From Aphelocoma coerulescens (Eukaryota; Chordata; Aves; Passeriformes; Corvidae), in assembly GCF_041296385.1 (NCBI RefSeq), contig NW_027184079.1, forward strand, positions 248,001 through 312,000: a DNA stretch of 64,000 nt, given 5' to 3'. The translations under genes and the position numbers were made by a program. The notes below the pieces were generated by a model. It ran no database searches. It worked only from the letters and a program-made list of their open reading frames with translations, and was not told the DNA's origin. This document shows positions 1 through 64,000 of this stretch, in pieces. Within the stretch, counting starts at the first letter, position 1. Every line of letters starts with the position of its first letter.

Positions 1-1740
1 CAATTGTTGGACATATTCAATACTGGAGGCGGATCAGTCGCTGGATGTGTTGTATTTTGGAGGAGGGGATGCCGTTTCTTTGGAGATGGGCTTGTAGTTG
101 CTCTCTTTGGCAAGGAAGGCAGGTTTGGATGTGCACATCAGGTACTCCTAGGGATTTTAAAGGCTTTTCCCAACAGGCAGAGCTCTCTCTGGGTTCGAGC
201 TGTTGAGCTGTCAGTGGGAATGCAAAGGCCAAGCTCTTAAGCTATTTGTCCTGGTGCCTTCAGTGTGTGAGCAGTCCCTGGTGCCGTTGCCTTTGGATCC
301 TGACTCTGGGAGAGGGAAGGCTTAGGATGGTACCTAGAGCTGAGAAGGAGAGTGCTGAGAACAGCGTGTGTGCTGCTAGTTTGAGGGGTGCAGGTGAAGT
401 TGTAGGCAGCAAGATCTTCCTCAGCTGGCACTGTTTTGAGCCCTGTTTTTGCCAGATGGTTTCAAGTTGGTGGGCGGAATCTGCGAGAGGGAAAAGATTT
501 GTTTGGGCCAAAGAGGTGTGGTGTAAAGAAGAGTGTGCTCTTGGAAGGGGAAGATGAGGGCAACCTTTTTGTCCTGACACCGTTGATTTGAGTGCAGGGC
601 CGTTTGCAAGTTGCCTCTGTCTGCCCTTGGGGTGGTTTCGAGCTGGGCCAGGTGCTTGGCCTTCTTTTGCAAGTCTGCAGCGCCGTCGTGTGGTTGTTTC
701 CATGAGCGCTGACAGTGCCCGGCAAAAAGCGCTTGGCTGGCGCGGCCCCAGTCGTGTGGAAGCAGTTGGTGGAAGAGCTCCGCTGTGCATCCTGCCTCTT
801 GGAGACATAAAAGGATGTAACCCTGCGCGTAGGGGGGAAGCAAGACGAATCTTTTCATTGTTGGCTGAGCAGTTTCTACGCGGCAAAAGTAAAGGCAGTT
901 TCAGCACGGCCTCTTTCTTTCAGAACCTTTTCTGTGCCATCATGAACATGCTCAACATGCCACTCGCACCCGCTGAACTGCATCAAAGGCCCTGGAGATA
1001 GGCACTTTCCTTCAAGCTCTCTGTAGCATCCTACCCTCCACCTCTGGCGGATCCCAAAGCCCTTCCAAACATCCAGCAGCTGCACGCAGAGAACAAGTGC
1101 TAAAACAAGGCGTTGGCCTTCCTAGTCCTTTTAAAGTCTGTGAACTAGGCGAAACATTCCAGTGAGCAGCACTTTCCTTCGCAACTATATCTAGAGCATC
1201 ATCACATTCTCTCCAAGTGGGTAAGTCCACCCTTGCAGCGCAGCGTTTGCAGCCACAGTTCGGACTGAGAGATAGGCCAGGTGAGAAAGCATTTCTTGAC
1301 TATCCCTCTTCTCTGGAAGACTTGATACTCGCAGCGCGACCACGTCCACACACCTTCAGTGTGGCCAGGTTCAAGCAGCTAGAGCTCCCAGAGATGGGAG
1401 AGTCAGGAGAGAAGACGTTCCAAAAGTACCGTGTACTTACAGCAGCATTAAAACTGTGCACAGCAGTCTGCAGCACTGTAGACTGCGGCTTCTCCGACAG
1501 ACGAGCCATCCCATTGTTGCCTCTCGCAGCCTCCTTGCTAGCTGCTCTCCTGAAGAAAAGAACTAGAAGAAAAAGCCAATGCTGGGCTGCACCTTCCCCT
1601 TGCCTTACGTAAAGCCACCTAAACTCCCCGCTGCACTCTCTACTTCCCCTCTCCTTGGAAGCGACCACTGTGTTTGCTGCATCTCGAAGCCTAAAGTTAA
1701 GCGCCAGTGGTTTTGGGGATGGTTGGAAGAGGGATAAGTA
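1..1740. repeat. Outer P1 segment, unrecognised
   Basis: The inner part (about 870-1740) is a strongly diverged version of the tandem unit; the part outside that has no recognised similarity. Long open frames occur on both strands here, and overlapping frames are open at the same place, so none is called as a gene. The segment recurs inverted at 7277-9015 and 47878-49617 and direct at 39212-40949. Confidence 0.6.
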
Positions 1741-3130
1741 GTAGCACAAGGAAGTAGTTGTCGTTGAACTTCCTCCTTCTCAATGCTAACGTGAATTGGG
1801 CAGGCAGGCGAGTGCTAGCCACGCTCCTTTCTCAGTTTGTACGCTGCGGACACGAGTCCGGTGCTCTGCGCCTTCGTTCGGCCTCTTTAGTACCCATGTC
1901 GCTCTTTCATTCAGCCGGAGTCGAAGCGTCGTCTACTTCTCGCCCAGAGAGCACGGTGCCGGCAGCGAAATGCCCCAGCCGACTGCTTCTGCCGACACAC
2001 GCCTGGTCTATGCACTTTCCCTCGCAGCGACATACAGCAGCACTTTCGGTCTTTCTTGTCGTCCAAATGGAAAGGGAAAGATTCTCTGCTATGTCCCGCC
2101 CAGAGAACAGTTTTAGGTCAACCAGCACGCCCAGAGCTTGCCCTCGACGCGTGGAAACTTGTGTTTGCACCACATTCAAGTGGTAGCCGTCTTTCCTTTA
2201 CAGGCTGCAGAACGCCGTCAGATCCCGGTGCTCTCTGCACCTGCCTTCTCAGTTCCAATACCGCCGCGCACAATACAGCTTTGCAGGAAGCAAACACGCG
2301 GATAGTCATGTCGCTCAGAAGAACGTGCCAGGACGAAAAGATGTTCTTCCTTTCTCCTCGTCGCCCATATTGTGGTGCTGTATTAAAAGCCTTGGCCAGC
2401 GAAAGGCTAATCCAGCAAGTGTTTCTCACCTGATGCATTTCGCTGAGGGAGAGCTGAGGAAAATCCTTGCACAGCACACTGCGGATGCGTGCAGTACACA
2501 TGCTGAAGAGAGCCACAGCTAAAAGCAATCGCTGGGCTTCAGTTCTGTCCAGACGGCAGAAGGCGAAGAACGAAGCAGCTGGGCACCGCGTTAACGTACT
2601 CAGTGGACCGAATTTCAAATGTCCAGCCAAGAGCTGCTTCACAAGCAGATTCAGCTGAGAATGCTCTGGATGGTTCACAAAGTAAGGCGTAGCCGTTGCA
2701 CTCTATCACACTACCTGGCCAGAAGAAGTTTCTTACACCTTCAATGCTGCAGAGTCCATGCAGCTGGAGCACACGCAGTAGGACGCGTCCAGATAGACGG
2801 CGTTCTTCAAGTACCCCCCTCCTCCAAGCAGCCTTGAAACTGAGCACAACACACTGCGGCTCGGGAGCTTCCTTCTCAGATAGACGTGCCGTCACGTTAT
2901 TCACTCTCGCAGCTCCGTTGCCCACTAGCAGCAGGTGCTACCAAAGCAAAATGCTCCAGAAGTAAAAAGCACTGCTGAGCAAACCTTTTCCTTTGCCTCA
3001 CGTAAAGCACTGTAAACTGTCCGCTGCACTCTTTATTTCCATTCTCCGCTGCATCTACCACTGTCATCTCTGCATCTCGAAGCATAAAGCTCGGCACAAT
3101 TCTTCCCAGGGAAAGCTGGAAGAGAAATAG
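1741..3130 (+). repeat. P-core tandem unit a (1390 bp)
   Basis: This is the first clear unit of a direct tandem array. Each unit starts with the sequence GTAGCAGCAC or a variant (here GTAGCACAAG) and includes a TCGAAGCGTCGTCTACTTCT block. It is more diverged from unit b than the inner units are from each other. No protein or RNA family was recognised; open frames here are short and not shared cleanly between units. A further diverged unit can be traced from about 870 to 1740. Confidence 0.85.
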
Positions 3131-4339
3131 GTAGCAGCACAAGTAGCTGCAAGTGGAACTTTTGTTTTCAACTGCTAACGTGAATCCGCAAAGAAGCGAG
3201 CGGCAGCCACGCTTCTTCTTGCAGCCTGTGCGATGCGCACACCAGCTCGGTGCTCTGCGCCCTCATTCGTATGCTCTTCGTACCATGTCGCGCTTTTCAT
3301 TCTGCCGGAGTCGAAGCGTCGTCTACTTCTCGCCCGGAGAGCACGGTGCCGGCAGCGAAATGCCCCAGCCGACTGCCCTTCCGAAACACACCAGGGCTAT
3401 GCACTTTTCTCGCAGCGACATACAGCAGCACTTTCGGTCTTTTCTTGTCGTCCAAATGTAAAGGGAAAGATTCTCAGCAATGTCGGGCACAGAGAACAGT
3501 TTTAGGTCAACAAGCACGCCCAGAGCTTGCCCGCGACTCGTGGAAACTTGTGTTTGCACACATTCCAGTGGCAGCCCTCTTTCCTTTACAGCCTGCAGAG
3601 CGCCGTCAGATCGCGGTGCTCTCTGCACCTGCCTTCTCCCTTTCAAGTACCACTGCGCAGAATATAGCCTTGCAGGAAGCAATGACGCGGATAGTCGTCT
3701 CGCAGAGAAGAACGTGCAAAGACGAAAAGATGTTCTTCTTTGCTCCTCCTCGTCGCCCAGATTGTGGTGCTGTACTGAAAGCCATGGCCAGCGAAAGGCT
3801 AATCCAGCAAGTGTTTCTCACCTGATGCATTTCGCTGAGGGAGAGCTGAGGAAAATCCTTGCACAGCACACTGCGGATGCGTGCAGTACACATGCTGAAG
3901 AGCGGCAAAACTCAAAGCCATCGCTGGGCTTCAGTTCTGTCCAGACGGCAGAAGGCGAAGAACGAAGCAGCTGGGCACCGCGTTAACGTACTCAGTGGAC
4001 CGAATTTCAAATGTCCAGCCAAAAGCTGCTTCATAAGCAGATTCAGCTGAGAATGCTCTGGCTGCTTCACAAAGTAAGGCGCAGCCGTTTCCATTCATCA
4101 CACTACCTGGCCAGAAGCAGTATCCTACACCTTCAATGCTGCAGCGTCCATGCAGCTGGAGCACACGCAGTAGGACGCGTCGAGATAGAAGGCGGTCTTC
4201 AAGTACCCCCTTCTCCAAGCAGCCTTGAAACTGAGCACAACACACTGCGGCTCGGGAGCTTCCTTCTCAGATAGACGTGCCGTCACGTTATTCACTCTCG
4301 CAGCACAATTCTTCCCAGGGAAAGCTGGAAGAGAAATAG
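3131..4339 (+). repeat. P-core tandem unit b (1209 bp, internally deleted)
   Basis: Direct repeat of unit a with about 183 bp missing. The sequence jumps from CTCTCGCAG to CACAATTCTTCCCAGG near 4303, where unit a has the full segment 2909-3096. The same deletion appears in the inverted copy at 43888-45096, so it predates duplication of P. Confidence 0.85.
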
Positions 4340-4955
4340 GTAGCAGCACAAGTAGCTGCAAGTGGAACTTTTGTTTTCAACTGCTAACGTGAATCCGCAA
4401 AGAAGCGAGCGGCAGCCACGCTTCTTCTTGCAGCCTGTGCGATGCGCACACCAGCTCGGTGCTCTGCGCCCTCATTCGTATGCTCTTCGTACCATGTCGC
4501 GCTTTTCATTCTGCCGGAGTCGAAGCGTCGTCTACTTCTCGCCTGAGAGCACGGTGCCGGCAGAGAAACGCTCCGGGCTTCTGCCTCTGCCGAAACACGC
4601 CTGGGCTATCCCTCTCAGCGTTAAGTAGCACAAAATGCTGTCTGCGTTGTGGTCTTAATCTTAAGGGAAAGATTCTCGGCTTCGGCTAGCACAGAGAACT
4701 TTGCTGGGACAATACATGTGTTTTATTATCCTTTCTCGCAAGAAGACTATGGTGCTTCTTTGGAACTGTTGGCCAGTGTAAGGCTAATCCAGCAAGTGCT
4801 TCTCTCCTGACACATTTCTCTGAGCGAGAGCTTCGGCGGACAGTTGGGCTCTGCGAAGCAGAAAGTCTGTGCTTGCACGTAGCGCTGAGGAGAATCTGTG
4901 CACAGCGCGCTCTGGATGCGTGCAGTACACACACTAAAGAGAGCCAAAGCTCAAT
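4340..4955 (+). repeat. P-core partial unit c, next to the axis
   Basis: The start of a third unit, which diverges after about 200 bp and then runs into the palindrome axis. It holds a diverged copy of the segment seen at 2400-2520 (GGCTAATCCAGCAAGTG, then GGATGCGTGCAGTACACA). Confidence 0.75.
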
Positions 4956-5023
4956 GTCTCAGTTCTGTCCAGCGCCGGAAATTGAGAAGAACGCAGCCCC
5001 AGAGCTCTGGGCTGGAGTGTGCG
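4956..5023. other. Axis (turn-around) of palindrome I
   Basis: A short spacer between the inverted arms. It contains a perfect 14-bp inverted repeat at 4998-5011 (CCCAGAGCTCTGGG). The flanking arms pair at 4913-4923 and 5061-5071. A long hairpin or cruciform is geometrically possible here. The matching inverted axis in P2 lies near 43220-43235. Confidence 0.75.
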
Positions 5024-5829
5024 ATGGTTATGAGCTGTGCCGCTCTTCTGCGTGTCTACTGCACGCATCCATAGTGTACAGTGCAAGGATTTTCCTCAGC
5101 TCTCGCTCAGCGAAATGCATTAGAAGGGAAGCACATGCTAGATTAGCCATTCGTTAGCCCACGCTTTCAGTAGAGCACCACAATCTGGGCGACGAGGAAA
5201 AGCAAAGAAGAACATCTTTTCGTCTTTGCACGATCTTCTCTGCGAGACATCTCTCCACGTCTTTGCTTCCTGCAAGGCTGTAAGGTGCGCGGTGGTACTT
5301 GGAAGGGAGAAGGCAGGTGCAGAGAGCACCGCGATCTGACGGCGCTCTGCAGGCTGTAAAGGAAAGAAAGCTACCACTTGAATATGGTGCAAATACCAAT
5401 TTCCACGCGTCGCGGGTAAGCTCCGGGTAAGCTTGGTGACCTAAAACTGGGCGCTGAGTGAGACGTAACCGAGAATCTTTCCCTTTGCATTCCGGCTCCA
5501 ACGCAAACAGAATGTGATGCTACTTAGCGCTGCGAAGGAAAGTGCATAGCCCTGGTGTGTTTGGGAAGAATCAGCAGCCTGGAGCGTTTTTCTGGAGCCT
5601 TTCTCCGCTGGCACCGTGCTCTCTGGGCGAGAAGTAGACGACGCTTCGACTCCGGCAGAATGAAAGCGCGACATGGTACGAAGAGCATTAAAGAATGAGG
5701 GCAGAGCACCGAGCTGGTGTGTGCATCGCACAGGCTGCAAGAGGAAGCCTGGCTGTCACTCGCTTGTTTCCGGATTCACGTTAGCGTTTTAAAACAGAAA
5801 GTTCCACTTGCAGCTACTTGTGCTGCTGC
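5024..5829 (-). repeat. P-core partial unit, inverted side
   Basis: An inverted and diverged counterpart of units b and c. It carries the TCGAAGCGTCGTCTACTTCT block as reverse complement near 5630-5655. It is shorter than a full unit. Confidence 0.75.
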
Positions 5830-7277
5830 CTATTTCTCTTCCAGCGTTCCCTGGGAGGAATTGTGCCGAGCTTTATGCTTCGAGATGCAGAGATAACAGT
5901 GGTAGATGCGGCGGAGAATGGAAATACAGAGCACAGCGGACAGTTTATGGTGCTTTACGTGAGGCAAGGGAAAGTGCAGCCCGGCAGTGCTTTTTACTTC
6001 TGGAGCATTTTGCTTTGGTAGCAGCTGCTGCAAGTGGGCAACGGAGCTGCGAGAGTGAATAACGTGACGGCACGTCTATCTGAGAAGGAAGCTCCCGAGC
6101 CGCAGTGTGTTGTGCTCAGTTTCAAGGCTGCTTGGAGGAGGGGGGTACTTGAAGAACGCCGTCTATCTGGACGCGTCCTACTGCGTGTGCTCCAGCTGCA
6201 TGGACGCTGCAGCATTGAAGGTGTAGGATACTGCTTCTGGCCAGGTAGTGTGATGAATGGAAACGGCTGCGCCTTACTTTGTGAAGCAGCCAGAGCATTC
6301 TCAGCTGAATCTGCTTATGAAGCAGCTTTTGGCTGGACATTTGAAATTCGGTCCACTGAGTACGTTAACGCGGTGCCCAGTTGCTTCGTTCTTTGCCTTC
6401 TGCGGTCTGGACAAAACTGAAGCCCAGCGATGGCTTTGCGTTTTGGCGCTCTTCAGCGCGAACACTGCACGCATCCACAGTGTGCTGTGCACGGATTTTC
6501 CTCAGCTCGACGTACAATCATTTTCTTGCTGTTTCCAGAGTCTAAACTCTTCGTGAAACTCTCGCTCAGCGAGATGCGTCAGGAATGAGGCACTTGCTGG
6601 ATGAGCTTTTCGCTAGCCAAGACTTTCAATACAGCACCACAATTCAGGCAAGAAGCAGGAGAAAGGAAGATCATCCTTTCGTCCTTCCACGTTCTTCTCT
6701 GCGAGATGACTACCCGTGTCTTTGCTTCCTGCAAGGCTGTAAGAGGCGCGGTAGTACTTAGAACTGAGAAGGCAGGTGCAGAGAGCACGGCGGTCTGACG
6801 GTGCTCTGCAGGCTGTAAAGGAAAGACGGCAGCCACTTGAATGTGGTGCAAACACAAGTTTCCACGCGTCGAGGGCAAGCTCTGGGCGTGCTGGTTGACC
6901 TAAAACTGTTCTCTGGGCGGGACATAGCAGAGAATCTTTCCCTTTCCATTTGGACGACAAGAAAGACCGAAAGTGCTGCTGTATGTCGCTGCGAGGGAAA
7001 GTGCATAGACCAGGCGTGTGTCGGCAGAAGCAGTCGGCTGGGGCATTTCGCTGCCGGCACCGTGCTCTCTGGGCGAGAAGTAGACGACGCTTCGACTCCG
7101 GCTGAATGAAAGAGCGACATGGGTACTAAAGAGGCCGAACGAAGGCGCAGAGCACCGGACTCGTGTCCGCAGCGTACAAACTGAGAAAGGAGCGTGGCTA
7201 GCACTCGCCTGCCTGCCCAATTCACGTTAGCATTGAGAAGGAGGAAGTTCAACGACAACTACTTCCTTGTGCTACTA
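5830..7277 (-). repeat. P-core tandem unit, inverted side (about 1448 bp)
   Basis: A full unit in reverse orientation, bounded by reverse complements of the GTAGCAGCAC-type start at 5820-5829 and 7268-7277. It corresponds to 40950-42397 in P2. Confidence 0.82.
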
Positions 7278-9015
7278 CTTATCCTTCTTCCAACCATCCT
7301 TGGAAACTTTGGCGCTTAACTTTAGGCTTCGAGATGCAGCAAACACAGTGGTCGCTTCCAAGGAGAGGGGAAGTAGAGAGTGCAGCGGGGAGTTTAGGTG
7401 GCTTTACGTAAGGCAAGGGGAAGGTGCAGCCCAGCATTGGCTTTTTCTTCTAGTTCTTTTCTTCAGGAGAGCAGCTAGCAAGCAGGCTGCGAGAGGCAAC
7501 AATGGGATGGCTCGTCTGTCGGAGAAGCCGCAGTCTACAGTGCTGCAGACTGCTGTGCACAGTTTTAATGCTGCTGTAAGTACACGGTACTTTTGGAACG
7601 TCTTCTCTCCTGACTCTCCCATCTCTGGGAGCTCTAGCTGCTTGAACCTGGCCACACTGAAGGTGTGTGGACGTGGTCGCGCTGCGAGTATCAAGTCTTC
7701 CAGAGAAGAGGGATAGTCAAGAAATGCTTTCTCACCTGGCCTATCTCTCAGTCCGAACTGTGGCTGCAAACGCTGCGCTGCAAGGGTGGACTTACCCACT
7801 TGGAGAGAATGTGATGATGCTCTAGATATAGTTGCGAAGGAAAGTGCTGCTCACTGGAATGTTTCGCCTAGTTCACAGACTTTAAAAGGACTAGGAAGGC
7901 CAACGCCTTGTTCTAGCACTTGTTCTCTGCGTGCAGCTGCTGGATGTTTGGAAGGGCTTTGGGATCCGCCAGAGGTGGAGGGTACGATGCTACAGAGAGC
8001 TTGAAGGAAAGCGCCTATCTCCAGGGCCTTTGATGCAGTTCAGCGGGTGCGAGTGGCATGTTGAGCATGTTCATGATGGCACAGAAAAGGTTCTGAAAGA
8101 AAGAGGCCGTGCTGAAACTGCCTTTACTTTTGCAGCTTAGAAACTGCTCAGCCAACAATGAAAAGATTCGTCTTGCTTCCCCCCTACGCGCAGGGTTACA
8201 TCCTTTTATGTCTCCAAGAGGCAGGATGCACAGCGGAGCTCTTCCACCAACTGCTTCCACACGACTGGGGCCGCGCCAGCCAAGCGCTTTTTGCCGGGCA
8301 CTGTCAGCGCTCATGGAAACAACCACACGACGGCGCTGCAGACTTGCAAAAGAAGGCCAAGCACCTGGCCCAGCTCGAAACCACCCCAAGGGCAGACAGA
8401 GGCAACTTGCAAACGGCCCTGCACTCAAATCAACGGTGTCAGGACAAAAAGGTTGCCCTCATCTTCCCCTTCCAAGAGCACACTCTTCTTTACACCACAC
8501 CTCTTTGGCCCATACAAATCTTTTCCCTCTCGCAGATTCCGCCCACCAACTTGAAACCATCTGGCAAAAACAGGGCTCAAAACAGTGCCAGCTGAGGAAG
8601 ATCTTGCTGCCTACAACTTCACCTGCACCCCTCAAACTAGCAGCACACACGCTGTTCTCAGCACTCTCCTTCTCAGCTCTAGGTACCATCCTAAGCCTTC
8701 CCTCTCCCAGAGTCAGGATCCAAAGGCAACGGCACCAGGGACTGCTCACACACTGAAGGCACCAGGACAAATAGCTTAAGAGCTTGGCCTTTGCATTCCC
8801 ACTGACAGCTCAACAGCTCGAACCCAGAGAGAGCTCTGCCTGTTGGGAAAAGCCTTTAAAATCCCTAGGAGTACCTGATGTGCACATCCAAACCTGCCTT
8901 CCTTGCCAAAGAGAGCAACTACAAGCCCATCTCCAAAGAAACGGCATCCCCTCCTCCAAAATACAACACATCCAGCGACTGATCCGCCTCCAGTATTGAA
9001 TATGTCCAACAATTG

Positions 9016-10480
9016 CCCCCACACGCACAGGGGCCAGAAGAGAAATGTCTTGCTGGACTATTCCTCCCCACAGTACCTTAACATCTGCTCCAGCAACACT
9101 GGCACTATGTCCTTGCCTTCCCAAGGAAAGGCACTCCGAGTCTCTTGGCCTTGCCTTGTCTAGTTCTTCTTAAGGTACCCTTGCTCTGCTTCCTTTGCCT
9201 ACGTCTGCCTTGCCTCGCACTGCCTACAACTTGCTGGCTTTGCTTTGCCCGGCCTACCACTCTTTCCCTTGCCTTCCATGCAGGCAAGGCGCTGCAAACC
9301 GAGTGCAGGCAATTGTGGGCAAGTCAAGGGAGAGGTAGGCAAGGCCAGAGCAGTGAGGGGAAAGCAAATGGAGTGGTAGACAAGAGAAGGTCCAGAAGTT
9401 AGAGGCAAGGCTGGCTGTAGGAAGGAAGGGCCACTGATGGGAAGGCCAGGCAGAAACAGGAAGGGCTCAGCAAGCCAAGGCCCTGGAGGAAAACAGTAGG
9501 CAGGTCATGTGCTGGGCATGGCCGTGCAAAGGAATGCAAGGCTCCAGAGGGCTAGCAGGGCAAGGCAAGGCAACTGTTGTGTTGCCAAGGCAAGGCCAGG
9601 CAAGGCAGGTGAGAAGTACATTCAAGGACTGCTGGTACACAAAAGTGGCCAGGACCAAGTGCTCTGTGTGGCCTTGATCCCGCGTGGGTCATCTCTCCTC
9701 TGTACCTAAAAGACTTGAGCTACCTGCTTTCCCTTGTATGCAAAAGAACTCTCTTTCTGGTCCCCGAGCTCAAGGGCAAAATGTGAATTGCCCCTCCAAG
9801 GTTCAAGACATGCAAGGATTGCTCCCAGACAAAGGCTGCCCACAGAGATGAGTGTGGCAACATGCGTCCTCCCCTGGTCTTCCTCTCATGGGATCCTGAA
9901 ACACCGGAGATGCTTGAGAGCTTTGAGATTCCTCGGAGGAGCAGAAAGGGCAGGGCAAGGCCCAGAAATGTCATTGAAAAGGGGTGTTGAATTCCAGGTG
10001 GGGGAGGGGTGAGCAAGGTCATGCAAGGCAAGGGAGGGGTTCAAGGGCAAGGCAAGGCAAGTGGTGGCTTTGCGAGGCGAGGCAAGGCAATGAGGGTCCT
10101 AGAAGGAAAAGGAAAGGTGAGGCCAGACCTAGACGAATGTGAAAGGAAGTCAGGTGGGGGATGGGTGAGCAAGTCAGTGCAAGGCAGGGGAGAAAAGGCA
10201 GGTTGAGGGAAGGCTACAGAGGGGGCAGCAAGGAAATGCAAGGCATGGGGAAGCATTCGAGGAGTGGGTGCTGCCAGCCGGTGGGGATGGCAGGGGCGGG
10301 GCCACTGCAAGTAGCATGGTGGGGATGTGGAGGGGGTGTTAGTGTGCGGGAGGTGTGTGTGTGTGTGTGTGCAGTGGAGTGCAGGGTAAGTGCAGGTGTG
10401 TGTGTGCGTATACGGGGGTTTTGTGCCAGGTGCTGTGCCGGGGAGAGCCGTTCCACCGCAAGGAAGGTGTGGGCGTGAAA
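9016..10480 (+). repeat. AAGGC-rich low-complexity stretch with TG run (B1)
   Basis: This stretch is dominated by irregular GGCAAGGCAAGG-type motifs. The C-rich version is on the plus strand at the start (about 9150-9280) and the G-rich version afterwards. A 19-nt (TG)n run lies at 10353-10371. No gene is recognised. Confidence 0.8.
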
Positions 10481-10484
10481 GGAG

Positions 10485-10933
10485 TAAGATAGATGTGTCT
10501 TTACAAAGAGACCGTGTGAATCTCTCCTTAGACAAGGCTAGGAATTTACAGGGGGGGAAGTAACAGAAGAAAGTATTCGTTCTAGAAACTGTTACTAATC
10601 AACAGAGACTGTTGCTCAGCCAAGGCCCTGCTAAATTCCTGAACCTAGAGCAAGGCAGCAAAGACTTCCCAGCATTAGGAATAGTTTGGTTTTCTTCCTT
10701 TTCCATTCCAAAAGGGGACTGCATATTAGAGGGGGGCGTAGAGTAGGCAGTTCCGGAAGTCTGTAATTCCCGAGTACCTCAGAGGGTGCTGTTGCCAGGA
10801 ACTTAACATCAGAAGGGGGCTGCTTCCCGCAATCATTTGAGAGACTCCATGGCAAAAGCCCCATGGCCTCTCCCTGGAGTTGAAGAATGTTACAGGACTC
10901 CTCTGTCTCCTTTTTGGTGGATGAAGAAACTCA
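10485..10933 (+). repeat. 5' LTR of the B1 old provirus
   Basis: Aligns with 14129-14594 along its length, sharing GTCTTTACAAAGAGACCGTG near the start and GACTCCTCTGTCTCCTTTT near the end. It begins TAAGAT here but TGAGAT in B2, so the terminal TG has been lost in this copy. The end is placed at a shared CTCA and is uncertain by a few bases. Confidence 0.7.
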
Positions 10934-11234
10934 GAAAGCCACACTTCTGCCAGAACTCTCCAAGATGCCCCCTTTGCTCCCCGTGACTCCATCACTGCCC
11001 AGGAAGCTGTCTTTTCTACCACAGCAGTTTGACATACAGTTAAAAGTCGTGTGGCAGAGAAAAAAGGCAAGAATTGGTTTCCAAGGGATGGCAAACAAGA
11101 GATACCAGAACCTTTGGCCCTACCAATATTAAAGCAACTCCATTAAGAGAGTTCTTGCACTTCCTGAGGATTGGCAGAAGCCTATCTCATGATGTATGTT
11201 GCTGGGGGTCTTTTTAGACTGGCAAAAGGAGCTG

Positions 11235-12055
11235 TTGAAGGTTGCTTGATCTGTGCTAAAGCCAACAGCCAAGTTACAAAGTAACTTGCTAGAGGAGGGA
11301 GGCCTTGGGCTGCATGGCCCTTCCAAAGATGCCAGGTGGATTTTCCGGAGATGCCCCAAGTGGCAAGGCTTAATATCTTCTGGTAATCGTATGTCAGCTA
11401 GCAAGGTGGCCAGAAGTATTTCCAACTACTTCAGTAATGACAGGATCTGTTCTTAAGGCATTTTTGGAACAAATCATTCCAAGATACAGCATTGTAGAAG
11501 CAATAGATTCAGATAGGGGAACTCATTTTGCAGGAAAGATCCTTCAAGGGGTTTTGGCTTCTTTAGGAACACAATGGAACCTCCATAGGCCCTGGCACCC
11601 CCAGAGCTCGGCTCGGGTAGAAAACAATGAAGAGAGAAATAAACACCTTTTGAAGCTGGTAATAGAAACCAAGATGCCATGGGTAGGGCTTTGGACATTG
11701 GCTTTGGTGAGAATGAGGGCCCAAGCCAGAAGAGAGATTCAGTTATCTCCCTTTCAATCGTTGTTTGCAATTGCCCTCCTGGTAAGTCTCCACCCAGTGG
11801 GGGGGGGTAGAGGCAAGTGATGCATTTTTAAAACCATCTGTGGCCAGGATCCTGCTTCTTGTGAAACCCCTTCAACAGGAAACTCAGCTGGCGCAAGCCC
11901 GGCCTTTGGACTTTGCTGCTTTTAACATCCAACCAGGAGATTGAGTCCTAATTAAGGAGTAGAAAGAAGCGCCAGTGCTGGTGAAATGGCGTGGCCCATT
12001 CCAAGTGTCACTGACGACAGAAAACAGCCGTCAAGTAAGCTGAACACAGGTGAAC
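11235..12055 (+). pseudogene. Integrase remnant of old provirus (B1)
   Basis: The reading resumes in pieces across several frames. A Cys-containing piece of the zinc-binding domain lies near 11240, then the first catalytic Asp in a QVDF context near 11335. The second Asp is in SDRGTHF near 11507-11527. The third catalytic position lies near 11610-11640, after HPQSSARVE. The C-terminal domain continues to about 12055 with stops. The family function is insertion of viral DNA into the host genome. This copy is broken by frameshifts and stops and cannot make an intact enzyme. Confidence 0.78.
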
Positions 12056-12424
12056 CCGTCACTCTCGGGTCAAGGTCTCTGAAGCCTCGGAGATTTGCAC
12101 ATCTCAGCTGGAGGAGAAGGCCGGGAGGCCGTGACTGACACTCTGCAGGAGTGGGCCGGAGCAGTAGGCAGTGCTTCGACATCGGAAGAAGCCCCGCAGT
12201 CCTACCTTCAGACCGTCTGCTGAAATAGACTGTATAGGCATCCCTCCTCTAGAATCTCCACTCACTTGGGGGCTAATACTTGTGGCCATTTTGTTACGTT
12301 AAGTGGTTTCTGTGTCTTCAATTGCCACAGGTGCTGCAGAAGACAACGGGAAAATTAGACTAGCTAATTAGATGACACTATTAAAACATTTTCCTTACTA
12401 ATTCTACTTTGATATGGTCAGCTG

Positions 12425-13977
12425 AGTTTAGGCCAGGAGTGGGAGAATCAATTTGCAGCCTTAGGAGAAGAAGTAGCAAAAGTTTTTAACCTTAGCAATT
12501 GCTGGCTCTGTGGAAGGCCAGGAGGATCTGAAGAGTGGCCATAGTTGGCTAGCCCAGCTGAACCTAAATGGTGGGTCAATGTGAGGGCCCACAGTGGGAT
12601 GGGATTTGGGGCCAAAGAAGGAAGTTCACGGCCACTTCATTCTTCTCCAACAGGCACTTATTGCCTAATAGGATAGGGCGTGTCTATGTAGGAAAAGGCA
12701 ATTGTCAATTGACTTTCCCTCTGGGCTTGAACAACTGGGTTTGGACCCCCAATTGCCCTCCTCCCAATTGTTCCAAATATCAAGGCAAATGCAATCAAAT
12801 ACCTGTTCGGCTCACTAACAGTAGCTGCGTAAGGCGTTCTTATCACACTTACCAAAAATATTTGGAAGCCTGTAAAGCAATGGGGAGGGACAAGGGGTTT
12901 TTTTGACCACCTGTTTTTGAGCAGTCCCCACAAAAATTCCACAAGTAGAAGACATGTTGTTTGTGATTATCAGTGGGAATGGCCACACCGGATTGGAACT
13001 CAAAGCCTTTTAGTGAGTTCTGCTCCAAATCCAACCAAGCAGCTTGCAGATGTAAATGTAGGTGGGAACCCTGTGCGGGAGCTTGGAAATGCAAATGCTG
13101 GGACCCTTATGGTGGGGCAACTCTTGTTGGAGGACCGTTAGGCCCGGGAATCCTGCTGTATTTTGAGCCACCAATTGATGACCATGGGTAGGTTCCTTTG
13201 CTAATGGAACACGGGCTTTGAAAGGACAGTATTGGATTTGTGGCCAACATGCTTAGCTCAGGTTACCTCCAAACTGGTCAGGGATATGGTATATTTAGTA
13301 GACTGTTGTTCTTTTTGCTACTACAAGTTCTGGGAAATCGCTTAGGAATCAAAATCTGTGATGATTTAATTAGAGAAAAGCAGTCAGCTGATGCAGCCCT
13401 GGCTGGAGGGAGCACCCCAAAACGGGGAAATGATGAACGGCCAACAGAACAAGTTACCCAACACGATGGACCAGCCCCTTGGAAACCTAAGGAATTAATC
13501 CCAGATGCCTGGGAACCCATTTATCATTTGAAGGAGATAATTAGGTTACAAGCTGTCTCGGAAATAATTACCAACCAGCCAGCCACAGCGCTTGACCTTT
13601 TTGCTGAGCAACCCACTTAAATGAGGAAAGCGGTATTTCAACATTGGATGGTATTAGATTATCTGTTGGCAGAAGAAGGAGGAGTTTGTGGGAAATTAAA
13701 TGACTCGAGCTGCTGTTTGCAAGCAGATGACAGCGGAAAAGTGGTCAAACAAATAACAAAGGAAATAACGTCAGCTCGTGGACCTGTCCAAATGTTGAAA
13801 GGATGGGAATGGGACATATTTTCATAGTTAACTGGCCAGCTATGGGCTAAATGAATACGATTTCTCCTCTTATATGCTATCGCAATTCTCATCTTTTTAC
13901 CATGCGTGACACCATGCTGGCTGCAGCTCTTTCAGCAGGTGCTCAAGGGGATGCCGCTAGCAGCCATGCCTACCTGA
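12425..13977 (+). pseudogene. Envelope remnant of old provirus (B1)
   Basis: The surface part is fragmentary, with cysteine-rich pieces near 12730-12900 and 12950-13190. A clear transmembrane-subunit segment follows. A 126-codon stretch (13240-13620) ends in a stop, and the next codons (13621 on) carry the conserved [12 protein letters not shown] motif followed by a CX7CC cluster, then a hydrophobic anchor near 13860-13920. A TAG at 13826-13828 interrupts the segment; in B3 the same codon is TGG. Envelope proteins of this type mediate receptor binding and membrane fusion; this copy is broken. Confidence 0.78.
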
Positions 13978-14128
13978 TCCAGAAATGACTACAAAAGGAC
14001 AGAAAAGAATGTCACTGCAAATAATAGCAAAACCCAAGAAGACTCCAGAAGAAAAAATTAAATCCATGGTAATTAAGGTTTGTAAAGACAAATACAGAGC
14101 AAATAAAAAGAGGAGGGATTAAAAGGAA

Positions 14129-14594
14129 TGAGATGGATGAGTCTTTACAAAGAGACCGTGTGAATCGGCCTGTAGACAAGGCTAGGAAGTTATGGCTAGT
14201 GAAGTAACAGAAGAAACTAGGAGTTCTCTAGAACTGTTACTAATCATCAGAGACTGTTGATTAATCAAGGCCGTGTTAAATTCCTGAACCTAGAGCAAGG
14301 CAACAAAGACTTAAGAGCATTAGGAATGGGGTTCTTTTCTTTCTTCTCGATGCCAAGAGGGGGGTGCATATTAGAGGGGGGCGCATAGAGTAGGCAGTTC
14401 CGGAAGTCTGTATCTCCCGAATACCTCAGCCAGTGGGGAAAAGGAAGAGGGTGCTGTGGCCGGGAACTTGGCATCAAAAGGGGGCTGCATCCCGCAACCG
14501 TCTGACAGACGCCATGGGAAAAGCCCCATGGACTCTCCCTGTAGTCGAAGAATGTTGCAGGACTCCTCTGTCTCCTTTTCGGATATAAACCTCA
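14129..14594 (+). repeat. 3' LTR of the B1 old provirus
   Basis: Starts TGAGATGG immediately after the purine tract and ends near CCTCA. It differs from the 5' LTR by many substitutions and small indels, consistent with age. Its downstream end abuts the CpG island. Confidence 0.72.
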
Positions 14595-14599
14595 GGCAT

Positions 14600-15535
14600 C
14601 GTGGATTAATTTTCCCTAACGGCAGCGACCTGCCGCGTGGTCTCCGTGCTCCTCTCCAGCCCCCCGGAACGTGTAAAATAGTTCCCAGCGGCTCCCACCG
14701 CGCGTTGCAGACGGCTGCGCGGCCCCGGGGCTGCCCGCAGTGCTCCCCTGCCCCGCCAGGGCTGCCCGCGGCCAGGGCCGGGGCCCTTCTCGACAGCAGC
14801 CGAGGGGCTGCGGAGCGGGCGGCTGCCGGACGATCAGCTATTTTATGCCGCGCGGTGCTGCCGCCTCCATCTAGCTCTCCATCACGCCGCCGCCCGCCGC
14901 CCGCCTGGCGCGCTCACGCTCGGCCGCGCTCGCCGCCCGCCCAGCCTTGCCGGAAGCTCTCCCGCCCGTGCTGTGCCCCGGCTCCGCCGGCAGCTCGGCA
15001 GGGCCCGGCCGCACGCGTGCTGCGTGGCTCGGAGCAGCCGCGTTGCGCCGCAGGCGACGGGGAAGGCGGGGCGGGCCGGCGCCATCGTGGTAGCGCGAGG
15101 AGAGGAGCGCCCGGGCGGGGCGGCGAGCGGCGCGGCGGTGAGTGCTTCTGCTTCCTGTCGCTCGGCGGCCGCCCACGGCAGGTGCCGTGTGACCCCGCGG
15201 AGCGGCGGGGCCGGCCGGGCGGTGCGCGGCGAGGCTTTCGGCCAGCGGCGGCCACAGCGAGAGGCTGCTGGCACTGCCCGTGCCGGTGGAGAGAGCGGGG
15301 ATCCGAGGCCGGCCTTCCCCGGGCGACGAGGGGAGGCCGCCTTTGCCGCGCTGCCCTCCGTGCAGCATGTGGCCGATTCCGGCGAACCCGGGGTCTCCGC
15401 AGCGGCGCGGGCGGGAGGGAGTGGGGAGCGCGCTCGGTGCCGTGCCGGCCGCTCCCGGCCAGCGCTGCGCTGCGCCGAGGCGTTTTCCCGCCCGTCCTGG
15501 GAAGGACATAAGCGACACCGTAGTTGGAGCTTAGC
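14600..15535. promoter_or_regulatory. CpG island / candidate promoter (B1)
   Basis: About 0.9 kb with very high G+C and dense CpG, in sharp contrast to the AT-rich surroundings. It includes GC-box-like GGGGCGG motifs (about 15068-15078 and 15113-15123). Splice-donor-like sites face both ways: GCGGCGGTGAGTGC on plus near 15132-15145, and GAGCGTGAGCGC on minus near 14905-14925. A minus-strand ATG at about 15085-15087 sits in a strong initiation context (A at -3, G at +4) and opens an Arg-rich, acid-poor frame of more than 80 codons before the minus donor. A 30-bp segment present in B2 and B3 is deleted near 14770. No gene name can be assigned. Confidence 0.65.
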
Positions 15536-15558
15536 TGTCAGGGGGAACAACTTCTCTC

Positions 15559-16216
15559 TGTGAAAAACGAAGTTCACTCTCCTGTGAGAATTTAAAGGGG
15601 TTTAATATAAAGACAATAAGAGACACATCAAATAAAGCAACGGGGTAACAGCCAGTTGCCTTGGCGCTCTGCCAAGAGCACACCTGATGCCAGAGGTCAG
15701 TCCTTTTTATACCGTTTTTACTGTCTGTTCTTTATTCATATTAAAACTTTTCCTGGAGCTGTTCTGCATGGCCACTCCTTGGTTCCGCCTTTTTAGAGCG
15801 TGCCTAGTCTTCTGCCTTGTGGTTTTATTTCTCTTGATTCTTGGGGTTGGGCCCGCTAGGCAAGAGTCGATGGTAGGGTGGATTTCTTAATTCTCCAGAC
15901 AGTCAGGGCTGATTGCAGCTTTGGGCCTCTTCGTCTCTCCGGGCAGAGTGGTGATAAAATCTCCCGGACTCTCCTGGCCGCCCGTTCTCCGGGCGGAGTA
16001 GCCTTTGGGCCCTTTTGCTCCCTAGACAAAGTGTTGATTAGCAGCTTTTCGGGCCTCATCCTCTGTTCGTTTGGAGGTTATCTTACGTGCTCACACTTGC
16101 TAACATTCTTGCTAAAAAGAGAGAAAACTACATCCACACAGCAGAAAGCATTTCTAACGTTATATAATATCTACTTTATACTTTGCGAGAAGCTAATATA
16201 ATATATGTTTATAACA
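15559..16216 (-). repeat. 3' LTR of provirus S
   Basis: 658 bp, bounded by TGTTATAAAC and TTTTTCACA when read on the minus strand. A TATA box (TATAAAAA) lies at 15704-15711 and AATAAA/ATTAAA-type polyadenylation signals lie within 15600-15740. It is preceded by the polypurine tract. It contains a 4-bp GAGA insertion and about two dozen substitutions relative to the 5' LTR. Confidence 0.92.
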
Positions 16217-16218
16217 AT

Positions 16219-16228
16219 CCCCCCTTTT
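16219..16228 (-). promoter_or_regulatory. Polypurine tract of provirus S
   Basis: Read on the minus strand it is AAAAGGGGGG, two bases before the 3' LTR. It primes plus-strand DNA synthesis in retroviruses. Confidence 0.85.
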
Positions 16229-16233
16229 CTATT

Positions 16234-18112
16234 TTATAAATCATTTGGCTTGAGCAATAATTCTTTTTTCTTGGCTTCTAATGTCTGTTCGTTCTTTTCA
16301 CAGATCAATTTGGCTTCTTCAAGAGGGTCTTTTGTATCACTTTGTCTTTTTAATACCATAATTTTTTGTGCTGTTCCAGACATAGCCAACTTTGGGTCAG
16401 TAGGCATTGCCACAACTTGCATGCCTTGAACTATGCTGGTGATTAGCCGAATAAAGCAGGGGATCAAGCAAGGGAGAAATATTAGACTAGCTGTAGCACA
16501 TAAGAGGAAGAAACCTAGCTTCTTCCACCATTCTTTCCCCAATATGCCATCCCACCAGTTAGCAGACATCATTGATTCCCATTTTTGGACTGGTACATGG
16601 GCTATTTTTCTGATTTGGTTGGCCATATCTAGAACGGCATCCCCATTGTCATCAATTTTTAAACAACAGTCCGATGTATTGAACTTCCTGCACACACCGC
16701 CTTCTTCGGCCAGTAAATAGTCTAAAGCCAGCCTATTTTGATGTATTGCAGCTCTGGTTTGGCGTTGCTGGCTGACTATTAATTCCATAGCCCCAGCTGT
16801 TTCATTGGTTATGATTTCTACAAGAGCTTGGAGTCTGATGATACGATTCAGCATGTAAATTGGGGTCTGATATCCCCAACTTCCATCTTGTGCTTAGGTA
16901 GCTGGCCCATCTGTTTCTAATATTCGTTCAGGGGGCCATTCCTCATCTTTCCATTTTTGGAATCCTCCAATTAAATCTCTTTTCTTTCTTTTGAAGTCTT
17001 CATAGAGAGGTATACCTAATTGATCTCCCACTGGTTCTGGGAAAAGGAAAAACCCTGGTTGAATGATTCTTAGTGTACAACTCCCTTTCCAATGTGAAGG
17101 GAGTCTTGGGGATGCCCTTTTCCCACATATCCAAAAGAAGCCATCTGGTGCTTTCCAATAATCACCTTCTTGTTGATTTATATTCTCCCCAAATTTGGCT
17201 ATTTCTGGGATTCCAAAATAAGGATTTTTCCTCGTGTCATTACACTGAAAGAGTCCAACTTCATGATCATATACACAGTCTTTTCCTTTTTTCTGGGCTC
17301 AATACCAAGTTGGTTTTTCTGGGACCCACCACCTTGAAGTTTTGTTACTCACTTTATAGCTTTTACAGGGAGTGTTTCCTACTTCATTAAGAAAGTTTAT
17401 CCCAGTTCGCCAGAGGCATTCTTCCCCTATCACTGTTGAACTTAAAATCCACCCCTCAGGTCGGTTCCCCCCTCTTATATTTGTCCGGTTCCATTTAAGG
17501 AGTTCTACCGGGCCTACGCTGCTACCTTTCCGTGGCCATTCTTCTGTCATTAAAGCTCCTCCACAGACCCAACAGTTGGTTATGTTAAGTTCTTTACCTA
17601 TCCTCTCCCCCAATTCCACAAACAGGTTTTTTCCTAACCTTGGGGTTTTTTCCTCTTTGTTGTTTGAGCTTTGCATACAGGTCCTGGCGTGGTGAGGTGA
17701 ATATAGGGCGAGGTTGCTGTGCTGGCTTTGTATCTTTACTTACCACTTGCTCTTTTACCAAATCTTGGACTGTTCCCCTGGTGGCAGCTGTGGAGCAAAT
17801 CTATTTTTCTCCTTTTGGACAATTGCTTCTTAGTCTGTTTCCACTTGTTCCTAAATTTTCTGTAATCCAATATTTTTCTCCTTTATGCATGCAAATACCT
17901 AATTTGGATGAGTCATAACAGTGACTGTTGGTATGGGTATGAGTAATAAGAAAGAAGCCCCGGTGTCTTTCCATGTAGAGCTTTCGATAGCATTTGTAAC
18001 ATGGTCTTGCCGGTGTCCCAAAAGGGACCAGGAGAAGTGACAAAAGAAGGAATAACAGAGGTCCGGCATGGCTTATACTCCCACCTCCCTTGCCTATGAG
18101 GTTGCAACCCAT
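16234..18112 (-). pseudogene. env: env of provirus S (SU and TM), broken
   Basis: Reading begins near 18112. A hydrophobic signal segment lies near 18040-18065, followed by a cysteine-rich surface domain. A CWVC motif (CXXC type, used in gammaretroviral SU for disulfide exchange with TM) lies near 17560-17575, and a basic RKKR cleavage site near 16978-16992. TM carries [12 protein letters not shown] followed by CX7CC (one residue longer than the usual CX6CC), a hydrophobic anchor near 16440-16510 and a long charged tail ending at 16234. Breaks are a TAG at 17801-17803, a frameshift near 17640-17690, a TGA at 17299-17301 and a TAA at 16894-16896. No strongly hydrophobic fusion peptide is obvious directly after RKKR. 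The TM alone is open for 206 codons (16854-16234). Confidence 0.88.
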
Positions 18113-18689
18113 AGCAGGTGTATTGGATCTTCTCGGTGGCGAGTACAGTGGCCGACCCGGTCTTGCCCTCTATTTCCTTGTCACTTCCTTTGTAGCTTTT
18201 AGGCAAATTTCTTTTGGCACCTTTTTAACTGTAGTATCTTATCGTATCTTAGGTGTTTCCCATTCAACAGGCACTAGTAATTCCCATCTGCAGAGCAAAG
18301 TTATTGCTTTTGTTGCTTATGATTTTGTCTGGATAGGGGGTTGATTTTGTGCTTGACACCCTTTACAACTAGGGTGTCGACGGTGTGAAATGCCAATTTC
18401 CCTCTAGATTAATTACTTATATTTGACGTGGTTGGCATGCCCCGTGTTAGAATGATTCAAACAGGGTATATGATGTGGCACTGATGGAAGTTGTGATTCT
18501 CCCCCTTCTTAATACAAATCACAGGCTAGAATCAGGACATGAGAGTTCCCTGTTTGATCCAGTCCCAACCCTTCCTGTTTGAAGTGAGAATATTCTTCTC
18601 CACGATGTCCCAGAATTTGTCCAGGGGCCACTGATATAAATTTGGCTTTTACTTCTCAGTTAGGTGTGATTCTTTGCATATCCCTTGGA

Positions 18690-21600
18690 TTATTTAGATT
18701 GTTCTAGCTCATTGCCACCTGGTCTCCGTTTAAGAATCAATTTGGTATCACCTGGTTTGGATATTACAGTCCACTCTTCAGGTTCTTTTACAGGTCCTTT
18801 GATTCTGCTGGCATGGATCTACCCTCGTTCCTTGGTCTGGATTGCGGCCTCAGTCATCAGCAGTACCTGAAAAGGACCCTCCCATTGTGGAGTCAAAGAT
18901 TGTTCTTTCCATGTTTTTACTAGTACCCATTCCCCTGAATGGATATTATGAATTTTGAACTCCAAAGCTGTGGTTTGAGGGATCATTCCTTTCAGCCGCA
19001 AATTTTCAAGTGTTCTGGCAATTGCGGTGACATATTTTTTGACACTTACTTCTCCTACTTCATAAGTGGCTGTTTCATGTTGAGCAGTAAGGAAGGGTAA
19101 TCCGAACATCATCTCATAAGGAGACACTCCCAGGTCTGACCTGGGCTGTGTTCGGCCTCTCAACAGAGCCAAAGGTAAGCATTTTACCCATGACATTTGA
19201 GTTTCAATCATTAATTTTGTTAAAGTTTTTTTCAAAGTCTGGTTCACTCTTTCTACTTGGCCTGAACTTTGTGGGTGCCAGGGGGTATGTAATTCCCATT
19301 TTATTCCCAAGGCTTGAGTTATTTGTTGTAAGACTTTGGATGTAAAATGTGTTCTTCTATCTGAGTTTATTTTATTAACCATTCCATATCTGGGAATAAT
19401 TTGTTCCAGAAGGGTTTTGCATACTATGTTAGCTGTAGCTCTAGTAGCAGGAACTGCTTCTACCCAACAAGTTAGGTGGTCTGCTATTACTAATAGGAAC
19501 TTCCATCTCTGTATTTGAGGAAGTTTAGTGAAATCTACTTGGATACTTTGGAATGGTCGCAGAGCTAACTCACGGCCTCCTAATGTTGTTTTTCTCATTA
19601 TTTTCCTAGTCACTCTTTGGCAAGTTCTACAGTTCCCAGTTATTTGTTTTGCTACCCCAAAGATTCCAATACACCCATAATTTTTTAGAAAATGATCACA
19701 CAAGCTAGCTTGAGTACCCCAATGAGTTTTTTGATGCATATCTTCTAATATTCTCTTAGTGAGTGGCTTATTAAGTAACTGTCTCCCATCAGGAAGTTTC
19801 CGTTTTCCAGATTGATCTTGTTCTCCCCCTATCTTAAATAATTCTTTTTCTTCTTCTTTACTAAATTTGGGGATTTCCAATTCTCCCCTTTCTGGGGTCA
19901 GGATTAACAGAATTGGTTCAGTCCCATTTTCTGCTGCATCTTTGGCTTCTTGGTCTGCTAGGTTATTCCCTCTTATTTCTGGGGTCATCCCTTCTTGGTG
20001 TCCTTTGATATGCACTACGGCTATTTCTTCAGGCAATTTTAATGCTTCCAACACTTCTGAAATCAGGCCTTCATGTATCAGTTCTTTCCCCTTTGAATTT
20101 AGTAAACCCCTTTCTTCCCAGATCTTTCCAAAGGTATGTACTTTGAATCAGTATAGACGGTCCCCTTTTTGTGTGCTAAATGCTCCAGTGCTCTCTTTAG
20201 AGCGTATAATTCACAAGACTGCGCCGACCAATTTGAAGGTAGTTTTCCTTTTTCGATGGCCTGCATATTTATCCCATCGACTAAGGCATATCTTGACATT
20301 CTTTTTCCTTGCAAGCATCTGGATGAACCATCCACATATATTCTTTCCTCTTCTAAGAGGGCTTGTTCAGCTAGATCTTCTCGAACTTTTGTTTGGTATT
20401 GAGTAATTTCTAAGCAATCATGTGCCAGGTCATCTTTTGGTTCTCCATACAGGAATTGGGCCGGATTGAGGCTTTTGCTTGCTTCTATAGTTAGATCATT
20501 ACTGTCAATCAGAATTGCTTCATATTTTAATAGCCTGGAGTCTGTTAACCATTTTTCAGCTTTTTGATTTAGCACATTTCGGACCGCATGGGGTGTGTAT
20601 ACAATCAGTTTACTTCCAAAGGTGAGCTTACGGCTCTCCTCCACCAAAATAGCGGTAGCTGCTATGGCTTGAATGCATACTGGCCAGCCACGGCTTACTG
20701 GGTCCAATAGTTTAGCTAAATAAGCTATTGGTCTTCTCACCCCTCCCCATTCCCGGACTAATACACCATGAGCTACTCCATTTTCTGCATTCACATATAA
20801 ATGAAAGGGTTTTTCTAGTGAGGGTAAGCTTAGGGCTGGTACCGAGGCTAGTTTCAACTTCAGTTTTTCTAATTTATTATCATCATCATCTTTGGTCCAT
20901 TGTATATTGTCTCCCCCTGTTAATTTTTCATATAAAAATTTTACTGCTTGTGTATATCTTTCAATCCATAATCTGCAATATCCCAGTAGCCCCAGCAGTC
21001 TCCTAACCTCCTTTTTTGAAGAGGGAGGAGGGAGGGATAAAATCCCTGTAATTGTTTCAGGACTTAGTTGTCAGCTACCTTTGCTTATCAGGTGGCCGAG
21101 ATATTTTACTTCTGATTCCACAAACTGTAATTTCCTTTTTGATGCCTTTAGTCCCTTTTTCCCAAGAAAATTTAGAAGCTTTATGGTAGCTCCTTTAACT
21201 TTCATTTCATCTTCTCCTGATATTAGAAGGTCATCTCCATATTGGATAAATTGTATTCCTGGGGGAGTGGGGAAGGTTTGTAGTATTTCTCCCAAGGCTT
21301 GCCCAAATAAATTTGGGGCCTCACAATAGCCCTGTGGCAGTTTAGTCCACCTCAACTGGTTCTTTTTCCCTGTGTTTGGATCTTCCCATTCAAAGGCAAA
21401 AATATTTCGGCTTTCCTCTGCCAGTGGGCAGGCCCAAAAGGCATTTTTAAGATCTACCACACTAAACCACTGATGTTGAGGTGGAATTTTGCTTAAAAGA
21501 GTGCAGGGATTAGGAACCATAGGGTAGCAGGCCCGTGTTCTTTTGTTTACTTCTCTTAAATCTTGCACTAATTTATAATTTCCATCAGATTTCTTTACTG

Positions 21601-22198
21601 GGAGAATAGGGCTATTATGAGGGGATTTACAAGGTTCTAGTGTCCCATCCTTTATTAATTCTTCTATCACTGGTTTTAAGCCTTTTCTCCCTTCTAAAGA
21701 TATAGGGTACTGATGTACACAAATGGGACCTTCTTCTTTTTCAATTGTGACCCTTATGGGGTCAAGATCTAGTCCACCCCTATTCCCTTCCCTAGCCCAA
21801 ACCTCTCTGTTAATTTTGCTTTCATCTTCTTGGCTAAGTTTAAACACTTTGGCCGTCATTTTCCCTTCTTCTGGTATGACTCCAATCCCCAGTTGGATTT
21901 GTAAATCCCTTCCCAATAAATTGGTGCCAGCCTCAGGAGCTAACAAAGCATCCCCTATCCCTATTTTTGTTTCCCCTTCAATAACCACATCTTTAACGAC
22001 AGAGACCTTAAATCCTTCCCCCTTTGCTCCTGTTACTTTTACCATATCATTACTCCCTTTTGGAATATTCATCACACAAGTCTTTTCTGCCCCAGTGTCA
22101 ACTATAAATTCCAATACTTCCTCTTCGGGGCCTACTTTTAAAGTTATCAAAGGCTCCAGATGGTATTTATCCCCCCAAAAATAGAGCCCATGATTTCC
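18690..22198 (-). pseudogene. pol: pol of provirus S (PR-RT-RNase H-IN), broken
   Basis: Pol follows gag in the same frame after a single TAG (22199-22201). The protease has the DTGA active site near 22110. Reverse transcriptase has YGDD near 21229-21240. RNase H carries Asp, Glu and Asp in DGSS, CELYAL and TDSKY contexts (20140-20330). Integrase has its HH/CC zinc residues (19600-19760) and a DDE set in VDFTKLP, NSDRRTHF and GQVERVNQ contexts (19250-19560). Breaks are a TGA at 21071-21073, a one-base frameshift near 20130 inside RNase H, and a TAG at 18819-18821 near the end of integrase. Length and order match gammaretroviral pol. Confidence 0.9.
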
Positions 22199-22201
22199 CT
22201 A
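22199..22201 (-). other. gag-pol UAG readthrough codon
   Basis: The codon TAG separates the zinc-knuckle part of gag from the protease, with both in one frame and GGA following. Gammaretroviruses use suppression of exactly this codon to make Gag-Pol. This stop is therefore probably original and not a decay mutation, unlike the TGA codons elsewhere. Confidence 0.8.
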
Positions 22202-24085
22202 TTTTTCTTCTGTGCGTGTCTCTTGAAATCTTTTCAGATCCCTCCTCAGGTGGGGGCATTCTCTTTGATAATGCCCTTCTTCCTTGCAATAGAAACAGGC
22301 ATCCCTGGGTTGTTCTTGGAATCTTGATTGTGCTGAGGTTTTATTTTTCTCTTTTCCACCATTTCTGAATCTGGAATGTTTAGGAGTGTTACCTGAGGGC
22401 TTTAGATTTTTTTTGGAAGGTACTCTCTCGCATAGTGGCTATCATGATCTTTGCTCCCACTTTGGCTTTTTCTTCATCCCTCCGGACATATATATCTTTT
22501 GAGCTTCCCTTACTAGGTCTTGTAATGGTTTCTCATACCAATCTTCTATTTTTTCCAATTTTTTTCTAATATCTGGCCAGGCATGAGTGACAAAGTTAAC
22601 TCTTAGCAGGGCTTGCCCTGCTAGGGACTCCGGGTCTCTCCCAGAATATTGTTTCATATTCTTTCGGAGCCTCTCCAGCCACTCAGTCGGGGTTTCTTCC
22701 TTCCCTTGCTGCCCCTCAAAGGCCTTTCTGACATTTTGTCCTCAGAGTGCCCCCTCTTTTATTCCCTTGATTATCAAATTACAATAATCATTCATATGTC
22801 CCCTCCCAGCTTCATCATTTTGGTTCCAGTTAGGAGGTGTAATGGGCATTTTCTGATCCCCGGGTGGACCTTGTTGGTTTTCTTTTCCCCAAATTTTTAT
22901 TCCAGCAATTCTAATCATTTCTCTTTCTTCTTGGGAGAATATTATTTTCATTATTGATTGCATTTCTTCCCAAGTGAAAATGTTGGGACCTAAGAACTGG
23001 TCCAACATTTCAGCTGTACCTATGGGGTCTTCTAATAATCCTTTAATTTCTTTTTTGAAATTCCTAACCTCTGTAGAGGTTAGAGGAGCACTCACAAAGC
23101 CGCTTCCCCCTCCTCCCGTAGGTACTTCTCTTAACGGAAAGAAATGAATTTCTCGGCTTCCCTCTGTTTGTTTAGCAATGGAGGGCTTGTTGGGCTGCCT
23201 CGGAGCCTTAATGGCACCTCCTGTATTCTGGTATGGTGCTCCTTCGTTAAGAAGAGGGTTGATTTGGGAAGAAAGCACCGAACTCCCCTGGGGAGGAGGG
23301 GCAGATTCAAAGTCTGGCGCTGAAGCTGAATATTCTGTGGTGCAGAGGGTGGGGGTGGGGTATGGCAGTGAAGCCAGATATTCCGGAGCACAGGAGGCGG
23401 GCACCGGGGCTAAAGCCGGGTTTCTCAAGGCAGGAGAGGTAGGGGCTGAAGCCGGGACGTGTGACCTTTCCCTTGATGCAATTGAGGGTGCTGGGATTCC
23501 CGAGATATATGGGAAGGGTGGGATCCCCGGCATGGGCGGGGGCAGGGCTCCCCCCCAGCTCCATTGGGGCGGGAGGGCTGCCGGGGGAAAGGCCCCCGGT
23601 GCGGGCGGAGGGGGGGCTGGCGGGGGAAGCCCCGGAGCCAGGGGGAGGAGGGCAGCTTCTGGTGCTGGCGGCGGAGGCAATACTTCTAAAGGGTCTCAGC
23701 CTTTTTTCTCTTCTGTTTGCTTTTCCTCTGCGGTTTCTGATATTTTGAAGACTTTGGTTCCCAGAGGTTTTGTAATTCCTGTCCAGCAAGAAGCATATTC
23801 TCTCTCCTCAGGGTGAGATGGCTCTTTTGAATTTACAAATACATTTAGAGCCTGGCAAATCCATGCCTCATCAGACCCGTATTTTGGCCAGTACACATGA
23901 TCAGATCTGATTTCCTTTTTTACCCACTCTTTCATGCAGAATTGAATCATTTTTACTTTCTCTTTTCCTTTTGTAGAAGGATCAGTTTCCCAGTTTGCGA
24001 GTTTGACCCCGAGGGGACTGTCTCGGGGTATATCCTCTGGCACCCTTTTATAATTTGAACTTAATTTACTAGGTTGTTGTCCCAT
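22202..24085 (-). pseudogene. gag: gag of provirus S, with in-frame stops
   Basis: Starts at ATG 24083-24085 with MGQ, the myristoylation-type start of matrix. A proline-rich p12-like segment (about 23400-23680) is followed by capsid, with a WLERLR-type homology region near 22680. Nucleocapsid has one CX2CX4HX4C zinc knuckle near 22275-22315. The frame is continuous from start to the TAG at 22199 but for a TGA at 23694-23696, a TGA at 22742-22744 and a TGA-TAG pair at 22439-22444. The first two could be CGA-to-TGA changes at CpG. Gag builds the virion core; this copy cannot make the full polyprotein without suppression. Confidence 0.88.
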
Positions 24086-24977
24086 TTTCCCAGGAGTTCT
24101 CTATTACTCAAAATACCAATTTATCCCCCCCTTTGAAATACTAATTCATTCCTTTAAAACACCAATCTTCACTGCTGTAAAATACTACCCACCCTTTCAC
24201 AGTACAAAAAACACCAAAAAATTTATTAGAGCCCACCTTCCCCAAAAACAAAGTTAACTTCGAATTACACAGTTTTTCATTCACACATTCACTCTTTTTT
24301 AATATTTGTTCACTCACTCATTCCTACTCACAACAGAATAATAAGGTACCTCTTTCAAGTCACTTGTTAGTATCCACCCATGGGTATGATATAATCCTTA
24401 GGATTCTGGGTGCTCTTGGATTTCCCTCAACCCAGCATTGCTAGCATCCAAACCCCAACCTCTCTTGGGGTACTTTTAGGCCCTGGGTGCTCTTGGAGTT
24501 TTCCTCAACCCAGCATATGGGGGGGTAGCTCCCACTTTGCAACCCCTTCTCTGGGACCCCGTCCCAGTCACCCCCGGAGATTCTTTCACTCCGCTTATCT
24601 CTCGCTTTGTCTCCTCGCTGGCCGCTGTTCTCGTGAACAAGACGGAACGGCAGCACTCAGAGACTGCCACACTCGCTTCGCAGATCTGGGGGCAACCAGC
24701 CCACGTCTCATTCACACACGCTCATCTCCCGTAACCACCCCCTTTTTCTTTGGACAATACTTCCCAGTCCTGTTTCTTTTCCAGTGTCTGTGGGATTTTT
24801 GTCGAGAGCGCTCTCTTTCATTTGCTTTATTTTTGTGTCTTTCTTGTCCTCCGGGTGTTGCCCTGCTGCCACCAAATCACGCCAGAGGATGCTAAGCAAA
24901 GGTCCTGCCAACTTGGGCGGGAGGCGCCTTACCCTTGCTTCTTGAATCCTCCCACGCTTTTCAGAGGCGAGGTGTAG
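24086..24977 (-). other. 5' leader of provirus S
   Basis: About 0.9 kb between primer site and gag with no long conserved frame, as expected for the packaging region. It contains an imperfect tandem duplication: GGGTGCTCTTGGATTTCC at about 24408 recurs as GGGTGCTCTTGGAGTTTTCC at about 24485, each followed by CTCAACCCAGCAT. Confidence 0.7.
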
Positions 24978-24995
24978 CTCCGGGACGAGCCCTTA
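24978..24995 (-). promoter_or_regulatory. Primer binding site, tRNA-Pro-like
   Basis: On the minus strand TAAGGGCTCGTCC lies two bases after the LTR end. It matches the proline-tRNA primer site of gammaretroviruses except that the first TGG is TAA and one C is added. The same changes occur at 63838. Confidence 0.72.
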
Positions 24996-24997
24996 AT

Positions 24998-25650
24998 TGT
25001 GAAAAACGAGGTTCACTCTCCTGTGAGAATTTAAAGGGTTTAATATAAAGACAATAAGAGACACATCAAATAAAGCAACGGGGTAATGGCCGGGTGCCTT
25101 GGTGCTCTGCCAAGAGCACACCTGATGCCAGAGGTGAGTCTTTTTTATACCATTTTTACTGTCTGTTCTTTATTCATATTAAAACTTTTCCTGGAGCTGT
25201 TCTGCATGGCCACTCCTTGGTTCCGCCTTTTTAGAGCATGCGTAGTCTTCTGCCTTGTGGTTTTATTTCTCTTGATTCTTGGGGTTGGGCCCGCTAGGCA
25301 AGAGTCGATGGTAGGGTGGATTTCTTAATTCTCCAGACAGACAGGGCTGATTGCAGCTTTGGGCCTCTTCGTCTCTCCGGGCAGAATGGTGATAACGGCT
25401 CTTGGACTCTCCTGGCCGCCTGTTCTCCGGGCGGAGTAGCCTTTGGGCCCTTTTGCTCCCTAGACAAAGTGTTGATTAGCAGCTTTTCGGGCCTCATCCT
25501 CTGTTCGTTTGGAGGTTATCTTACGTGCTCACACTTGCTAACATTCTTGCTAAAAAGAAAACTACATCCACACAGCAAAAAGCATTTCTAACATTATATA
25601 ATATCTACTTTATACTTTGCGAGAAGCCAATATAATATATGTTTATAACA
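24998..25650 (-). repeat. 5' LTR of provirus S
   Basis: 653 bp with the same termini as the 3' LTR. A TATA box lies at 25142-25149 (minus strand). It abuts CCTC and the C block directly. Confidence 0.92.
25142..25149 (-). promoter_or_regulatory. TATA box of the provirus S 5' LTR
   Basis: TATAAAAA on the minus strand, in the right place for U3/R, with polyadenylation-type signals further downstream. It is intact in all three LTRs of this family in the window. Confidence 0.65.
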
Positions 25651-26360
25651 CCTCCATTGGCGACCTCCTTTTCCCTCTGATTCAGCTACCTTGTGGTAGG
25701 TGCGATGGTGCTGAAGAAGGGTGGCGGCTTGGCACAGTTGCTGTCACAGGTGGATCTTTGAGTGGCATGTGTGAGGGTAGGAGGGTACGGCACCCATAGC
25801 TGAAGGCAAAAAAGGTCAGGGCATGTCATCAGCCGCAGTCGTGCTAAGTTGTTCATCTATGCAAACTGCTTGCCGAGTTGTTCCTTTCTTAGGTAATGGG
25901 GGCTTGTATCAACCAGAACTGCAAATGGTCAGTATTTGCAGAGAAGGTTACTTGGACTGTTGTTGAAGTGAGTGTAGCAGTTTCTATGGCATTCTGCAAA
26001 AAAAGTGACAGGTCTCCCTGTGTTCCCCAGTTCTTAACAAAGATGAAGTTAACAAACCCCTGAAAAGAGGTTTTGCAAAACTTCAGGGATATTTTCCTAC
26101 TAGTACTGTAGAGACAACCATAGTCACCTTGTCTTTCCAAAAGTGAAGGTTCCCTATTTTTGTCCAAGAGCATCAAGTGCTTTTGATCAGCGTTTGTGTG
26201 CATGCATTAGCCTCGTTCTTGCTCTTCCTTGGAGAACTTTTACAATACTCACATGATCTGTGTAGGCTGCAGACTGCAGTGGTGAACTTCAAGGCTTCCA
26301 GCAGAAGGGAGATGCTGTCCACGTTTTGGATTCTCCTTAGCCTGAACCTTCAATGTCCAA
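25651..26360. repeat. Inverted end of block C, left
   Basis: Inverted copy of 31913-32641. The two share sequence up to CCTTCAAYGTCCAA and then diverge, which marks where the palindrome II spacer begins. This copy lacks about 19 bp present near 32520 in the other. It holds the 104-codon ORF on the minus strand. Confidence 0.92.
25889..26203 (-). CDS. Unrecognised 104-codon ORF (C end, copy 1)
   Basis: An ATG-to-stop frame with the same translation in all four C ends. The product would be a 104-residue protein without a signal peptide or an obvious transmembrane segment, moderately rich in Ser, Thr, Phe and Leu, with two cysteines. The C-terminal half resembles a beta-rich stretch, but no family was recognised. 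Identity between copies may only reflect recent copying, because neighbouring non-coding DNA is equally conserved. It could be a retroviral fragment or chance. It points away from the C core and toward the B island. Confidence 0.3.
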   Translation of the reverse strand: MHTNADQKHLMLLDKNREPSLLERQGDYGCLYSTSRKISLKFCKTSFQGFVNFIFVKNWGTQGDLSLFLQNAIETATLTSTTVQVTFSANTDHLQFWLIQAPIT

Positions 26361-26723
26361 TAACGCAGCGTTTGGTGCTCGAGGCACTGACTCTGGCGTG
26401 CCCCTGGTCAGAGACAGTCCAGCTGCGTTACCTCCACGCGTCGCTGAAGCGACTTCGGGATCAGGAAAAGAGCTTGCTGGGCTAGCTAGCTGGCTTCTTT
26501 GCAGAGGGAAACACGGCAGGAGCCGTTGATGTCGGCTCACGTTAGCTCAGAGACAAAGGAAGAGAGGGGCTGTTCAGGTCTGGCTTCTAACAGGTTTAAT
26601 GCGATAGGATGAGGATGAGGTCGGATTGATGGGAATCCGCTCCTCGGAGCCTTGTCCTCAGTTTTATAGGGAATTTGAAAACCCCCTGTAACTATTCCTG
26701 AAAAGACCTGCCTTGCTAAATTA

Positions 26724-27765
26724 GTGCCTTTTAAGTCTTGTGTCCCCAGGATAGAACAACAAACTCACAAAGATAACAGCAGTGGATCTACAGGACTTCT
26801 GCAGGCCTTCTGGACTGCAGACATCTCTGACCAAAGGCCACAGATGACGTGTACCCTGATCCTGCCGAACGCCCGTCCGCCCTGGACTCAGCTTCAAGGT
26901 TTGATTGATACTGGTGCTGATGTAACTATCATCTCCTTCTCTGCGTGGCCTCCCTCATGGCCTTTACCCCCAGTGGGATCGGCCATCACAGGATGAGGAT
27001 GAACCACACAGAGCTATTGAAGCGAACGGCCTGTGACGGTGAAGGACTCAGAGGGGCACACAGCTACAATTAGGCCTTATGTTACTACCACTTCCCTTAA
27101 CCTTTGGGGACGGGATGTGTTGGCAGCCTGGGGCATACGGATCGGGACAAATTTTTAGCAGGGGTCACTGTGCGCAAAGGTGCACAGTATCCTACACTGC
27201 CTTTGCAGTGGTTGATTAACACACCAATCCGAGTCAGACTCTGCTTAGTTAGTTGAATTAAGGGCTGTTATCATGGCTTTTCAACGATTCTCACAGGAAC
27301 CTTTGAATTTGGTTACTGAAGCCGACTAGCAAAAGCTCGTATACAATTAATCACCTTACGGTACCACAAAATTCAAAGAATCCTGTTCTTCTGAATCACT
27401 TTCTCTCATTGCAATCTGCAGGCAAGAGACAACTGCCCTGGGCAAAAGTCTGGGTGTGGAATTTACTCACTAACCAGTGGGAAGGCCTGCGGGAACTTAT
27501 GGTTTGGGGTCGTGGCTATGCTTGCGTTTCTACAGATACTGGGGTACGGTGGCTAGCTGCAAAATGTGTTCGCCCTGCCCTACGGCACCAGAGGCAGAAC
27601 AGGCAACCTCCAAATGATGACCAGAACACCAACCATCCAAGTGGCCACCAGAATGTAGATCATCAGCCATCAGACTCTTCTGATGATGACCAAGATGTTG
27701 ACCATCAGGCAGATGGTCCTTCTACAAGCAGAGACTGGGATGGTCCTTCCACAAGCAGAGACTGA
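26724..27765 (+). pseudogene. pol: pol remnant: protease, RT and RNase H scraps, integrase C-terminus
   Basis: A splice-acceptor-like CCCCAG precedes the readable part. The protease has LIDTGADVTII near 26900-26935 and its C-terminal LWGRD turn near 27105-27120. About 30 codons around LQWLINTP (near 27210) belong to the start of RT, and the next readable piece (27262-27330) is RNase H, so most of RT is deleted. Then follows the integrase C-terminal DNA-binding domain (27430-27600) and a Ser/Asp-rich tail with a repeated GPSTSRDWD (27715-27765). Stops and frame changes separate the pieces. Confidence 0.78.
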
Positions 27766-27894
27766 ACTTTAAATTTCTTGTTATGGAGTCAGATCGTTAA
27801 AGCCTTAAGGACATATTTAGAATTAATAACTGATGTAAATTTCTATTTAGGATTAACAGTGGAGTTGTTATCTTATCAAACAAAAAGGGGGAAT

Positions 27895-28297
27895 TGTAGA
27901 TACCAAAATGCTGCTAGCGAGGATTTTCTTGCTATTTTCTAAGTCTGTGAGAGACTTTTCTCTCTCACAGAAGAGGTAGCAGAGTATGTAAACAACCAAG
28001 CCACCTGCAACCTTGAAAAGTCTGGTTTATGGTCTAGTAGAAAAATATTTTGACAATGGATGGTTTAGGATTTTAGCCAATCACCCCAAGGGGGGGGGCT
28101 GATCCTTTGTCCAATTAGACTATGAAGAAAAAAGTCTGTAAAAGAGTTTGTGAAATAATTAAATGAATAAATCTTGGTGCACAATTCCTGCCTGCTGGAT
28201 CTTCTCTCCTCCTCCTCCCTATGGCTGCGGGACACAGTGATACACCCTAGGGCCCAGGCCTGCGGTAATAGACCACAATTACAAGTGAACTGCAACA
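27895..28297 (+). repeat. 3' LTR of the ERVK-like remnant
   Basis: Starts TGTAGATACC directly after the polypurine tract and ends near CTGCAACA. AATAAA at about 28167 is a polyadenylation signal. The 3' end could be two bases further. Confidence 0.72.
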
Positions 28298-28319
28298 CAA
28301 GCAGCTAACACATTCCTCC

Positions 28320-28957
28320 TGTGATAAATGAGTGAACGATAAATTTTGTCTTTCGCATCTATCACTTTAACATTTAGAAGTGAGAATGTACTATGTAGAA
28401 ATAGTGTTAAGGTAAAATATAGGTAAGTAAAAACAAGACTAGAGTAAATTGTAACTTCGAATGAGTGGTAACATGTTGGGAAACGTAGGAAGAAACACAT
28501 GATAATAAATGTCCTTTCAGTTGAGAAATTACAGAGGTGGAAACCAAGACATCTTCAAGAAACAAAGAAGATAAACCGCATGCATCCCAGGAAGTCTGTT
28601 ATCTCATCAAAACTCACACCTCCCAAAGAACCCATCAACTACAAATTAGGTTGGAGACTGAGGAGGCACCGGAGGGGGGTGCCTGCCTTCAATTCTGGAG
28701 CTACTCAGAGGACCGAGGTGGCAGTGTGCTGGCGTGTGCTGGCGCAAGGGGGCAGAGACGGAGGGGGGAAAGTTGAGTGAAGTGTAAATGACTTTCTGGG
28801 CTTAAGGACTATGTTTAAAGAAGTACTAAAGTTCACAGTAAAATGAATGGAGCCACGCCTCTAGCAATATTGCTAAGTGCTCCTGCACTGTGATATGCCT
28901 TTGTTCTACTAATAAATGCTCAATATTATGCTGCTGAAAATTCCGCTTGGGAATTCA
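28320..28957 (+). repeat. Possible solo LTR, class uncertain
   Basis: Bounded by TGTGATAAATG and GGGAATTCA, with AATAAA near 28911 close to the 3' end, as in LTRs. No target duplication was found, and no internal retroviral sequence adjoins it. Confidence 0.35.
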
Positions 28958-29589
28958 TCTTTCTCACTTCTTCCCTTAAAATCAGTTCTAAGAATTTAGT
29001 GTGAAATACATTTAGGCTTGGTCCACATTATTTTTAGTTCAAATAAACACATCTAAATTTTTTCCATCTTTCCTATTAAAGGATTTTGGTTTTGGCTCAT
29101 TCTTTCAGCATTTTGCCAGCAATCTGCTCAATGCTCTTTCTTTAGGAATGAAAGCTGTAGCCTGATATTACAAAGTGTTTGGTGAAACCTTTACCATGAC
29201 TCTCAAGTCGCAACATGCCAGATAATCACTGGTTTTCAAAGCTGCTTGAAGATAGAAGGAAAGCGTCAAAGGTTTATGCATGAATCAGCATCCCCTTGTC
29301 ACAACGTCATGCTGCAGTGATCCTTGCAGAGCTCTAAGACTGGATTTAAAGGAGAAAAGCTCAATACTGGCTCCTGAGCCAGCAGGATGAAACATCCAAG
29401 ATTGTACATATATTACTTCTGTGCTAAAACTACTGTATGAAAACGTCTTACCATTATGGCAGTTTTATAGTACTCCATAGGAGACATCTCTTTAAATGAC
29501 TCTAATATCCTTTCAGTGCTAAAATTGAGAAGGGGGTTGATCCATAGTTAACTCATGTAAACACGAGTGAACTACTAAGAGACAGCAAA
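28958..29589. other. C core, no gene recognised
   Basis: AT-rich sequence with no long frame, LTR or recognisable repeat. It appears only here and inverted at 59240-59871. Confidence 0.6.
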
Positions 29590-30057
29590 TGTTAATCACA
29601 AAACCTAAGCAGCAGGATTCGCCTTAATCTTGTCAAGATAAGAGGAACAGGATCTTTTGAAAACCGGCACAGAGATCGCTGCATCAGCCACCGAAGAACT
29701 GCGCATGCTCCAGAAAGAAAGGTAAAAAGTGCATTGTGACAAAGACTACTGATCTTCATCAGAAAGACCCTCGAGGAAGAAGAGGAGCCTTCCTCAGTGC
29801 GCCCATCAGCGTACACAGCGCATGCATGGCACGTATGCTAATGATATTAATGACTTCCGAGAAGTAATTTCTAGAACCACTCCTATCCCAAGAATTGTGA
29901 TGAATGTTCATAAATTTTACACATAATGCTGGACTGTATGGAGTGCTCTGTGTGTGTGTGTTAGGAGGAGTGATCCCCCATGCACCCAGCGCCGAATAAA
30001 GCAAATACCCGCTTCTCTGACTCTGAAGCATCTCTAGGCCTGGTTTTGGGCAATTCA
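29590..30057 (+). repeat. Probable solo LTR
   Basis: Starts TGTTAATCAC and ends GGGCAATTCA. Near the 3' end it has GAATAAAGCAAATACCC, a typical polyadenylation region, followed by CTTCTCTGACTCTG. A short TG run lies at about 29950. No clear target duplication. Confidence 0.45.
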
Positions 30058-30298
30058 AAATAGGTGAATACACATTACAACTACAGCTGAAGTTGTTGCA
30101 TAGGCAGATTGAAGAGGAAAGGATTTCATCTTCATCACTCTCCTTCTTTCTTGTTTTGACAGAATTAAGAACTTGTAAAAAATCTGATATCACTGATGCT
30201 CACCACTCTTCCAATTAGACTACGCTCACTTAGGCAACGAAGTCCAGAGCTTCGGATATCTCCCGCTTCTGCCCTAGGAATTGCTTCCAGTGCTGTAC

Positions 30299-30421
30299 CT
30301 TTGCTCCAGCTGCGAAACCAAACCAGCAGAACCAAGGAAGTTCTCTCTGAATGAACCATTGCTCTTGAAGGCTACAACGGTAGTCATGGCAGTGAACACT
30401 GCTCTTCACTGGGCCATTCCT
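30299..30421 (-). other. Exon-like open segment (123 bp)
   Basis: On the minus strand a pyrimidine run TTTTTTTTCAG is followed by 41 open codons and a GCAAAG/GTACAG donor-like site, in phase. The translation is Trp-, Phe- and Gln-rich and matches no family I recognise. It could be a relic exon or coincidence. Confidence 0.25.
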
Positions 30422-31912
30422 CTGAAAAAAAACCATGCACCACCTCTCAACCTAAACCGTTAAGCCTCCTGCTGATGCTGACTGACAAAGCGTCCAACTG
30501 CACTTAGATTCCAACAGCTACTTCCAATGACCTGTCAACAGAGCTTTGCAGACTTGCAACAGAGCAACAAACTAAAGGGGCTATGTTTCATGGCTGTTTT
30601 TCAAACATCATTGACTTATGTCCCTTTGCCAGCTTAAGTGAAGGTGGCCCATCCACCTTGGTCAAAATCAGCAGAATTTTGGCCCAATTTGTTGTTACGC
30701 AACACATCATGACACAATCTCTTGGTGTTGATGCAAAATTCCCACTGAAGTGCATGTCGTTACATGACTTAAGGCTACCTACTCACAGAGTGTCCACTCC
30801 ACTGCCACACCCATTTTCTGGCCACCTTGAAATGACTGAGCTGTCTTACTGTTCCCAACATTCCTCAGGGGTACGTGACCACCATAGCCTCCCTTCTGAA
30901 GTTTAGGAACCTAAGTAGTACTAGCAATAGCAGTTTATCCAAAATCCATTTGCTCCATCAACAAACTCCGAGCAAGCGCTGAGAATTAGTTTCAAGACTT
31001 CTACATATATTTACAGGGAGCTTTTTGTTTGCTTGTTTGTTTTTAAAGCAGATGGAGTAGTGCGATGTTTCCCTGAGGCTACCAGGGCTGCGAGGCAGGC
31101 AGGCAGAGCCCTGGCATGGGTGGCACAGGGGACCCCGGGCGCTGACGGCTGCCACCAGCGCAGGCCAGCTCGGAACTGGCAGGCAGGGCTGCACCCCGCG
31201 TCTGCCACAACAGCTGCAGCTTCTGCAGCCTGAAACACAGCTGGCTCAGGGGTTCAAATTAAGAGCCAAGACCTTTTGCTGCTCAATTTGGGGCAGAGAA
31301 AGGTCATCACTTCTAGCATGGCATAAGCCTGCCACTACATTTCTGTGAAGGAAAATCACCTTGTTAGAGTGAAACTCCTGAGTAAAATACTGAAGCGCTT
31401 TCAGATTCGTATTATCTGACATTTCTGTGACCTTCTTTTATACCTGCATTGTTTCCTACTGCTGGTTTTGGGCACAAGTTCTGTGTACACTATTCTGGAA
31501 ACAAAAAAATAACCCAAAACCAACACCCACTCCTCCCCCACCATCACTCCTTCCCCAGCCCCAAGCCTAACAAAACCAGCCTGCAGAATGTGCAGGATTT
31601 CAAATGAGAACAAGCATAGATGGGACATCAAAAGATGGATTCTCCTTAGACATTTGTGCATGCAGTGCTCTGCAATCAACTCCTAAATTCTACTCCTCGT
31701 ACACCAAATATTTGTCTTGGGAACTCCTTGTTCTCCATTCCAACCCTTCTGAGAGGGTAATCGAGGAGTTACTCTACATATTTTAAGCACATGTTGCACT
31801 AGTCAAATCCAATGCACAGCATTACTTGACTAACTGAGGCGGTGGCAAGGTCAATTAAGACCTGTTCATGTCTTAATTTGGAGCTCTTCCAACTGCTTGA
31901 AAAGTGAAGCCT
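30422..31912. other. C core, unassigned sequence
   Basis: Apparently single-copy within each C. A plus-strand frame of 107 codons (30583-30906) is open but unrecognised, and a GC-richer stretch lies at 31070-31220. No retroviral motif was seen. Repeated inverted at 56917-58407. Confidence 0.55.
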
Positions 31913-32641
31913 TGGACGTTGAAGGTTCAGGCTAAGGAGAATCCAAAATGTGGATAGCATCTCCCTTCTGCTGGAAGCCTTGAAGTTCACCACTGCAGTC
32001 TGCAGCCTACACAGATCATGTGAGTATTGTAAAAGTTCTCCAAGGAAGAGCAAGAATGAGGCTAATGCATGCACACAAACGCTGATCAAAAGCACTTGAT
32101 GCTCTTGGACAAAAATAGGGAACCTTCACTTTTGGAAAGACAAGGTGACTATGGTTGTCTCTACAGTACTAGTAGGAAAATATCCCTGAAGTTTTGCAAA
32201 ACCTCTTTTCAGGGGTTTGTTAACTTCATCTTTGTTAAGAACTGGGGAACACAGGGAGACCTGTCACTTTTTTTGCAGAATGCCATAGAAACTGCTACAC
32301 TCACTTCAACAACAGTCCAAGTAACCTTCTCTGCAAATACTGACCATTTGCAGTTCTGGTTGATACAAGCCCCCATTACCTAAGAAAGGAACAACTCGGC
32401 AAGCAGTTTGCAAAGATGAACAACTTAGCACGACTGCGGCTGATGACATGCCCTGACCTTTTTTGCCTTCAGCTATGGGTGCCGTACCCTCCTACCCTCA
32501 CACATGCCACTCAAAGCTCCTTGCGTGGAGCTCTCGCACCACCTATGACAGCAACTGTGCCAAGCCGCCACCCTTCTTCAGCACCATCGCACCTACCACA
32601 AGGTAGCTGAATCAGAGGGAAAAGGAGGTCGCCAATGGAGG
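31913..32641. repeat. Inverted end of block C, right
   Basis: Inverted copy of 25651-26360, with the 19-bp segment retained near 32520. It joins B2 directly at CCAATGGAGGGAAGTTGT, the unoccupied proviral target. Confidence 0.92.
32069..32383 (+). CDS. Unrecognised 104-codon ORF (C end, copy 2)
   Basis: Same translation as the frame at 25889-26203. Here it reads toward the B2 island across the intact junction, so a transcript starting in C could run into the island. Coding status is unproven. Confidence 0.3.
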   Translation: MHTNADQKHLMLLDKNREPSLLERQGDYGCLYSTSRKISLKFCKTSFQGFVNFIFVKNWGTQGDLSLFLQNAIETATLTSTTVQVTFSANTDHLQFWLIQAPIT

Positions 32642-32659
32642 GAAGTTGTACCCCCTGAC

Positions 32660-33626
32660 AGCTAAGCTCCAACTACGGTGTCGCTTATGTCCTTCCCAGG
32701 ACGGGCGGGAAAACGCCTCGGCGCAGCGCAGCGCTGGCCGGGAGCGGCCGGCACGGCACCGAGCGCGCTCCCCACTCCCTCCCGCCCGCGCCGCTGCGGA
32801 GACCCCGGGTTCGCCGGAATCGGCCACATGCTGCACGGAGGGCAGCGCGGCAAAGGCGGCCTCCCCTCGTCGCCCGGGGAAGGCCGGCCTCGGATCCCCG
32901 CTCTCTCCACCGGCACGGGCAGTGCCAGCAGCCTCTCGCTGTGGCCGCCGCTGGCCGAAAGCCTCGCCGCGCACCGCCCGGCCGGCCCCGCCGCTCCGCG
33001 GGGTCACACGGCACCTGCCGTGGGCGGCCGCCGAGCGACAGGAAGCAGAAGCGCTCACCGCCGCGCCGCTCGCCGCCCCGCCCGGGCGCTCCTCTCCTCG
33101 CGCTACCACGATGGCGCCGGCCCGCCCCGCCTTCCCCGTCGCCTGCGGCGCAACGCGGCTGCTCCGAGCCACGCAGCACGCGTGCGGCCGGGCCCTGCCG
33201 AGCTGCCGGCGGAGCCGGGGCACAGCCCGGGCGGGAGAGCTTCCGGCGAGGCTGGGCGGGCGGCGAGCGCGGCCGAGCGTGAGCGCGCCAGGCGGGCGGC
33301 GGGCGGCGGCGCGATGGAGAGCTAGATGGAGGCGGCAGCACCGCGCGGCATAAAATAGCTGATCGTCCGGCAGCCGCCCGCTCCGCAGCCCCTCGGCTGC
33401 TGTCGAGAAGGGCCCCAGCCCTGGCCGCGCCGGTGGCGAGGCGGCTCCGCAGCCCGCGGGCAGCCCTGGCGGGGCAGGGGAAGCACTGCGGGCAGCCCCG
33501 GGGCCGCGCAGCCGTCTGCAACGCGCGGTGGGAGCCGCTGGGAACTATTTTACACGTTCCGGGGGGCTGGAGAGGAGCACGGAGACCACGCGGCAGGTCG
33601 CTGCCGTTAGGGAAAATTAATCCACG
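32660..33626. promoter_or_regulatory. CpG island / candidate promoter (B2)
   Basis: Inverted copy of the B1 island, with the 30-bp segment retained. The strong-context ATG is on the plus strand here, at 33111-33113. Its CpG content has not decayed visibly, which would be expected if the island is unmethylated in the germ line or very recently copied. Confidence 0.65.
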
Positions 33627-33631
33627 ATGCC

Positions 33632-34098
33632 TGAGGTTTATATCCGAAAAGGAGACAGAGGAGTCCTGCAACATTCTTCGACTACAGGGAGAGTCCATGG
33701 GGCTTTTCCCATGGCGTCTGTCAAACGGTTGCGGGATGCAGCCCCCTTTTGATGCCAAGTTCCCGGCCACAGCACCCTCTTCCTTTTCCCCACTGGCTGA
33801 GGTATTCGGGAGATACAGACTTCCGGAACTGCCTACTCTATGCGCCCCCCTCTAATATGCACCCCCCTCTTGGCATCGAGAAGAAAGAAAAGAACCCCAT
33901 TCCTAATGCTCTTAAGTCTTTGTTGGCCTTGCTCTAGGTTCAGGAATTTAACACGGCCTTGATTAATCAACAGTCGCTGATGATTAGTAACAGTTCTAGA
34001 GAACTCCTAGTTTCTTCTGTTACTTCACTAGCCATAACTTCCTAGCCTTGTCTACAGGCCGATTCACACGGTCTCTTTGTAAAGACTCATCCATCTCA
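33632..34098 (-). repeat. 3' LTR of the B2 old provirus
   Basis: Mirror of 14129-14594, adjoining the B2 CpG island. Confidence 0.7.
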
Positions 34099-34250
34099 TT
34101 CCTTTTAATCCCTCCTCTTTTTATTTGCTCTGTATTTGTCTTTACAAACCTTAATTACCATGGATTTAATTTTTTTCTTCTGGAGTCTTCTTGGGTTTTG
34201 CTATTATTTGCAGTGACATCCTTTTCTGTCCTTTTGTAGTCATTTCTGGA

Positions 34251-35803
34251 TCAGGTAGGCATGGCTGCTAGCGGCATCCCCTTGAGCACCTGCTGAAAGA
34301 GCTGCCGCCAGCATGGTGTCACACATGGTAAAAAGATGAGAGTTGCTATAGCATGTAAGAGGAGGAATCGTATTCATTTAGCCCAGAGCTGGCCAGTTAA
34401 CCATGAAAACATGTCCCATCCCCATCCTTTCAACATTTGGACAGGTCCACGAGCTGACGTTATTTCCTTTGTTATTTGTTTGACCACTTTTCCGCTGTCA
34501 TCTGCTTGCAAACAGCAGCTCGAGTCATTTAATTTCCCACAAACTCCTCCTTCTTCTGCCAACAGATAATCTAATACCATCCAATGTTGAAATACCGCTT
34601 TCCTCATTTAAGTGGGTTGCTCAGCAAAAAGGTCAAGCGCTGTGGCTGGCTGGTTGGTAATTATTTCCGAGACAGCTTGTAACCTAATTATCTCCTTCAA
34701 ATGATAAATGGGTTCCCAGGCATCTGGGATTAATTCCTTAGGTTTCCAAGGGGCTGGTCCATCGTGTTGGGTAACTTGTTCTGTTGGCCGTTCATCATTT
34801 CCCCGTTTTGGGGTGCTCCCTCCAGCCAGGGCTGCATCAGCTGACTGCTTTTCTCTAATTAAATCATCACAGATTTTGATTCCTAAGCGATTTCCCAGAA
34901 CTTGTAGTAGCAAAAAGAACAACAGTCTACTAAATATACCATATCCCTGACCAGTTTGGAGGTAACCTGAGCTAAGCATGTTGGCCACAAATCCAATACT
35001 GTCCTTTCAAAGCCCGTGTTCCATTAGCAAAGGAACCTACCCATGGTCATCAATTGGTGGCTCAAAATACAGCAGGATTCCCGGGCCTAACGGTCCTCCA
35101 ACAAGAGTTGCCCCACCATAAGGGTCCCAGCATTTGCATTTCCAAGCTCCCGCACAGGGTTCCCACCTACATTTACATCTGCAAGCTGCTTGGTTGGATT
35201 TGGAGCAGAACTCACTAAAAGGCTTTGAGTTCCAATCCGGTGTGGCCATTCCCACTGATAATCACAAACAACATGTCTTCTACTTGTGGAATTTTTGTGG
35301 GGACTGCTCAAAAACAGGTGGTCAAAAAAACCCCTTGTCCCTCCCCATTGCTTTACAGGCTTCCAAATATTTTTGGTAAGTGTGATAAGAACGCCTTACG
35401 CAGCTACTGTTAGTGAGCCGAACAGGTATTTGATTGCATTTGCCTTGATATTTGGAACAATTGGAAGGAGGGCAATTGGGGGTCCAAACCCAGTTGTTCA
35501 AGCCCAGAGGGAAAGTCAATTGACAATTGCCTTTTCCTACATAGACACGCCCTATCCTATTTAGGCAATAAGTGCCTGTTGGAGAAGAATGAAGTGGCCA
35601 TGAACTTCCTTCTTTGGCCCCAAATCCCATCCCACTGTGGCCCTCACATTGACCCACCATTTAGGTTCAGCTGGGCTAGCCAACTATGGCCACTCTTCAG
35701 ATCCTCCTGGCCCTCCACAGAGCCAGCAATTGCTAAGGTTAAAAACTTTTGCTACTTCTTCTCCTAAGGCTGCAAATTGATTCTCCCACTCCTGGCCTAA
35801 ACT
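34251..35803 (-). pseudogene. Envelope remnant (B2)
   Basis: Inverted copy of 12425-13977. The 126-codon stretch (34608-34988) has the same length and translation as in B1. In the TM segment (34374-34607) the codon that is a stop in B1 is a Trp codon here. The surface part remains fragmented. Confidence 0.76.
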
Positions 35804-36172
35804 CAGCTAACCATATCAAAGTAGAATTAGTAAGGAAAATGTTTTAATAGTGTCATCTAATTAGCTAGTCTAATTTTCCCGTTGTCTTCTGCAGCACCTG
35901 TGGCAATTGAAGACACAGAAACCACTTAACGTAACAAAATGGCCACAAGTATTAGCCCCCAAGTGAGTGGAGATTCTAGAGGAGGGATGCCTATACAGTC
36001 TATTTCAGCAGACAGTCTGAAGGTAGGACTGCGGGGCTTCTTCCGATGTCGAAGCACTGCCTACTGCTCCGGCCCACTCCTGCAGAGTGTCAGTCACGGC
36101 CTCCCGGCCTTCTCCTCCAGCTGAGATGTGCAAATCTCTGAGGCTTCAGAGACCTTGACCCGAGAGTGACGG

Positions 36173-36993
36173 GTTCACCTGTGTTCAGCTTACTTGACGG
36201 CTGTTTTCTGTCGTCAGTGACACTTGGAATGGGCCACGCCATTTCACCAGCACTGGCGCTTCTTTCTACTCCTTAATTAGGACTCAATCTCCTGGTTGGA
36301 TGTTAAAAGCAGCAAAGTCCAAAGGCCGGGCTTGCGCCAGCTGAGTTTCCTGTTGAAGGGGTTTCACAAGAAGCAGGATCCTGGCCACAGATGGTTTTAA
36401 AAATGCATCACTTGCCTCTACCCCCCCCCACTGGGTGGAGACTTACCAGGGCAATTGCAAACAACGATTGAAAGGGAGATAACTGAATCTCTCGTCTGGC
36501 TTGGGCCCTCATTCTCACCAAAGCCAATGTCCAAAGCCCTACCCATGGCATCTTGGTTTCTATTACCAGCTTCAAAAGGTGTTTATTTCTCTCTTCATTG
36601 TTTTCTACCCGAGCCGAGCTCTGGGGGTGCCAGGGCCTATGGAGGTTCCATTGTGTTCCTAAAGAAGCCAAAACCCCTTGAAGGATCTTTCCTGCAAAAT
36701 GAGTTCCCCTATCTGAATCTATTGCTTCTACAATGCTGTATCTTGGAATGATTTGTTCCAAAAATGCCTTAAGAACTGATCCTGTCATTACTGAAGTAGT
36801 TGAAAATACTTCTGGCCACCTTGCTAGCTGACATACGATTACCAGAAGATATTAAGCCTTGCCACTTGGGGCATCTCCGGAAAATCCACCTGGCATCTTT
36901 GGAAGGGCCATGCAGCCCAAGGCCTCCCTCCTCTAGCAAGTTACTTTGTAACTTGGCTGTTGGCTTTAGCACAGATCAAGCAACCTTCAACAG
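36173..36993 (-). pseudogene. Integrase remnant (B2)
   Basis: Inverted copy of 11235-12055. The central piece (36408-36788) keeps the SDRGTHF context. A 3-bp difference near 36450 distinguishes it from B1 and matches B3. Confidence 0.76.
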
Positions 36994-37292
36994 CTCCTTT
37001 TGCCAGTCTAAAAAGACCCCCAGCAACATACATCATGAGATAGGCTTCTGCCAATCCTCAGGAAGTGCAAGAACTCTCTTAATGGAGTTGCTTTAATATT
37101 GGTAGGGCCAAAGGTTCTGGTATCTCTTGTTTGCCATCCCTTGGAAACCAATTCTTGCCTTTTTTCTCTGCCACACGACTTTTAACTGTATGTCAAACTG
37201 CTGCGGTAGAAAAGACAGCTTCCTGGGCAGTGATGGAGTCACGGGGAGCAAAGGGGGCATCTTGGAGAGTTCTGGCAGAAGTGTGGCTTTCT

Positions 37293-37740
37293 GAGTTTCT
37301 TCATCCACCAAAAAGGAGACAGAGGAGTCCTGTAACATTCTTCAACTCCAGGGAGAGGCCATGGGGCTTTTGCCATGGAGTCTCTCAAATGATTGCGGGA
37401 TGCAGCTCCCTTCTGATGCTAAGTTCCTGGCAACAGCACCCTCTGAGGTACTCGGGAATTACAGACTTCCGGAACTGCCTACTCTATGCCCCCCTCTAAT
37501 ATGCACTCCCCTTTTGGAATGGAAAAGGAAGAAAACCAAACTATTCCTAATGCTAGGAAGTCTTTGCTGCCTTGCTCTAGGTTCAGGAATTTAGCAGGGC
37601 CTTGGCTGAGCAACAGTCTCTGTTGATTAGTAACAGTTTCTAGAACGAATACTTTCTTCTGTTACTTCCCCCCCTGTAAATTCCTAGCCTTGTCTAAGGA
37701 GAGATTCACACGGTCTCTTTGTAAAGACACATCTATCTCA
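37293..37740 (-). repeat. 5' LTR of the B2 old provirus
   Basis: Mirror of 10485-10933, with the terminal TG retained. Confidence 0.7.
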
Positions 37741-37746
37741 CTCCTT

Positions 37747-39211
37747 TCACGCCCACACCTTCCTTGCGGTGGAACGGCTCTCCCCGGCACAGCACCTGGC
37801 ACAAAACCCCCGTATACGCACACACACACCTGCACTTACCCTGCACTCCACTGCACACACACACACACACACACCTCCCGCACACTAACACCCCCTCCAC
37901 ATCCCCACCATGCTACTTGCAGTGGCCCCGCCCCTGCCATCCCCACCGGCTGGCAGCACCCACTCCTCGCATGCTTCCCCATGCCTTGCATTTCCTTGCT
38001 GCCCCCTCTGTAGCCTTCCCTCAACCTGCCTTTTCTCCCCTGCCTTGCACTGACTTGCTCACCCATCCCCCACCTGACTTCCTTTCACATTCGTCTAGGT
38101 CTGGCCTCACCTTTCCTTTTCCTTCTAGGACCCTCATTGCCTTGCCTCGCCTCGCAAAGCCACCACTTGCCTTGCCTTGCCCTTGAACCCCTCCCTTGCC
38201 TTGCATGACCTTGCTCACCCCTCCCCCACCTGGAATTCAACACCCCTTTTCAATGACATTTCTGGGCCTTGCCCTGCCCTTTCTGCTCCTCCGAGGAATC
38301 TCAAAGCTCTCAAGCATCTCTGGTGTTTCAGGATCCCATGAGAGGAAGACCAGGGGAGGACGCATGTTGCCACACTCATCTCTGTGGGCAGCCTTTGTCT
38401 GGGAGCAATCCTTGCATGTCTTGAACCTTGGAGGGGCAATTCACATTTTGCCCTTGAGCTCGGGGACCAGAAAGAGAGTTCTTTTGCATACAAGGGAAAG
38501 CAGGTAGCTCAAGTCTTTTAGGTACAGAGGAGAGATGACCCACGCGGGATCAAGGCCACACAGAGCACTTGGTCCTGGCCACTTTTGTGTACCAGCAGTC
38601 CTTGAATGTACTTCTCACCTGCCTTGCCTGGCCTTGCCTTGGCAACACAACAGTTGCCTTGCCTTGCCCTGCTAGCCCTCTGGAGCCTTGCATTCCTTTG
38701 CACGGCCATGCCCAGCACATGACCTGCCTACTGTTTTCCTCCAGGGCCTTGGCTTGCTGAGCCCTTCCTGTTTCTGCCTGGCCTTCCCATCAGTGGCCCT
38801 TCCTTCCTACAGCCAGCCTTGCCTCTAACTTCTGGACCTTCTCTTGTCTACCACTCCATTTGCTTTCCCCTCACTGCTCTGGCCTTGCCTACCTCTCCCT
38901 TGACTTGCCCACAATTGCCTGCACTCGGTTTGCAGCGCCTTGCCTGCATGGAAGGCAAGGGAAAGAGTGGTAGGCCGGGCAAAGCAAAGCCAGCAAGTTG
39001 TAGGCAGTGCGAGGCAAGGCAGACGTAGGCAAAGGAAGCAGAGCAAGGGTACCTTAAGAAGAACTAGACAAGGCAAGGCCAAGAGACTCGGAGTGCCTTT
39101 CCTTGGGAAGGCAAGGACATAGTGCCAGTGTTGCTGGAGCAGATGTTAAGGTACTGTGGGGAGGAATAGTCCAGCAAGACATTTCTCTTCTGGCCCCTGT
39201 GCGTGTGGGGG
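37747..39211 (-). repeat. AAGGC-rich stretch (B2, inverted)
   Basis: Inverted copy of 9016-10480. The (CA)n run at 37854-37874 is 21 nt, against 19 nt in B1 and 23 nt in B3. Confidence 0.8.
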
Positions 39212-40949
39212 CAATTGTTGGACATATTCAATACTGGAGGCGGATCAGTCGCTGGATGTGTTGTATTTTGGAGGAGGGGATGCTGTTTCTTTGGAGATGG
39301 GCTTGTAGTTGCTCTCTTTGGCAAGGAAGGCAGGTTTGGATGTGCACATCAGGTACTCCTAGGGATTTTAAAGGCTTTTCCCAACAGGCAGAGCTCTCTC
39401 TGGGTTCGAGCTGTTGAGCTGTCAGTGGGAATGCAAAGGCCAAGCTCTTAAGCTATTTGTCCTGGTGCCTTCAGTGTGTGAGCAGTCCCTGGTGCCGTTG
39501 CCTTTGGATCCTGACTCTGGGAGAGGGAAGGCTTAGGATGGTACCTAGAGCTGAGAAGGAGAGTGCTGAGAACAGCGTGTGTGCTGCTAGTTTGAGGGGT
39601 GCAGGTGAAGTTGTAGGCAGCAAGATCTTCCTCAGCTGGCACTGTTTTGAGCCCTGTTTTTGCCAGATGGTTTCAAGTTGGTGGGCGGAATCTGCGAGAG
39701 GGAAAAGATTTGTATGGGCCAAAGAGGTGTGGTGTAAAGAAGAGTGTGCTCTTGGAAGGGGAAGATGAGGGCAACCTTTTTGTCCTGACACCGTTGATTT
39801 GAGTGCAGGGCCGTTTGCAAGTTGCCTCTGTCTGCCCTTGGGGTGGTTTCGAGCTGGGCCAGGTGCTTGGCCTTCTTTTGCAAGTCTGCAGCGCCGTCGT
39901 GTGGTTGTTTCCATGAGCGCTGACAGTGCCCGGCAAAAAGCGCTTGGCTGGCGCGGCCCCAGTCGTGTGGAAGCAGTTGGTGGAAGAGCTCCGCTGTGCA
40001 TCCTGCCTCTTGGAGACATAAAAGGATGTAACCCTGCGCGTAGCGGGGAAGCAAGACGAATCTTTTCATTGTTGGCTGAGCAGTTTCTAAGCGGCAAAAG
40101 TAAAGGCAGTTTCAGCACGGCCTCTTTCTTTCAGAACCTTTTCTGTGCCATCATGAACATGCTCAACATGCCACTCGCACCCGCTGAACTGCATCAAAGG
40201 CCCTGGAGATAGGCGCTTTCCTTCAAGCTCTCTGTAGCATCGTACCCTCCACCTCTGGCGGATCCCAAAGCCCTTCCAAACATCCAGCAGCTGCACGCAG
40301 AGAACAAGTGCTAAAACAAGGCGTTGGCCTTCCTAGTCCTTTTAAAGTCTGTGAACTAGGCGAAACATTCCAGTGAGCAGCACTTTCCTTCGCAACTATA
40401 TCTAGAGCATCATCACATTCTCTCCAAGTGGGTAAGTCCACCCTTGCAGCGCAGCGTTTGCAGCCACAGTTCGGACTGAGAGATAGGCCAGGTGAGAAAG
40501 CATTTCTTGACTATCCCTCTTCTCTGGAAGACTTGATACTCGCAGCGCAACCACGTCCACACACCTTCAGTGTGGCCAGGTTCAAGCAGCTAGAGCTCCC
40601 AGAGATGGGAGAGTCAGGAGAGAAGACGTTCCAAAAGTACCGTGTACTTACAGCAGCATTAAAACTGTGCACAGCAGTCTGCAGCACTGTAGACTGCGGC
40701 TTCTCCGACAGACGAGCCATCCCATTGTTGCCTCTCGCAGCCTGCTTGCTAGCTGCTCTCCTGAAGAAAAGAACTAGAAGAAAAAGCCAATGCTGGGCTG
40801 CACCTTCCCCTTGCCTTACGTAAAGCCACCTAAACTCCCCGCTGCACTCTCTACTTCCCCTCTCCTTGGAAGCGACCACTGTGTTTGCTGCATCTCGAAG
40901 CCTAAAGTTAAGCGCCAAAGTTTCCAAGGATGGTTGGAAGAAGGATAAG

Positions 40950-42397
40950 TAGTAGCACAAGGAAGTAGTTGTCGTTGAACTTCCTCCTTCTCAATGCTAA
41001 CGTGAATTGGGCAGGCAGGCGAGTGCTAGCCACGCTCCTTTCTCAGTTTGTACGCTGCGGACACGAGTCCGGTGCTCTGCGCCTTCGTTCGGCCTCTTTA
41101 GTACCCATGTCGCTCTTTCATTCAGCCGGAGTCGAAGCGTCGTCTACTTCTCGCCCAGAGAGCACGGTGCCGGCAGCGAAATGCCCCAGCCGACTGCTTC
41201 TGCCGACACACGCCTGGTCTATGCACTTTCCCTCGCAGCGACATACAGCAGCACTTTCGGTCTTTCTTGTCGTCCAAATGTAAAGGGAAAGATTCTCTGC
41301 TATGTCCCGCCCAGAGAACAGTTTTAGGTCAACCAGCACGCCCAGAGCTTGCCCTCGACGCGTGGAAACTTGTGTTTGCACCACATTCAAGTGGCTGCCG
41401 TCTTTCCTTTACAGCCTGCAGAGCACCGTCAGACCGCCGTGCTCTCTGCACCTGCCTTCTCAGTTCTAAGTACTACCGCGCCTCTTACAGCCTTGCAGGA
41501 AGCAAAGACACGGGTAGTCATCTCGCAGAGAAGAACGTGGAAGGACGAAAGGATGATCTTCCTTTCTCCTGCTTCTTGCCTGAATTGTGGTGCTGTATTG
41601 AAAGTCTTGGCTAGCGAAAAGCTCATCCAGCAAGTGCCTCATTCCTGACGCATCTCGCTGAGCGAGAGTTTCACGAAGAGTTTAGACTCTGGAAACAGCA
41701 AGAAAATGATTGTACGTCGAGCTGAGGAAAATCCGTGCACAGCACACTGTGGATGCGTGCAGTGTTCGCGCTGAAGAGCGCCAAAACGCAAAGCCATCGC
41801 TGGGCTTCAGTTTTGTCCAGACCGCAGAAGGCAAAGAACGAAGCAACTGGGCACCGCGTTAACGTACTCAGTGGACCGAATTTCAAATGTCCAGCCAAAA
41901 GCTGCTTCATAAGCAGATTCAGCTGAGAATGCTCTGGCTGCTTCACAAAGTAAGGCGCAGCCGTTTCCATTCATCACACTACCTGGCCAGAAGCAGTATC
42001 CTACACCTTCAATGCTGCAGCGTCCATGCAGCTGGAGCACACGCAGTAGGACGCGTCCAGATAGACGGCGTTCTTCAAGTACCCCCCTCCTCCAAGCAGC
42101 CTTGAAACTGAGCACAACACACTGCGGCTCGGGAGCTTCCTTCTCAGATAGACGTGCCGTCACGTTATTCACTCTCGCAGCTCCGTTGCCCACTTGCAGC
42201 AGCTGCTACCAAAGCAAAATGCTCCAGAAGTAAAAAGCACTGCCGGGCTGCACTTTCCCTTGCCTCACGTAAAGCACCATAAACTGTCCGCTGTGCTCTG
42301 TATTTCCATTCTCCGCCGCATCTACCACTGTTATCTCTGCATCTCGAAGCATAAAGCTCGGCACAATTCCTCCCAGGGAACGCTGGAAGAGAAATAG
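40950..42397 (+). repeat. P2-core tandem unit, left side
   Basis: Mirror of 5830-7277 (sum 48227). It is the only near-full unit left of the P2 axis; three lie to the right. Confidence 0.82.
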
Positions 42398-43203
42398 GCA
42401 GCAGCACAAGTAGCTGCAAGTGGAACTTTCTGTTTTAAAACGCTAACGTGAATCCGGAAACAAGCGAGTGACAGCCAATCTTCCTCTTGCAGCCTGTGCG
42501 ATGCACACACCAGCTCGGTGCTCTGCCCTCATTCTTTAATGCTCTTCGTACCATGTCGCGCTTTCATTCTGCCGGAGTCGAAGCGTCGTCTACTTCTCGC
42601 CCAGAGAGCACGGTGCCAGCGGAGAAAGGCTCCAGAAAAACGCTCCAGGCTGCTGATTCTTCCCAAACACACCAGGGCTATGCACTTTCCTTCGCAGCGC
42701 TAAGTAGCATCACATTCTGTTTGCGTTGGAGCCGGAATGCAAAGGGAAAGATTCTCGGTTACGTCTCACTCAGCGCCCAGTTTTAGGTCACCAAGCTTAC
42801 CCGGAGCTTACCCGCGACGCGTGGAAATTGGTATTTGCACCATATTCAAGTGGTAGCTTTCTTTCCTTTACAGCCTGCAGAGCGCCGTCAGATCGCGGTG
42901 CTCTCTGCACCTGCCTTCTCCCTTCCAAGTACCACCGCGCACCTTACAGCCTTGCAGGAAGCAAAGACGTGGAGAGATGTCTCGCAGAGAAGATCGTGCA
43001 AAGACGAAAAGATGTTCTTCTTTGCTTTTCCTCGTCGCCCAGATTGTGGTGCTCTACTGAAAGCGTGGGCTAACGAATGGCTAATCTAGCATGTGCTTCC
43101 CTTCTAATGCATTTCGCTGAGCGAGAGCTGAGGAAAATCCTTGCACTGTACACTATGGATGCGTGCAGTAGACACGCAGAAGAGTGGCACAGCTCATAAC
43201 CAT
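42398..43203 (+). repeat. P2-core partial unit next to the axis
   Basis: Mirror of 5024-5829. It leads into the P2 axis, which has the same CCCAGAGCTCTGGG palindrome. Confidence 0.75.
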
Positions 43204-43271
43204 CGCACACTCCAGCCCAGAGCTCTGGGGCTGCGTTCTTCTCAATTTCCGGCGCTGGACAGAACTGAGAC

Positions 43272-43887
43272 ATTGAGCTTTGGCTCTCTTTAGTGTGTGT
43301 ACTGCACGCATCCAGAGCGCGCTGTGCACAGATTCTCCTCAGCGCTACGTGCAAGCACAGACTTTCTGCTTCGCAGAGCCCAACTGTCCGCCGAAGCTCT
43401 CGCTCAGAGAAATGTGTCAGGAGAGAAGCACTTGCTGGATTAGCCTTACACTGGCCAACAGTTCCAAAGAAGCACCATAGTCTTCTTGCGAGAAAGGATA
43501 ATAAAACACATGTATTGTCCCAGCAAAGTTCTCTGTGCTAGCCGAAGCCGAGAATCTTTCCCTTAAGATTAAGACCACAACGCAGACAGCATTTTGTGCT
43601 ACTTAACGCTGAGAGGGATAGCCCAGGCGTGTTTCGGCAGAGGCAGAAGCCCGGAGCGTTTCTCTGCCGGCACCGTGCTCTCAGGCGAGAAGTAGACGAC
43701 GCTTCGACTCCGGCTGAATGAAAAGCGCGACATGGTACGAAGAGCATACGAATGAGGGCGCAGAGCACCGAGCTGGTGTGCGCATCGCACAGGCTGCAAG
43801 AAGAAGCGTGGCTGCCGCTCGCTTCTTTGCGGATTCACGTTAGCAGTTGAAAACAAAAGTTCCACTTGCAGCTACTTGTGCTGCTAC
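43272..43887 (-). repeat. P2-core partial unit c, inverted
   Basis: Mirror of 4340-4955 and almost identical to it. Confidence 0.75.
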
Positions 43888-45096
43888 CTATTTCTCTTCC
43901 AGCTTTCCCTGGGAAGAATTGTGCTGCGAGAGTGAATAACGTGACGGCACGTCTATCTGAGAAGGAAGCTCCCGAGCCGCAGTGTGTTGTGCTCAGTTTC
44001 AAGGCTGCTTGGAGAAGGGGGTACTTGAAGACCGCCTTCTATCTCGACGCGTCCTACTGCGTGTGCTCCAGCTGCATGGACGCTGCAGCATTGAAGGTGT
44101 AGGATACTGCTTCTGGCCAGGTAGTGTGATGAATGGAAACGGCTGCGCCTTACTTTGTGAAGCAGCCAGAGCATTCTCAGCTGAATCTGCTTATGAAGCA
44201 GCTTTTGGCTGGACATTTGAAATTCGGTCCACTGAGTACGTTAACGCGGTGCCCAGCTGCTTCGTTCTTCGCCTTCTGCGGTCTGGACAGAACTGAAGCC
44301 CAGCGATGGCTTTGAGTTTTGCCGCTCTTCAGCATGTGTACTGCACGCATCCGCAGTGTGCTGTGCAAGGATTTTCCTCAGCTCTCCCTCAGCGAAATGC
44401 ATCAGGTGAGAAACACTTGCTGGATTAGCCTTTCGCTGGCCATGGCTTTCAGTACAGCACCACAATCTGGGCGACGAGGAGGAGCAAAGAAGAACATCTT
44501 TTCGTCTTTGCACGTTCTTCTCTGCGAGACGACTATCCGCGTCATTGCTTCCTGCAAGGCTATATTCTGCGCAGTGGTACTTGAAAGGGAGAAGGCAGGT
44601 GCAGAGAGCACCGCGATCTGACGGCGCTCTGCAGGCTGTAAAGGAAAGAGGGCTGCCACTGGAATGTGTGCAAACACAAGTTTCCACGAGTCGCGGGCAA
44701 GCTCTGGGCGTGCTTGTTGACCTAAAACTGTTCTCTGTGCCCGACATTGCTGAGAATCTTTCCCTTTACATTTGGACGACAAGAAAAGACCGAAAGTGCT
44801 GCTGTATGTCGCTGCGAGAAAAGTGCATAGCCCTGGTGTGTTTCGGAAGGGCAGTCGGCTGGGGCATTTCTCTTCCGGCACCGTGCTCTCCGGGCGAGAA
44901 GTAGACGACGCTTCGACTCCGGCTGAATGAAAAGCGCGACATGGTACGAAGAGCATACGAATGAGGGCGCAGAGCACCGAGCTGGTGTGCGCATCGCACA
45001 GGCTGCAAGAAGAAGCGTGGCTGCCGCTCGCTTCTTTGCGGATTCACGTTAGCAGTTGAAAACAAAAGTTCCACTTGCAGCTACTTGTGCTGCTAC
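43888..45096 (-). repeat. P2-core unit b, inverted, with the 183-bp deletion
   Basis: Mirror of 3131-4339, including the same internal deletion (near 43923). This fixes the order of units relative to P1. Confidence 0.85.
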
Positions 45097-46487
45097 CTAT
45101 TTCTCTTCCAGCTTTCCCTGGGAAGAATTGTGCCGAGCTTTATGCTTCGAGATGCAGAGATGACAGTGGTAGATGCAGCGGAGAATGGAAATAAAGAGTG
45201 CAGCGGACAGTTTACAGTGCTTTACGTGAGGCAAGGGAAAGTGCAGCCCGGCAGTGCTTTTTACTTCTGGAGCATTTTGCTTTGGTAGCACCTGCTGCTA
45301 GTGGGCAACGGAGCTGCGAGAGTGAATAACGTGACGGCACGTCTGTCTGAGAAGGAAGCTCCCGAGCCGCAGTGTGTTGTGCTCAGTTTCAAGGCTGCTT
45401 GGAGGAGGGGGGTACTTGAAGAACGCCGTCTATCTGGACGCGTCCTACTGCGTGTGCTCCAGCTGCATGGACTCTGCAGCATTGAAGGTGTAGGATACTG
45501 CTTCTGGCCAGGTAGTGTGATGAATGGAAACGGCTGCGCCTTACTTTGTGAAGCAGCCAGAGCATTCTCAGCTGAATCTGCTTATGAAGCAGCTTTTGGC
45601 TGGACATTTGAAATTCGGTCCACTGAGTACGTTAACGCGGTGCCCAGCTGCTTCGTTCTTCGCCTTCTGCGGTCTGGACAGAACTGAAGCCCAGCGATGG
45701 CTTTGAGTTTTGCCGCTCTTCAGCATGTGTACTGCACGCATTCGCAGTGTGCTGTGCAAGGATTTTCCTCAGCTCTCCCTCAGCGAAATGCATCAGGTGA
45801 GAAACACTTGCTGGATTAGCCTTTCGCTGGCCATGGCTTTCAGTACAGCACCACAATCTGGGCGACGAGGAGGAGCAAAGAAGAACATCTTTTCGTCTTT
45901 GCACGTTCTTCTCTGCGAGACGACTATCCGCGTCATTGCTTCCTGCAAGGCTATATTCTGCGCAGTGGTACTTGAAAGGGAGAAGGCAGGTGCAGAGAGC
46001 ACCGCGATCTGACGGCGCTCTGCAGGCTGTAAAGGAAAGAGGGCTGCCACTGGAATGTGTGCAAACACAAGTTTCCACGAGTCGCGGGCAAGCTCTGGGC
46101 GTGCTTGTTGACCTAAAACTGTTCTCTGTGCCCGACATTGCTGAGAATCTTTCCCTTTACATTTGGACGACAAGAAAAGACCGAAAGTGCTGCTGTATGT
46201 CGCTGCGAGAAAAGTGCATAGCCCTGGTGTGTTTCGGAAGGGCAGTCGGCTGGGGCATTTCTCTTCCGGCACCGTGCTCTCCGGGCGAGAAGTAGACGAC
46301 GCTTCGACTCCGGCTGAATGAAAAGCGCGACATGGTACGAAGAGCATACGAATGAGGGCGCAGAGCACCGAGCTGGTGTGCGCATCGCACAGGCTGCAAG
46401 AAGAAGCGTGGCTGCCGCTCGCTTCTTTGCGGATTCACGTTAGCAGTTGAAAACAAAAGTTCCACTTGCAGCTACTTGTGCTGCTAC
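45097..46487 (-). repeat. Extra P2-core unit (1391 bp) absent from P1
   Basis: A full-length unit found only in P2. It matches the neighbouring unit base for base over long stretches: landmarks at 44241-44977 recur at 45632-46368 with a constant shift of 1391. It lacks the 183-bp deletion. It accounts exactly for the change of mirror sum from 48227 to 49618. Confidence 0.88.
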
Positions 46488-47877
46488 CTATTTCTCTTCC
46501 AGCTTTCCCTGGGAAGAATTGTGCCGAGCTTTATGCTTCGAGATGCAGAGATGACAGTGGTAGATGCAGCGGAGAATGGAAATAAAGAGTGCAGCGGACA
46601 GTTTACAGTGCTTTACGTGAGGCAAAGGAAAAGGTTTGCTCAGCAGTGCTTTTTACTTCTGGAGCATTTTGCTTTGGTAGCAGCTGCTGCAAGTGGGCAA
46701 CGGAGCTGCGAGAGTGAATAACGTGACGGCACGTCTATCTGAGAAGGAAGCTCCCGAGCCGCAGTGTGTTGTGCTCAGTTTCAAGGCTGCTTGGAGGAGG
46801 GGGGTACTTGAAGAACGCCGTCTATCTGGACGCGTCCTACTGCGTGTGCTCCAGCTGCATGGACTCTGCAGCATTGAAGGTGTAAGAAACTTCTTCTGGC
46901 CTGATAGTGTGATAGAGTGCAACGGCTACGCCTTACTTTGTGAACCATCCAGAGCATTCTCAGCTGAATCTGCTTGTGAAGCAGCTCTTGGCTGGACATT
47001 TGAAATTCGGTCCACTGAGTACGTTAACGCGGTGCCCAGCTGCTTCGTTCTTCGCCTTCTGCCGTCTGGACAGAACTGAAGCCCAGCGATTGCTTTTAGC
47101 TGTGGCTCTCTTCAGCATGTGTACTGCACGCATCCGCAGTGTGCTGTGCAAGGATTTTCCTCAGCTCTCCCTCAGCGAAATGCATCAGGTGAGAAACACT
47201 TGCTGGATTAGCCTTTCGCTGGCCAAGGCTTTTAATACAGCACCACAATATGGGCGACGAGGAGAAAGGAAGAACATCTTTTCGTCCTGGCACGTTCTTC
47301 TGAGCGACATGACTATCCGCGTGTTTGCTTCCTGCAAAGCTGTATTGTGCGCGGCGGTATTGGAACTGAGAAGGCAGGTGCAGAGAGCACCGGGATCTGA
47401 CGGCGTTCTGCAGCCTGTAAAGGAAAGACGGCTACCACTTGAATGTGGTGCAAACACAAGTTTCCACGCGTCGAGGGCAAGCTCTGGGCGTGCTGGTTGA
47501 CCTAAAACTGTTCTCTGGGCGGGACATAGCAGAGAATCTTTCCCTTTCCATTTGGACGACAAGAAAGACCGAAAGTGCTGCTGTATGTCGCTGCGAGGGA
47601 AAGTGCATAGACCAGGCGTGTGTCGGCAGAAGCAGTCGGCTGGGGCATTTCGCTGCCGGCACCGTGCTCTCTGGGCGAGAAGTAGACGACGCTTCGACTC
47701 CGGCTGAATGAAAGAGCGACATGGGTACTAAAGAGGCCGAACGAAGGCGCAGAGCACCGGACTCGTGTCCGCAGCGTACAAACTGAGAAAGGAGCGTGGC
47801 TAGCACTCGCCTGCCTGCCCAATTCACGTTAGCATTGAGAAGGAGGAAGTTCAACGACAACTACTTCCTTGTGCTAC
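46488..47877 (-). repeat. P2-core unit a, inverted
   Basis: Mirror of 1741-3130 (sum 49618). It is the outermost clear unit on this side. Confidence 0.84.
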
Positions 47878-49617
47878 TACTTATCCCTCTTCCAACCATC
47901 CCCAAAACCACTGGCGCTTAACTTTAGGCTTCGAGATGCAGCAAACACAGTGGTCGCTTCCAAGGAGAGGGGAAGTAGAGAGTGCAGCGGGGAGTTTAGG
48001 TGGCTTTACGTAAGGCAAGGGGAAGGTGCAGCCCAGCATTGGCTTTTTCTTCTAGTTCTTTTCTTCAGGAGAGCAGCTAGCAAGCAGGCTGCGAGAGGCA
48101 ACAATGGGATGGCTCGTCTGTCGGAGAAGCCGCAGTCTACAGTGCTGCAGACTGCTGTGCACAGTTTTAATGCTGCTGTAAGTACACGGTACTTTTGGAA
48201 CGTCTTCTCTCCTGACTCTCCCATCTCTGGGAGCTCTAGCTGCTTGAACCTGGCCACACTGAAGGTGTGTGGACGTGGTCGCGCTGCGAGTATCAAGTCT
48301 TCCAGAGAAGAGGGATAGTCAAGAAATGCTTTCTCACCTGGCCTATCTCTCAGTCCGAACTGTGGCTTCAAACGCTGCGCTGCAAGGGTGGACTTACCCA
48401 CTTGGAGAGAATGTGATGATGCTCTAGATATAGTTGCGAAGGAAAGTGCTGCTCACTGGAATGTTTCGCCTAGTTCACAGACTTTAAAAGGACTAGGAAG
48501 GCCAACGCCTTGTTTTAGCACTTGTTCTCTGCGTGCAGCTGCTGGATGTTTGGAAGGGCTTTGGGATCCGCCAGAGGTGGAGGGTACGATGCTACAGAGA
48601 GCTTGAAGGAAAGTGCCTATCTCCAGGGCCTTTGATGCAGTTCAGCGGGTGCGAGTGGCATGTTGAGCATGTTCATGATGGCACAGAAAAGGTTCTGAAA
48701 GAAAGAGGCCGTGCTGAAACTGCCTTTACTTTTGCCGCTTAGAAACTGCTCAGCCAACAATGAAAAGATTCGTCTTGCTTCCCCCCTACGCGCAGGGTTA
48801 CATCCTTTTATGTCTCCAAGAGGCAGGATGCACAGCGGAGCTCTTCCACCAACTGCTTCCACACGACTGGGGCCGCGCCAGCCAAGCGCTTTTTGCCGGG
48901 CACTGTCAGCGCTCATGGAAACAACCACACGACGGCGCTGCAGACTTGCAAAAGAAGGCCAAGCACCTGGCCCAGCTCGAAACCACCCCAAGGGCAGACA
49001 GAGGCAACTTGCAAACGGCCCTGCACTCAAATCAACGGTGTCAGGACAAAAAGGTTGCCCTCATCTTCCCCTTCCAAGAGCACACTCTTCTTTACACCAC
49101 ACCTCTTTGGCCCATACAAATCTTTTCCCTCTCGCAGATTCCGCCCACCAACTTGAAACCATCTGGCAAAAACAGGGCTCAAAACAGTGCCAGCTGAGGA
49201 AGATCTTGCTGCCTACAACTTCACCTGCACCCCTCAAACTAGCAGCACACACGCTGTTCTCAGCACTCTCCTTCTCAGCTCTAGGTACCATCCTAAGCCT
49301 TCCCTCTCCCAGAGTCAGGATCCAAAGGCAACGGCACCAGGGACTGCTCACACACTGAAGGCACCAGGACAAATAGCTTAAGAGCTTGGCCTTTGCATTC
49401 CCACTGACAGCTCAACAGCTCGAACCCAGAGAGAGCTCTGCCTGTTGGGAAAAGCCTTTAAAATCCCTAGGAGTACCTGATGTGCACATCCAAACCTGCC
49501 TTCCTTGCCAAAGAGAGCAACTACAAGCCCATCTCCAAAGAAACGGCATCCCCTCCTCCAAAATACAACACATCCAGCGACTGATCCGCCTCCAGTATTG
49601 AATATGTCCAACAATTG

Positions 49618-51086
49618 CCCCTACACGCACAGGGGCCAGAAGAGAAATGTCTTGCTGGACTATTCCTCCCCACAGTACCTTAACATCTGCTCCAGCAACA
49701 CTGGCACTATGTCCTTGCCTTCCCAAGGAAAGGCACTCCGAGTCTCTTGGCCTTGCCTTGTCTAGTTCTTCTTAAGGTACCCTTGCTCTGCTTCCTTTGC
49801 CTGCGTCTGCCTTGCCTCGCACTGCCTACAACTTGCTGGCTTTGCTTTGCCCGGCCTACCACTCTTTCCCTTGCCTTCCATGCAGGCAAGGCGCTGCAAA
49901 CCGAGTGCAGGCAATTGTGGGCAAGTCAAGGGAGAGGTAGGCAAGGCCAGAGCAGTGAGGGGAAAGCAAATGGACTGGTAGGCAAGAGAAGGCCCAGAAG
50001 TTAGAGGCAAGGCTGGCTGTAGGAAGGAAGGGCCACTGATGGGAAGGCCAGGCAGAAACAGGAAGGGCTCAGCAAGCCAAGGCCCTGGAGGAAAACAGTA
50101 GGCAGGTCATGTGCGGGGCAGGGCCCTGCAAAGGAATGCAAGGCTCCAGAGGGCTAGCAGGGCAAGGCAAGGCAAGTGTTGTGTTGCCAAGGCAAGGCCA
50201 GGCAAGGCAGGTGAGAAGTACATTCAAGGACTGCTGGTGCACAAAAGTGGCCAGGACCAAGTGCTCTGTGTGGCCTTGATCCCGCGTGGGTCATCTCTCC
50301 TCTGTACCTAAAAGACTTGAGCTACCTGCCTTCCCTTGTATGCAAAAGAACTCTCTTTCTGGTCCCCGAGCTCAAGGGCAAAATGTGAATTGCCCCTCCA
50401 AGGTTCAAGACATGCAAGGATTGCTCCCAGACAAAGGCTGCCCACAGAGATGAGTGTGGCAACATGCGTCCTCCCCTGGTCTTCCTCTCATGGGATCCTG
50501 AAACACCGGAGATGCTTGAGAGCTTTGAGATTCCTCGGAGGAGCAGAAAGGGCAGGGCAAGGCCCAGAAATGTCATTGAAAAGGGGTGTTGAATTCCAGG
50601 TGGGGGAGGGGTGAGCAAGGTCATGCAAGGCAAGGGAGGGGTTCAAGGGCAAGGCAAGGCAAGTGGTGGCTTTGCGAGGCGAGGCAAGGCAATGAGGGTC
50701 CTAGAAGGAAAAGGAAAGGTGAGGCCAGACCTAGACGAATGTGAAAGGAAGTCAGGTGGGGGGTGGGTGAGCAAGTCAGTGCAAGGCAGGGGAGAAAAGG
50801 CAGGTTGAGGGAAGGCTACAGAGGGGGCAGCAAGGAAATGCAAGGCATGGGGAAGCATGCGAGGAGTGGGTGCTGCCAGCCGGTGGGGATGGCAGGGGCG
50901 GGGCCACTGCAAGTAGCATGGTGGGGATGTGGAGGGGGTGTTAGTGTGCGGGAGGTGTGTGTGTGTGTGTGTGTGTGCAGTGGAGTGCAGGGTAAGTGCA
51001 GGTGTGTGTGTGCGTATACGGGGGTTTTGTGCCAGGTGCTGTGCCGGGGAGAGCCGTTCCACCGCAAGGAAGGTGTGGGCGTGAAA
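49618..51086 (+). repeat. AAGGC-rich stretch (B3)
   Basis: Direct copy of 9016-10480, and inverted relative to B2. The TG run at about 50955-50977 is 23 nt. There are substitutions near 49970-50130 relative to B1. Confidence 0.8.
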
Positions 51087-51090
51087 GGAG

Positions 51091-51539
51091 TAAGATAGAT
51101 GTGTCTTTACAAAGAGACCGTGTGAATCTCTCCTTAGACAAGGCTAGGAATTTACAGGGGGGGAAGTAACAGAAGAAAGTATTCGTTCTAGAAACTGTTA
51201 CTAATCAACAGAGACTGTTGCTCAGCCAAGGCCCTGCTAAATTCCTGAACCTAGAGCAAGGCAGCAAAGACTTCCTAGCATTAGGAATAGTTTGGTTTTC
51301 TTCCTTTTCCATTCCAAAAGGGGAGTGCATATTAGAGGGGGGCATAGAGTAGGCAGTTCCGGAAGTCTGTAATTCCCGAGTACCTCAGAGGGTGCTGTTG
51401 CCAGGAACTTAGCATCAGAAGGGAGCTGCATCCCGCAATCATTTGAGAGACTCCATGGCAAAAGCCCCATGGCCTCTCCCTGGAGTTGAAGAATGTTACA
51501 GGACTCCTCTGTCTCCTTTTTGGTGGATGAAGAAACTCA
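51091..51539 (+). repeat. 5' LTR of the B3 old provirus
   Basis: Direct copy of 10485-10933, with the TAAGAT terminus as in B1. Confidence 0.68.
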
Positions 51540-51840
51540 GAAAGCCACACTTCTGCCAGAACTCTCCAAGATGCCCCCTTTGCTCCCCGTGACTCCATCA
51601 CTGCCCAGGAAGCTGTCTTTTCTACCGCAGCAGTTTGACATACAGTTAAAAGTCGTGTGGCAGAGAAAAAAGGCAAGAATTGGTTTCCAAGGGATGGCAA
51701 ACAAGAGATACCAGAACCTTTGGCCCTACCAATATTAAAGCAACTCCATTAAGAGAGTTCTTGCACTTCCTGAGGATTGGCAGAAGCCTATCTCATGATG
51801 TATGTTGCTGGGGGTCTTTTTAGACTGGCAAAAGGAGCTG

Positions 51841-52658
51841 TTGAAGGTTGCTTGATCTGTGCTAAAGCCAACAGCCAAGTTACAAAGTAACTTGCTAGAG
51901 GAGGGAGGCCTTGGGCTGCATGGCCCTTCCAAAGATGCCAGGTGGATTTTCTGGAGATGCCCCAAGTGGCAAGGCTTAATATCTTCTGGTAATCGTATGT
52001 CAGCTAGCAAGGTGGCCAGAAGTATTTCCAACTACTTCAGTAATGACAGGATCAGTTCTTAAGGCATTTTTGGAACAAATCATTCCAAGATACAGCATTG
52101 TAGAAGCAATAGATTCAGATAGGGGAACTCATTTTGCAGGAAAGATCCTTCAAGGGGTTTTGGCTTCTTTAGGAACACAATGGAACCTCCATAGGCCCTG
52201 GCACCCCCAGAGCTCGGCTCGGGTAGAAAACAATGAAGAGAGAAATAAACACCTTTTGAAGCTGGTAATAGAAACCAAGATGCCATGGGTAGGGCTTTGG
52301 ACATTGGCTTTGGTGAGAATGAGGGCCCAAGCCAGAAGAGAGATTCAGTTATCTCCGTTTCAATCGTTGTTTGCAATTGCCCTGGTAAGTCTCCACCCAG
52401 TGGGGGGGGGTAGAGGCAAGTGATGCATTTTTAAAACCATCTGTGGCCAGGATCCTGCTTCTTGTGAAACCCCTTCAACAGGAAACTCAGCTGGCGCAAG
52501 CCCGGCCTTTGGACTTTGCTGCTTTTAACATCCAACCAGGAGATTGAGTCCTAATTAAGGAGTAGAAAGAAGCGCCAGTGCTGGTGAAATGGCGTGGCCC
52601 ATTCCAAGTGTCACTGACGACAGAAAACAGCCGTCAAGTAAGCTGAACACAGGTGAAC
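51841..52658 (+). pseudogene. Integrase remnant (B3)
   Basis: Direct copy of 11235-12055 with the same frame breaks. The central piece is 52043-52423. Confidence 0.76.
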
Positions 52659-53027
52659 CCGTCACTCTCGGGTCAAGGTCTCTGAAGCCTCGGAGATTTG
52701 CACATCTCAGCTGGAGGAGAAGGCCGGGAGGCCGTGACTGACACTCTGCAGGAGTGGGCCGGAGCAGTAGGCAGTGCTTCGACATCGGAAGAAGCCCCGC
52801 AGTCCTACCTTCAGACCGTCTGCTGAAATAGACTGTATAGGCATCCCTCCTCTAGAATCTCCACTCACTTGGGGGCTAATACTTGTGGCCATTTTGTTAC
52901 GTTAAGTGGTTTCTGTGTCTTCAATTGCCACAGGTGCTGCAGAAGACAACGGGAAAATTAGACTAGCTAATTAGATGACACTATTAAAACATTTTCCTTA
53001 CTAATTCTACTTTGATATGGTTAGCTG

Positions 53028-54580
53028 AGTTTAGGCCAGGAGTGGGAGAATCAATTTGCAGCCTTAGGAGAAGAAGTAGCAAAAGTTTTTAACCTTAGCA
53101 ATTGCTGGCTCTGTGGAGGGCCAGGAGGATCTGAAGAGTGGCCATAGTTGGCTAGCCCAGCTGAACCTAAATGGTGGGTCAATGTGAGGGCCACAGTGGG
53201 ATGGGATTTGGGGCCAAAGAAGGAAGTTCATGGCCACTTCATTCTTCTCCAACAGGCACTTATTGCCTAAATAGGATAGGGCGTGTCTATGTAGGAAAAG
53301 GCAATTGTCAATTGACTTTCCCTCTGGGCTTGAACAACTGGGTTTGGACCCCCAATTGCCCTCCTTCCAATTGTTCCAAATATCAAGGCAAATGCAATCA
53401 AATACCTGTTCGGCTCACTAACAGTAGCTGCGTAAGGCGTTCTTATCACACTTACCAAAAATATTTGGAAGCCTGTAAAGCAATGGGGAGGGACAAGGGG
53501 GTTTTTTGACCACCTGTTTTTGAGCAGTCCCCACAAAAATTCCACAAGTAGAAGACATGTTGTTTGTGATTATCAGTGGGAATGGCCACACCGGATTGGA
53601 ACTCAAAGCCTTTTAGTGAGTTCTGCTCCAAATCCAACCAAGCAGCTTGCAGATGTAAATGTAGGTGGGAACCCTGTGCGGGAGCTTGGAAATGCAAATG
53701 CTGGGACCCTTATGGTGGGGCAACTCTTGTTGGAGGACCGTTAGGCCCGGGAATCCTGCTGTATTTTGAGCCACCAATTGATGACCATGGGTAGGTTCCT
53801 TTGCTAATGGAACACGGGCTTTGAAAGGACAGTATTGGATTTGTGGCCAACATGCTTAGCTCAGGTTACCTCCAAACTGGTCAGGGATATGGTATATTTA
53901 GTAGACTGTTGTTCTTTTTGCTACTACAAGTTCTGGGAAATCGCTTAGGAATCAAAATCTGTGATGATTTAATTAGAGAAAAGCAGTCAGCTGATGCAGC
54001 CCTGGCTGGAGGGAGCACCCCAAAACGGGGAAATGATGAACGGCCAACAGAACAAGTTACCCAACACGATGGACCAGCCCCTTGGAAACCTAAGGAATTA
54101 ATCCCAGATGCCTGGGAACCCATTTATCATTTGAAGGAGATAATTAGGTTACAAGCTGTCTCGGAAATAATTACCAACCAGCCAGCCACAGCGCTTGACC
54201 TTTTTGCTGAGCAACCCACTTAAATGAGGAAAGCGGTATTTCAACATTGGATGGTATTAGATTATCTGTTGGCAGAAGAAGGAGGAGTTTGTGGGAAATT
54301 AAATGACTCGAGCTGCTGTTTGCAAGCAGATGACAGCGGAAAAGTGGTCAAACAAATAACAAAGGAAATAACGTCAGCTCGTGGACCTGTCCAAATGTTG
54401 AAAGGATGGGAATGGGACATGTTTTCATGGTTAACTGGCCAGCTCTGGGCTAAATGAATACGATTCCTCCTCTTACATGCTATAGCAACTCTCATCTTTT
54501 TACCATGTGTGACACCATGCTGGCTGCAGCTCTTTCAGCAGGTGCTCAAGGGGATGCCGCTAGCAGCCATGCCTACCTGA
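53028..54580 (+). pseudogene. Envelope remnant (B3)
   Basis: Direct copy of 12425-13977. The TM segment (54224-54457) is open through the codon that is TAG in B1. The stop that separates it from the preceding 126-codon stretch (53843-54223) is present in all three copies. Confidence 0.76.
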
Positions 54581-54732
54581 TCCAGAAATGACTACAAAAG
54601 GACAGAAAAGGATGTCACTGCAAATAATAGCAAAACCCAAGAAGACTCCAGAAGAAAAAAATTAAATCCATGGTAATTAAGGTTTGTAAAGACAAATACA
54701 GAGCAAATAAAAAGAGGAGGGATTAAAAGGAA

Positions 54733-55198
54733 TGAGATGGATGAGTCTTTACAAAGAGACCGTGTGAATCGGCCTGTAGACAAGGCTAGGAAGTTATGGC
54801 TAGTGAAGTAACAGAAGAAACTAGGAGTTCTCTAGAACTGTTACTAATCATCAGAGACTGTTGATTAATCAAGGCCGTGTTAAATTCCTGAACCTAGAGC
54901 AAAGCAACAAAGACTTAAGAGCATTAGGAATGGGGTTCTTTTCTTTCTTCTCGATGCCAAGAGGGGGGTGCATATTAGAGGGGGGCGCATAGAGTAGGCA
55001 GTTCCGGAAGTCTGTATCTCCCGAATACCTCAGCCAGTGGGGAAAAGGAAGAGGGTGCTGTGGCCGGGAACTTGGCATCAAAAGGGGGCTGCATCCCGCA
55101 ACCGTTTGACAGACGCCATGGGAAAAGCCCCATGGACTCTCCCTGTAGTCGAAGAATGTTGCAGGACTCCTCTGTCTCCTTTTCGGATATAAACCTCA
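54733..55198 (+). repeat. 3' LTR of the B3 old provirus
   Basis: Direct copy of 14129-14594, starting TGAGATGG and abutting the B3 CpG island. Confidence 0.7.
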
Positions 55199-55203
55199 GG
55201 CAT

Positions 55204-56170
55204 CGTGGATTAATTTTCCCTAACGGCAGCGACCTGCCGCGTGGTCTCCGTGCTCCTCTCCAGCCCCCCGGAACGTGTAAAATAGTTCCCAGCGGCTCCC
55301 ACCGCGCGTTGCAGACGGCTGCGCGGCCCCGGGGCTGCCCGCAGTGCTCCCCTGCCCCGCCAGGGCTGCCCGCGGGCTGCGGAGCCGCCTCGCCACCGGC
55401 GCGGCCAGGGCTGGGGCCCTTCTCGACAGCAGCCGAGGGGCTGCGGAGCGGGCGGCTGCCGGACGATCAGCTATTTTATGCCGCGCGGTGCTGCCGCCTC
55501 CATCTAGCTCTCCATCGCGCCGCCGCCCGCCGCCCGCCTGGCGCGCTCACGCTCGGCCGCGCTCGCCGCCCGCCCAGCCTCGCCGGAAGCTCTCCCGCCC
55601 GGGCTGTGCCCCGGCTCCGCCGGCAGCTCGGCAGGGCCCGGCCGCACGCGTGCTGCGTGGCTCGGAGCAGCCGCGTTGCGCCGCAGGCGACGGGGAAGGC
55701 GGGGCGGGCCGGCGCCATCGTGGTAGCGCGAGGAGAGGAGCGCCCGGGCGGGGCGGCGAGCGGCGCGGCGGTGAGCGCTTCTGCTTCCTGTCGCTCGGCG
55801 GCCGCCCACGGCAGGTGCCGTGTGACCCCGCGGAGCGGCGGGGCCGGCCGGGCGGTGCGCGGCGAGGCTTTCGGCCAGCGGCGGCCACAGCGAGAGGCTG
55901 CTGGCACTGCCCGTGCCGGTGGAGAGAGCGGGGATCCGAGGCCGGCCTTCCCCGGGCGACGAGGGGAGGCCGCCTTTGCCGCGCTGCCCTCCGTGCAGCA
56001 TGTGGCCGATTCCGGCGAACCCGGGGTCTCCGCAGCGGCGCGGGCGGGAGGGAGTGGGGAGCGCGCTCGGTGCCGTGCCGGCCGCTCCCGGCCAGCGCTG
56101 CGCTGCGCCGAGGCGTTTTCCCGCCCGTCCTGGGAAGGACATAAGCGACACCGTAGTTGGAGCTTAGCTG
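55204..56170. promoter_or_regulatory. CpG island / candidate promoter (B3)
   Basis: Near-identical inverted copy of the B2 island. The minus-strand ATG is at 55716-55718, with a donor-like GTGAGC near 55545-55550; the plus-strand donor-like site (GCGGCGGTGAGC) lies near 55765-55777. The island is followed directly by the intact B-C junction (56188) and the C end. Confidence 0.65.
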
Positions 56171-56187
56171 TCAGGGGGTACAACTTC

Positions 56188-56916
56188 CCTCCATTGGCGA
56201 CCTCCTTTTCCCTCTGATTCAGCTACCTTGTGGTAGGTGCGATGGTGCTGAAGAAGGGTGGCGGCTTAGCACAGTTGCTGTCATAGGTGGTGCGAGAGCT
56301 CCACGCAAGGAGCTTTGAGTGGCATGTGTGAGGGTAGGAGGGTACGGCACCCATAGCTGAAGGCAAAAAAGGTCAGGGCATGTCATCAGCCGCAGTCGTG
56401 CTAAGTTGTTCATCTTTGCAAACTGCTTGCCGAGTTGTTCCTTTCTTAGGTAATGGGGGCTTGTATCAACCAGAACTGCAAATGGTCAGTATTTGCAGAG
56501 AAGGTTACTTGGACTGTTGTTGAAGTGAGTGTAGCAGTTTCTATGGCATTCTGCAAAAAAAGTGACAGGTCTCCCTGTGTTCCCCAGTTCTTAACAAAGA
56601 TGAAGTTAACAAACCCCTGAAAAGAGGTTTTGCAAAACTTCAGGGATATTTTCCTACTAGTACTGTAGAGACAACCATAGTCACCTTGTCTTTCCAAAAG
56701 TGAAGGTTCCCTATTTTTGTCCAAGAGCATCAAGTGCTTTTGATCAGCGTTTGTGTGCATGCATTAGCCTCGTTCTTGCTCTTCCTTGGAGAACTTTTAC
56801 AATACTCACATGATCTGTGTAGGCTGCAGACTGCAGTGGTGAACTTCAAGGCTTCCAGCAGAAGGGAGATGCTATCCACATTTTGGATTCTCCTTAGCCT
56901 GAACCTTCAACGTCCA
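56188..56916. repeat. Inverted end of block C', left
   Basis: Mirror of 31913-32641 across palindrome III. The junction with B3 is intact and without a provirus. Confidence 0.92.
56446..56760 (-). CDS. Unrecognised 104-codon ORF (C' end, copy 3)
   Basis: Same translation as the other three copies, reading toward the B3 island. Coding status is unproven. Confidence 0.3.
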   Translation of the reverse strand: MHTNADQKHLMLLDKNREPSLLERQGDYGCLYSTSRKISLKFCKTSFQGFVNFIFVKNWGTQGDLSLFLQNAIETATLTSTTVQVTFSANTDHLQFWLIQAPIT

Positions 56917-58407
56917 AGGCTTCACTTTTCAAGCAGTTGGAAGAGCTCCAAATTAAGACATGAACAGGTCTTAATTGACCTTGCCACCGCCTCAGTTAGT
57001 CAAGTAATGCTGTGCATTGGATTTGACTAGTGCAACATATGCTTAAAATATGTAGAGTAACTCCTCGATTACCCTCTCAGAAGGGTTGGAATGGAGAACA
57101 AGGAGTTCCCAAGACAAATATTTGGTGTACGAGGAGTAGAATTTAGGAGTTGATTGCAGAGCACTGCATGCACAAATGTCTAAGGAGAATCCATCTTTTG
57201 ATGTCCCATCTATGCTTGTTCTCATTTGAAATCCTGCACATTCTGCAGGCTGGTTTTGTTAGGCTTGGGGCTGGGGAAGGAGTGATGGTGGGGGAGGAGT
57301 GGGTGTTGGTTTTGGGTTATTTTTTTGTTTCCAGAATAGTGTACACAGAACTTGTGCCCAAAACCAGCAGTAGGAAACAATGCAGGTATAAAAGAAGGTC
57401 ACAGAAATGTCAGATAATACGAATCTGAAAGCGCTTCAGTATTTTACTCAGGAGTTTCACTCTAACAAGGTGATTTTCCTTCACAGAAATGTAGTGGCAG
57501 GCTTATGCCATGCTAGAAGTGATGACCTTTCTCTGCCCCAAATTGAGCAGCAAAAGGTTTTGGCTCTTAATTTGAACCCCTGAGCCAGCTGTGTTTCAGG
57601 CTGCAGAAGCTGCAGCTGTTGTGGCAGACGCGGGGTGCAGCCCTGCCTGCCAGTTCCGAGCTGGCCTGCGCTGGTGGCAGCCGTCAGCGCCCGGGGTCCC
57701 CTGTGCCACCCATGCCAGGGCTCTGCCTGCCTGCCTCGCAGCCCTGGTAGCCTCAGGGAAACATCGCACTACTCCATCTGCTTTAAAAACAAACAAGCAA
57801 ACAAAAAGCTCCCTGTAAATATATGTAGAAGTCTTGAAACTAATTCTCAGCGCTTGCTCGGAGTTTGTTGATGGAGCAAATGGATTTTGGATAAACTGCT
57901 ATTGCTAGTACTACTTAGGTTCCTAAACTTCAGAAGGGAGGCTATGGTGGTCACGTACCCCTGAGGAATGTTGGGAACAGTAAGACAGCTCAGTCATTTC
58001 AAGGTGGCCAGAAAATGGGTGTGGCAGTGGAGTGGACACTCTGTGAGTAGGTAGCCTTAAGTCATGTAACGACATGCACTTCAGTGGGAATTTTGCATCA
58101 ACACCAAGAGATTGTGTCATGATGTGTTGCGTAACAACAAATTGGGCCAAAATTCTGCTGATTTTGACCAAGGTGGATGGGCCACCTTCACTTAAGCTGG
58201 CAAAGGGACATAAGTCAATGATGTTTGAAAAACAGCCATGAAACATAGCCCCTTTAGTTTGTTGGTCTGTTGCAAGTCTGCAAAGCTCTGTTGACAGGTC
58301 ATTGGAAGTAGCTGTTGGAATCTAAGTGCAGTTGGACGCTTTGTCAGTCAGCATCAGCAGGAGGCTTAACGGTTTAGGTTGAGAGGTGGTGCATGGTTTT
58401 TTTTCAG
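56917..58407. other. C' core, unassigned sequence
   Basis: Mirror of 30422-31912. No recognised gene. There is a GC-richer patch at 57600-57760 and an open but unrecognised frame at 57923-58246 on the minus strand. Confidence 0.55.
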
Positions 58408-58530
58408 AGGAATGGCCCAGTGAAGAGCAGTGTTCACTGCCATGACTACCGTTGTAGCCTTCAAGAGCAATGGTTCATTCAGAGAGAACTTCCTTGGTTC
58501 TGCTGGTTTGGTTTCGCAGCTGGAGCAAAG
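58408..58530 (+). other. Exon-like open segment, C' copy
   Basis: Mirror of 30299-30421. The acceptor-like TTTTTTTTCAG ends at 58407 and the donor-like GTACAG starts at 58531; 41 codons are open between them. Confidence 0.25.
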
Positions 58531-58771
58531 GTACAGCACTGGAAGCAATTCCTAGGGCAGAAGCGGGAGATATCCGAAGCTCTGGACTTCGTTGCCTAAG
58601 TGAGCGTAGTCTAATTGGAAGAGTGGTGAGCATCAGTGATATCAGATTTTTTACAAGTTCTTAATTCTGTCAAAACAAGAAAGAAGGAGAGTGATGAAGA
58701 TGAAATCCTTTCCTCTTCAATCTGCCTATGCAACAACTTCAGCTGTAGTTGTAATGTGTATTCACCTATTT

Positions 58772-59239
58772 TGAATTGCCCAAAACCAGGCCTAGAGATG
58801 CTTCAGAGTCAGAGAAGCGGGTATTTGCTTTATTCGGCGCTGGGTGCATGGGGGATCACTCCTCCTAACACACACACACAGAGCACTCCATACAGTCCAG
58901 CATTATGTGTAAAATTTATGAACATTCATCACAATTCTTGGGATAGGAGTGGTTCTAGAAATTACTTCTCGGAAGTCATTAATATCATTAGCATACGTGC
59001 CATGCATGCGCTGTGTACGCTGATGGGCGCACTGAGGAAGGCTCCTCTTCTTCCTCGAGGGTCTTTCTGATGAAGATCAGTAGTCTTTGTCACAATGCAC
59101 TTTTTACCTTTCTTTCTGGAGCATGCACAGTTCTTCGGTGGCTGATGCAGCGATCTCTGTGCCGGTTTTCAAAAGATCCTGTTCCTCTTATCTTGACAAG
59201 ATTAAGGCGAATCCTGCTGCTTAGGTTTTGTGATTAACA
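58772..59239 (-). repeat. Probable solo LTR, C' copy
   Basis: Mirror of 29590-30057, with at least one substitution near 59139. Confidence 0.45.
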
Positions 59240-59871
59240 TTTGCTGTCTCTTAGTAGTTCACTCGTGTTTACATGAGTTAACTATGGATCAACCCCCTTC
59301 TCAATTTTAGCACTGAAAGGATATTAGAGTCATTTAAAGAGATGTCTCCTATGGAGTACTATAAAACTGCCATAATGGTAAGACGTTTTCATACAGTAGT
59401 TTTAGCACAGAAGTAATATATGTACAATCTTGGATGTTTCATCCTGCTGGCTCAGGAGCCAGTATTGAGCTTTTCTCCTTTAAATCCAGTCTTAGAGCTC
59501 TGCAAGGATCACTGCAGCATGACGTTGTGACAAGGGGATGCTGATTCATGCATAAACCTTTGACGCTTTCCTTCTATCTTCAAGCAGCTTTGAAAACCAG
59601 TGATTATCTGGCATGTTGCGACTTGAGAGTCATGGTAAAGGTTTCACCAAACACTTTGTAATATCAGGCTACAGCTTTCATTCCTAAGGAAAGAGCATTG
59701 AGCAGATTGCTGGCAAAATGCTGAAAGAATGAGCCAAAACCAAAATCCTTTAATGGGAAAGATGGAAAAAATTTAGATGTGTTTATTTGAACTAAAAATA
59801 ATGTGGACCAAGCCTAAATGTATTTCACACTAAATTCTTAGAACTGATTTTAAGGGAAGAAGTGAGAAAGA

Positions 59872-60509
59872 TGAATTCCCAAGCGGAATTTTCAGCAGCA
59901 TAATATTGAGCATTTATTAGTAGAACAAAGGCATATCACAGTGCAGGAGCACTTAGCAATATTGCTAGAGGCGTGGCTCCATTCATTTTACTGTGAACTT
60001 TAGTACTTCTTTAAACATAGTCCTTAAGCCCAGAAAGTCATTTACACTTCACTCAACTTTCCCCCCTCCGTCTCTGCCCCCTTGCGCCAGCACACGCCAG
60101 CACACTGCCACCTCGGTCCTCTGAGTAGCTCCAGAATTGAAGGCAGGCACCCCCCTCCGGTGCCTCCTCAGTCTCCAACCTAATTTGTAGTTGATGGGTT
60201 CTTTGGGAGGTGTGAGTTTTGATGAGATAACAGACTTCCTGGGATGCATGCGGTTTATCTTCTTTGTTTCTTGAAGATGTCTTGGTTTCCACCTCTGTAA
60301 TTTCTCAACTGAAAGGACATTTATTATCATGTGTTTCTTCCTACGTTTCCCAACATGTTACCACTCATTCGAAGTTACAATTTACTCTAGTCTTGTTTTT
60401 ACTTACCTATATTTTACCTTAACACTATTTCTACATAGTACATTCTCACTTCTAAATGTTAAAGTGATAGATGCGAAAGACAAAATTTATCGTTCACTCA
60501 TTTATCACA
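59872..60509 (-). repeat. Possible solo LTR, C' copy
   Basis: Mirror of 28320-28957. Confidence 0.35.
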
Positions 60510-60531
60510 GGAGGAATGTGTTAGCTGCTTG

Positions 60532-60934
60532 TGTTGCAGTTCACTTGTAATTGTGGTCTATTACCGCAGGCCTGGGCCCTAGGGTGTATCACTGTGTCCC
60601 GCAGCCATAGGGAGGAGGAGGAGAGAAGATCCAGCAGGCAGGAATTGTGCACCAAGATTTATTCATTTAATTATTTCACAAACTCTTTTACAGACTTTTT
60701 TCTTCATAGTCTAATTGGACAAAGGATCAGCCCCCCCCCTTGGGGTGATTGGCTAAAATCCTAAACCATCCATTGTCAAAATATTTTTCTACTAGACCAT
60801 AAACCAGACTTTTCAAGGTTGCAGGTGGCTTGGTTGTTTACATACTCTGCTACCTCTTCTGTGAGAGAGAAAAGTCTCTCACAGACTTAGAAAATAGCAA
60901 GAAAATCCTCGCTAGCAGCATTTTGGTATCTACA
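60532..60934 (-). repeat. 3' LTR of the ERVK-like remnant, C' copy
   Basis: Mirror of 27895-28297. The polypurine tract lies just outside at about 60938-60948. Confidence 0.7.
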
Positions 60935-61063
60935 ATTCCCCCTTTTTGTTTGATAAGATAACAACTCCACTATTAATCCTAAATAGAAATTTACATCAGT
61001 TATTAATTCTAAATATGTCCTTAAGGCTTTAACGATCTGACTCCATAACAAGAAATTTAAAGT

Positions 61064-62105
61064 TCAGTCTCTGCTTGTGGAAGGACCATCCCAGTCTCTG
61101 CTTGTAGAAGGACCATCTGCCTGATGGTCAACATCTTGGTCATCATCAGAAGAGTCTGATGGCTGATGATCTACATTCTGGTGGCCACTTGGATGGTTGG
61201 TGTTCTGGTCATCATTTGGAGGTTGCCTGTTCTGCCTCTGGTGCCGTAGGGCAGGGCGAACACATTTTGCAGCTAGCCACCGTACCCCAGTATCTGTAGA
61301 AACGCAAGCATAGCCACGACCCCAAACCATAAGTTCCCGCAGGCCTTCCCACTGGTTAGTGAGTAAATTCCACACCCAGACTTTTGCCCAGGGCAGTTGT
61401 CTCTTGCCTGCAGATTGCAATGAGAGAAAGTGATTCAGAAGAACAGGATTCTTTGAATTTTGTGGTACCGTAAGGTGATTAATTGTATACGAGCTTTTGC
61501 TAGTCGGCTTCAGTAACCAAATTCAAAGGTTCCTGTGAGAATCGTTGAAAAGCCATGATAACAGCCCTTAATTCAACTAACTAAGCAGAGTCTGACTCGG
61601 ATTGGTGTGTTAATCAACCACTGCAAAGGCAGTGTAGGATACTGTGCACCTTTGCGCACAGTGACCCCTGCTAAAAATTTGTCCCGATCCGTATGCCCCA
61701 GGCTGCCAACACATCCCGTCCCCAAAGGTTAAGGGAAGTGGTAGTAACATAAGGCCTAATTGTAGCTGTGTGCCCCTCTGAGTCCTTCACCGTCACAGGC
61801 CGTTCGCTTCAATAGCTCTGTGTGGTTCATCCTCATCCTGTGATGGCCGATCCCACTGGGGGTAAAGGCCATGAGGGAGGCCACGCAGAGAAGGAGATGA
61901 TAGTTACATCAGCACCAGTATCAATCAAACCTTGAAGCTGAGTCCAGGGCGGACGGGCGTTCGGCAGGATCAGGGTACACGTCATCTGTGGCCTTTGGTC
62001 AGAGATGTCTGCAGTCCAGAAGGCCTGCAGAAGTCCTGTAGATCCACTGCTGTTATCTTTGTGAGTTTGTTGTTCTATCCTGGGGACACAAGACTTAAAA
62101 GGCAC
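61064..62105 (-). pseudogene. pol: pol remnant of the ERVK-like element, C' copy
   Basis: Mirror of 26724-27765. The protease piece is 61833-62105 and the integrase C-terminal piece 61064-61420. It carries the same internal deletion of RT and the same breaks as the C copy. Confidence 0.76.
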
Positions 62106-62468
62106 TAATTTAGCAAGGCAGGTCTTTTCAGGAATAGTTACAGGGGGTTTTCAAATTCCCTATAAAACTGAGGACAAGGCTCCGAGGAGCGGATTCCCAT
62201 CAATCCGACCTCATCCTCATCCTATCGCATTAAACCTGTTAGAAGCCAGACCTGAACAGCCCCTCTCTTCCTTTGTCTCTGAGCTAACGTGAGCCGACAT
62301 CAACGGCTCCTGCCGTGTTTCCCTCTGCAAAGAAGCCAGCTAGCTAGCCCAGCAAGCTCTTTTCCTGATCCCGAAGTCGCTTCAGCGACGCGTGGAGGTA
62401 ACGCAGCTGGACTGTCTCTGACCAGGGGCACGCCAGAGTCAGTGCCTCGAGCACCAAACGCTGCGTTA

Positions 62469-63178
62469 TTGGACATTGAAGGTTCAGGCTAAGGAGAATC
62501 CAAAACGTGGACAGCATCTCCCTTCTGCTGGAAGCCTTGAAGTTCACCACTGCAGTCTGCAGCCTACACAGATCATGTGAGTATTGTAAAAGTTCTCCAA
62601 GGAAGAGCAAGAACGAGGCTAATGCATGCACACAAACGCTGATCAAAAGCACTTGATGCTCTTGGACAAAAATAGGGAACCTTCACTTTTGGAAAGACAA
62701 GGTGACTATGGTTGTCTCTACAGTACTAGTAGGAAAATATCCCTGAAGTTTTGCAAAACCTCTTTTCAGGGGTTTGTTAACTTCATCTTTGTTAAGAACT
62801 GGGGAACACAGGGAGACCTGTCACTTTTTTTGCAGAATGCCATAGAAACTGCTACACTCACTTCAACAACAGTCCAAGTAACCTTCTCTGCAAATACTGA
62901 CCATTTGCAGTTCTGGTTGATACAAGCCCCCATTACCTAAGAAAGGAACAACTCGGCAAGCAGTTTGCATAGATGAACAACTTAGCACGACTGCGGCTGA
63001 TGACATGCCCTGACCTTTTTTGCCTTCAGCTATGGGTGCCGTACCCTCCTACCCTCACACATGCCACTCAAAGATCCACCTGTGACAGCAACTGTGCCAA
63101 GCCGCCACCCTTCTTCAGCACCATCGCACCTACCACAAGGTAGCTGAATCAGAGGGAAAAGGAGGTCGCCAATGGAGG
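62469..63178. repeat. Inverted end of block C', right
   Basis: Mirror of 25651-26360, sharing its 19-bp deletion and likewise abutting a provirus S LTR. This matches the left arm exactly and differs from the other C end. Confidence 0.92.
62626..62940 (+). CDS. Unrecognised 104-codon ORF (C' end, copy 4)
   Basis: Same translation as the other three copies. Here it reads toward the second provirus S copy. Coding status is unproven. Confidence 0.3.
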   Translation: MHTNADQKHLMLLDKNREPSLLERQGDYGCLYSTSRKISLKFCKTSFQGFVNFIFVKNWGTQGDLSLFLQNAIETATLTSTTVQVTFSANTDHLQFWLIQAPIT

Positions 63179-63835
63179 TGTTATAAACATATATTATATT
63201 GGCTTCTCGCAAAGTATAAAGTAGATATTATATAATGTTAGAAATGCTTTTTGCTGTGTGGATGTAGTTTTCTTTTTAGCAAGAATGTTAGCAAGTGTGA
63301 GCACGTAAGATAACCTCCAAACGAACAGAGGATGAGGCCCGAAAAGCTGCTAATCAACACTTTGTCTAGGGAGCAAAAGGGCCCAAAGGCTACTCCGCCC
63401 GGAGAACAGGCGGCCAGGAGAGTCCAAGAGCCGTTATCACCACTCTGCCCGGAGAGACGAAGAGGCCCAAAGCTGCAATCAGCCCTGTCTGTCTGGAGAA
63501 TTAAGAAATCCACCCTACCATCGACTCTTGCCTAGCGGGCCCAACCCCAAGAATCAAGAGAAATAAAACCACAAGGCAGAAGACTACGCATGCTCTAAAA
63601 AGGCGGAACCAAGGAGTGGCCATGCAGAACAGCTCCAGGAAAAGTTTTAATATGAATAAAGAACAGACAGTAAAAATGGTATAAAAAAGACTCACCTCTG
63701 GCATCAGGTGTGCTCTTGGCAGAGCACCAAGGCACCCGGCCATTACCCCGTTGCTTTATTTGATGTGTCTCTTATTGTCTTTATATTAAACCCTTTAAAT
63801 TCTCACGAGTTCACGAGTGAACCTCGTTTTTCACA
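63179..63835 (+). repeat. 5' LTR of the second provirus S copy
   Basis: 657 bp, TGTTATAAAC to TTTTTCACA. It is nearly identical to 24998-25650 except for a CACGAGT duplication near 63805-63820 and a few substitutions (for example near 63443). TATA box at 63680-63687. Confidence 0.92.
63680..63687 (+). promoter_or_regulatory. TATA box of the second provirus S LTR
   Basis: TATAAAAA in the U3/R position, identical to the first copy. Confidence 0.65.
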
Positions 63836-63837
63836 AT

Positions 63838-63855
63838 TAAGGGCTCGTCCCGGAG
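63838..63855 (+). promoter_or_regulatory. Primer binding site, second provirus S copy
   Basis: Same tRNA-Pro-like sequence with the TGG-to-TAA change as at 24978-24995. The change therefore predates the duplication. Confidence 0.72.
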
Positions 63856-64000
63856 CTACACCTCGCCTCTGAAAAGCGTGGGAGGATTCAAGAAGCAAGG
63901 GTAAGGCGCCTCCCGCCCAAGTTGGCAGGACCTTTGCTTAGCATCCTCTGGCGTGATTTGGTGGCAGCAGGGCAACACCCGGAGGACAAGAAAGACACAA

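What the first reader, a model, noticed from the sequence alone, without database searches (positions are those of the whole stretch)
1..64000. Three interlaced palindromes make up almost the whole window
Palindrome I (axis near 4992), palindrome II (spacer 26361-31912) and palindrome III (axis near 44414) share the same arms, so blocks alternate in orientation as P-B-C-B-P-P-B-C. This is an inverted-repeat array, more complex than a single palindrome. Such arrays are known from sex chromosomes, where arm-to-arm gene conversion keeps copies alike, and W-linked palindromes have been reported in songbirds. A nested organisation with a 1.4-kb satellite-like core at one axis and a retroviral core at the other looks unusual.
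Basis: partly seen in the sequence, partly recalled or inferred. Interest (0 to 1): 0.9.

Follow-up and report, generated by a model that had tools for sequence, protein, structure and literature searches.

The report
Giant flipping repeat at chromosome ends
The mirror-image DNA in this window is a small piece of a repeat about 39,000 letters long that a songbird-like genome carries hundreds of times, at least some of it right beside telomeres, and whose parts appear to flip over by recombining with themselves.

Summary
The interlaced palindromes are real, but the window shows only about one and a half units of a far larger array. An exact 40-base marker from the 5.5-kb spacer occurs 474 times in the 1.33-Gb genome; 43 of 83 same-orientation spacings are 39.2-39.4 kb. 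This is a macrosatellite of about 19 Mb whose unit is itself a palindrome: satellite, arm, provirus, spacer, arm. On contig C13 (27.5 Mb) the array ends about 7.5 kb before a terminal TTAGGG tract, and the block between them is found on 13 contigs, C13 included. CHD1 matches mark C34 as W and C39 as Z, not C13, so a W palindrome is not supported, although the window's own contig is unplaced. Orientation switches in 8 of 91 neighbour pairs, and single junctions flip alone. Arms at four orientation changes are recombinant as inversion between inverted arms predicts, but one ordinary arm is mosaic too. A 14-kb crow satellite may be a relative; that was not testable here.

The parts
1..1349 (-). 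J-side end of arm P', provirus-free type, of the preceding unit
   Evidence: arm hit C659:241425-249349, typed nonE_A
1350..4303 (+). A-side block of 1.39-kb satellite monomers (full copies 1565-2912 and 2913-4303)
   Evidence: monomer BLAST
4304..5020 (+). junction J, centre of axis I; 40-mer marker at 4775 occurs 451 times in the genome
5021..7666 (+). B-side block of diverged, inverted 1.39-kb satellite monomers
7667..15554 (+). arm P, provirus-side type; holds an old LTR element (LTR-like 10478-10917 and 14122-14582, 81% alike; rve piece 11374-11820) and a CpG-island-like stretch about 14500-15500 (GC 0.69-0.79, CpG o/e 0.97-1.08)
   Evidence: 4-bp flanks TCTC and CCTC against empty site CCTC
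25655..26360 (+). inner arm segment b, provirus side
26361..31911 (+). spacer C (axis II); marker 40-mer at 30111 occurs 474 times in the genome; contains RVP and IN_DBD_C scraps
31912..32637 (-). inner arm segment b', provirus-free side
32642..40560 (-). arm P' with empty provirus site; recombinant: provirus-side alleles at 3 sites (9373-9391 in arm coordinates), provirus-free alleles at the 20 sites from 10719 on
40561..43206 (-). B-side satellite block, inverted
43207..43923 (-). junction J inverted, centre of axis III: the orientation switch
43924..48268 (-). A-side satellite block, inverted, one monomer longer than at axis I
48269..56187 (+). arm of the inverted unit, provirus-free type
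56192..56917 (+). b of the inverted unit, provirus-free side
56918..62468 (-). spacer C inverted
62469..63174 (-). b of the inverted unit, provirus side
63179..64000 (+). edge of the second provirus copy (coding strand now +), continuing beyond the window

Best explanation
The window is part of a giant macrosatellite. Its unit, about 39.2 kb from axis to axis, is a palindrome: satellite junction J, arm P, a provirus in one arm, inner segment b, spacer C, b inverted, P inverted. Shown: hundreds of near-identical copies, mostly head to tail in the part mapped, on at least 18 contigs; on C13 the array lies next to a telomere of a contig that carries neither the W nor the Z CHD1 match. Inferred: the arrays sit at the ends of several autosomes and spread and homogenise by unequal exchange within arrays and ectopic exchange between chromosome ends. 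Because neighbouring P arms are inverted, homologous recombination between them turns over either the core (provirus plus C) or the junction J, or longer runs; the mirror images in this window are one such orientation switch. I see no gene that the unit clearly encodes; most likely it is heterochromatic subtelomeric DNA with no coding role.
For: Tandem array: 474 exact spacer markers (253 forward, 221 reverse; reversed-pattern control 0); 43 of 83 same-orientation spacings 39.2-39.4 kb, most others longer by steps of about 1.4 kb, the satellite monomer length. Telomere: 678 TTAGGG in the last 5,330 bases of C13 and array homology to about 27.478 of 27.489 Mb; 49 TTAGGG in the last 300 bases of C45. 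Several ends: the 3-kb cap lies at about 100% at 12 places (the query's own included) and in part at C655; the proximal flank is 99.8-99.9% alike on C13, C44 and C45, more than two haplotypes of one locus supply. Not the Z or W contig: CHD1-like_C on C34 twice, C39 once and C12 once, none on C13. Inversion: 8 switches in 91 pairs (on C13, C44, C50) and 5 lone J flips (C44, C45, C48, C50); at four orientation changes 5 of 5 arms predicted to be recombinant show mixed alleles, and 2 of 2 predicted normal arms are at least 21 of 23 one type. Homogenisation between units.
Against: The window's contig C659 shows no telomere repeat in its first or last 300 bases and is not placed on a chromosome. 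C13 is called non-sex only by lack of CHD1 and, if the assembly is the published one, by size. The one independent arm I could type from an ordinary run (L017, the telomere-most unit of C13) is itself mosaic, 14 provirus-side to 9 provirus-free alleles, so mixed arms are not unique to inversions. Two predicted arms (L064, L067) carry provirus-side alleles at block 1, where the simplest single crossover predicts the other type; block 1 is not diagnostic genome-wide (provirus-side alleles in 22 of 97 provirus-free arms). Two recombinant arms rest on one core-end site (15546). Unit order comes from an assembly; if it is that of PMC11631490, mean read length was 14.55 kb, shorter than a unit. The array is shown on only 7 of the 13 cap contigs.
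Confidence: 0.8

Rival explanations
1. A W-linked palindrome array of the Y/W ampliconic kind, kept alike by arm-to-arm gene conversion.
For: Inverted arms at 97.5-98.1%; mosaic arms show arm-to-arm exchange; arms 0.6-1.0% apart while the LTRs are 3.4% apart; three spacer markers lie on C37, whose identity was not tested; the window's contig is unplaced and C13 is not tied to a named autosome.
Confidence: 0.08
2. The orientation switches are assembly errors in a purely head-to-tail array.
For: Units are about 99.9% alike and longer than typical HiFi reads; stretches without diagnostic sites occur in the arms.
Against: At the four orientation changes examined, the predicted arms are recombinant, at different places, which would need recombinant reads; 8 switches lie on C13, C44 and C50 and 5 lone J flips on C44, C45, C48 and C50. 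Reads were not available, so this is not excluded for any single switch.
Confidence: 0.15
3. The mirror units arose by fold-back or breakage-fusion-bridge duplication at broken chromosome ends, not by recombination between pre-existing arms.
For: Location next to telomeres; 3 of 8 switches lack an exact J marker, as expected if symmetrical new junctions formed there; a microhomology join exists at C659:196067.
Against: Lone flips of J between two equally oriented cores (5 of the 73 J markers found between such cores) are simple for inversion between arms and hard for fold-back.
Confidence: 0.12
4. The unit is an amplified gene family with a function, the CpG-island-like stretch in each arm being its promoter.
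For: A stretch with GC 0.69-0.79 and CpG o/e about 1 in the arm, and a like one at 32501-33000 in the other arm.
Against: No Pfam match outside retroviral domains in the 28 distinct reading frames tested; no tRNA and no Rfam family. Spliced genes with short exons would escape this test, and not every frame was tested.
Confidence: 0.07

Closest known systems
Chicken Z-macrosatellite (Hori et al. 1996, not seen; cited in passages of PMC7397634)
   Same: Bird macrosatellite; clusters at chromosome termini, in the passages seen on GGA1, GGA2 and GGA3 as well as Zq; large unit (about 24 kb by recall).
   Different: Named for Z in chicken; here it ends a contig that is not the Z or W contig, and lies on unplaced contigs. 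A palindromic unit with flips is not mentioned in the passages seen. No sequence comparison was possible.
crowSat1, 14-kb satellite of hooded crow (Weissensteiner et al. 2017, not held; passages of PMC6115840)
   Same: Corvid large tandem repeat, described there as 14 kb and a suspected major heterochromatin component; by recall it has a 1.2-kb subunit, comparable to the 1.39-kb satellite plus arm (about 14.2 kb) here.
   Different: Unit 14 against 39 kb; provirus, spacer and palindrome not described in the passages seen. Homology not tested.
D4Z4 subtelomeric macrosatellite (human 4q; abstract openings in listings)
   Same: Macrosatellite next to a telomere; repeat number varies.
   Different: 3.3-kb unit with a coding frame (DUX4), 8 to over 100 units; palindromic structure not known to me.
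W palindrome of white-throated sparrow with part of a CHD1W intron (Davis et al. 2010, not seen; via a passage of PMC3403216)
   Same: Inverted arms with signs of conversion in a songbird.
   Different: W-linked; its counterpart here is more likely the inverted CHD1 pair on C34.

Membership tests
Macrosatellite | kilobase-scale unit in long tandem arrays | tested here: met
   474 markers; 43 of 83 same-orientation spacings 39.2-39.4 kb
Macrosatellite | units homogenised within the family | tested here: met
   spacers 2-8 differences in 5,551 among four copies of C659; same-position LTRs 0-4
Subtelomeric repeat | lies next to telomere repeats and is shared by several ends | tested here: met
The chromosomes behind these contigs were not named
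Sex-chromosome (Y/W) palindrome | sex linkage | tested here: inconclusive
   leans against: C13 has no CHD1 match, and the W (C34) and Z (C39) contigs are not among the 100 of 474 markers listed; the window's contig is unplaced, C37 untested
Sex-chromosome (Y/W) palindrome | arms of one palindrome more alike than to other copies | tested here: not met
   40-60 differences between arm types, 9-30 between same-type arms of different units
Sex-chromosome (Y/W) palindrome | arms carry genes | tested here: inconclusive
   only retroviral domains in the 28 distinct frames tested
Class I endogenous retrovirus | paired LTRs, 4-bp target duplication, gag-pro-pol-env domain order with MLV-type integrase end | tested here: met
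   LTRs 96%, TCTC/CCTC with one difference; Pfam pieces in order on the minus strand, MLVIN_C at 28.1 against cut-off 29.2 bits. The definition is recalled
crowSat1 | sequence homology to the 14-kb crow satellite | not testable with these tools
   source paper not held; no crow genome collection is offered
Chicken Z-macrosatellite | sequence homology to the chicken unit | not testable with these tools
   no chicken genome collection is offered

The most novel reading that the evidence does not exclude
A flip-flop subtelomere: many chromosome ends of one songbird carry the same palindromic 39-kb unit, so each array is a row of independently invertible segments (core and junction), and ectopic exchange through these arms keeps non-homologous chromosome ends alike and scrambles orientation continuously.
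Probability: 0.45. Interest if true: 0.75.

Novelty: new variant of a known kind. Interest (0 to 1): 0.58.

Why it matters
Subtelomeres are among the least assembled parts of bird genomes. If right, about 19 Mb (1.4%) of this genome is one repeat whose palindromic unit records, in its own arm variants, which exchanges happened: between units, between arms and perhaps between chromosomes. That makes inversion, conversion and ectopic exchange at chromosome ends measurable from long reads. It also warns that palindromes in unplaced bird contigs should not be read as sex-linked by form alone.

Tried and rejected
W palindrome: set aside as main reading after CHD1 mapping. HINT1 in the window: no credible match (best E 0.40). 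Coding gene in the unit: 30 entries, 28 distinct reading frames (two were entered twice), against Pfam gave retroviral domains only; no tRNA, no Rfam family at gathering score. Block-1 arm alleles as a genome-wide marker of inversion: dropped, because 22 of 97 provirus-free arms carry the provirus-side allele and only 69 of 97 provirus-side arms carry it. A count of occupied provirus sites, a search for the proximal flank and a test of C13 with MC1R were planned but did not complete. L016 was too short to type. In mending this report I lowered the main reading from 0.82 to 0.80 and raised the W rival from 0.06 to 0.08, because C13 is called non-sex only indirectly.

Data dropped before counts: one search used 97 of the 100 listed spacer places (3 on C37 left out) of 474 in all, and 83 of the 100 listed J places (4 on C51 and 13 on C52 and C53 left out) of 451 in all.
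Full report
What was claimed and what is there. Self-comparison confirms three interlaced inverted repeats: 24833-43206 against 45694-64000 (98.1%), 1350-15558 against 32638-46883 (97.5%) and 1-3924 against 5021-9015 (92.7%). The same call shows that 1-3924 also matches 39212-43206 in direct orientation, which palindromes alone do not predict. The spacer recurs inverted at 56918-62468 with 7 differences in 5,551 bases.

Anatomy. Reading from axis to axis, the unit is: junction J (4304-5020) inside inverted blocks of a 1.39-kb satellite, arm P (7667-15554), a provirus (15559-25650), inner segment b, spacer C, b inverted, P inverted. The provirus has LTRs 96% alike and 4-bp flanks TCTC and CCTC; the opposite arm shows the uninterrupted site. 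Separate frame pieces on the minus strand match Gag_p30, RVP, RVT_1, RNase H, rve, MLVIN_C (28.1 bits, cut-off 29.2) and TLV_coat, so I read it as a class I, gammaretrovirus-like element. Older retroviral scraps lie in the arm (rve, 11374-11820) and in the spacer (RVP and IN_DBD_C). No other protein family was found in the 28 distinct frames tested, no tRNA and no Rfam family. The arm has a CpG-island-like stretch.

The scale. The genome search places the window at C659:248001-312000 of a genome of 1,330,612,911 bases in 660 contigs. A 2-kb query from the window gave 40 scored places, all printed as 100% identical, many about 39.2 kb apart (40 of 2,278 candidates were scored). An exact 40-base spacer marker occurs 253 times forward and 221 times reverse, with 0 control matches; an exact J marker 241 and 210 times. 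Both are lower bounds on the number of units. At 39-40 kb each, 474 units make about 19 Mb, 1.4% of the assembly (my arithmetic). The places listed lie on 18 contigs. Of 83 spacings between neighbouring same-orientation spacers, 43 lie at 39.2-39.4 kb, 17 at 40.6-40.8, 12 at 41.9-42.2 and 4 at 43.2-43.6 kb, which fits gain or loss of 1.39-kb satellite copies; 2 lie at 38.0 and 5 above 46 kb. That count used 97 of the 100 listed places.

Where it lies. C13 is 27,489,330 bases long. Array homology begins near 26.763 Mb, with a diverged edge unit (spacer 93%), and ends near 27.478 Mb in diverged satellite; the first run of three TTAGGG comes about 7.5 kb later and the last 5,330 bases hold 678 TTAGGG. 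C45 also ends in TTAGGG (49 in 300 bases); of the other 16 array contigs whose last 300 bases I read, none shows TTAGGG there, and C52 shows 3 CCCTAA. The block between array and telomere lies at about 100% over 3 kb at 12 places, its own included, and at 99% over 1.2 kb at the end of C655: C13, C45, C48, C51, C52, C69, C139, C142, C496, C642, C645, C649 and C655 (40 of 1,373 candidates scored). All but C142, whose length I did not look up, lie within about 10 kb of a contig end. The array itself is shown on 7 of these 13 (C13, C45, C48, C51, C52, C496, C655). More distant relatives of the cap, 92-93%, lie on other contigs such as C2, C4, C7 and C8. The stretch at the inner edge of the array is 99.8-99.9% alike over 9.7-9.9 kb on C13, C44 and C45; three copies exceed two haplotypes of one locus, so at least two loci share it unless the assembly duplicates. 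Orientation relative to the cap is mostly constant: listed spacers are + on C45 (17 of 17) and C13 (13 of 17), where the cap is on the right, and - on C48 (20 of 20) and C51 (10 of 10 listed), where it is on the left.

Which chromosome. The CHD1-like_C family matches C39 once, C34 twice and C12 once. By recall CHD1 is the classical Z/W gene pair of birds and CHD2 is autosomal, so I take C39 as Z, C34 as W and C12 as an autosome. C13 has no match; it was not tied to a named autosome. The 100 listed markers, which seem to be in contig order, include none on C34 or C39; three lie on C37, which I did not identify; 374 places were not listed. The window's own contig is unplaced and shows no telomere repeat in its first and last 300 bases. 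So a non-sex position is supported for C13 and likely, not shown, for C659.

Which bird. The published Florida scrub-jay assembly has 1,330,898,477 bases and 659 scaffolds, a largest W scaffold of about 21 Mb and a 4.7-Mb W piece (PMC11631490; outline and abstract, passages, section 16 part 1 of 2 and section 18 seen). G000 has 1,330,612,911 bases, 660 contigs, C34 of 20,979,278 bases and C36 of 4,676,095 bases. The match is close but not exact; I take it as probable. If so, C13 at 27.5 Mb is larger than any W scaffold. The parts read do not describe this repeat. That assembly used HiFi reads of 14.55 kb mean length, a real limit on trust in unit order.

How it evolves. On C659 same-type arms of different units differ at 9-30 of about 7,900 sites, the two arm types at 40-60 (nine arms); the one recombinant arm lies 25-31 from one type and 33-50 from the other. 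Inner segments differ 6-8 in 706 between sides and 0-2 within a side; same-position LTRs differ by 0-4, the two LTRs of one provirus by 21-24 in 653 (four proviruses). So homogenisation between units is faster than between arms. But because the other arm has the clean empty site, the arms are most simply older than the provirus, and yet they differ by 0.6% (48 of about 7,888) where the LTRs differ by 3.4% (22 of 653; Fisher p 5e-9). Arm-to-arm exchange in the past explains this; the alternative, that the arms came from two alleles of which only one had the provirus, is not excluded.

How the palindromes of the window arose. Of 91 neighbouring spacer pairs on six contigs, 8 switch orientation (C13, C44, C50). 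Of 73 J markers found between equally oriented spacers, 68 agree with them and 5 are flipped alone. Since P arms alternate in orientation all along the array, recombination between any two opposite arms turns over what lies between. This predicts that an arm next to a switch is a hybrid of the two arm types. In the window, the arm 32642-40560 carries provirus-side alleles at 3 sites (9373-9391) next to B-type satellite and provirus-free alleles at the other 20 sites (first seen). At a second switch (C44) the predicted arm is provirus-side at 22 of 23 sites and changes only at 15546; at a third (C13) the predicted arm is provirus-free at 18 of 23, with provirus-side alleles at 15546, at 11775 and at the three block-1 sites, the last against the simplest prediction; at a lone J flip (C44) both arms are mosaics, 8 to 15 and 17 to 6, that change broadly around 10.8-12.6 kb, again with provirus-side block 1 on both; the two arms predicted normal are 23 of 23 and 21 of 23 one type. 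Against this, the telomere-most arm of C13, in an ordinary run, is also mosaic (14 to 9), and the block-1 alleles are not diagnostic elsewhere. I could not fetch further control arms. The inversion model is therefore favoured, not proven, and exchange between arms clearly happens as well.

Other rearrangement. At C659:196067 arm position 15542 is joined to spacer position 163 with about 2 bases of overlap, an end-joining scar in a neighbouring unit.

Comparison with the known. Bird macrosatellites at chromosome ends are known: passages of PMC7397634 place the chicken Z-macrosatellite at termini of GGA1, GGA2 and GGA3 and on Zq. A 14-kb crow satellite is described in passages of PMC6115840 as a suspected major heterochromatin component; the source paper is not held. 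A passage of PMC3403216 names a W palindrome in white-throated sparrow with part of a CHD1W intron; the inverted CHD1 pair on C34 is the more likely counterpart of that. I saw no report of a 39-kb palindromic unit in the listings; passages of PMC7341801 (which tabulates one 'Macrosatellite' variant without unit size) and PMC7757076 did not mention one. Most subscription papers were outside the search.

Verdict.

Noticed in passing
G000:C34:20333922-20334107 (-) and 20476538-20476723 (+): Two CHD1-like_C matches in opposite orientation about 142 kb apart on the W contig, possibly the CHD1W palindrome known from New World sparrows.
   Followed up: no
L001:8051-8067 (C659:196067): Arm P position 15542 joined directly to spacer position 163 with about 2 bases of microhomology; the b segment and nearly all of an arm are missing there.
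   Followed up: partly
window 14500-15500: CpG-island-like stretch (GC 0.69-0.79, CpG o/e about 1) in the arm next to the provirus site; the satellite blocks also keep CpG o/e of about 0.65-1.0.
   Followed up: partly
C13, C44 and C50: orientation switches without an exact J marker: 3 of 8 switches lack the exact J marker between the opposed spacers; at the ones on C13 and C44 both flanking arms carry the provirus-side block-1 allele, at the one on C50 neither does, so the junctions there may be different, more symmetrical ones.
   Followed up: no
C2, C4, C7, C8, C10, C26, C32 and others: 92-93% relatives of the telomere-side cap sequence, several per contig on C2, C4, C7 and C8: perhaps an older repeat family.
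   Followed up: no
C37:873106, 2830595, 2870500: Three spacer markers on a 3.4-Mb contig of untested identity that stands between the W and Z contigs in the numbering.
   Followed up: no
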